Of a DNA stretch of 34,763 nucleotides, positions 1-34,763 are shown in pieces. This DNA comes from Rubrivivax sp. (GTDB lineage: Bacteria > Pseudomonadota > Gammaproteobacteria > Burkholderiales > Burkholderiaceae_C). A program made the position numbers and the translations under genes. The stretch spans positions 1-34,763 of the forward strand of contig JAEUPD010000006.1 of assembly GCA_016788525.1 (NCBI GenBank), written 5' to 3'. Position 1 is the stretch's first letter, and each line of letters begins with the position of its first letter. The notes beneath the pieces were generated by a model. It searched no databases and was not told the origin of the DNA. It saw nothing but the letters and a program-made list of their open reading frames with translations.

Positions 1-293
1 GGTACAGCGTGGTTTGTTCCGGGCGGTGGCGCTCGTAGTGAACCGGGGCCCCATCCGGCGCCCTCTGCCCCGCACAGGGCTGCCGGCCGATGGCTTGCAC
101 GCGAGGCTCCCGAAGTGGTGAGCCCGCACGGTCTCAAGCCGCGCGTTGCGCCTCAATCGCTCAGAGTGCCTCCTACCTGTGTGTGCCCACAGATGCGGGG
201 ACTCCTTCGGTGGCCTCGGTGCCTGTGCGACCGGCCGCTTCGGCGCGGGCAGCGTCGCGCCTGAGGCCGTAGCCCGCACCCGCCACCCCGCCC
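1..293. other. Left-edge stretch with no recognisable gene
   Basis: Only short frames without recognisable protein signatures occur here on either strand. The minus-strand frames were checked for the missing C-terminal half of the AEC permease that ends at 294. None of them gives membrane-like sequence, so the lost part of that gene is not simply frameshifted into this stretch. No tRNA, rRNA or clear terminator was seen. Confidence 0.5.
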
Positions 294-980
294 TCACACC
301 CCCAGCGGCAGCACCTCGCTCATCGCCACCACGCGCCGCTCGTCGATGCTCTTGAAGGGCAACGGGCGCAGCAGCAACGCGAGCGCCAGCGCAATCACAG
401 GTGGAAAGGTGACGATGCGCCGAAGCATCTCGCGGCCGCTCACGCCGGTGGCGCCCGCGGCGATCGCGCCGCCCGAAGCATTGCTCGCACGAACACCCCC
501 ACCAACGGCACCACCCACGGCCGCGCCGCGCACGGCGCCGTCGGCGGCATACCAGGCGGCCGCCGCCACGCCGAGGGTGCTGAGGGCCAGATACGAGCCC
601 AGCTGGTCGATAAGCAGGCCAAGGCCCAGGCCCTCGCGGCCGTGCAGCGTCTCGATCATCGGCAGGCCCACGAACGAGGTGTTGCCCAGGCCGCCCACCA
701 GCGTGAGGGCACCCACCTGCGCACGGGTAAGTCCAGGTGCACGCCCGAGCGACCCGAACAGCAGCGCGCCGAAGACGAACAGCACCCACGGCATCAGGAC
801 CGGTAGCAGATGGTCGCGGTCGAACTGGAAGCCGTGCAGCGTGCGCAGCGTCACCGCCGGCAGCGACAGGTGCACGATGACGGCGTTCAACGCCTGGTGC
901 GCGTGATCGGCCACGCGGTGCGAGCGCCGCAGCAGCCAGCCCGCCAGCAGGCAGGTCGCGAGCATCAGGAGGTTGGCCAT
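294..980 (-). CDS. AEC-family (auxin efflux carrier-like) permease, C-terminally truncated
   Basis: The 228-residue product begins MANLLMLATCLLAGWLLRR and has several hydrophobic segments with the N-terminal half signature of AEC permeases (helix 1, then NAVIVHLSLPAVTL, then a glycine-rich GGLGNTSFVGLPM motif). AEC proteins are inner-membrane transporters of organic acids or similar solutes and usually have about 300 to 320 residues in two five-helix halves. Here the protein stops soon after LRPLPFKSIDERR, so most of the second half is missing. A longer frame reaches up to 1280, but the part above 980 is not membrane-like and overlaps the upstream gene antisense-free on the same strand, so I take ATG at 980. 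The ribosome binding site is weak. The gene lies 52 bp downstream of the small exported protein gene and may share its transcript. It may be a pseudogene; the substrate cannot be inferred. Confidence 0.75.
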   Translation of the reverse strand: MANLLMLATCLLAGWLLRRSHRVADHAHQALNAVIVHLSLPAVTLRTLHGFQFDRDHLLPVLMPWVLFVFGALLFGSLGRAPGLTRAQVGALTLVGGLGNTSFVGLPMIETLHGREGLGLGLLIDQLGSYLALSTLGVAAAAWYAADGAVRGAAVGGAVGGGVRASNASGGAIAAGATGVSGREMLRRIVTFPPVIALALALLLRPLPFKSIDERRVVAMSEVLPLGV

Positions 981-1032
981 GCCTGGCGCCTGCGCCACGG
1001 GGGGCCAAGGGCACGCGTGGCCCGGCGCTTGG

Positions 1033-1407
1033 TCAGCGCCCCGCCAGCGCCACCGGGCAGCCCGGCAGTTCGCGCCAGCGCGCCAGGCGGGGCGCGGGAA
1101 CGCTGAACTCCATGGCATAGAGCTGGCGGCCATAGCGCGCCATCTGATGTGCCACGCGCGCGGCCTCGCAATGGCCCTCGTCGGCCAGTTGCGCAAAGGC
1201 GGCGAAGGCAGTGCCGAAGTGGCCGATCTCGTATTCGTCGCGAGCGGTGTCGTAGCGCGTCGCCTGCGCCACCACCACACTCGGCAGCGCCGCGGTGTGC
1301 TGGGGTTGGGCGAACGCAGACGGGGCGACCGAGAGGACCAGCGCGAAAACTGGCGCCGACAGCATGGTGAGGGTCGGGCGCGTACGTACGGAATGAGGGT
1401 TGTTCAC
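1033..1407 (-). CDS. Small exported protein, Sel1/TPR-like
   Basis: The 124-residue product has a Sec signal peptide with a hydrophobic core ending SVAPSAFA before QPQ. The mature part carries a short helical pattern (ARDEYEIGHFGTAFAAFAQLADEGHCEAARVAHQM) resembling one Sel1/TPR-like unit, followed by a conserved-looking C-terminus with a second cysteine (ELPGCPVA). The GTG at 1407 is preferred because a GGAG sits six bases upstream; a TTG at 1419 gives a longer form without such a site. It follows the 75-residue membrane protein gene by about 50 bp on the same strand and is probably co-transcribed from the promoter-like motif at 1740-1765. Small proteins of this look are annotated as hypothetical in Burkholderiales. 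A periplasmic role is supported by the signal peptide; the actual function is unknown. Confidence 0.72.
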   Translation of the reverse strand: MNNPHSVRTRPTLTMLSAPVFALVLSVAPSAFAQPQHTAALPSVVVAQATRYDTARDEYEIGHFGTAFAAFAQLADEGHCEAARVAHQMARYGRQLYAMEFSVPAPRLARWRELPGCPVALAGR

Positions 1408-1457
1408 GTCAGACTCCAAGTGCGATCAGGGGTTCGGGGCCGCAGCCCGTCGACGAC

Positions 1458-1685
1458 TCAGGCGCCGTGGACGGTGCAGACGATCACTTCGCAGGTTTCC
1501 GTGACGGGTACCTGCGTGGCCAGGCGCGCCGCCGGCCCCTGCACGGCGGTGACCAGCAGCGCGACGACGCCAGCGCAGACCCACAGCAGCGCCGGCATCG
1601 CGACATAGCGTGCGTGCACGAGTTCAAGGTCCTGTGGGCCGATGCCGCCGCGGGCCGGGCCATGGAAGTGCGCAAAGAGACTCAT
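1458..1685 (-). CDS. Small single-pass membrane protein of unknown function
   Basis: The 75-residue product starts MSLFAHFHGPARGG and has one hydrophobic helix at about residues 29-50, followed by a short tail with two cysteines (TCEVIVC). A good ribosome binding site (AGGAG, eight bases before the ATG at 1685) sets the start; a longer frame upstream lacks support. The gene lies 185 bp downstream of the kinase gene. Its own promoter-like motif (GGCCGG-N16-CGTA, 1740-1765) ends 55 bp before the start codon, so it likely opens a separate transcription unit with the 124-residue protein and the truncated permease. I do not recognise the family. Confidence 0.68.
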   Translation of the reverse strand: MSLFAHFHGPARGGIGPQDLELVHARYVAMPALLWVCAGVVALLVTAVQGPAARLATQVPVTETCEVIVCTVHGA

Positions 1686-1739
1686 GCGATGCTCCTGTTC
1701 GTTGACGGACGAAGGTGTCGATGTCCCTTCATCTGCACG

Positions 1740-1765
1740 TACGGAGTCCGGCGGCCGACCCGGCC
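1740..1765 (-). promoter_or_regulatory. ECF-type promoter motif before the small membrane protein gene
   Basis: Read on the minus strand this is GGCCGG (1765-1760), a 16-base spacer, then CGTA (1743-1740), 55 bp before the ATG at 1685. The same CCGG-N16-CGTA arrangement occurs before five other transcription units in this window with no mismatch in either block. Spacing and block positions suit the -35 and -10 elements of an ECF sigma factor. Which sigma factor uses it is inferred from the neighbourhood. Confidence 0.7.
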
Positions 1766-1870
1766 ACGGTGTCGTCATCTCGCAAAGGGAGGCCCTGCGG
1801 CGGGCCCGCGACGGCAGCAACCGGTGGCGTGCGCCGGAGGGTGCGGCCGGGCCGGCCCCAGCCTGGTGTG

Positions 1871-4861
1871 TCAGCGAGCGCGCGACGCCGGTGGTGCCGC
1901 GGCCGGCTCGGACGCCAGCCGGCGGCCCAGCGCCCGCAACGCCTCGGCGTCCCGTGCGGGCACACGTGTCCAGCGCTGATGAATCGCACGCGCGGCCTCG
2001 AGTTGCTCGCGTGCGGGCTGCCGTTGGCCGGTGGCAGCGAGCGCATCACCCAGGGACAGGTGGGCGTCTGCCAGGACCAGGCTCACCCGCAGGTCGCGCA
2101 GCGCACGCTGGCCATCGAGCGCTGCCCGCAACGGCACGAGCGCCTCTGCGGCACGGCCTTGCGCCAGCAGCGCACGGCCCAAGACACCCTGAAGCACCGG
2201 CTCGTTCACGGCGCGCCCGCGGCGGGAAGGGCCACCGCCGGCGATGACCGCCAGCGCCTGCCACGCCGTCGCCTCCGCCCGGGCCGCGTCGCCCGCGGCG
2301 AGATCGATCTGGGCCGCCAGCACCGCACCCTGGATGCGCTGCAGTGGCGCTGCCGTGTCGGCAAACACCAGTGCGACGAGGGCGCGGGCGTCGTCGGTTC
2401 GGCCCCGTCGCAGCGCCAGCGTGCTGCGCATCAGGCTGGCGGCCAGGCGTGGGCCGTGGCCCAGGTCACGCCCGTTGGCCACGCCTTCGGCGCGCGCGAT
2501 TGCGTCGGCGGCTCCCTCAAGATCGCTGCGCGCCATGCGCAGGTTCGCGGTCACGCGCCAAGCACTGAAGGTGTCCATCGGGTTGCGCGCGGCTTCACCA
2601 TCGATGTCGGGCAGCCGGTTCACGGCCTCGATCCCCTCGTCGATTCGACCCAACTGGAACAGGGCCGTGGCCTCCTGCATGCCGACGGGGAAAACGAACT
2701 CCTTCAGCGCCGGTAGCGATGCGAGCTTCGCCCGCATCGCGCGCACGGTCTGCAGAGCCTCGGCCGCATGGCCTTCTTCCAGCAGGGCGCTGACAAGGCG
2801 TCGGCGGCCGATGAAGACGTTCGCACTGTCGGGCCCGCCGTTGGCCTCGTCCATCTCGATCACCTTGCGCAGCAGCTCGATGCCGCGCTCCCCGTTACCG
2901 CTTTCCAGCTCGGCGAACGCCCACAGGTCGTAGGCCGCCGGCAGCTTGCTGGCCACCCCGCCGGGCAGCTTGGCCGCGACATCGATCGCCTCGGCCAGCG
3001 CACGCCGCGCACCCTCGAAGTCGCCGGTGACGCGCCGCAGCCCGCCCAGAAGGCTCAATGCATCCACCCACTCGGGCGACGGCGCCTGCTCGCGCAGCAG
3101 CTTCATCGCCCGCTCGGCGTAGGGCAGGCCGCGCGCGTCGTCCACGAAGTTGTAGAAGTCGCCCATCGCGATGTCCACGGCGATGCGCGCCTTGCGATCG
3201 GGCTCGCGCTGCGCCGCCAGCAGCTGGTCGGCCTCCTCCAGCACGGCCCGCGCCTGCGCGTTGCGACCGCTCGAGTTCAGCGCCTGGGCTTGCGCGGCCA
3301 GCGCCGCCACGTGGGTGGCGCTGCCTGGCCCGTCCAACCGAGCCGTCAGGCGCGCGGCGCGCGCACGCAAGTCGGCCGAGCGCTCCAGCAACGCCATGTC
3401 TTCGTAGACCTCGGCCAGCGTCTCGAACACGCGAAGCTGGGCCCGCGGTTCGCCGGCGAGCGCCTGGTCCACGCGCGCCACGCCCTCGTCCAGTAGAGCC
3501 AGGGCCGTGCGCTGGCGCGCCTTCGCCGGGCTGGGCTGATCACCCGAGCTGGCCTTGAAGATGCCTTCCAGGAAGTCCTGCACCGCTCGCGCAGTCTGCG
3601 CCTCGGACTGTGCACGCAGCGCCTCCCTCTGCGCGCGTTGCGCCTCGGCCTCGGCCCGCCGTGCCTGCTGCAGCGACACCACGCTCGCCCCCAGCACCAC
3701 GGCAAGCATCGCTGCCGAGGCCGCCACCCCCACGCGGTGCCGCGCCACGAACTTGCGCAGCCGGTAGCCCATGCTGTCGGGCTGCGCCAGCACGGGCGCG
3801 CCGTCGAGCCAGCGCCGCAAGTCGGCGGCAAAGGCTTCGGCGGTGGCATAGCGCTCGGCCGGCGCCTTCTTCAAGGCCTTCAACACGATGTTCGACAGGT
3901 CGGCCGGCACGCCCTTGGGGCGCGGCGGCTCCTGGCCGAGCACGGCCGCTTCCACCTCGTGCGGCTTGCCTTCGAAGGGCCGCACGCCGGCCAGCAACTC
4001 GTATAGCAATGCCCCCAGGGCGTACACATCCGTGGCCGTGCTCACCGCGGCGCCGGCGATCTGCTCCGGCGCCGCGTAGCCGAGGGTGAGGGCGCGGCCG
4101 CCCACGCGCGTGAGCTCGGTCTCCTGCGCCTGGCCCTGTTCGCTTTCCATCAGCTTGGCGATGCCGAAGTCCAGCAGCATCGCCTGCCCGTCGGCGCGCA
4201 CGAGCACGTTGCCGGGCTTCAAGTCGCGGTGGATGACGAGGTTGGCGTGCGCGAACTGCACCGCCTCCAGCACCTGGCGCAACAGCGCCACGCGCTCGCG
4301 CGGGCCCAGTCCGAGGGCCTTGCAGTACGTGGTGATCGGCTCGCCCTGCACGTACTCCAGCGCGAGGTAAGGCTGGCCGTCCTCGGCCAGCCCGGCGTCG
4401 TACAGGCGCGCGATGTGGGGGTGCGCCAGCGCGGCCAGGATGTCGCGCTCGCGCGCGAAGCGCTGCACGAGCACGCCGCGCCGGGCGCTGAACATCGGCA
4501 GCTTGAGCGCCACCTGCCGCTTCAAGGCCCCATCGGCGCGTTCGGCCAGCCAGACTTCGCCCATGCCGCCGACGCCCAGCTCGCGCACCAGGACGTACGG
4601 TCCCACCCTGTCGCCCGCGGCAGCACGAGCCGACGCCACGCCTTCCGGCAGCGCGAAGACCGGGCCGCGGTCGATCAGGTCTGCGGTCTCGCCGGCCCCC
4701 TTGCGCGCCAGCAGTTGCCGCAGGTTGGGTGCCAGGCGCGCTGCCACATCGTCGGCAGCCTCAAGGCGTGCGAGCCATGCCTCCTGCTCGGCAGGGTCCA
4801 GGTCGAGCGCCGTGTCCAGAAGCTGCGACAGCTTCTTCAGGTCTTCGACCGGCAGGCTCAC
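1871..4861 (-). CDS. Transmembrane Ser/Thr protein kinase with C-terminal TPR repeats
   Basis: The 996-residue product has a helical pre-kinase region (1-88) of the LSQLLDTALDLDPAEQEAWL type, then a Hanks-type kinase domain at about 88-350. Visible motifs are the glycine loop GVGGMGEVW (96-104), the VALK lysine K120, HRDLKPGN (211-218, catalytic D213), DFG (231-233) and the GYAAPEQ activation-segment end (261-267). One membrane helix lies at about 377-398, followed by an Ala/Arg/Gln-rich coiled coil and some 560 residues of TPR-like helices. Kinase inside and TPRs in the periplasm is the expected topology. It phosphorylates Ser/Thr of target proteins with ATP. The gene is 179 bp downstream of the ECF sigma factor gene on the same strand and has its own CCGG-N16-CGTA motif 54 bp before the ATG. 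The sigma factor is the obvious candidate substrate, since it lacks the acidic motif normally found in ECF region 2. Three decayed relatives of this kinase are present in the window. Confidence 0.93.
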   Translation of the reverse strand: MSLPVEDLKKLSQLLDTALDLDPAEQEAWLARLEAADDVAARLAPNLRQLLARKGAGETADLIDRGPVFALPEGVASARAAAGDRVGPYVLVRELGVGGMGEVWLAERADGALKRQVALKLPMFSARRGVLVQRFARERDILAALAHPHIARLYDAGLAEDGQPYLALEYVQGEPITTYCKALGLGPRERVALLRQVLEAVQFAHANLVIHRDLKPGNVLVRADGQAMLLDFGIAKLMESEQGQAQETELTRVGGRALTLGYAAPEQIAGAAVSTATDVYALGALLYELLAGVRPFEGKPHEVEAAVLGQEPPRPKGVPADLSNIVLKALKKAPAERYATAEAFAADLRRWLDGAPVLAQPDSMGYRLRKFVARHRVGVAASAAMLAVVLGASVVSLQQARRAEAEAQRAQREALRAQSEAQTARAVQDFLEGIFKASSGDQPSPAKARQRTALALLDEGVARVDQALAGEPRAQLRVFETLAEVYEDMALLERSADLRARAARLTARLDGPGSATHVAALAAQAQALNSSGRNAQARAVLEEADQLLAAQREPDRKARIAVDIAMGDFYNFVDDARGLPYAERAMKLLREQAPSPEWVDALSLLGGLRRVTGDFEGARRALAEAIDVAAKLPGGVASKLPAAYDLWAFAELESGNGERGIELLRKVIEMDEANGGPDSANVFIGRRRLVSALLEEGHAAEALQTVRAMRAKLASLPALKEFVFPVGMQEATALFQLGRIDEGIEAVNRLPDIDGEAARNPMDTFSAWRVTANLRMARSDLEGAADAIARAEGVANGRDLGHGPRLAASLMRSTLALRRGRTDDARALVALVFADTAAPLQRIQGAVLAAQIDLAAGDAARAEATAWQALAVIAGGGPSRRGRAVNEPVLQGVLGRALLAQGRAAEALVPLRAALDGQRALRDLRVSLVLADAHLSLGDALAATGQRQPAREQLEAARAIHQRWTRVPARDAEALRALGRRLASEPAAAPPASRAR

Positions 4862-4914
4862 GGCGCTCCCTTCTCTCCGTCAAGGGCCCGGCTGCGGCCC
4901 GCTGCGACGGGACA

Positions 4915-4940
4915 TACGGAATCGGCGCGTACGACCGGAC
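4915..4940 (-). promoter_or_regulatory. ECF-type promoter motif before the kinase gene
   Basis: On the minus strand this reads GTCCGG (4940-4935), 16 bases, then CGTA (4918-4915), followed by TG; the start codon is 54 bp further. The extended left block TGTCCGGTC is shared base for base with the motif before the DUF4384-like gene at 27376-27401, with the same spacing to CGTAT. The site lies in the 179-bp gap after the sigma factor gene, so the kinase can be expressed independently of it and would be under positive feedback if this sigma factor reads the motif. Confidence 0.75.
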
Positions 4941-5040
4941 ATGGCACGGCGCCCGCCAGGCAAGGCCCACCGGTGGCGGCGTGTCGGTGCAGCGGCGCTC
5001 ATGGGACCAGCGCGCCCTGCCGCGACACCGGAGACAGCCT

Positions 5041-5592
5041 CTACCCCATGGCGGCCAGCAGCAGCAGGCGCGCCTTTTCCCAGTCGCGCCGCACCGTGCG
5101 TTCAGACAACCCCAGCGCCTCGGCGATCTCCGGCTCCGAAAGGCCCCCGAAGAAGCGCATCTCTGCCACCTGCGCCAGCCGCGGCTCGGCCTTCTCCAGC
5201 ACCTCCATCGCCGCGTGCACGCGCAGCGCGTCGTTCTCGGGAGCGGCAATCTGCTCCGAGAGTTGCGTGTCGAGCACCACGTGCTCGGAGTCGCCGCCGC
5301 GCCGCTCGGCCGAGCGCGCGCGCGCGTAGTCGACGATCACCGAGCGCATCACGCGCGAGGCATACGCGAAGAAGTGGTGGCGGTTCTCCACCGGCAGCGA
5401 TTCGGCGCCGACGATCTTGAGGAACGCCTCGTGCACGAGCGAGGTCGTCCCCAGCAGCGTCATCGTCCGGTGCGGCCGCAAGCGCGCCGCAGCCAGCCGG
5501 CGCAGGTCTTCGTAGAGCATGCTGAAGGCTTGTCCGGCGGCTTTCTGGTCGCCTTGGCGGGCCGATTCGAGCAGCGTCGTCAATTCCGACAT
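5041..5592 (-). CDS. ECF-family RNA polymerase sigma factor (PF07638/TIGR02999 type), probably kinase-controlled
   Basis: The 183-residue product starts MSELTTLLESARQGD and has region 2 at about 25-95 (LYEDLRRLAAARLRP; HHFFAYASRVMRSVIVDYARA) and region 4 at about 130-183, with a helix-turn-helix LSEPEIAEALGLSERTVRRDW. This is the look of the Sigma70_ECF/TIGR02999 group. It directs RNA polymerase to extracytoplasmic-stress-type promoters. The start at 5592 follows GGAGG at good spacing; a longer frame to 5640 has no such site. At residues 48-51 it has GTTS just before LVHEAFLK, where most ECF factors carry an acidic DAED-like motif. This is the arrangement described for factors activated by Thr phosphorylation. 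No anti-sigma gene is adjacent, and a Ser/Thr kinase gene follows. I found no CCGG-N16-CGTA motif upstream of this gene, so it does not appear to be autoregulated that way. Confidence 0.92.
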   Translation of the reverse strand: MSELTTLLESARQGDQKAAGQAFSMLYEDLRRLAAARLRPHRTMTLLGTTSLVHEAFLKIVGAESLPVENRHHFFAYASRVMRSVIVDYARARSAERRGGDSEHVVLDTQLSEQIAAPENDALRVHAAMEVLEKAEPRLAQVAEMRFFGGLSEPEIAEALGLSERTVRRDWEKARLLLLAAMG

Positions 5593-5906
5593 GACACCTC
5601 CGATCCCTCTGGCGCATTGTGGGGCCACCGGGTCAGGCACCTATGCCCCCAGCGCGAGGTCCGCCTGGGCTTCGAGAAGCGGCTCTACCCGGGCGATACA
5701 GGCCCGGCTGCTTCGCTCTCACGAAGTCGAGCAAGAGCGCCGAACTGCGCGCCTTCGCGACAGGCAGTGCACAGCTGCCAGCCCCACCCTCCCCGGTTGA
5801 CACCTAGCGAGGTTCGCGCGCGGCGCGTTGCACGCCCGGAACGTCCGCTTCCAGCCAGAATTGGCGTATGTGCAGGTACGCCGTCCTGTCGGCACCGAGG
5901 ATGCTC
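5593..5906. other. Divergent intergenic region between sigma factor and 5907 gene
   Basis: This 314-bp stretch separates the minus-strand sigma factor gene from the plus-strand gene at 5907. It holds the sigma factor's ribosome binding site (GGAGGTG, just above 5592) and, towards the right, the GTCCGC-N16-CGTA motif at 5843-5868. No convincing small gene was found. A TTGACA at 5797-5802 has no matching -10 element. Confidence 0.5.
5843..5868 (+). promoter_or_regulatory. ECF-type promoter motif (one mismatch) before the 5907 gene
   Basis: GTCCGC (5843-5848), 16 bases, CGTA (5865-5868), followed by TG. It differs from the motif of the other units only in the last base of the left block. The right block overlaps the ATG at 5868, so a transcript from this site would begin after that codon. 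This argues for the downstream GTG at 5907 as the start of the gene. Confidence 0.6.
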
Positions 5907-6728
5907 GTGATACGCAACTGCAATGTGTTGATATTGGCGGCCCTGCTCGGCTCGCCTTTGCATGCCGAGCCGGGCCATGCTTTTGTGCTCGCACTGAATG
6001 GCACTTGGTCGGTTCAAGGTCGCCCAGGCACCCTCGCGGTGGGCAGCGCTGTGCCAGCGCCGTCTGAGCTCGTCATCGCCCGTGCAGCCCCTGGCAATCA
6101 CATCGTCATCGTCGCCGCGCGCAGCGGCGCGGTGCTTCTAGCTCACGAGTGCGCCGGGGCAGCCGATTGCCGCAAGCCGGTCACGCTGCCAGCGCCGAGC
6201 CCTGCCCCGTCCAGTTCGACCCTGGGCGAGCAGATCGAACGGGTGATGAGGCGGCTCGAGGGCGCACCCGACCGCTACGTCGCCACGATGTCGCGAGAAG
6301 GTCGCATGCTTCAGGAGGCGGTACTGCCGTTGCAGGATGGCGAAGTCGACCTCACGCCTGCGCTCGCGAATCTTCCCGCGGGCCGCTTCGAGACCACCTT
6401 GCAGCGCCTGGACTGCGTGAGTCCGTGCGACGAGTCCGCATCGCTGCGCATGTCGATCGACTGGCGCCCTGGCGCCGCGGCGCGGGCGCCGGCTCCCGGA
6501 CTTCGGGCGGGCGTGCACAAACTGCTTGTGCGTTCACTCGCCCGTGCAGCGCCGTCGCCACCGCGGCGCGCGCACGTGCTGCTAGTGGCCGGCCCTGACG
6601 CACCCGGGCACGCGGCCCGGTTCGACGAGTGGGTGGCGCTTGCGCGCTCCTGGGGCGACACCGTCGACGCAGCAACGCGCCAGGCCCTGCTGCATGCGGC
6701 AATGGATGAGCTCGCCGAGCGTCCGTGA
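5907..6728 (+). CDS. Exported protein of unknown function upstream of the CHAT gene
   Basis: The 273-residue product has a Sec signal peptide with core VLILAALLGSPLHA before EPGHA. The mature part contains two cysteine pairs (HECAGAADC and DCVSPC), a Pro/Ser-rich linker and a C-terminal helical segment (FDEWVALARSWGDTVDAATRQALL). The start codon is chosen as GTG at 5907: GAGG lies six bases upstream and the promoter-like motif overlaps the alternative ATG at 5868; an ATG at 5901 abuts the GAGG. It is the first plus-strand gene before the CHAT gene, 525 bp away, and could share its transcript because no terminator is obvious between them. I do not recognise a family. It may be a periplasmic partner of the CHAT protein, but this rests on position only. 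Confidence 0.75.
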   Translation: MIRNCNVLILAALLGSPLHAEPGHAFVLALNGTWSVQGRPGTLAVGSAVPAPSELVIARAAPGNHIVIVAARSGAVLLAHECAGAADCRKPVTLPAPSPAPSSSTLGEQIERVMRRLEGAPDRYVATMSREGRMLQEAVLPLQDGEVDLTPALANLPAGRFETTLQRLDCVSPCDESASLRMSIDWRPGAAARAPAPGLRAGVHKLLVRSLARAAPSPPRRAHVLLVAGPDAPGHAARFDEWVALARSWGDTVDAATRQALLHAAMDELAERP

Positions 6729-6747
6729 TGCGCACGCCGCACCACGA

Positions 6748-7035
6748 CTCACCGGACCACGCTGCGGCGCCGCCCTGCCCGAGCTCGCGCTCCAACACAT
6801 ATGGACCGATGCGATCACCGGCGTGCAGGCTCGAGATCGGCAGCGGTGCGGCCATGCGTGCCAGCGGCACGCCGCCGTCCAGCGCCGTGATGCGCTCGCC
6901 CTGCGCCGCGAGCATGCGACGCAGATGCGGCAGCAATGCCGCGTGCTCCTTCGGCAAGGCATCGAGCCGCCGTTGCTGCTTGTCCGCGTCAGGCAGCTCC
7001 AGCAATTCGTCCAGCAGCCGCGCCAGCGTGACCAT
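6748..7035 (-). pseudogene. Decayed N-terminus of a Ser/Thr kinase (remnant 1)
   Basis: Read on the minus strand from about 7035, the frame gives VTLARLLDELLELPDADKQQ and continues through LPHLRRMLAAQ to DRIGPYVLERELGQGG. This parallels the kinase at 1871-4861 from its pre-kinase helical region (LSQLLDTALDLDPAEQ) to the glycine loop (DRVGPYVLVRELGVGGMGEVW). After GQGG near 6770 the similarity stops abruptly and no VAIK, HRD or DFG motif follows, because the plus-strand 5907 gene ends at 6728. The fragment has no plausible kinase activity. A start ATG at 7035 is possible but has a weak ribosome binding site. It is best seen as the stump of a second kinase gene. Confidence 0.75.
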
Positions 7036-7112
7036 CTCGGCCGGCCCGACCGGCGCGAGCGCAGCCTCGCGTTCCTGCTCAGGCAATGTGGCTCCTCGCT
7101 CTCGCAATCGCA

Positions 7113-7196
7113 CTTGCGCTCGTGCTTGCGCTCGTGCTTGCGCTCGTGCTTGCGCCCGTGCTTGCGCTCGTGCTCGCACCTGCGCTCGAACCTGCG
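7113..7196. repeat. Tandem 12-bp repeat before the CHAT gene
   Basis: Five consecutive copies of CTTGCGCTCGTG occupy 7113-7172, with one substitution in the fourth, followed by two degenerate copies (CTCGCACCTGCG and CTCGAACCTGCG) to 7196. Because 12 is a multiple of three, every frame stays open: plus-strand Leu-Ala-Leu-Val repeats, minus-strand Arg-Ala-Gln-Ala or His-Glu-Arg-Lys repeats. It lies between the kinase remnant and the CHAT start and is judged non-coding here. Confidence 0.85.
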
Positions 7197-7253
7197 CTCG
7201 CATTTCGTGGCGGCGGCATTATTGCCCCGGCCGGCTCGCACAAGGTGGTGCCT

Positions 7254-10200
7254 GTGAGTCCGCTGCGGCGCGCTGCGGCCTGCTTGCTGTCGTTCGTGCC
7301 GTTGGCCGTCTGGGGCCAGCTCGTCGAGGGCAAGGGGCCCGATTGCCCGCGACTGCTCGCGACGGGCCAGCGTTGGGCCTGGGTCGGACACCCCCTCGAT
7401 GCCACGCGTGCCGTGCTCGTCGTCGACGACGGCCGTGTGCTGCCGTTGGTGCGGGATGGGGCCACCACCGCACCCAGGCTGGCTCAGCCCTGGCCCGACG
7501 CCGATTGCATCGTGCACTCACTCCCGTCGCCGAATGCCGAGTTGCCGTTGCCCGCCGCCGCGGCGCAAGCGCTGGTCGAGGGCATCGGCGCCATGCCGGC
7601 GCCGGAGGTCGCCGCGCAGCGCCGCGGCGGCCTGGCCGAGCGCGCGGCGGCCTGGCGCCAACTCGGCGAGCGCCTGGACGCAGCCCTGGCCGATCGGGCC
7701 GCAAGCGCCGAACGCGAGCCGATGGTGACCGCGCTGCTCATGCGGCTCGAGGCCGCCACGCAACTCGCGGCCCTCGCCGCCGGCCGTATCGACATCGCGC
7801 CCACGGCATTGGAGCAGCGCCGGCAAGCGCTGCTCGCGCGGCTGGGTACCCAGGCCCATGCTTCTGTCGAGGCCCTGGTCGAATGGGTCGTTGCGCTCGA
7901 TCTGCTGGACTCTCAGCGCCAGGCGCTGGATCTGCTCGAGGCCGAGCTGCCGGCGTTGGTGCGAGCGCTCGGCGCCACGCGGCGCCAGACCCTGCGCCTG
8001 GAAGAGCTTCGCGTGCGTGCGCTGGTCTCCGCCCGAGGTGCCACGCGCGCGCTCCCGGCAGCACAGGCTCTGCAGACCGGGGCGCGCGAGGCGTTGCCTG
8101 CGGCCGACCCGCTGCGGGCCGACACCGAGCTCACCCTGGCACGGGTGTTGGTGGGCGCGGGCCAACGTGCCGAAGCGGCCGCGCTGCTCGAAGAGCTGGC
8201 GGCGCGGCTGGGCAGCGCGCCTTCGCAGCGGGCAGCGCGGGTGCAAGACCGCATGGCCACGGCTTACCTGTCGACCGGGCGCTTATCCGAGGGGCTGCTC
8301 GCCACGCAGCGTGCGTATCTGATGGCGCTCGATCTTGTGGGCCCCGAACATCCCGACGGGCTGCGCGCGACCAACAATTTCGCCGACAACCTGCGCCAGC
8401 TCGGCGACAACGAGGCCGCGCTGCCGCTGGCGCGCCGCGCGCACGAGGGCTACAAGCGGTTGTACGGCGAGGGCCACCGCAATGCGCTCATCTCGGCGCG
8501 CAACGTGTCCTTGCTGCTCGGCGAGCTCGGCCAGCCCCAGGAGGCCCTCTCATTCGTGCAGGCCCAGCTCGCCGCAGCCGAACGCCGGCTCGGGCCGGAC
8601 GACGCGCAGGTGCTCAACACCCGCATCCACGTCGTCGAGCTGCTCGATCTCATCGGCCGCCATGCCGAGGCCGTCGACGTGGCCGTGGCACTCGTCGAGC
8701 CCACCGAGCGCCGCTTCGGTGCCCAGGGCGAGCTGAGCATCGTCAACCAGACGCTGCTAGCAGGTGCCGCCGCCGCGGCCGGCCAGCCGGAGCGGGCCGG
8801 TCGCGCCCTGGCGCTTGCCAGCCAGCGCATCGAACGCATCGAAGACCAGCGCCGCGCGCTGGGTTTGCTCGAAGTGGCCGCACGCACCGCCGAGCGCGTG
8901 GGCGACCCGCACCGGCACGAGGCGCTGCTCGCGCGCTACGTGGAGCTGGCCGAGCGTGCCGACCGCTCGGGCCTTTCGGAAGATGCCGCTTCATGGGTGC
9001 AGCTGTTTCGCGCCGCGCCGCACCTGCGCTGGGTGGTCATGCGCGCCGAGCGTGGCGAGGTCGATGCGGCATTCGACCTGAGCGAACGCTTCAAGGGCCG
9101 CGTGCTGCTGGCCACCCTCGGCCAGGTGGCTGGCGACGCCAGCCCGGTACTGCCCGAGGCGGTGCGCGCCGAGCTGGCCGAAGCGCGACAGCGCGTGCGC
9201 GCGGCCGAGGCCGGGTTCACCGCTGCCGGCGAGGGCCCGGCGCGCGTGCTGGCCGGCGTGCGTCGCGAAGAAGCGGCACAGGCCTATCTGGCGCTGCGGG
9301 CGCGCGTCAAGCGCGAACACCCGCGCTTCGCCGCGGTGGCCGATGCCCCCGTGCTCGCCAGTGCCGACGTGCCGCGGCAACTGGCCAGCGATACCTGCAT
9401 GCTCAGCTTCGTCACCGGCGAGGCACACGCCGGCGTCTTCGTCCTCGCGCGCGGGCAGGCCATCCGCTGGCTGGCGCTGCCGAGCCCGAAGACGATCGAG
9501 CCGCTCGTGCAGCGCGTGCGCGAGGCCTGGACGAGCCCCTCGCGCGGGCCTACCACGAGCGCCGACGCCGCAGCGCAAACCGAACTGGCGCGCATCGTCG
9601 CGCCGGCGCTCGCGGCCTGCCCCGCAAAGACACGGCGCCTCGTGCTCTCGCCCGACGGTGCGCTGGCGCTGCTGCCCTTCGAAGCGCTGGCGGTCGGCGA
9701 CCGCGCGCTTGTCGAGCGCTATGCCGTGAGCTATGTGCAGTCGTTCTCGGTGCTGGCGTTGCTTCGGCAGCGCGGGGCAGCGCGGGGCGGGGCGGTCCGA
9801 CCGGGCCCGCTGGGTCCGGACCGCCGCGGCCGTCCTGCCCCGTCGCGAAGCACTCTGCTCGGCGTCGGCGCGCCGAGCTTTGCCGCGGGCCCGCAGCAAC
9901 CACCGCCCGGCCTGCCGGAAGCAGCCCTGCGAACGGCCGCGCAGAACGTGGCCGTGGCCCGCCTGGGCGATGACCCTCAGGCTGCACGCCGCGCGTTCGA
10001 TGCCATGGGCATGCGCTGGTCGGCGCTGCCCGGCGCCGAGCGCGAGGTGCGCGATGTGGGCCGCATGTTCGCCGCCTCGCGCCTGCTCATCGGTGAGCAG
10101 GCCAGCGAGGAACGCGTGGCGGCGCTGAACGCCAGCGGCGAGCTCTCGCGCTACCGCTATCTGCTGTTCGCCACGCACGGGTTCCTCTCGTACACCCATC

Positions 10201-10589
10201 CTTCGCTGTCGGCGATCGTGCTGCGCCAGCCCGGCACGCCCGGGCACGACGGCTACCTCACCGCCGCCGAACTGCCGCTGTACCGCCTGGACAGCGAGCT
10301 CGTCGTGCTTTCGGCCTGCGAGACCGGCGTCGGTCCGGTGCGGGCGGGCACTGGCGTCATGGGGTTGCCGTTGGCGCTCATGGCGGCAGGCAACCGCCAT
10401 GCCGTGGTCACGCTGTGGGCCGTGCCCGACCGCAGCGCCTCGGAGGTGGTGACGCGCCTGTTCCGGCATCTGCTGCGCGGCTCGACACCGGCCGAAGCCC
10501 TGGCCCGCGCCAAGCGCGAAGTGGCTCGCCAGCCGCAATACGCCAACCCGCTGCACTGGGCCGCATTCGTGGTCTACGGAGCGCAGTGA
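7254..10589 (+). CDS. Exported TPR-CHAT domain protein (caspase-like cysteine peptidase fold)
   Basis: The 1111-residue product begins with a signal peptide (SPLRRAAACLLSFVPLAVWG before QLVEG). A long TPR-like helical region fills about residues 250-650 (for example RATNNFADNLRQLGDNEAAL and repeated LLARY-type helices). The CHAT domain occupies the last 350 residues, with the catalytic His in FATHGF (H975) and Cys in LSACETG (C1022), then ALMAAGNRHAVVTLW and the C-terminal NPLHWAAFVVYG. CHAT proteins are clan CD peptidases that cut partner proteins; TPRs usually bind the partner or the trigger. The GTG at 7254 is preferred because AAGGTGG lies just upstream and it places the signal peptide at the N-terminus. 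A longer frame from 7086 would read through the 12-bp tandem repeat as Leu-Ala-Leu-Val. A signal peptide is unusual for CHAT proteins, most of which are cytoplasmic. The gene converges on the WD40-caspase gene, 68 bp apart. Confidence 0.9.
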   Translation: MSPLRRAAACLLSFVPLAVWGQLVEGKGPDCPRLLATGQRWAWVGHPLDATRAVLVVDDGRVLPLVRDGATTAPRLAQPWPDADCIVHSLPSPNAELPLPAAAAQALVEGIGAMPAPEVAAQRRGGLAERAAAWRQLGERLDAALADRAASAEREPMVTALLMRLEAATQLAALAAGRIDIAPTALEQRRQALLARLGTQAHASVEALVEWVVALDLLDSQRQALDLLEAELPALVRALGATRRQTLRLEELRVRALVSARGATRALPAAQALQTGAREALPAADPLRADTELTLARVLVGAGQRAEAAALLEELAARLGSAPSQRAARVQDRMATAYLSTGRLSEGLLATQRAYLMALDLVGPEHPDGLRATNNFADNLRQLGDNEAALPLARRAHEGYKRLYGEGHRNALISARNVSLLLGELGQPQEALSFVQAQLAAAERRLGPDDAQVLNTRIHVVELLDLIGRHAEAVDVAVALVEPTERRFGAQGELSIVNQTLLAGAAAAAGQPERAGRALALASQRIERIEDQRRALGLLEVAARTAERVGDPHRHEALLARYVELAERADRSGLSEDAASWVQLFRAAPHLRWVVMRAERGEVDAAFDLSERFKGRVLLATLGQVAGDASPVLPEAVRAELAEARQRVRAAEAGFTAAGEGPARVLAGVRREEAAQAYLALRARVKREHPRFAAVADAPVLASADVPRQLASDTCMLSFVTGEAHAGVFVLARGQAIRWLALPSPKTIEPLVQRVREAWTSPSRGPTTSADAAAQTELARIVAPALAACPAKTRRLVLSPDGALALLPFEALAVGDRALVERYAVSYVQSFSVLALLRQRGAARGGAVRPGPLGPDRRGRPAPSRSTLLGVGAPSFAAGPQQPPPGLPEAALRTAAQNVAVARLGDDPQAARRAFDAMGMRWSALPGAEREVRDVGRMFAASRLLIGEQASEERVAALNASGELSRYRYLLFATHGFLSYTHPSLSAIVLRQPGTPGHDGYLTAAELPLYRLDSELVVLSACETGVGPVRAGTGVMGLPLALMAAGNRHAVVTLWAVPDRSASEVVTRLFRHLLRGSTPAEALARAKREVARQPQYANPLHWAAFVVYGAQ

Positions 10590-10657
10590 CGATCGCTCGA
10601 GGTCGCGGCGCGCAGCCCGCGTCGCCGCTGCGCCAAGCCGGGCACGGCCACGATCCG

Positions 10658-13600
10658 TCAGCGCCGCGGCGGCGGCGCCGCAAGACCGAGTGCGGACGCG
10701 CGCAGGGCCGGGTTCGCATACAGCACGGGCGTCTGCGTGAAGGGCTTGTGACCCGGGTCGCGGCGTCGCTCGGCCGCGTTGATCTGCTCCATGTTGCGCT
10801 GCACCTCGGGCAGCACGAAGCGAAAGGCCTCTTCCAGCGTGACGGCGCCGTCGGCGTCGGCGTCGGCCGCGCCGTCGAGCGCGCTCAGCAGCGCATGCGT
10901 GAACGCGCCGTGGCGCACGCGCGGGTCGACGTGCTCGTAGGCCAGCTCGCTGCCGCTGGCGGCGGTGATGAGCGCGTACTGTGCCGAGGCACTGCGCTTG
11001 GCGATCAGGTAGGGGTTGCTGCTGATGCCCGCTGCGCCCGCGTGGCACGTGTCGATGGCGACGACGCGGCGCCCGGCCACACGGCGCAGCACGGCATTCA
11101 ACTCGGTGGCCGACAGCAACGTATCGGCGGACGACCCCGGCGGAGGCGCGCGGCCCTCGGCCACCGCGAGCACGTGCTCGAGCGCCGCCGGCTGCACATC
11201 GGCGGGCAGGAAGTAGTACTCGTTGCCTTCCGGCCCGGCCGCCACGCCGTGCGAGGCGATGAAGACAAGCACCGTGTCCTGCGGCCCCGCGGCCTCCAGC
11301 TCGCGCAGGGCCTGCATCACGGCCGCCTTGGTCGGCGCGGCACTCACGCGGTGCGCCAGCACGCGCATGCGCACCTCGCTGAAGAGGCCACCGAACCGCG
11401 CACCCAGGCGCTGCGCCAGCGTCGCCGCGTCGTTGGGTGCATTCGGCAGCTCGCCGACTTCCACCTCGCAACGGCGCGCAGCGCCGCAGGCGGCGAAGGC
11501 GTCGAAATTTCGCACGCCCACGGCCAGCACCCACAGCCGCCCGCGGCCCGTGCTGCTGTGCGCCGGCCTGAGCGCCGCCACTTCGTCCAGGCCGAGGCCG
11601 CCGTCGGACTCCGCCTCGACGCGAATGCGGTCCAGCGGCAGGCCGGCCGGCACCACCACCGTGCGCGTGATGCGCCGCTGACCGGCAGGCACGGCGCGCG
11701 CGGCGGTGGCCAGCACCGGCAGGCCCTCGACATAGACGCCCACCTCGCGCACCGGTCGGCCGGTGGCTTCAGCGGTGAAGCGCACCTCGCGCGTCGACTC
11801 CGAGACGGACTCGATGCGGACCCTGGGCGCGGAGAGCCGTGCCAGGGTTTCGGCCAATGCCTGGCCGCCGGCCGTGGCCTTGCCCGGCTCCCCGGAGCCG
11901 AGGCTGCTCCGCACCAGGTCGGGCCGGTACAGCGTGCGCTCGAACTGCACCGCGCGGAAGAAGTCGGGCGTCGCGGCATCGCCGCGGTTGACAAGCCAGC
12001 CGATGTACTGGTCGCCTGCGGGCGACGAGGCGTAGTGGCCGTCTGCACGCCAGGCCACCCAGTCCGCCGCATTGGCGTGGACGAACAGCCCCAGCCGTTC
12101 ACGGCCACTGGCCACTTCGAACCAGCGCACGGTTCCATCGCCGACTGCCACCACCACGAAGCGGCCGTCGTCGGTGATGACGGTGTGCCACACCGGCGCC
12201 GGCATGATGCTGGGCTGCTCCCACCCCGGCAGCGGCCGGCCCTGCGCATCCACGAGCCGCACACCGTGCTGCGTGCCCAGCGCGGCGATCGGCAGCGTGG
12301 GATGCACGGCCCAGCTGCGCACGCCCTCCTCGAAGCCCAGGGCCACCGGTGCACCGTTCACGGTGACCGGCTCGCGGTGGCTGAAGAGTCCGGTGGCGGC
12401 GACAACCTTCAAGGCGCCGCTGCGCCGCGCGGCGCGAAGTCCGCCCGGCGGCACGGCCGCTGCCCGCAGCGCGGCGCCCGTGTCGGGCGCGAAGGGATCC
12501 ACCAGCAGCCAGCGCCCAGCGCCCGCCTCGAAGGCGATGCCACGGCCATCGGGCGCGACGAGGAACGATTCGGGCCGCTCGCGCGTGGCATGGAAGTCGA
12601 TGTTGCCGGGCAGCGCCTCTGTGGCCACGCGGCCGTCAGGGCCCAGCTTGGCGATCGAGGGTGCGTTGGTCGCGAAGATCACCGTGCCGTCGGGCAGCGG
12701 CAGCATGTTGGTGAACTGCTGCCGCCCGACCTCCCAACGTTCGAACGCACCGCTGTCGGGCCCGCGGATGCGAAACAGCGGCGTCGGCCGCCCGCTCTCC
12801 GCCGTGCCATTGACGAACAGCGCACTACTGTCGGGCGCCCATGCGATGCAGCACAGGTTGCGCTGCTCGGCGTCGTCGGTGCGCACCGTGCGGCGCAGCG
12901 TCAGCGCCTGCGCGTCGAAGAGGGCCACTTCGGGCTGCCAGCGCTCGCCCTGGCGCAGGTAGCGCGTGCCCAGCGCCAGCCAGTGCCCATCGGGCGAGAA
13001 GCGCACGCCACCCAGTTCGCCGCCGGTGCACTGTCGTTCGCCGGCCGGCCGCAACGGGTACTGGTTGCGAAAGGCCAGCGTGCCGTCGGCAGCATAGACG
13101 CGCAGGCAACCGTCGGCCGCGGTGGTGGCCAGCCGCCCGTCGGGACCGTGATGCGCGAAGCTCACCGGCGCGGCGTACTCGCGGTCGGCATTCAGCGTGG
13201 CGCCAGTGGCCGCATCGATCACCACGAGCCCGCCACGTGCCAGGCCCACCGCGAGCCGGCGGCCGTCGGGCGAAAGGTCCATTGCCGTCACCACGTCGTC
13301 GGCGAAACGGCCGAGGGTCGCCGTGATGAGGCCGGTGGCGAGGTCGATCGCGTAGACGCGTGAGGCGCGATGCCAATGCCAGCCGGTGTAGCCGCCGACG
13401 AAGGCGCGGCGCCCGTCAGCGCTGATGGCCACCGCGTACGGTGTGCCTTCGGGCCCGGGTTCGGAGGGCAGCAGGATCGTACGCACGAGGCGCAGGTCCG
13501 CAATGCGCCACAGCCGAAGCGACTTGTCGTTGGAGATGGTGAGGAGCACCTCGAAGGCCGCGTCGGCGCGGATCTGGTCGACACGCGCCGAGTGCATCTC

Positions 13601-13858
13601 CTGCACCACGCGCACCTGGGGCAGGCGCGAGGGCGGTTGGGGCAATGTGGGAGCGGCCGCGCTGGCTGCGCCCGATTGCGCCAGCGCGGATGCAGCGTGG
13701 CAAAGCAAAGCCAGCCAGGTGGCGTACCACCGTGCTGCCACAGCCCGACGCCATGGCGGGACGTTGCGCGCCTGGCTGCGTGGTGGGCCGTGCGACCGCT
13801 CGCGCGCGGCGATCCGACATCGCAGGCCGTGCGAGGTCACTTGCTCGCCGGCTGGCAC
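10658..13858 (-). CDS. Exported WD40-caspase (peptidase C14) protein with EF-hand-like loop
   Basis: The product has up to 1066 residues. After a signal peptide (WYATWLALLCHAASALA before QSG) come WD40/beta-propeller-like repeats at about 85-600 (ISNDKSLRLWRI, ISADGRRAFVGG, LSPDGRRLAVG, FSPDGHWLALG). A caspase-like domain follows at about 725-1050, with catalytic His in FIASHG (H870) and Cys in AIDTCHAG (C938). A perfect 12-residue EF-hand loop, DADADGAVTLEE (999-1010), lies after the catalytic Cys and suggests Ca2+ control, as known for metacaspases. Numbering assumes ATG at 13858; a GTG at 13741 would put the signal peptide closer to the N-terminus, and the choice is uncertain. The longer form overlaps the TpsA stop by 22 bp, which suggests translational coupling as the last gene of the run. 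Orthocaspases are normally cytoplasmic, so the signal peptide is notable. Confidence 0.88.
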   Translation of the reverse strand: MPAGEQVTSHGLRCRIAARERSHGPPRSQARNVPPWRRAVAARWYATWLALLCHAASALAQSGAASAAAPTLPQPPSRLPQVRVVQEMHSARVDQIRADAAFEVLLTISNDKSLRLWRIADLRLVRTILLPSEPGPEGTPYAVAISADGRRAFVGGYTGWHWHRASRVYAIDLATGLITATLGRFADDVVTAMDLSPDGRRLAVGLARGGLVVIDAATGATLNADREYAAPVSFAHHGPDGRLATTAADGCLRVYAADGTLAFRNQYPLRPAGERQCTGGELGGVRFSPDGHWLALGTRYLRQGERWQPEVALFDAQALTLRRTVRTDDAEQRNLCCIAWAPDSSALFVNGTAESGRPTPLFRIRGPDSGAFERWEVGRQQFTNMLPLPDGTVIFATNAPSIAKLGPDGRVATEALPGNIDFHATRERPESFLVAPDGRGIAFEAGAGRWLLVDPFAPDTGAALRAAAVPPGGLRAARRSGALKVVAATGLFSHREPVTVNGAPVALGFEEGVRSWAVHPTLPIAALGTQHGVRLVDAQGRPLPGWEQPSIMPAPVWHTVITDDGRFVVVAVGDGTVRWFEVASGRERLGLFVHANAADWVAWRADGHYASSPAGDQYIGWLVNRGDAATPDFFRAVQFERTLYRPDLVRSSLGSGEPGKATAGGQALAETLARLSAPRVRIESVSESTREVRFTAEATGRPVREVGVYVEGLPVLATAARAVPAGQRRITRTVVVPAGLPLDRIRVEAESDGGLGLDEVAALRPAHSSTGRGRLWVLAVGVRNFDAFAACGAARRCEVEVGELPNAPNDAATLAQRLGARFGGLFSEVRMRVLAHRVSAAPTKAAVMQALRELEAAGPQDTVLVFIASHGVAAGPEGNEYYFLPADVQPAALEHVLAVAEGRAPPPGSSADTLLSATELNAVLRRVAGRRVVAIDTCHAGAAGISSNPYLIAKRSASAQYALITAASGSELAYEHVDPRVRHGAFTHALLSALDGAADADADGAVTLEEAFRFVLPEVQRNMEQINAAERRRDPGHKPFTQTPVLYANPALRASALGLAAPPPRR

Positions 13859-16800
13859 GGCCGCGCCACGGCGCCCACAGCGCCCACCGCGCCTGCGCCG
13901 GCCGGCGCCGGGGGCTCGATGGCCTCAGGGTTGCACACACTCGTGTCGACGGCCACGGCCAGCCGGTAGGCGCGCTTGAAGATGTTGGGCGCCGCACCGC
14001 CCAGGCCATTGCCGCGGCCAAGGTCGGCCTGCCGGGTGGGCCCCGTGCCGACCTGCAGCCCTGGGCCCAGGGCGGCGCGAGTGGCCGCGCCCTCGCCGGC
14101 ACCCGCGCCGGCCGCGCCGCCGCCGAGCGCATCCTGAGAAGCGCGGTCGTCCACGAAGGTTGGCCGGAACTCGAACGTCGTGGCACTGGGTGGAACAGGT
14201 GCCGCGCCGACGACCGAACCGGCTTGGACCTGGGCGCCGCCAATGGCTGCGGTACTGCCGCCCACGCTGCTGAAGCCGGTGGTGCTGTTGTTGGTGCCGG
14301 GGATGCCGGTGAAGCCGGGGATGTGCAGCGCACTGCCGTTCTGGTCGGACAGTGCGCCACCGGTGGCGTTGCCGAGGATGCCGTCGAACAGCACGACGCG
14401 GGTGCCACGCTGGTCGCTGCCGAATGCGCCGGGCACGGCCGAGCTCTCGAGCGTGACGCGACCGAAGGTGTAGCCCCTCGTCGCATCTGGCGTGACCGTC
14501 ACTACGCTGAGTTGACCCGTGGCCGACTGAATGAACAACGGCGGCGGAACGGATACCGGTGCGGTGGGAAGGAACTGGTCGCCATTGGCAACTCCGCCCG
14601 CGAAGGCAGTGGAACCCGCCAGCACACCAGCCACTCGCACGCCCGAGGCGCGCCCGGGCTCGCTGACGATCATCGGTGCGTTGTAGCCGAACACCACGTT
14701 GACGACTCGGCTGAGCCCCACTGGTTCGACGCCGGTGACCGTCGGAATCGACTCCCAGTTGCCGGTGACCCCGTTCACGGTGATGCCGACGACGCGGGCG
14801 GTGCGCGAAGGCGCCGTGAAGCCGTGGAAACGGGCGTTGCCTTCCAGCTCGAACGTGTAGACGGCGTTTTGCACGCCAACCAGTGGCGCGCCGCCGACGA
14901 GGCGGAAGGAACCTTGCACGCCCACCTGGAAGCGGCCGCCCGAGGACCCCAGGTGAGTCCACGGTTGCGTGATCGTGCCGGTGGTGAGCGTGTAGGTTTG
15001 GCTGATGTTCGGCGGCGAAAAGCCGCGCGGCGGCACGAAGAGCTGGACTTCGTACGTCGTGGAGCCGTTCCCCGCAATCAGCCCGGCCTGGTTGCCGACC
15101 GCGTCGCACGGGGGTGGGGTGTCCGTGGCGCACCTTCGAGCGATGAGCGGTTGGGCCAGCGTGGCGTTCCACAACTCGGTGCTCGCGTCCGTGGCACCCT
15201 CGAAGCCCAGCAGCTTGATGACCACGCCGCGGGTCGAAGCCGCGGCCGTCGAGTTGGGGTCGGGCGTCACGCGCGCTGCCGCCTCCGACAACCCGCCCAG
15301 CACCGGCTGGAAGGTGGCCAGCGACTGGCGGGCGGCGCCGTCGGACGGCACGGCCACGTTGGTGACGCCGCCGATCGACGTGACCTCCAGCCGCACCTGC
15401 GGCAGGACCCCGGTTCCCGTCACGCCGACCAACGCCGAACGTTCATCGATGCCCGCGGTGCCGGCATCGTCCACGCGGTAGTTGGCGACGTTGTTGGCGA
15501 TCTCGATCCTCGCCACAGTGCGGCGCGCCGGTTGCCCCAGCACATTGCCTGCGACTGCCGGGTCGTTTGTCGCCAGCACACTCAACGTGACCGGATCCGA
15601 GCACGCAGTACAGGCCACGTAGAAGAACTGGCCGTTGGCCTGCAGGCGCTGCCCGTTCACATCCACCACGCGACCCTGCTGATCAGTCAGCACCTGCATG
15701 TGCGTCTGGCCGTTGAACACGAACGGCAGCGTCAGTGTCACGCGGAAGAGCCCGGGCAGTTCGGCTTGGCCGTCGGTGTTGTCGAACACGCCCAGGTTGC
15801 GCCCGACGATGCGGATACCGTAGCCGATCTTGTTCCGCACGCCACCCGCTAGCTGGTCGAAGCCCCGCGAGAAGACGTTGCCGCCGAGGTACACCCCGTC
15901 GGTGGCCAGCGTGTTGCCGCCTTGCAGCAGGACATCGCCCTTGTTGACCGCGATGATGTCGTTGCTCAGGACCATGCGTCCGGCCACCACGCTCAGGCCG
16001 TGGCCGCTGTCGGTGGCGTTGCGCAGGCCGTCGAGGTTGAGGCCGTTCAGTTCCACCGAGCCATTGGGGGCCTCGATGGCCAGCGTGCCCACGTCGGGCC
16101 TGAGCGCCGCCTGGTAGCCGTCGGCGTAGGCCATGTAGCCGGTGTTGGCACCGCCCAGCGGCGCCAGCAGCAGCACGTTGCCGGTGTCGGAACGCACGGT
16201 GATGCCGCCGTGCGCGACCATGCCGCCGAGCGTCACGTCGCCTCGGGCGGTAACGCTGATCTGCGACTGCGTGGCATCCGCACCGGCGTCGATGGTGGCA
16301 TCGGCCGCTTGCGGGTTCGCGCCCGGATTGGTGACGCGCGCGGTAACGGCACCGCTGGTGCTGGCCAGCGTGATGCTGCCGCTGTGTGCGATGAGGTCGC
16401 CGTCCAGGCGCAACGGACCGCCGGCTTGCAGGCTCAGGCCTTGCCCCGCGCCCGAGACGCGGATACCGCCTTCACCCACCGTCAACGTGCCGGTCGTGGC
16501 GGTGATGTTTACCGCTCCGGCCGCATCGACGGCGCCGGTGAGGGCGACAGAACCCACGGCACTGCCCACGGTGAGCGCGCCGCCCGTGCGCACGCCGGCC
16601 AGCGTCACGCCATCGCGCCCTTGCACCTGGGTGGCGCCGGCCGCACCCGCCGCACCGGCGCTGCCCGGCGCGCCGAGGGTGCCGCGCACATCCACGGCGC
16701 CGGCGGCGCTGGTGATCGCGATGGCACCGCTGGTGAGCACGCTGCGCGTGGTGACGCCGGCCCCACCGCCGAGCGTGATGGGTTGGTCGCCGGCCTGCAG

Positions 16801-18111
16801 CAACTGGCCCTCGGCCACGCTCAGGCGCCCGGCCGTGGCGGCCAGATCGATCGTGCCATTGGCCGTGGCCACGGTGGCGTTCACCGCGAGGTCGTTGCCC
16901 GCGACCGCTGTGACGCCGCCGCCGGCCAGCGCGCCGGCGGCCAGGCCGTTGAGCGCCGCATCGAGCGTGATGTTGCGCGCCGCATCCAACCGCAGGCTCG
17001 CACCGGTGCCTATGTCCACCTGGGCGGCGGACGCGAGCAAGATGTCGCGGCCGGCCACCGACACGCGGCCGCCCGCACCACCGGCTTGAACGACACCGGC
17101 AAGCGTGACATCGGTGCCGGTGCCTCCGGTGATGCGAATGACACCGTCGCGCGCTTCGGCCGTGGTGGCGCGGATGTCGCCACCGACGTTGATGACGTTG
17201 TTCAAGAGGCGCGAGACGGTGTCGGCCGTCAGTTCGACGCGGCCGCCGGCGGCCTGGATGTTGCCGGTCTGGTCCACCCGCGCGGCCAGCGGCTGGCCCT
17301 GCGCGTCGGTCACGCGCTCCAGCGTGCCGGGGTCGAGCACCAGGCTCACGAGGCGCTCGCCGGTGAGGTCGAGCACGAACGCATCGCCCGCGGCCAGCGC
17401 CACCTTGCCCAGCCGGGCGACGATGAAGCCACTGTTCGCAACGCGCCGGCCCACGAGCGCGGCAATGCCGAGGTCGGCGACGCGGATCACGCCGCGGTTT
17501 TCGACCGTTGCGTTGGCGTCGCCCGGCTGGTCGAAGCGGTCGATGCCAGCCATGAAGTTGGCGTTGCTGATGTTGGCCGTGCTGGCCACGATGCCGCCGA
17601 CATTGACCTGCGCTCCCTGGCCGAACAGCACGCCGTTGGGGTTGACCAGGAACACGGTGCCGTTGGCGGTGAGGCGGCCGAGGATGGCCGACGGGTCGGA
17701 ACCCAGCACGCGGTTGAGCGTCACGGCGCTGGTGCTGGGCTGGCGGAACTCCACTGCCTCGCTGGCGCCGACGCTGAAGCTGCGCCAATCGATGACGGCA
17801 CGTTGGCTTTGCTGTGAGATGCTGGTGAGGTTGCCGTTGCGCGCGATCTGCGCCTGGCCGGCCGCCACGGTGCCATCCTGGGGCGCGCCGATGGCCATCG
17901 GCGAGGCGATCAGCGCCAGGGCACCGAGGCAGGGCGCCGCGCGCCAGTGGGGGCGGCCGGGAACGCGACCCGCGCCCGCTGACAACTCCGTGATGGCGCG
18001 GCCGATGGCGGTGAATGCACCGGGGTCGCGGGCCATTCCTGTGGCTGCGTGACCGGCGTTAGCCACCAGAGTCGATTGCGCCGCTCGGGTTCGACTGACG
18101 AGTGCAGCCAT
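13837..18111 (-). CDS. TpsA exoprotein with filamentous haemagglutinin N-terminal (TPS) domain
   Basis: The 1424-residue product has an extended signal region of about 76 residues, ending HWRAAPCLGALALIASPMAIGA before PQDG. The TPS secretion domain follows (about 77-330), with QRAVIDWRSFSVG, NRVLGSDPSAILG and the diagnostic NPNGVLFGQGAQVNVGG (157-173). Next come Gly/Ala/Thr/Val-rich beta-helix repeats to about 650, then a more complex C-terminal half with Cys pairs (CTACSDP, RRCATDTPPPCD) and a Gly/Ala-rich tail ending in CNPEAIEPP and CQPASK. It would be exported by Sec, threaded through the partner TpsB and folded as a beta-helix on the surface. The start lies only 17 bp after the TpsB stop, with GGAGGA four bases before the ATG. 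The cargo function (adhesin, toxin carrier or surface scaffold) is not visible; no known toxin domain was recognised. Confidence 0.9.
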   Translation of the reverse strand: MAALVSRTRAAQSTLVANAGHAATGMARDPGAFTAIGRAITELSAGAGRVPGRPHWRAAPCLGALALIASPMAIGAPQDGTVAAGQAQIARNGNLTSISQQSQRAVIDWRSFSVGASEAVEFRQPSTSAVTLNRVLGSDPSAILGRLTANGTVFLVNPNGVLFGQGAQVNVGGIVASTANISNANFMAGIDRFDQPGDANATVENRGVIRVADLGIAALVGRRVANSGFIVARLGKVALAAGDAFVLDLTGERLVSLVLDPGTLERVTDAQGQPLAARVDQTGNIQAAGGRVELTADTVSRLLNNVINVGGDIRATTAEARDGVIRITGGTGTDVTLAGVVQAGGAGGRVSVAGRDILLASAAQVDIGTGASLRLDAARNITLDAALNGLAAGALAGGGVTAVAGNDLAVNATVATANGTIDLAATAGRLSVAEGQLLQAGDQPITLGGGAGVTTRSVLTSGAIAITSAAGAVDVRGTLGAPGSAGAAGAAGATQVQGRDGVTLAGVRTGGALTVGSAVGSVALTGAVDAAGAVNITATTGTLTVGEGGIRVSGAGQGLSLQAGGPLRLDGDLIAHSGSITLASTSGAVTARVTNPGANPQAADATIDAGADATQSQISVTARGDVTLGGMVAHGGITVRSDTGNVLLLAPLGGANTGYMAYADGYQAALRPDVGTLAIEAPNGSVELNGLNLDGLRNATDSGHGLSVVAGRMVLSNDIIAVNKGDVLLQGGNTLATDGVYLGGNVFSRGFDQLAGGVRNKIGYGIRIVGRNLGVFDNTDGQAELPGLFRVTLTLPFVFNGQTHMQVLTDQQGRVVDVNGQRLQANGQFFYVACTACSDPVTLSVLATNDPAVAGNVLGQPARRTVARIEIANNVANYRVDDAGTAGIDERSALVGVTGTGVLPQVRLEVTSIGGVTNVAVPSDGAARQSLATFQPVLGGLSEAAARVTPDPNSTAAASTRGVVIKLLGFEGATDASTELWNATLAQPLIARRCATDTPPPCDAVGNQAGLIAGNGSTTYEVQLFVPPRGFSPPNISQTYTLTTGTITQPWTHLGSSGGRFQVGVQGSFRLVGGAPLVGVQNAVYTFELEGNARFHGFTAPSRTARVVGITVNGVTGNWESIPTVTGVEPVGLSRVVNVVFGYNAPMIVSEPGRASGVRVAGVLAGSTAFAGGVANGDQFLPTAPVSVPPPLFIQSATGQLSVVTVTPDATRGYTFGRVTLESSAVPGAFGSDQRGTRVVLFDGILGNATGGALSDQNGSALHIPGFTGIPGTNNSTTGFSSVGGSTAAIGGAQVQAGSVVGAAPVPPSATTFEFRPTFVDDRASQDALGGGAAGAGAGEGAATRAALGPGLQVGTGPTRQADLGRGNGLGGAAPNIFKRAYRLAVAVDTSVCNPEAIEPPAPAGAGAVGAVGAVARPCQPASK

Positions 18112-18128
18112 GAATCCTCCGGTGAAGT

Positions 18129-19796
18129 TCAGAAGTCGATGCCCAGGCCCGCAAAGATGCGCACCTTCTCGTCGCCATTGCGGGCGGTGGGCTTGTGGCC
18201 CGGCTTGGCTGCTTCGACGAAGCCGCGTGTTCCGCGCGGACCCGACAGCCGGATGCCCAGGCCGGTGGCATAGGCCGACTGGCCCGTCTGCGAGCCATCC
18301 ATCTGGCGAAGCTTCACCGTGCCGGCGTCGTAGTACGCGTAGAGCGTGGCGGCCAGCACCTGCCCGAGCTCGAAGTTGCGTCGCAGCTCCACCTTGCCAG
18401 CCTGGCCCGAATCACCCAGCAGTTCGGAGGGGTCGTAGGCGCGCAGAAAGACCTCGCCGCCCAGGCCCAGTTGCTCCGACGACCCCAGCAGATCGCGGGT
18501 GGCCTGGCCGGTGGCCGCCAGCAGCAGCGACCACTCGCCGCCCAGCGATTGCAGCCTTGCGGCATAGAGCGTGGTCTTGGTGAACTGCGGGTTCGATCCC
18601 TGGCGCGACAACGAGGCATCGTCCGCGCGCGAGGCGCCCAGGGCCGAGAGCCCGCGCGAGACCTCCACGTCGAGCAGGTTGACCCCGGCCCAGCCATCGG
18701 CAAGATCGAACGCCAAACCCAGCCGCAGCGGGCGCAGGCGTTCCTCGGACAGCTGGAGTCCTCCACCGACCTCGGACTTGCCGTCATAGCCGGCGAGCGC
18801 CGCCCGCAGCGTCAGGTTGGCCGCGCGCGCGCGCAGCCACGGGTGGCTGACCGCGAGCGAGGCATTGCGCGAGTCGGTGTCGAGCTGGAAGATCGTGCCG
18901 CTCTTGGGCCGCGAGCGCGAGGTGCTCGCCGACCACGACACCTGTGTGCCGGCGGAGCCGAGCGGCGCATCGCCGCTGTAGGCGAGCAGGTTGAGCAGCT
19001 GATTGCCCGAACCCACCCAGCGCAGTCCGTGCCGGTCGAAGGCACCGAGCAAACCGCGCCGTTCGGCCGACGCCTCTAGCCGCAGCGGCCCTACGGCCTC
19101 GGAGGTGCGGTTGTGCACCGAGAAGCTGAAGGCCTCGGTATCGGCTTGCACTTGCAGATCCAGGATCGCCGAGTTCAGCTCCTGCCCGGCGCGCAGAGCC
19201 GCCTGTGAACGCACGCCCGGCAGGTCGTTGACCAGCAGCAGGTGCCGCTCGAGCGTGGTCAGCGTCAGCGGGCGCTCCCACTGGATCGGCGTGAGCATCG
19301 CCAGCAGCCGCGCGCCGCGGACCTCGTCGGCACCCAGCGTGACCTGCGAGATGAAGCCCTCCGCCACGCGAATGCGCACGCGCCCATCGGCCTGGAGGAT
19401 CTCCTGCGCCGGCACCAGCGCCTGCGAGAGGATGTAGCCCGCGCGCCGATAGGCGGCCGTGATCTGCGCGGCGATGTCGAACATGGCGGCCAGCGTGACC
19501 TCCTTGCCCAGCAGCGGTGCCCACATCGGGGCGAACTGCGAGGTGGGCAGGGTGCGGTTGCCGATGAGTTCGACCGCCGTGAGCCGGAACGTCAGCGCAC
19601 CTGCGTCGGGTGGCGCCTGTTCCGCGAATCGTTCGCGGTCGATGAGAAGCGGCAGCGCGCGCGAGGCGGGCTGGGGCGTTCTTGGCGAGTCCTGCGGAAG
19701 CCTCTGCACCGATTGCGCGAAGACCTGGCTCGTCCAAGCCATGACCACGATGGCCGCGCCCCATGCGAGCGCACTGCGATACCCTGGCTGCGCCAT
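18129..19796 (-). CDS. TpsB outer-membrane transporter (ShlB/FhaC/HecB family)
   Basis: The 555-residue product has a signal peptide (AWGAAIVVMAWTSQVFA before QSV), a Pro-rich linker, and POTRA domains starting LTFRLTAVELIGNRTLP and including RRAGYILSQALVPAQEI and VRIRVAEGFI. A C-terminal beta-barrel of about 350 residues ends in the aromatic outer-membrane signal FAGLGIDF. Length and layout match FhaC-type two-partner secretion transporters. It exports the TpsA protein encoded immediately downstream. The ATG at 19796 is preferred over longer frames because AGGAGG precedes it. A 180-bp gap separates it from the HEAT-repeat gene. A CGTA lies about 70 bp upstream of the start, but the CCGG block is absent, so it may depend on read-through from the PAN gene promoter. 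Confidence 0.93.
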   Translation of the reverse strand: MAQPGYRSALAWGAAIVVMAWTSQVFAQSVQRLPQDSPRTPQPASRALPLLIDRERFAEQAPPDAGALTFRLTAVELIGNRTLPTSQFAPMWAPLLGKEVTLAAMFDIAAQITAAYRRAGYILSQALVPAQEILQADGRVRIRVAEGFISQVTLGADEVRGARLLAMLTPIQWERPLTLTTLERHLLLVNDLPGVRSQAALRAGQELNSAILDLQVQADTEAFSFSVHNRTSEAVGPLRLEASAERRGLLGAFDRHGLRWVGSGNQLLNLLAYSGDAPLGSAGTQVSWSASTSRSRPKSGTIFQLDTDSRNASLAVSHPWLRARAANLTLRAALAGYDGKSEVGGGLQLSEERLRPLRLGLAFDLADGWAGVNLLDVEVSRGLSALGASRADDASLSRQGSNPQFTKTTLYAARLQSLGGEWSLLLAATGQATRDLLGSSEQLGLGGEVFLRAYDPSELLGDSGQAGKVELRRNFELGQVLAATLYAYYDAGTVKLRQMDGSQTGQSAYATGLGIRLSGPRGTRGFVEAAKPGHKPTARNGDEKVRIFAGLGIDF

Positions 19797-19976
19797 GTTT
19801 CCACTCGCCTCCTGCTCGTTTTCGACATCTTCGTGCGGCACTTGGCAAGTCGCAATCCATCGTCCGTACGAGGTTTCCCGCCCTCGCCCCGCGCTGCCTG
19901 GTGTCCTGCCGATGCGTTTCGCTTCCTGCACTCCACTACGTGAAGACACTGCAAATCCGGACACGGCCAACCCGCG

Positions 19977-22007
19977 CTACGCCCCACCCACCAGCCTCTG
20001 ACAGACGGCGCGGACATCGGGCATGGGGTCGGCCCGCGCCGCGCGGCGCACGGCCGCGTCTGCGTTGGGGTACTGTTGCCGCTCCTGCCACAGCAGTTCG
20101 GCCACCGCCACGCGAACGCGCTCGCTGGCGTTGCGCTGGAAGGTCTTCGTCAACAGGGTCATGCCTGGCCCGGTGGCGCGTGCGGCCAGCGTGCGCGCCG
20201 CAGCGATGCGCACGTCGTCGCTCACGTCCTTCTCCAGAACCACGGCCAGGCGAGTCTCGACCGCGGGCTCGTCGATCCAGCGCAGGGCGTTCACAGCCGT
20301 GGCGCGGGTCTCGGCCTCGGCGTCCGTGAGCCGCGCGGCCAGGATCGGTAGCGCCGCGGGCGCCCCGGTGTTGCCAAGCACGCGGAGCCACTGGCGTCGC
20401 GCGGCACCGTCCTCGGCACTTTCGAGCAAGTACACGAAATTGCGCACGAGCGCATCGCTGCGCGGGGCGTCTGCTTCGCGCAGCCGGCCTGCCATCACGC
20501 CCAGCGCCAGGCTCGCCGTGGCGGAAACGGCCGGCGAAGCAGGGCTCGATGCCAGGCGTTCCAGCGCCTGCACCATGTCTGCGTCCGGCGCCGCGATGCG
20601 CGCCGTTGCGCGCAACAGCCGCAGCGTGGTAGCTTCGTCGGGCGCGCCGACAAGCAGTTGACGCAGGGCCGCCTGCGCAGGCCCATGGCCTGCCGCGACC
20701 AGGGCATCGACGGCGGCGCGCGCGGCCGGGTTGGCGGGCGCCAGCGCGGCCACGCGTTGAACGACCGCGCCGCTGGCCGCCGCGTTCACGATCAGCAACG
20801 CCTTCAGCTTGAGGTACAGGCGCGTGGCGGCTTGCGTGTCTTCGGGCGCAAGGGTTTGCTTGTCCAACAGCTGTAACACACTGGCCGTCGTATCGTCACC
20901 CAAGGTGCTGCGCGCGACGGTGTGTTCGCGCTCCGCTACGCCGAGGCCGTCGGATCCCAAGGGCCGCCTGGGCATCGCATAGGCGGCGTCGGCCTGTGCC
21001 TCGCTCAGCCGCTGGTCCAAGTCCTGGGACCTCAGGCAGCGGGCCTCCATGAGTTCGAACTGCACGGCGGACTCCGCGTTGCCAACCTCGCGCCGGCTGA
21101 GCAGCGTGCGCTGGCTCTCGCGGCCACTGATTCCGAGCACCAGCCCACGCGCACGGTCATACCACACCTGCAGAGTCCCCGCGGGAAGGGTCTGCGTCGC
21201 CACTTCGCGGCGCTCGCCGATGCCGATGGTGGGGGCCTGCGTCGGCAGCGGTGCGCTCCGCGTCTTGGCCAGGCGCCAGACCGAATTCCCCTCTCCCGGC
21301 GCGCGAGCCAGCCGCACGTACTGCGTCCTCAGGCTTCCCGCCGCGTCCTCTTCCAGCCGGCCCCAGGCCGACGGCGCATCGGTCGTTTCAGGCACGCTCA
21401 CCTGCACAAGGCCCAGCAGCGCGCGCAACACCCCCTGCGAGGCGGAGTGCGTGCCGGCCGCGAAGGTGATGCCACGCACCCGGCCATCGGCAGCCACATC
21501 GAGGTACGACCAGGCGGCCAGGTCGGCCGCGACGCGCGACGACGACTCGCTCTGCGCCACGCTGGCCGAAGCGACCTGCGCCTGCACGTCTGCCAGGCGC
21601 ACGGCCACCTGCCGCAGGCCGCTCTCGCCGGCATGTCCGCCGGCTCGCATCGCCGGGCCCAGCGAGTCCATTTCCATGGTCGCGCGCAGCGAAACGCTGA
21701 ACTGGCCAGCCAGGCCAGATGCGCCTTCGCGGGTGCCTCCCTGTCCGGCAAAGAGTGCGGCCAGGCTGTACCGCGCATCGCTGCGAAAGTCCACGGCGTA
21801 GCGCAACTGCGTGCCTGTCGCCAGGCGCCCGGGCACCGCAGGCTCCCTGCACTCGGCGGCACTGGCAGAGGCCGCGCCGCAAAGCGCCAGCACGAAACCC
21901 AGTGCAAACGCCAAGGCCGCCAATGCAGGACCCGCACAAGTCAGGGAGGCACCAGACACCGCCCCCGCGCCACTGCGACGCCCAGCCAGCACGGCCCCGG
22001 CTCTCAT
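19977..22007 (-). CDS. Exported protein with beta-rich N-terminal half and C-terminal HEAT repeats
   Basis: The 676-residue product has a long signal peptide (hydrophobic PALAALAFALGFVLALCG, cleavage near ASA/AEC). Residues of about 60-350 look beta-rich (GTQLRYAVDFRSDARYSLAA, FSVSLRATMEMDSL, GTLQVWYDRARGLVLGI), and the remainder is helical. The last 200 residues are recognisable HEAT repeats (GAPAALPILAARLTDAEAET, DDVRIAAARTLAARATG). Its ATG overlaps the stop of the upstream PAN protein as ATGA (22004-22007), with GGGGGTG upstream, so the two are translationally coupled. The order of a beta-sheet domain before a helical HEAT domain loosely recalls large lipid-transfer proteins of the vitellogenin/MTP kind, but I see no motif that proves it. 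A periplasmic or surface scaffold role beside the TPS pair is inferred from position. Confidence 0.82.
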   Translation of the reverse strand: MRAGAVLAGRRSGAGAVSGASLTCAGPALAALAFALGFVLALCGAASASAAECREPAVPGRLATGTQLRYAVDFRSDARYSLAALFAGQGGTREGASGLAGQFSVSLRATMEMDSLGPAMRAGGHAGESGLRQVAVRLADVQAQVASASVAQSESSSRVAADLAAWSYLDVAADGRVRGITFAAGTHSASQGVLRALLGLVQVSVPETTDAPSAWGRLEEDAAGSLRTQYVRLARAPGEGNSVWRLAKTRSAPLPTQAPTIGIGERREVATQTLPAGTLQVWYDRARGLVLGISGRESQRTLLSRREVGNAESAVQFELMEARCLRSQDLDQRLSEAQADAAYAMPRRPLGSDGLGVAEREHTVARSTLGDDTTASVLQLLDKQTLAPEDTQAATRLYLKLKALLIVNAAASGAVVQRVAALAPANPAARAAVDALVAAGHGPAQAALRQLLVGAPDEATTLRLLRATARIAAPDADMVQALERLASSPASPAVSATASLALGVMAGRLREADAPRSDALVRNFVYLLESAEDGAARRQWLRVLGNTGAPAALPILAARLTDAEAETRATAVNALRWIDEPAVETRLAVVLEKDVSDDVRIAAARTLAARATGPGMTLLTKTFQRNASERVRVAVAELLWQERQQYPNADAAVRRAARADPMPDVRAVCQRLVGGA

Positions 22008-23893
22008 TTCACCCCCGAGGAGCAGCAGTCGCTGCGCGACGGCGGCGGCACCACGTTCTTGAGCCAGCAGCGCGCCTGCGGGCCTTGGATGCCGGGTGCC
22101 ACCCAGGTCCACGCGCGGCACTGTGCTTCGCTGGCGCAAGTGGACTGGCACTGCGCCTCGGTGGCCGGCACGAAGCCGCGGTAGTCACCGCCGGGCCGGT
22201 TCGTCGAACGCTCGATGCCCACTGGCACCACGGGACGCATCTGCCGGTCCAGGGGGCTCGGCACTGGCGGGGCAGGCTGCGGCAGCGTAATCGGGCGCGT
22301 CACCTGTGCCCGCGCGCCCAGCAACGTGGCCGCGGTTCGCAGCGCGCCCATCTCCGGCTCGGTGAGCTGACGTGTGAGCGGGATGCGCACCTCGTCCATG
22401 CCGAAGATGCGGCTGTCGAACGTGAGGCCCGGCCACGACGCCAGCGTGTGGTGAAACTCATGCCGGTCCCAGGGCGGGAGGGCGAGGTTCGGCAGCATGA
22501 TGAACGCATAGATCCCCACGCTGCCGGACATCAGGGTGAGCGTGTTGTCGGCGGCATACCACATGCGCAATTCGGGTGCCGTGGCCTTGTCGAAGACCCG
22601 CACCGGGCGGCCCTGGAAGGTGCTCATGCCGGCGTTCTGCACCTGCGGCGCAAAGTGCCCCGTGACGCGCGCCTCGCCCTCGAGCATGAGGGACTCCTTG
22701 AGCAGCACGAGGTTGAACTCGGCACCGGCCCCTGCCACTACCAGGTCGACACCGGCCTCGGCGTAGGCGGACAGCTCGGCGTAGGGGCCGAACTTGCCGT
22801 GCACCATGCGGTCGTGAGCCTCGAGCATCGCGTACAGGCCCACCTTGCCGCGTGCGCCGAGGTTGACGGTCACCGGGATCGGGCCGATCGGCAGCGTGAA
22901 GCTGACCTTCTCGTCGAAGCCTGTTTCCTGTGGAAGCTCGCGCCGGGGTTGGCTCGACTCCTCGACGGTCGGGAAGAGCTCGCCGCTGACTGTCCTCGCC
23001 GCCATCCTCAGCCGGTTGCCCGTGGAACCCGAGACCGCAAGAACCTCGGCGTCGAGCACCGGAATCTTCTGTCCGAGGAGCTTGATGAACGCGTTGGCGC
23101 CACCTCCCATCCGAAGCGCGTCGCCGTCGAAGCCATGGACCACCTTTGCGTCCAGGTAGACATAGGCGATGTCCTGTTCACCTGCTTCGGTCCACCAAGT
23201 CTTGCCCGGTGAATTCATCAACTGCGCGGCCTGGGGTGTATCCACGCTCAACGGCAACTGGCCGGCGAGGACCAATTGCTCCACCCGCGCCGGGCTGAGC
23301 CGCAGTTGCTGGCTGCGCTCGGCGGCGGAAAGCACGGCGCTGCGGGCGGGTTCGTTGGGCACGACGTTCGCCGTGGCGCGGCGCAATGGCACCAGCGGGG
23401 GGCTGCTCAGGCGCAACTGCGTGCGCGGCACGGCGGTGCGCTGGACCGCCGCGCGCTGCTGCTCGTACAAGGCCGGATTGGGCCGGGTTCGCTGCAACAT
23501 CACGCGCCGTTCACGGCTGCGCAGCGAAAAGCCGCGCGCATTCAGGTCGCTCTCGAGCTTGTTGAGCTGGGCGTAATACTCGCTGGCCGGGACTGAACGG
23601 CCGTTGGGCAGCACGATCATCTCCGTGGGCGCGATCGGCGCATTGGTGCCCGGCCGCAGCATGGGGAACGGCTGGTGCGCAATGGCAGCCCGTCGCTCCA
23701 TGATCTCCACACGCTGGGCAGGCAGCGGTGGGGCCACCCGTGGGGCGGCGCGGAAGGTCCGCCAGTCGGTGTCGCGGGCCTGGAGGGGTACCGCAGCGCG
23801 CTCCGGAGCCGGAGGCTGCTGAGCCACCACCGGCAGCCCCACCCCCAACGCCACGCCTGCCAGGACGGCGCGAATCGCAGACCAAGTCTTCAT
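22004..23893 (-). CDS. Exported protein with C-terminal PAN/apple domain
   Basis: The 629-residue product starts MKTWSAIRAVLAGVALGVG with signal cleavage near VVA/QQ. A long middle part (about 150-500) looks beta-rich (ALRMGGGANAFIKLLGQKI, VSFTLPIGPIPVTVNLGARG). The last 67 residues (about 563-629) form a PAN-like module with six cysteines (GGDYRGFVPATEAQCQSTC, QCRAWTWVAPGIQ, CWLKN, DCCSSG). PAN/apple modules bind proteins or glycans in extracellular proteins. The start at 23893 is chosen because AGGA sits in front of it; ATGs at 23908 and 23920 are alternatives. It is 85 bp downstream of the other PAN gene, and the stop overlaps the HEAT-repeat gene start. The PAN module is closely related to that of the upstream gene but sits at the opposite end of the protein. 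Confidence 0.87.
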   Translation of the reverse strand: MKTWSAIRAVLAGVALGVGLPVVAQQPPAPERAAVPLQARDTDWRTFRAAPRVAPPLPAQRVEIMERRAAIAHQPFPMLRPGTNAPIAPTEMIVLPNGRSVPASEYYAQLNKLESDLNARGFSLRSRERRVMLQRTRPNPALYEQQRAAVQRTAVPRTQLRLSSPPLVPLRRATANVVPNEPARSAVLSAAERSQQLRLSPARVEQLVLAGQLPLSVDTPQAAQLMNSPGKTWWTEAGEQDIAYVYLDAKVVHGFDGDALRMGGGANAFIKLLGQKIPVLDAEVLAVSGSTGNRLRMAARTVSGELFPTVEESSQPRRELPQETGFDEKVSFTLPIGPIPVTVNLGARGKVGLYAMLEAHDRMVHGKFGPYAELSAYAEAGVDLVVAGAGAEFNLVLLKESLMLEGEARVTGHFAPQVQNAGMSTFQGRPVRVFDKATAPELRMWYAADNTLTLMSGSVGIYAFIMLPNLALPPWDRHEFHHTLASWPGLTFDSRIFGMDEVRIPLTRQLTEPEMGALRTAATLLGARAQVTRPITLPQPAPPVPSPLDRQMRPVVPVGIERSTNRPGGDYRGFVPATEAQCQSTCASEAQCRAWTWVAPGIQGPQARCWLKNVVPPPSRSDCCSSGVK

Positions 23894-23978
23894 CGATTTC
23901 TTCCTCATGGTGGTTGTCATTGCGAAGAGTGCGTGGTCGGGTGGCGCGGAACCCGGCACCGCCCATTGATGGCCACAC

Positions 23979-25397
23979 TCATGCGCCGCAATGGCCTTGC
24001 TTCGACATGGTGGCCAGCGGGCGCATGCCGAGCGGGCCGCTGAACGTCCACTCGATGACGTAGTCGATCGATTCACCTGCGGCGTGGAACCACTCCACGC
24101 GGGTGTTCAACCGGCCGCCTTGCGGCTGCAGCACGATCCTTGCGCCACGGGCGGCATCCATCGGGGCCTCGTAGCCCGGGCCGTCGAGGTAGGAGCGCGC
24201 TTTCACGATCCGCGCCGTGGCGCTGAAACCGTTGAGCAGGTTCATGCGGTCGCCGAATACGTCCACGCCACTGCCGCCCTTGCCGCCGCGGTAGTCAGGC
24301 GTGGTGGACAGGCGCGTACCGGGCGCGGTGAAGACGTTCTGTGCGCTGAGGCCGATCCCTCCAGGGCTGGCCAGGTGCGGCGACTTTGCCGTCACGGGCA
24401 CGGTAACGACGATGTTCTGAACGTCGCCATACACGGTGGCGGGGATGCGGGCGGATACCTCCTTGCCGTTGCGAACGAATGCGCTCGCCTGGTACGACGC
24501 AGGCCCGGGCACGGGCTTGGGCAGGAAGAACTTCTCTCCGGGCCGGCTCGGGTCATGCGCAAACGCCACCTGGCCGCAGGTGCCGAGGTCCAGCACCAAC
24601 TCGGCGGTGTCGACCCTTCCCAGGTGGCCCATGACGCGGTATTGCTCGATGCCGTTGCGTGGCACGACGGTGTTCCAGTCGGGAATCTCGTAGCCCCCCG
24701 CCACTGGGCCGAAGCGCGTCAAGCGCAGCGGTGCATTCGGCCCGGCCTGCGGCAGCTGCGGTGGCTCGGGCGTTGCAGCGGGCGGCGGCGCGGTGTTTCC
24801 CGCCGGCGGCAGCGGGCGATTGACACGCGACTGCGGGGTCACGATCGTGCTGCGGACCGCGGCGCCGTGGGTCGCCAGGCCGGTGCCGGCCTGCACCGCC
24901 AGAGCCTGCAGCTTGGTCTCCAGCGCGGGGTCGTTCGGGTCGAGGCCACGCCCGATGAGGCGCGCCGCGGCGGCGGTGCGCGGAGCCGCCATCCTGATGC
25001 CCATGTCGCCGTTGCCGGCGGCGGCGCGCGCTGGCACGCCGGAGATGCAACAGGCATCGGCCTTGGCGGCCGGCTCGGCGCTCTTCAGCCAGCAGTTGCC
25101 GGTGCGGCTCTGTATGCCGGGCCGCACCCAGGTCCAGGCGCGGCACTGGCCCTCCGCGGCGCAGGTGCTTTGGCACTGCTGGGGGCTGGCCGTCTCGAAG
25201 CCACGGTAGTCGGAGCCGTAGCGGTTGGTGTTGTTCTCGAGGGTGCCTGCTCCCGGCAACTGGAGGGCCGGAGCCGTGCGCATCTGGGCTGCGGTCTGAG
25301 CGCTCCCGCGGTCGGGCAGCGCCGCCAGCAGGGCCACGAAGGCCAGCAACGCGACGGCCCGCCAGGGTTTGCGCGAGAGAGTGGATCGGTGGTGCAT
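23979..25397 (-). CDS. Exported protein with N-terminal PAN/apple domain
   Basis: The 472-residue product has a signal peptide (AVALLAFVALLAALPDRGSA before QTA). A PAN-like module lies at about 58-121 (SDYRGFETASPQQCQSTC, QCRAWTWVRPGIQ, CWLKS, ACCISG), followed by a Pro/Ala-rich linker. The C-terminal half is beta-rich with a single Cys in LGTCGQVAFAHD and ends near FSGPLGMRPLATMSKQGHCGA. AAGGAAGG before the ATG at 25397 sets the start. It is the first gene of a six-gene minus-strand run (PAN, PAN, HEAT, TpsB, TpsA, WD40-caspase). A GGCCGG-N16-CGTA promoter motif lies 56 bp upstream. A role in binding at the cell surface or in the periplasm is inferred from the PAN module; the C-terminal half is unrecognised. 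Confidence 0.87.
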   Translation of the reverse strand: MHHRSTLSRKPWRAVALLAFVALLAALPDRGSAQTAAQMRTAPALQLPGAGTLENNTNRYGSDYRGFETASPQQCQSTCAAEGQCRAWTWVRPGIQSRTGNCWLKSAEPAAKADACCISGVPARAAAGNGDMGIRMAAPRTAAAARLIGRGLDPNDPALETKLQALAVQAGTGLATHGAAVRSTIVTPQSRVNRPLPPAGNTAPPPAATPEPPQLPQAGPNAPLRLTRFGPVAGGYEIPDWNTVVPRNGIEQYRVMGHLGRVDTAELVLDLGTCGQVAFAHDPSRPGEKFFLPKPVPGPASYQASAFVRNGKEVSARIPATVYGDVQNIVVTVPVTAKSPHLASPGGIGLSAQNVFTAPGTRLSTTPDYRGGKGGSGVDVFGDRMNLLNGFSATARIVKARSYLDGPGYEAPMDAARGARIVLQPQGGRLNTRVEWFHAAGESIDYVIEWTFSGPLGMRPLATMSKQGHCGA

Positions 25398-25452
25398 GTT
25401 CCTTCCTTGTGGCTGCAACTGGTTCCAGGCCACGGCCCGGCCTGCCATTTAG

Positions 25453-25478
25453 TACGCACAGGCGTGGCTGATCCGGCC
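25453..25478 (-). promoter_or_regulatory. ECF-type promoter motif before the PAN-TPS-caspase run
   Basis: On the minus strand: GGCCGG (25478-25473), 16 bases, CGTA (25456-25453), 56 bp before the ATG at 25397. It lies back-to-back with an identical motif serving the plus-strand OmpA-like gene, 33 bp apart. If used, it could drive the whole six-gene run down to 10658. Confidence 0.75.
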
Positions 25479-25511
25479 ACTCGAGCCCCGCGTGCCTGGT
25501 GATATGCGTGT

Positions 25512-25537
25512 GGCCGGAACCGGCCGGCCACGTCGTA
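25512..25537 (+). promoter_or_regulatory. ECF-type promoter motif before the OmpA-like gene
   Basis: GGCCGG (25512-25517), 16 bases, CGTA (25534-25537), followed by TGG, 80 bp before the ATG at 25617. The left block is part of a hyphenated palindrome, TGGCCGG-N6-CCGGCCA (25511-25530), which might also bind a regulator. Confidence 0.75.
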
Positions 25538-25616
25538 TGGGTCGATGCGACGACGCGTGCCACGCGACTCGGCCGCAATCCGCACTTCAGCCGTGCGCCA
25601 CACGAAACGGAATGCC

Positions 25617-26237
25617 ATGGAACGTTCTCGACAGCGTCACCGGACCGACTCCCCTTCAGCGCCGACCGGCGCGCGGGCAGCGAAGCGCCGCTGCACTGGC
25701 GTGCCGCTTGTGCTCGCAGCCGCGGTGCTCGGCGTCTCGCCGGCGTTCGCCGCGCCTCCCGAGGTGCGGCTGCTGCCGCCCGGCGAACCTGTCGACCCTG
25801 CGTTGGTCGAGCGCATCCTGGGCGGTGCCCCCAAGGGCAGAACTCCGGGGCACCGAAGCATCGTCAAGGTCGACGCCGCTTCGTCCCCCGGCGAAGCGGC
25901 CCCGGCCAGACTGGCGCTGCAGGTGCCTTTCGATTCCGGCTCTGCCCGCCTCGCACCCGAGGCCGCGGCGCAGCTCGATGCCCTCGCCAATGCCCTGATG
26001 CAGCTCGAGGGGCCTGTACGAGTTGCCATCGACGGCCACACCGATGCTCTCGGCTCGGACCCCTACAACGACGCGCTGTCTGCGCGTCGCGCGATGGCGG
26101 TGCGCGAGTACCTCATGTCCCGCTCGGTACCAGGTGACTGGCTGCACGCCCGCGGCCATGGCAAGCGCCGCCCGCTGGACCCGCTGCGTCCCGAGGCCGC
26201 CGAGAACCGGCGCGTCGAATTCGGCCGCCTGCCCTGA
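25617..26237 (+). CDS. OmpA-family peptidoglycan-binding protein
   Basis: The 206-residue product has a basic n-region and signal peptide (VPLVLAAAVLGVSPAFA before APPEVR). An OmpA C-terminal domain occupies about residues 100-206: FDSGSARLAPEAAAQLDALA, IDGHTDALGSDPYNDALSARRA and the closing NRRVEFGRLP. The Asp and Arg of the HTDALGS..N..LSARRA segment are those that bind diaminopimelate in peptidoglycan. No beta-barrel is present, so this is a soluble or membrane-linked periplasmic anchor. The start is taken as ATG 25617 for signal-peptide length, although its ribosome binding site is weak. The gene diverges from the PAN-TPS run and shares the same motif type in its promoter. It converges with the DUF4384-like gene, 41 bp apart. 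Confidence 0.9.
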   Translation: MERSRQRHRTDSPSAPTGARAAKRRCTGVPLVLAAAVLGVSPAFAAPPEVRLLPPGEPVDPALVERILGGAPKGRTPGHRSIVKVDAASSPGEAAPARLALQVPFDSGSARLAPEAAAQLDALANALMQLEGPVRVAIDGHTDALGSDPYNDALSARRAMAVREYLMSRSVPGDWLHARGHGKRRPLDPLRPEAAENRRVEFGRLP

Positions 26238-26278
26238 TCGCAAAGCCGACCGCTGCTCCGCGAGCTGACCGGCCGCGC

Positions 26279-27331
26279 TCAGCGGTGCATGAGCAGAATC
26301 GTGATTTCACGAGGGGCCAGCGCCCCGTTGACCAGTTCGGTTCTATCGATCGGGTCCAGCGCGAAGTTCGTCGAGCCCTCGCGCACGGGCTTCCTGATGT
26401 CGCGGGGCGAAAAACGCTGAGCCGCCTTCTGCGCCGGCGACCCGCAAGCGGCGAGAGCCCAACTGGCCTGCGCGGGCTCGGCAGGCGCGTGCGCTGCACC
26501 CCGGCGAAGCCCGGGCGCGGCTGTGGTCGCGACCCTGACCTCAGGGGGCTTGACAATGTTGCGCGTGGCCGTCATCAGTGGCGGCGTCGTGCAAGGGCTG
26601 AGCACGATGCGCAGCATTTCGTCGCCCTTGGCGTCTGCAAACTCGTAGGGGCCCAGGGTAGCCAGTTCGCCACCGGCGACATCGAGCGCATCGATGCGCG
26701 TCTCCACGCCGAGGGGGTTGACGTTGTGGATCTCGACACGGCCGGGCAGATTGGGCCGGTAGTGAACAACGAAGCGCTCACCGGTGCGAAAGACATGGGT
26801 CGCCGGGTCCACGGGGATCGGCATGCCGTCTCGACCTTGCAGATGCACCTCGTAGGCCACGCCGGTGAAAAGCTGCGGTGCCGCGGTATCGGAACCGGTC
26901 GCCACACCCGCCGGCTGAGGTGAGGGCCAATTCGCCGCGGTTTGTGCAGTCGGCTCGGCAGTACCAAGCGGAGGCGGCGTCGCGCCGGGCGCCGCCAGGT
27001 TGCTGCCCGGCGGCAGGTTTGGCGGTAACGCGGCGTTCCGGGCCTCAAACCAGCGCGTAATCGAGCCGCCCATCCCCTGCGCCATGCTCGAACCGATGCC
27101 CTGGGCCAGAAGGCTGTAGATGGTTGCCAGGAAGAGCCCTCGCGGGCGGCGGCCCGGCGTGGCGTCGTAGCTCGAGGATGCGGGCATAGGCGCCTGTGCG
27201 GTGCCTGCGGTCGGGGGGTACCCCATCTCGGAATAGGGCGCCTGGGCCCAGGCCGGGGCGCCAACCAGCAGCGTGAGGGCCAGCAGCCCGCTGACCGGCG
27301 TGCGGTGCCGTCTGAAGTTGAGCGATGCCAC
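26279..27331 (-). CDS. Exported DUF4384-like protein
   Basis: The 350-residue product has a signal peptide (VSGLLALTLLVGAPAWA before QAP, cleavage near 29). A second weakly hydrophobic stretch follows at about 64-90 (LFLATIYSLLAQGIG, SSMAQGMGG), then a Pro/Ala/Thr-rich linker. A domain at about 155-247 resembles DUF4384: HVFRTGERFVVHYRPNLPGRVEIHNVNPLG. DUF4384 domains are frequent beside caspase and kinase genes in bacteria, which fits this context; their biochemical role is unknown. The start is GTG at 27331: AGGAG lies six bases upstream and the signal peptide starts there, while longer frames give no signal peptide. A GTCCGG-N16-CGTA motif lies 45 bp upstream. Confidence 0.82.
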   Translation of the reverse strand: MASLNFRRHRTPVSGLLALTLLVGAPAWAQAPYSEMGYPPTAGTAQAPMPASSSYDATPGRRPRGLFLATIYSLLAQGIGSSMAQGMGGSITRWFEARNAALPPNLPPGSNLAAPGATPPPLGTAEPTAQTAANWPSPQPAGVATGSDTAAPQLFTGVAYEVHLQGRDGMPIPVDPATHVFRTGERFVVHYRPNLPGRVEIHNVNPLGVETRIDALDVAGGELATLGPYEFADAKGDEMLRIVLSPCTTPPLMTATRNIVKPPEVRVATTAAPGLRRGAAHAPAEPAQASWALAACGSPAQKAAQRFSPRDIRKPVREGSTNFALDPIDRTELVNGALAPREITILLMHR

Positions 27332-27375
27332 AGTGTTCTCCTGCTCGCGACTGCGAGTCCTGGTGCACCGGGATA

Positions 27376-27401
27376 TACGCAAGCGGGGGTGCAGACCGGA
27401 C
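27376..27401 (-). promoter_or_regulatory. ECF-type promoter motif before the DUF4384-like gene
   Basis: On the minus strand: GTCCGG (27401-27396), 16 bases, CGTA (27379-27376), 45 bp before the GTG at 27331. The extended left block TGTCCGGTC matches the kinase promoter motif exactly, and the right block in both is CGTAT. Confidence 0.75.
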
Positions 27402-27450
27402 ACCCGAGCGCGGCACCTCCGGGCCCACGGCGCACACCTGCAGGCAGGCT

Positions 27451-27476
27451 GGCCGGATTGGCAATGCCATTGCGTA
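27451..27476 (+). promoter_or_regulatory. ECF-type promoter motif before the coiled-coil protein gene
   Basis: GGCCGG (27451-27456), 16 bases, CGTA (27473-27476), 82 bp before the ATG at 27558. It is back-to-back with the motif for the DUF4384-like gene, 49 bp apart, the same arrangement as in the PAN/OmpA intergenic region. Confidence 0.75.
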
Positions 27477-27557
27477 CATGTCGGTGCGAGCCCCTGCGCT
27501 GCAAGCGACAACGCAGGGGCCGCGAACCCGGCCCACCGCCGATCCAGGAGAGACACC

Positions 27558-28043
27558 ATGCCTTCGTTCCCCCTGCGGACAGCAGCCTGCGCGGTCTTCA
27601 CGGGCGCTGCGCTGCACCTGTCCCTCGCGCACGCCGCAGGCCAGGACAGCGCGCCGGCGTCCCGGCTGATTTTGGCCAGGCCTGCCGTTGCGGCGCCGGG
27701 TGCATCGACGCAAGCGCCCATCGCCCGACCGGAGTTGCTGCCGGAGAACGTCCGTGTGCAGATTCAGTTCGACCAGCTGACCAAGCGGATCGATTCTCTG
27801 CAGCAAGAGGTGCGGGGCCTTCGGGCCCAGCTGGACCAGCAGCGCCGGCAGTTCGATGCCCACAGCCACCAGTACCAGACTCAAGGAAACTTCAACGCCA
27901 TCAGCCTGGACGCCATTGCCCCGAAGGGCACGCTGTATCACGGACGCGGGATGGTGTTGCTCGGGGGCGTTGGGGTGCCGGGCAGCGGCGGTGCGCTGAC
28001 CCGAACCTCCGGTACGACCTCAAAGCCCGTCCAGGCGCCGTAG
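27558..28043 (+). CDS. Small exported coiled-coil protein
   Basis: The 161-residue product has a signal peptide (RTAACAVFTGAALHLSLAHA before AGQ) and a Pro/Ala-rich stretch. A coiled coil follows at about 70-105 (VQIQFDQLTKRIDSLQQEV, RGLRAQLDQQRRQFDAHSHQ), then a short Gly-rich C-terminus (GRGMVLLGGVGVPGSGGAL). AGGAG at good spacing before the ATG at 27558 supports the start. It diverges from the DUF4384-like gene, and each has its own CCGG-N16-CGTA motif. The downstream large TPR gene begins 9 bp after its stop, so the two are probably co-transcribed. I do not recognise a family; oligomerisation through the coiled coil is likely. Confidence 0.78.
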   Translation: MPSFPLRTAACAVFTGAALHLSLAHAAGQDSAPASRLILARPAVAAPGASTQAPIARPELLPENVRVQIQFDQLTKRIDSLQQEVRGLRAQLDQQRRQFDAHSHQYQTQGNFNAISLDAIAPKGTLYHGRGMVLLGGVGVPGSGGALTRTSGTTSKPVQAP

Positions 28044-28052
28044 GCTTCGCCC

Positions 28053-30521
28053 ATGGTTGAACGGTCACCTCACGGCGGCCCGGCGGCAGATGGCGGACCA
28101 GGCGCGCCGCAAGGCCCTTCGAGCCGGGCATTGCCGGCGCCGGGCCTTGACGCTGGGGCCAACTCGCCGGAGATTGACCCGGCCGCCGCCGACGATGGCC
28201 TGAGCCAGACCTGGCCCGAGGACATCTTTGCAGACGCACGCGAGCAGTTTCGCGGGCTTCTCCTGCTCGATCGCTGTGGGCTGGTATCGCGCGAACGATG
28301 GGCGCGCTGGGCAGCTGCGCAAGCACGCGTTGCAGGCCTGTTGGGTCGTGTGCACCCATTCCACGGCCGCCGGCCGCGTGGTGCGCCGGGCAGCGGGGTG
28401 TGGGTGGTCAGCTGCATGGGCCTCCCAGGATTCGACCTTGACATCAGCTCGCGCGAAGGCCATGAACTTGCGCGCCAGTGCCTGTATCACCACGCGTTCG
28501 AGTTCGTGGATGTGCAGCGCCGGCCCCTGGATGTTCTGCGTGTGTTCCGTGCCCTCAGGCGCACCTACGGCCCGGGCCTGTGGTGGATGGCCGACCTGGA
28601 ACACGCCATCGAGCGGCACGAGGGGGTGTCGGTGCAGGCACACCACACCGCGCGAGACACGCCCTGGTTGCACCAGGCCTGCATGGACCACATCACCACC
28701 AACGTGCGGCGCGCACCGAAGCCGGCCGCGGACGAGTCGCGCGTCCAAGAACTGGTGCGTTTGATGCCGGCGATGAGTGCCCTTCCGCGCTGGACGCTGG
28801 CTAGGTACCGCGAGCGCATCGCGGGCCTGCCGTTGCCCACGGACGCACAGGTCGCGGCCTTTGTGAGGCGCTGGTTGGCGGTGGTGCGCCAGTGGCCGGC
28901 CCCTCAGCCCGGGGAGGCGCCTGACACCAGCTTCGTCTTCTACCTGGACCCGCATGCAGGCATGGACCGGCTGCTGCACGAGCAGGCGCGTGCGCTGTTT
29001 CGCGAACGCCTCCCCCACACCGTGCAGCACGACGCCTGGTGGATGACCACGGCCGACTACCGACGCCAGTTCGGCTACCTGAACTTCGCCAGCCCGAATG
29101 CGCCGGCACGTTGGTCGACCGAGTCGCACAAGGCGTCGCTGCTGGACGAACACCCGAGGACCTTCATCCACGATGCCGCTCATGCGCGGCCGATGGTTTG
29201 GACGGCCGACGGATCGCCCGGAGTGTTGCCACCGGATCTGCCTGCGGTGCTGTTGTCGCGCGGGGCGCTCGTCAACGAGACATCGCGCGCGTGCGCAGCG
29301 GAGTGCGACGTGGCCGCCGAACACGCCGTGGCTGCGGTGCGCTGGCTGATCGACGGGCTGCGCCCGGTCTTCGCCGCCGTCGGGGGCACGGCCATGGTGG
29401 TACGCGACGGTGAAGACTACGCGCTGGTGCGCCGCGCGCGCCAGCAACGGGGCGGACTCGTCGAGGGCTGGTCGCTCATCCCCCTGTTGAACCGGCCGCC
29501 GGCGGGCACGGAGGACATCGCGTCGTTCAGCGTGGACGCCGGCGGAGCGTGGAGCCGCCCGCCTGGCGTGAGCTGGAGTGTCTCGGTGCGCCCCCTGCTC
29601 GTCGGCGCCGCGTTGCGCGCGGCGGCATTGAAGTGCAGCCGGACCGAGCGCGAAATCGCCCTGCTGCTCCTGGCACGCGAAGACGAATTCCAGCTTGGGC
29701 AGACCGTGGGCGCGCCGAAGGGGGTCGCCGAGGAGGCTGCATCGAGGCAGGAGGCGGAGCTGCGCGCTTCAACCGCCCTCCACCGCGCCGGTCGCCGCAT
29801 GCTTGACGCCGACGAGAACCTTGAAGTGGCGCTGCTGATGCTGCAGGCGGCACGACGATCGCACCAGCGTTGCCGCGGCAAAGTCCAGGCGGTGGCCGTG
29901 ATGCACAACGACACCGGCCTTGTGCTGCGCAAACTGGAACGCTTTGCCGAGGCGGTGGCGCACTTTCGCCTGGCCCATGACTACTTCATGTGTTGGGAGT
30001 CCGAACGGCACCCCGACTACATGACCACGCTGCACAACATCGGCGCGAATCTGCTGCGCAGCGGCGAGCCTGAACAAGGCGAGGCTGCACTGCGGCGCGC
30101 GCTCGCGCTACAGTTCGAGCACCGCAGCACCTCGCCGGTGGACCGCTCCAACACTGCATGGGTGCTCGCGAGCCACCTCGCGATGGCAGGGGAGGTCCGG
30201 CAGACCAACGGTCGTGTCGCGCACGAGGAGGCGCTCGAATTGCTCGACCTGGCGCTGGACCAACGGCGCCAAGGGGGCCTGGGTGACACCGATGATGCGC
30301 GCACGATCGCATTGACCGTGGCACGGGTTGCCGCACGGCGGCACGAACTGGCGCGTGCACTGGCCGCCCATGACGAGGTACTGCGGATCGCCACGACGAA
30401 CTGGGGGGCGCGGGACCCGCGCACCATCGAGCATGCCGTGGAGGCCATCGAGCTGGCGCGCCGGGCAGGTGCCGTGGACGTGGAACGCCGGCTCCTCGAG
30501 TGCCATGACCCGCATCGCTGA
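28053..30521 (+). CDS. Large cytoplasmic TPR protein with unrecognised N-terminal region
   Basis: The 822-residue product has no signal peptide or membrane helix. Residues of about 55-560 form a region I cannot assign (LCLYHHAFEF-like segment, GPGLWWMADLEHAIERHEG, TSFVFYLDPHAGMDRLLHEQ, HTVQHDAWWMTTADYRRQFG). It is rich in Trp, His and Arg. Residues of about 575-815 are TPR-like helices (MHNDTGLVLRKLERFAEAVA, HPDYMTTLHNIGANLLRSGE, MAGEVRQTN). The start ATG is 9 bp after the preceding stop, with a weak ribosome binding site. The 3' end overlaps the start of a kinase N-terminal fragment by 17 bp, the usual look of a coupled pair, which suggests it once preceded a complete kinase gene. A signalling role with that kinase is inferred from position only. 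Confidence 0.8.
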   Translation: MVERSPHGGPAADGGPGAPQGPSSRALPAPGLDAGANSPEIDPAAADDGLSQTWPEDIFADAREQFRGLLLLDRCGLVSRERWARWAAAQARVAGLLGRVHPFHGRRPRGAPGSGVWVVSCMGLPGFDLDISSREGHELARQCLYHHAFEFVDVQRRPLDVLRVFRALRRTYGPGLWWMADLEHAIERHEGVSVQAHHTARDTPWLHQACMDHITTNVRRAPKPAADESRVQELVRLMPAMSALPRWTLARYRERIAGLPLPTDAQVAAFVRRWLAVVRQWPAPQPGEAPDTSFVFYLDPHAGMDRLLHEQARALFRERLPHTVQHDAWWMTTADYRRQFGYLNFASPNAPARWSTESHKASLLDEHPRTFIHDAAHARPMVWTADGSPGVLPPDLPAVLLSRGALVNETSRACAAECDVAAEHAVAAVRWLIDGLRPVFAAVGGTAMVVRDGEDYALVRRARQQRGGLVEGWSLIPLLNRPPAGTEDIASFSVDAGGAWSRPPGVSWSVSVRPLLVGAALRAAALKCSRTEREIALLLLAREDEFQLGQTVGAPKGVAEEAASRQEAELRASTALHRAGRRMLDADENLEVALLMLQAARRSHQRCRGKVQAVAVMHNDTGLVLRKLERFAEAVAHFRLAHDYFMCWESERHPDYMTTLHNIGANLLRSGEPEQGEAALRRALALQFEHRSTSPVDRSNTAWVLASHLAMAGEVRQTNGRVAHEEALELLDLALDQRRQGGLGDTDDARTIALTVARVAARRHELARALAAHDEVLRIATTNWGARDPRTIEHAVEAIELARRAGAVDVERRLLECHDPHR

Positions 30522-30753
30522 ACCTTGGCCGCACCTGGCGCATCGCGATCGCTCGGCGACCACGAGTCCCGTTGAACTGCTGGCGCTCTCTCGCCTGCTG
30601 GACGAAGCGCTCGATCTGCCCAGCGTCGACGCACGCATGGCGTGGTTGCACTCGCTCGGTCTGCAGCACGGACCGCTGAAAGCTCAATTGGCGCGTCTGC
30701 TGTCGTTGCCCCCCGAGGCCGTCGCCCTGATCGACCGGGGCCCGACCTTGTAG
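30505..30753 (+). pseudogene. Truncated N-terminus of a Ser/Thr kinase (remnant 2)
   Basis: An ATG at 30505, overlapping the previous gene by 17 bp, opens an 82-residue frame. It contains ELLALSRLLDEALDLPSVDA and ends LIDRGPTL before TAG. This matches the pre-kinase region of the complete kinase (LSQLLDTALDLDPAEQ to DLIDRGPVFALPEG) in both order and spacing. The frame stops before the point where the glycine loop should begin, and the following plus-strand sequence shows no kinase motifs. It could still be translated as a small helical protein, but by homology it is a kinase stump. Confidence 0.7.
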
Positions 30754-30814
30754 GGGCCAGCAGTAGGGTCGGACCCCGTGCGAGGGCGGGAGCCAGGGGC
30801 TGGTGGTGGGCCAT

Positions 30815-31767
30815 TCAGGCCGGTGCACGAGGATCCCCAGGTCGGGCAACTGCGGCGTCGGCGCCGTGCGCTCCTGGGGAACGACAGCCGCGAGCGGCCA
30901 CTATGGCCGGATGTTCGGCGTCGACAGGCGCTTGCAGGTGTTCCACGGCACGCCGTGCAGAGGCCTGGGCCGGTCGACCCAGGGCCGCCTCCGCCCTGGC
31001 CTTGGCCAGTGACGCCAATCCCGTGCGGAACGAGTGCGCCTTGCCGACCTGCAGGTCCACGGCCAGGGCCAGGGGCCGAGTCGGCGTCGTCCAGGTCGGC
31101 TTGCGAGCGGCCCTGCGCCAGGTGCACGTCCGCACGCACCACCAACCCCGTCACCGTGATGGGCAACGGTGGCGCTTCGCCGACCACCTCGGTCAAGCAG
31201 GACAGCGCGCGGACATGATCTCCGCGCGCTGAGGCCAACCGCGCTTCCAGCACCCGCTGCGTCGCTCGATGCGGGCTGCCGACGGGCAACGGGCCAGCGT
31301 TGCCCAGGGCTTGCGGAATCGCATGCGCTTCGTCCACTCTGCCCTGGTACAGCGCTACCGACACCAGCCCAAAGCGCGCCACTAGGCCATCAGCTCGCGA
31401 CGCAGTGCCAGCACCGGCAGCTTCAATGCAACCGGACGCTTCATCTGGCCGTCATGTCGCTCGGCCAGCAGACCTCGCCCATGCCGCTGCGGCGCAACTC
31501 GCGCTGCAGTCGGTACGGGCCAACCGACTCACCCTGTTTGAAGACCGACACGTCACCAGACTGCCGCAGCAGAGTGAAGGCGGGGCCCACGTCGAACAAT
31601 TGGTCGGCCCCCTTCGAGGCCACCTGCGCCGGCAAGTGGCACAACATCGGGGTCAGCCTCGCGTCCTCTCCATCTCGAGCGGCCAGCCCGGCGTCTCGCC
31701 CTGCCGGCGCCACATCCAGTGCCTCGTCCGGCAGAGCCGAGAGGATCTTCAGGTCTTGCGGGTCCAC
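30815..31767 (-). pseudogene. Frameshifted, internally deleted Ser/Thr kinase-TPR gene (remnant 3)
   Basis: A GTG at 31767 with GAGGT upstream opens DPQDLKILSALPDEALDV and runs to SVGPYRLQRELRRSGMGEV. One missing G near 31478 (TGCTGG where TGGCTGG is expected) shifts the frame and leads to a stop at 31441. In the shifted frame the text resumes as DGQMKRPVALKLPVLALRREL, including the VALK lysine motif, and ends at TAG near 31383. The rest of the kinase domain, including HRD and DFG, is absent. The sequence then continues in another frame with TPR-like text of the kinase C-terminus (ARFGLVSVALYQGRVDEAHA; ALSCLTEVVGEAPPLP) and, after a further shift near 31070, SLAKARAEAALGRPAQASA. It begins 44 bp after the sigma-54 activator gene. 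This is a clear pseudogene, related to the kinase at 1871-4861. Confidence 0.8.
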
Positions 31768-31811
31768 CGGCTTACCTCGGCACGTCGCCTTCGGGGCCAG
31801 GCGCAGCCATC

Positions 31812-33444
31812 TCAGCGAGCCACGTCGATGCGCCGCGTCTGCCGCGCCAGCTTGGCGTAGAGCGCCGCGCGCGACATGCGCAGCAGCTTTGCCGCGGCAA
31901 CGCGGTTGCCCCCGGTGGCCCGAAGCGCCGCGTCGATGGCAGCGTCCTCGACCTCGTTCACCTGCTCGGCCAGCGGCCGCAGCAACGCGGCTGCCAAGGC
32001 GGCCTGGCCAGCAGCCGCGGCCATCGGCCCCGTCTGCGCGCGCGCGGCAGCGGTCACCGCGCCGGCTGTGGCGGCCGTGCCCACCGCAGACTGGCCATCG
32101 GGCACGCCCCCCGGCGCCGGAGATGCGGGCAAGGCCAGGGGCAAGGCCGCAGCAAAGTGCCGCGCCTCCAGGTGCACATCGTCGGTCATCAGCGTCGCCT
32201 GCTCGATCACGTTGCGCAACTCGCGGATGTTGCCCGGCCAGGGCAACGCGGCCAGCAGGTCGAGCGCGTCCGGCGCCAGGCTCTTGTGCGCCATGCCGCT
32301 GCGGCGCGCGATGTCCTCCGAGAGCGCCTCGGCCAGCGCCTCCAGGTCGGCCAGGCGCTCGCGCAGCGGCGGCAGGCGGATGGGCAGCACGTTGAGCCGG
32401 TAATAGAGGTCGGCGCGAAAGCCACCGTCGGCCACCATGGCCGCCAGGTCCCGGCTGGTGGCGGCGATGACGCGCACGTCCACCCGTTCGACACGGTTGC
32501 TGCCCAGCGGCTCGATCTCCTGCTCCTGGAGCGCGCGCAGCAGCTTGGCCTGCAGCGCCAGCGGCATGTCGCCGATCTCGTCGAGGAAGAGCGTGCCGCC
32601 GTCGGCGAGCTTGAACTTGCCCTCGCGGCCCTTGCGCTCGGCGCCGGTGTAGGCGCCGGGCGCGACGCCGAAGAACTCGGCCTCGAGCAGCGTGTCGGGC
32701 ACGGCGGCGATGTTCACGCTGACCAGCGGCCGCAGCGCGCGCTTGCTCGCCGCATGGATGCCATGCGCGAGCAGTTCCTTGCCGGTGCCCGTTTCGCCCA
32801 GCAGCAGCACCGCGCTGTCGGTGAGCGCGACGCGGCGCGCCAGGCGCTTGACCTCGAGCGCCGCCGGGCTTGCGCCGATGAAGCTGGCGATGCTGTGCTT
32901 GGGCCACCGGGCCTGCGCGATCTCGCGCCGCGCCGCGTCGAGCTCGCCCTGCAGGCGGCCGAACTTGGCCAGCAGCGGCTGCATCGTTGTCTCCGGGTGG
33001 TCGAGCAGCACGTAGCCGACGGCGCCGATCACCTCACCGGCCTCGTTCTTCAGCGGCAGGCGGCTGACGAGGAAGGTGCCGGCCTGGTTGGTGAGCAGGT
33101 CCACGAGGATCGGCTGGCCGCTCTCGATGACCTGGCCCATCAAGCGTGTTGGGCACCACCTCCTCGACGCGGCGGCCGACGAAGTCGGCCTCCTCGTGCC
33201 CGAGGGCGGGCAGGAAGCGCTTGTAGCCGTCGCTGATCCAGACGATGCGGTGGTTGCGGTCGACCACCATCGTGCCCATCGCTGTGTGGTTGAAGACGTC
33301 GAACAGGCTCCTCGCGGCGAGCTCGAGCACGCGCTCGGCATCGAGCGCGGCAGTGGCCACGTCGGAGCCGCCGCGCGCCGAAGCGGCAGCGGTCGCGGCC
33401 GCAGCGGCGGCAGGCGCAGCGACAGGGGAAACTTGTGAAGCCAT
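31812..33444 (-). pseudogene. Sigma-54-dependent activator (PAS, AAA+, Fis HTH) split by a frameshift
   Basis: The first part, from ATG 33444, encodes an Ala-rich start and a PAS domain (LFDVFNHTAMGTMVVDRNHR, DFVGRRVEEVVPNTL). At about 33141-33150 the frame shifts. The other frame continues RLMGQVIESGQPILVDLLT, then a sigma-54 interaction AAA+ domain with Walker A GETGTGKE, GAYTGA (a GAFTGA variant that contacts sigma-54), Walker B GGTLFLDEIGDM and the arginine-rich sensor region (LYYRLNVLPIRLPPLRERL). A Fis-type helix-turn-helix follows near the end (GGNRVAAAKLLRMSRAALYA). Restoring two bases (ACGCGCTTG for ACGCTTG) joins both parts to one product of about 544 residues. Such proteins activate sigma-54 promoters in response to a signal sensed by the PAS domain. 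The break may be real or a sequencing error. The AAA+ part alone could be translated from an ATG at the RLMGQV segment. It diverges from the M48 peptidase gene. Confidence 0.85.
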
Positions 33445-33580
33445 CCGGGTCGCCACTGTAGCGGCGCCGGCCCTCCGGTTGGCGCGGCCGTCACGCGCGG
33501 TGCCATCATTGCCGACTTCGTCGGGCAGGCCTTCGCCGAGCCCGCGTTCCGCCGGCCCAGAGCCCAGGATGGAGTTCGTG

Positions 33581-34633
33581 ATGACCCGCGCCGCCTCTCT
33601 TCGCATCGGGCCCACCGCGCGCCGATGGCCAGCCCTGCTGATCGCCGCCACGCTCGTGCTGGGCGCCTGCGGCACGGCCGTGCGCAACCCCGTCACCGGC
33701 CAGACCGAGCGCACGGTGATGGACGAGCGTGCCGAGATCACCGAGGGCGCCAAGGCGCACGAGGAGATCCTCAAGGCCTACGGCGTGGTGCCCGACGCGG
33801 CCCTGCGCGCCTACGTCGACGGCGTCGGCCAGAAGCTCGCCGCGCAGTCGCACCGCGCCCAGCTGAAGTGGACCTTCAGCGTGCTCGACAGCGCCGAGAT
33901 CAACGCCTTCGCGCTGCCCGGCGGGTTTGTCTACGTCACGCGCGGCATCATGGCCCACCTCGACAGCGAGGCCGACCTGGCCGGCGTGATCGGACACGAG
34001 ATCGGCCACGTCACCGCACGCCATGGCGCGCAACGCGCCACGCAGCAGCAGCGTGCCGGCGTGGGCGTGGCCATCGCCACGGTGCTCGGCGCCGTGCTCG
34101 GTGGCCAGAGCGGCGCGCAGGTGGTGGGCGACATCGGCCAGACCATCGCCGCCGGCAGCATCGCCAAGTACGGGCGCGAGCAGGAGCTGCAGGCTGACCA
34201 GCTCGGCGCCGAGTACCTCTCGCGCGTGCGCTACAACCCGACGAACATGGTCGACGTCATCCAGGCCCTCAAGGACCAGGAACGATTTGCCGCCGAAGCC
34301 GCCCGCGTCGCTGGTCGCGCCGCGCCGCAGGGCGGCGGCTGGCTGGCCTCGCACCCGAGCAACGACGAGCGGCTGCAGGCCATTCGAAGCACGGCGCTGA
34401 AGCTGGCCGGCAGCCGCGGCGCCGGGGCCTGGGAGGACGACGGCCGCGCGCGCTACCTGAAGGCGATCGAAGGCGTGACCTTCGGCGACAGTCGCGAGCA
34501 GGGCGTGGTGCGCGGGCGCAACTTCTTCCACGAGCCGCTGGGCATCGCGCTCACCGCGGAGGATAGATTCTTTTGCTATGAGTTCTTTGTCTTTGGCGAG
34601 GAAGATCAGGCTGCTGCTGCTGCAGTGGCGTAG
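33581..34633 (+). CDS. M48-family metallopeptidase lipoprotein, C-terminally truncated
   Basis: The 350-residue product has a lipoprotein signal (ALLIAATLVLGACG, lipobox LGAC). An M48 domain follows with the zinc motif HEIGH (H139, E140, H143) in AGVIGHEIGHVTARHGAQ and the third ligand in REQELQADQLGAEYL. Members act in outer-membrane or periplasmic protein quality control. From ASHPSNDERLQAIR to FFHEPLGIALTA it follows the usual pattern, but from about 34559 base composition drops sharply in GC. The last 23 residues (EDRFFCYEFF, then FGEEDQAAAAAVA) are foreign to the family, which normally extends for roughly another 100 or more residues. The 3' end seems to have been replaced by an insertion. 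GGAG before the ATG at 33581 supports the start; ATG 33569 is an alternative. Confidence 0.87.
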   Translation: MTRAASLRIGPTARRWPALLIAATLVLGACGTAVRNPVTGQTERTVMDERAEITEGAKAHEEILKAYGVVPDAALRAYVDGVGQKLAAQSHRAQLKWTFSVLDSAEINAFALPGGFVYVTRGIMAHLDSEADLAGVIGHEIGHVTARHGAQRATQQQRAGVGVAIATVLGAVLGGQSGAQVVGDIGQTIAAGSIAKYGREQELQADQLGAEYLSRVRYNPTNMVDVIQALKDQERFAAEAARVAGRAAPQGGGWLASHPSNDERLQAIRSTALKLAGSRGAGAWEDDGRARYLKAIEGVTFGDSREQGVVRGRNFFHEPLGIALTAEDRFFCYEFFVFGEEDQAAAAAVA

Positions 34634-34763
34634 ACGTTCGGGAAGTGGTGCTCGCGCAGGTACAACGAAGTGCCCATCGCCTGGCGTCCGTAGGCCGTGA
34701 CGCGCCAGCGGCGTGTGCGCGGGATCTTGGCAATGAGTCCGTGCGCATGCAGTCGCCTGAAGC
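34606..34763 (-). CDS. C-terminal end of a winged-helix-like protein (partial, runs off the window)
   Basis: The last 51 codons before a TGA at 34606 read FRRLHAHGLIAKIPRTRRWR, then VTAYGRQAMGTSLYLREHHF and a short Ala run. The pattern (helix, then GLIAKIPRTRRWRVT as a beta-wing) is that of the C-terminal winged-helix piece found in a family of Burkholderiales proteins often near mobile DNA. The family is recalled, not checked. The start lies outside the window. Its 3' end overlaps the aberrant tail of the M48 gene on the opposite strand, so it probably belongs to the segment that truncated that gene. Confidence 0.6.
   Translation of the reverse strand, partial: FRRLHAHGLIAKIPRTRRWRVTAYGRQAMGTSLYLREHHFPNVYATAAAAA

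Follow-up and report, generated by a model that had tools for sequence, protein, structure and literature searches.

The motif TGKCCGG-N16-CGTA is very probably the switch by which a kinase-controlled ECF sigma factor turns on a gene cluster in the window (the whole stretch of 34,763 nucleotides of Rubrivivax sp. that was analysed), since it stands before most units of the cluster and recurs beside related sigma genes; this reading was made from sequence. We give a probability of about 0.8 to the proposal that the sigma factor encoded at 5041-5592, once activated by the kinase, reads TGKCCGG-N16-CGTA, and that TGTCCG-N17-CGT is the code of a kinase-linked subgroup of TIGR02999 sigma factors. 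The features of the cluster are collected in Table 1.

When the window was scanned with KCCGG-N16-CGTA, seven exact matches were obtained, a number reached by none of 100 dinucleotide shuffles of the window (mean 0.54, maximum 4), and the looser CCGG-N16-CGTA returned the same seven. All of them are intergenic with respect to the 19 listed genes, outside which lie 10.7% of the bases, and all are oriented toward a gene. With spacers of 14, 15, 17 and 18 bases, 3, 1, 1 and 1 matches were found, and these six fall within listed genes. The extended form TG[GT]CCGG was observed in 7/7 exact sites. Together with the site at 5842-5868, in which CCGG carries a single mismatch (CCGC; TGTCCGC is frequent in relatives, 12/46 labelled loci), eight candidate promoters were thus counted. 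Between CGTA and the start codon there are 54 (1740), 53 (4915), 55 (25453), 79 (25511), 44 (27376) and 81 (27450) bases, 140 bases for the 19937 site (tpsB ATG at 19796) and 32 for the weak 5842 site. The sites have two conserved blocks, a fixed spacer and an orientation toward a gene, as expected of ECF-type promoters.

An earlier note had listed seven of these sites, and all seven exist, six being exact and one (5843-5868) reading CCGC; the exact site before tpsB was overlooked. Its CCGG-N16-CGTA definition was sound but left the TG of the -35 block undefined, and its start distances of 37-82 bp become 44-81 for its six exact sites and 32 for the weak one. Its claim that the sites were far beyond chance has to be tempered: its own rate (about 4 per 100,000) predicts about 2.8 CCGG-N16-CGTA on both window strands, so that the number is only moderately unusual, and it is position, spacer and TG prefix that set the sites apart and decide.

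Table 1. Candidate promoters and genes of the cluster
Feature	Position	Strand	Remarks
Promoter TGGCCGG-N16-CGTA, 5' of 75-aa membrane protein gene (1458-1685)	1740..1766	-	matrix score 13.2
Promoter TGTCCGG-N16-CGTA, 5' of Ser/Thr kinase gene	4915..4941	-	matrix score 32.4
Weak promoter candidate CGTCCGC-N16-CGTA, 5' of 275-aa exported protein + CHAT unit	5842..5868	+	matrix score 7.9
Promoter TGTCCGG-N16-CGTA, 5' of tpsB	19937..19963	-	matrix score 17.4
Promoter TGGCCGG-N16-CGTA, 5' of first PAN-domain gene	25453..25479	-	matrix score 16.2
Weaker promoter candidate TGGCCGG-N16-CGTA, 5' of OmpA gene	25511..25537	+	exact match; matrix score only 7.3
Promoter TGTCCGG-N16-CGTA, 5' of 350-aa protein gene	27376..27402	-	matrix score 23.5
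Promoter TGGCCGG-N16-CGTA, 5' of 161-aa protein gene	27450..27476	+	matrix score 16.5
Permease	294..981	-	PF03547 (scanned as 294-1280)
75-aa membrane protein	1458..1685	-	no Pfam family; similar one behind C140 permease
Ser/Thr kinase, TPR repeats, proposed activator	1871..4861	-	PF00069 5.8e-41
ECF sigma factor, proposed motif reader	5041..5592	-	TIGR02999, PF07638; 183 aa
275-aa exported-looking protein, divergent from sigma	5901..6728	+	no Pfam family
TPR-CHAT protein, start uncertain	7086..10589	+	PF12770 7.1e-59
WD40 repeats + caspase-like domain	10658..13858	-	PF00656 2.1e-09, WD40; NF047832 below cut-off
TpsA-like exported protein	13837..18111	-	PF05860 2.8e-34
TpsB transporter	18129..19796	-	PF03865, PF08479
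Vitellogenin_N / HEAT repeat protein	19977..22007	-	PF01347, PF13646
PAN-domain protein 2	22004..23893	-	PF14295
PAN-domain protein 1	23979..25397	-	PF14295
OmpA-family protein	25617..26237	+	PF00691
350-aa exported-looking protein	26279..27331	-	no Pfam family
161-aa protein	27558..28043	+	no Pfam family
822-aa TPR protein	28053..30521	+	PF13424

A matrix was built from relatives alone, the window being excluded (15 sites from 14 loci, sigma identity below 83%), and it recovered 6/8 window sites. The other two were weak: 5842-5868 (7.9) and 25511-25537 (7.3) are level with a match at 31266-31297 (7.4). Six window matches scored at least 12 against 0.25 in shuffles, the highest shuffle score being 16.5, which is above three window sites. 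Upstream of the sigma gene no matrix match above 8 was found in the window scan, and none precedes the sigma-54 activator or the M48 gene, as the earlier note had observed.

In the complete genome (4.43 Mb), the short motif occurs 52 times, 7 in the window and 45 elsewhere, and TGKCCGG-N16-CGTA 12 times, 7 of them in the window contig. Among the remaining five, those on contigs C140, C143 and C216 precede a correctly oriented ORF and those on C14 and C207 are intragenic. The equal frequency within genes that would have told against a regulon was not seen. Likewise, in the best 80 of 124 relatives' loci, 55/91 matrix matches lie outside called genes (11% of the DNA), or 44/75 when the training sites are left out. 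Counts alone prove little, since a reversed-pattern control, of different composition, is commoner genome-wide than the motif (562 vs 52), and exact TGTCCGG-N16-CGTA is present, by chance or otherwise, in 155/300 genomes of the order.

The proposed reader matches TIGR02999 with 172.6 bits (cut-off 126.15, residues 1-182) and PF07638 with 153.2 (cut-off 21.1, residues 1-176). In a fold search ECF sigma factors ranked at the top, none reaching E 0.001, and a sequence search returned no solved structure at E 0.01. The description of this gene as the single ECF sigma holds for the window, but the genome has five TIGR02999 matches. One of these, on C140, is 90% identical to the window sigma factor and is followed, 44 bases 3', by a TGKCCGG-N16-CGTA site preceding a gene of PF03547, the Pfam family of the window permease. 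Another site lies behind a second sigma-kinase pair on C143. Gene calls at the loci were made with a crude caller, which misplaced the C143 gene. It is possible, though we consider it doubtful, that the promoters are real and are read mainly or jointly by the C140 or the C143 sigma factor, the regulon being shared; both have the same motif nearby, but the concentration of 7/12 genome matches in the window contig favours the window sigma factor.

According to our preferred reading, TGKCCGG-N16-CGTA would serve as the -35/-10 promoter for the sigma factor of 5041-5592. Because GTTS (residues 48-51) stands in its region 2.2 where acidic residues are usual, this protein would be idle at rest. The adjoining Ser/Thr kinase, in which the HRDLKPGN, DFG and APE motifs are all present and a membrane span, judged by eye, is probable, would phosphorylate a threonine of GTTS (T50, by analogy with EcfP). 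The phosphorylated sigma factor would then join RNA polymerase and fire up to eight cluster promoters. One of these would drive the kinase and the sigma gene itself has no site, so that the loop would amplify the activator and not the sigma factor. The other promoters would drive, presumably as operons, exported or surface proteins (TpsA/TpsB, PAN, OmpA, Vitellogenin_N-like) as well as the CHAT and caspase-like proteins.

This scheme resembles that of the ECF43 pairs EcfP/PknT of Vibrio parahaemolyticus and EcfK/PknS of Xanthomonas citri, in which, according to the parts of the publications consulted, the kinases activate EcfP and EcfK, and the DxxD acids of region 2.2 are replaced, a threonine being present (consensus QTTA) (PMC8999054, PMC8103513, PMC13147305). 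As in ECF43, the window sigma gene adjoins a Ser/Thr kinase gene. Its product lacks the region 2.2 acids and has a threonine but reads GTTS, not the consensus, the comparison being made by residues and neighbouring gene. The cargo also differs: type VI secretion or polymyxin resistance for ECF43, TPS, CHAT and caspase-like proteins in the window. In the part of the literature examined, no ECF43 promoter motif was found.

The recurrence of the block was followed in the best 80 of 124 relatives' loci, the relatives including Roseateles oligotrophus and Povalibacter uvarum. TGTCCG-N17-CGT was found 3' of the sigma gene in 40/80 and was absent there from the other 40, and twelve other spacings gave only 1-5 loci. 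It lies on the opposite strand in 4 loci, divergent upstream in 16 and toward the sigma gene in 3/80, the latter being the chance level. Its presence clusters on the sigma tree (11 changes vs 22 shuffled). These observations, with the block adjoining sigma relatives at one spacing and in mainly two orientations, support the ECF regulon proposed in the earlier note, whose account omitted the kinase as probable activator, the siteless sigma gene and the 90% paralogue that may share the regulon.

In these 80 loci a kinase was called directly 3' of the sigma gene in 56. The block is found in 11/19 loci without such a kinase vs 26/56 with one, and the C140 sigma gene has no directly adjoining kinase in the genes scanned. 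Both facts would suit a kinase that does not act on the sigma factor, the promoters being right and control being exerted by amount or by another partner. We regard this as unlikely in view of the acid-to-threonine change in region 2.2, of T49 being invariant and T50 at least 90% conserved across 38 sigma factors, and of the published kinase-activation precedents.

The ECF41 promoter is given as TGTCACA-n16-CGTC (PMC3426412). TGTC opening the -35 block, the 16-base spacer and CGT within the -10 block are common to both, but the ECF41 -35 continues with ACA and the window sites with CGG (TGTCCGG or TGGCCGG), so the window block is not that of ECF41. In addition, the C-terminal extension described for ECF41 sigma factors (PMC3426412) is absent from the 183-aa window sigma factor, and the window motif does not precede the sigma gene. 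For TGKCCGG-N16-CGTA no description was found in the part of the literature examined. The likeness to ECF41 bears on the idea of a transcription factor site, for instance of the sigma-54 activator, whose gene is close to the sigma gene in the window and in the kin loci L062 and L063, or of a sigma-borne regulator. We consider this improbable: two blocks at fixed spacing, one-way orientation toward the next gene and a CGT second block speak for a promoter, and the site occurs where sigma genes are. That the matches arose by chance, the genome being GC-rich, is an idea to which the 45 further copies of the short motif might point; it is contradicted by the relatives as well as by position, spacer and TG prefix, and we dismiss it.

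A genus sample of 29 loci for 57 listed matches contained the block in 15/29. As 14/29 duplicate loci of the set of 80, the true replicate is 15 loci, with 5 downstream and 10 divergent blocks (10/15 either) and 0-1 for other spacings. In six genus genomes, 6/17 exact matches have a sigma relative no more than 500 bases away; two of the six genomes contain a single exact copy, which adjoins the sigma gene. In a class-wide TIGR02999 sample (28 of 30 loci, for matches with a locus; L207, the second fragment of a single gene, and L051, which is the paralogue on C140, were omitted), the downstream block was present in 1/28. A promoter common to all TIGR02999 sigma factors was therefore rejected, and the block marks a subgroup. 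Many sigma genes of this sample, like that of the window, lie beside a kinase-like ORF, but their region 2.2 has QAT, QPT or the like where the window sigma factor has GTTS. In a quick tree, from which six long-branch rows were dropped, 21/22 placed class-sample rows stood opposite the window group (SH-aLRT 97); L196 and L197, of the class sample and outside the subgroup, each have an exact divergent copy. An apparent pairing of sigma residue 41 with position 4 of the -10 block (His with A, 21/22 rows) was not retained as a rule; with 3-5 changes on the tree and 2-3 independent pairs it is kept as a clade-level trend.

We lean towards a broader proposal, that TGTCCG-N17-CGTN is the common promoter code of an unrecognised kinase-linked ECF subgroup, spread over Beta- and Gammaproteobacteria and also present in some Acidobacteriota. 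The last -10 base would shift with the sigma clade, and the code would lie 3' of the sigma gene and before the divergent neighbour, not before the sigma gene. The loop would raise kinase and cargo, the siteless sigma remaining an uninduced relay, and the cargo attached to it, whether exported, adhesin-like or CHAT/caspase-like, would be particular to each lineage. Footprinting through the cargo genes was dropped: the Vitellogenin_N protein was found in 1/300 order genomes (the window's own), the PAN protein in 2/100 relatives (its own and one partial domain match) and the 350-aa protein in 1/100 genomes (its own). As no full relative of the PAN or the 350-aa protein turned up in 100 genomes, cargo conservation is unusable as evidence.

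The targets of ECF sigma factors are often sought through the motif upstream of the sigma's own gene. This was done in part for ECF41 (PMC3426412). Since the motif precedes the sigma gene at chance level in the best 80 of 124 loci, such a search would overlook it here. The motif makes orphan kinase-sigma pairs testable regulons and would connect kinase signalling with two-partner secretion and with proteins of the CHAT and caspase-like kinds.

Of the proteins encoded behind the sites in other loci, a selection of 30 neighbours was compared with Pfam. Among the nearest relatives, L062-L064, the block precedes a membrane protein or permease gene, not a kinase gene. A site like 1740..1766, with the same flank, is present in L062 and L063, where, as in the window, a sigma-54 activator gene is also near the sigma gene.

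In the window, KCCGG-N16-CGTA has seven exact matches, and the looser CCGG-N16-CGTA gave the same seven, all outside the 19 listed genes (see the table), facing a gene and preceded by TG. The bases outside these genes amount to 10.7% of the window, a share which is if anything too high because 30522-31811 was taken as non-coding. The six exact sites of the earlier note were all found, but 19937-19961, before tpsB, was missing from its list; when the mismatch site at 5842-5868 is added, the total is eight. As transcription units, whose operon structure is deduced from gene order, these sites could serve most genes in 294-30521, the sigma gene excepted. At about 7100-7205, a near-repeat run (gcgctcgtgctt) lies within the opening codons of the CHAT ORF, whose start codon is uncertain.

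Gene order of the window and TGKCCGG-N16-CGTA sites on other contigs of the same genome
Feature	Location	Strand
Permease, small ORF, 75-aa membrane protein, Ser/Thr kinase with TPR repeats, ECF sigma	in that order	-
275-aa exported-looking protein, then TPR-CHAT protein	divergent from sigma	+
WD40/caspase-like protein, TpsA, TpsB, Vitellogenin_N/HEAT protein, two PAN proteins	in that order	-
OmpA	after PAN proteins	+
350-aa protein	after OmpA	-
161-aa protein, 822-aa TPR protein	after 350-aa protein	+
Sigma-54 activator	31812-33509, near window end	-
M48 peptidase	last gene of window	+
C140 site	44 bases past stop of 90% identical sigma; permease gene next	
C143 site	behind kinase of second sigma-kinase pair; 41 bases 5' of ATG of exported-looking ORF (at least 136 aa)	
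C216 site	82 bases 5' of ATG, S41/PDZ peptidase	
C14 and C207 sites	each within a gene	

The source genome (4.43 Mb, 268 contigs, 73% complete), of which the window is one entire contig (C85), contains 52 matches to the short pattern, seven of them in the window, and 12 to TGKCCGG-N16-CGTA, again with seven in the window. Genome-wide, a reversed-pattern control, which differs in composition, was commoner than the short motif (562 vs 52). Exact TGTCCGG-N16-CGTA is present in 155 of 300 genomes of the order, mostly in one or two copies each; the source genome has four, three inside the window. The weight of the genome evidence rests on clustering and placement, not on the total count. A profile search gave five TIGR02999 matches in this genome. 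Within 300 bases of those on contigs C169 and C68, no exact TGTCCG-N17-CGT was found; the C68 gene has one with one mismatch. On C140 (2218-8525 of its locus), a second cluster with TpsB, CHAT, permease and a window-like small membrane protein surrounds the 90% identical sigma, which, among the genes scanned, has no directly adjoining kinase. This cluster is a partial duplicate of the window system.

The sigma relatives examined were the best 80 of 124, among which Rubrivivax metagenome genomes are the nearest named. CCGG-N16-CGTA occurs within 300 bases downstream of sigma in 17 of the 80 loci, while spacers of 10-15 and 17-23 give 0-3; the consensus of the downstream sites is TGTCCGG[TA][TC]-N14-CGTA. 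When one mismatch in TGTCCG was permitted, TGTCCG-N17-CGT was found downstream in 40 loci (twelve other spacings, 1-5), on the opposite strand in 4, divergently upstream in 16 and toward sigma in 3. In the genus sample, this block lies downstream of sigma in 15 of 29 loci, 14 of the 29 being identical to loci among the 80. The 15 new loci gave 5 downstream, 10 divergent, 0 toward sigma and 1 opposite, with a downstream or divergent block in 10 of 15 (other spacings, 0-1). Across six genus genomes, 6 of 17 exact-pattern matches fall within 500 bases of a sigma relative; in G706 and G692 the sole match is such a one, and in G710 none is. The fourth -10 base among 46 loci (A 22, T 14, C 7, G 3) tracks sigma clades.

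A matrix was trained on 15 of the relatives' CCGG-N16-CGTA sites downstream of sigma, from 14 loci with sigma identity below 83%. Its six window matches scoring at least 12 are six of the eight sites (13.2 to 32.4); 60 shuffles yielded 0.25 such matches on average and a top score of 16.5. The remaining two sites score only 7.9 and 7.3, level with a match at 31266-31297 (7.4). Upstream of the sigma gene no match exceeded 8 in the window scan; the same holds before the sigma-54 activator and M48 genes, where the earlier note had seen no motif. In the 80 loci, 55 of 91 matches of at least 13 lie outside called genes (11% of bases there), 44 of 75 once training sites are removed, and 22 of 46 after exclusion of both the training loci and the sites downstream of sigma.

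In a class-wide TIGR02999 sample, the block was downstream in 1 of 28 loci and divergent in 4, two of these exact. A quick tree placed 21 of 22 class-sample rows on one side, with 0 of 83 window-set rows (SH-aLRT 97). Because of this split and the single downstream block, the promoter, as predicted from sequence, is a property of a subgroup and not of the TIGR02999 family. The sigma phylogeny requires 11 changes in motif presence, against a mean of 22 after shuffling. The two exact divergent copies in the class sample, TGTCCGG-N16-CGTT, belong to L196 and L197, both TIGR02999 loci that fall outside the subgroup of the window.

The block does not depend on a kinase gene directly beside sigma: it occurs in 26 of 56 loci that have one and in 11 of 19 that lack it. 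In the closest kin, L062-L064, it precedes a membrane protein or permease gene. The proteins chosen behind it comprised, in a first set of ten, six with PKD, Calx-beta or TIG domains, two nitroreductases and two without family, and in a second ten, two permeases, one kinase, one bactofilin, one AraC-type regulator and five without family. Across relatives, the switch is conserved and the cargo variable.

According to the available passages of PMC8999054, PMC8103513 and PMC13147305, EcfP is without the acidic DAED residues and PknT phosphorylates the second Thr of its STTA, while EcfK, which drives a type VI secretion system, is phosphorylated by PknS. At the STTA position the window sigma has GTTS; in an alignment of 38 sigmas, T49 shows no variation and the conservation of T50 is at least 90%. 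The kinase carries HRDLKPGN, DFG and APE, and a putative membrane span judged by eye. The kinase would activate the sigma factor, whose activity would be kinase-dependent, and the loop would raise the kinase level, not the sigma level. The predicted sigma structure (mean pLDDT 78) pointed in a fold search to ECF sigmas, most strongly over the region-4 domain, with nothing at E 0.001. ECF sigmas bind unwound -10 bases in region 2 pockets, as the accessible part of PMC6411747 describes; the conserved CGT fits such a reading.

The closest published promoter found, in the part of PMC3426412 available, is that of ECF41, TGTCACA-n16-CGTC. The motif was not found in the accessible portions of the literature on TGTCCGG, ECF43, TIGR02999 and kinase-linked ECF promoters; its novelty in print is not established, because ECF classification and EcfP papers were outside this scope.

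The Vitellogenin_N/HEAT match, a bacterial protein at 19977-22007, adjoins the two-partner secretion pair; in the order sample, none of the 299 genomes besides that of the window contained a relative. The flank of the 75-aa membrane protein promoter (1740-1766) is kept in L062 (5897) and L063 (8764) despite a different gene order around sigma. A sigma-54 activator gene lies near sigma in three genomes: that of the window, L062 (3413-4993) and L063 (4507-7944).
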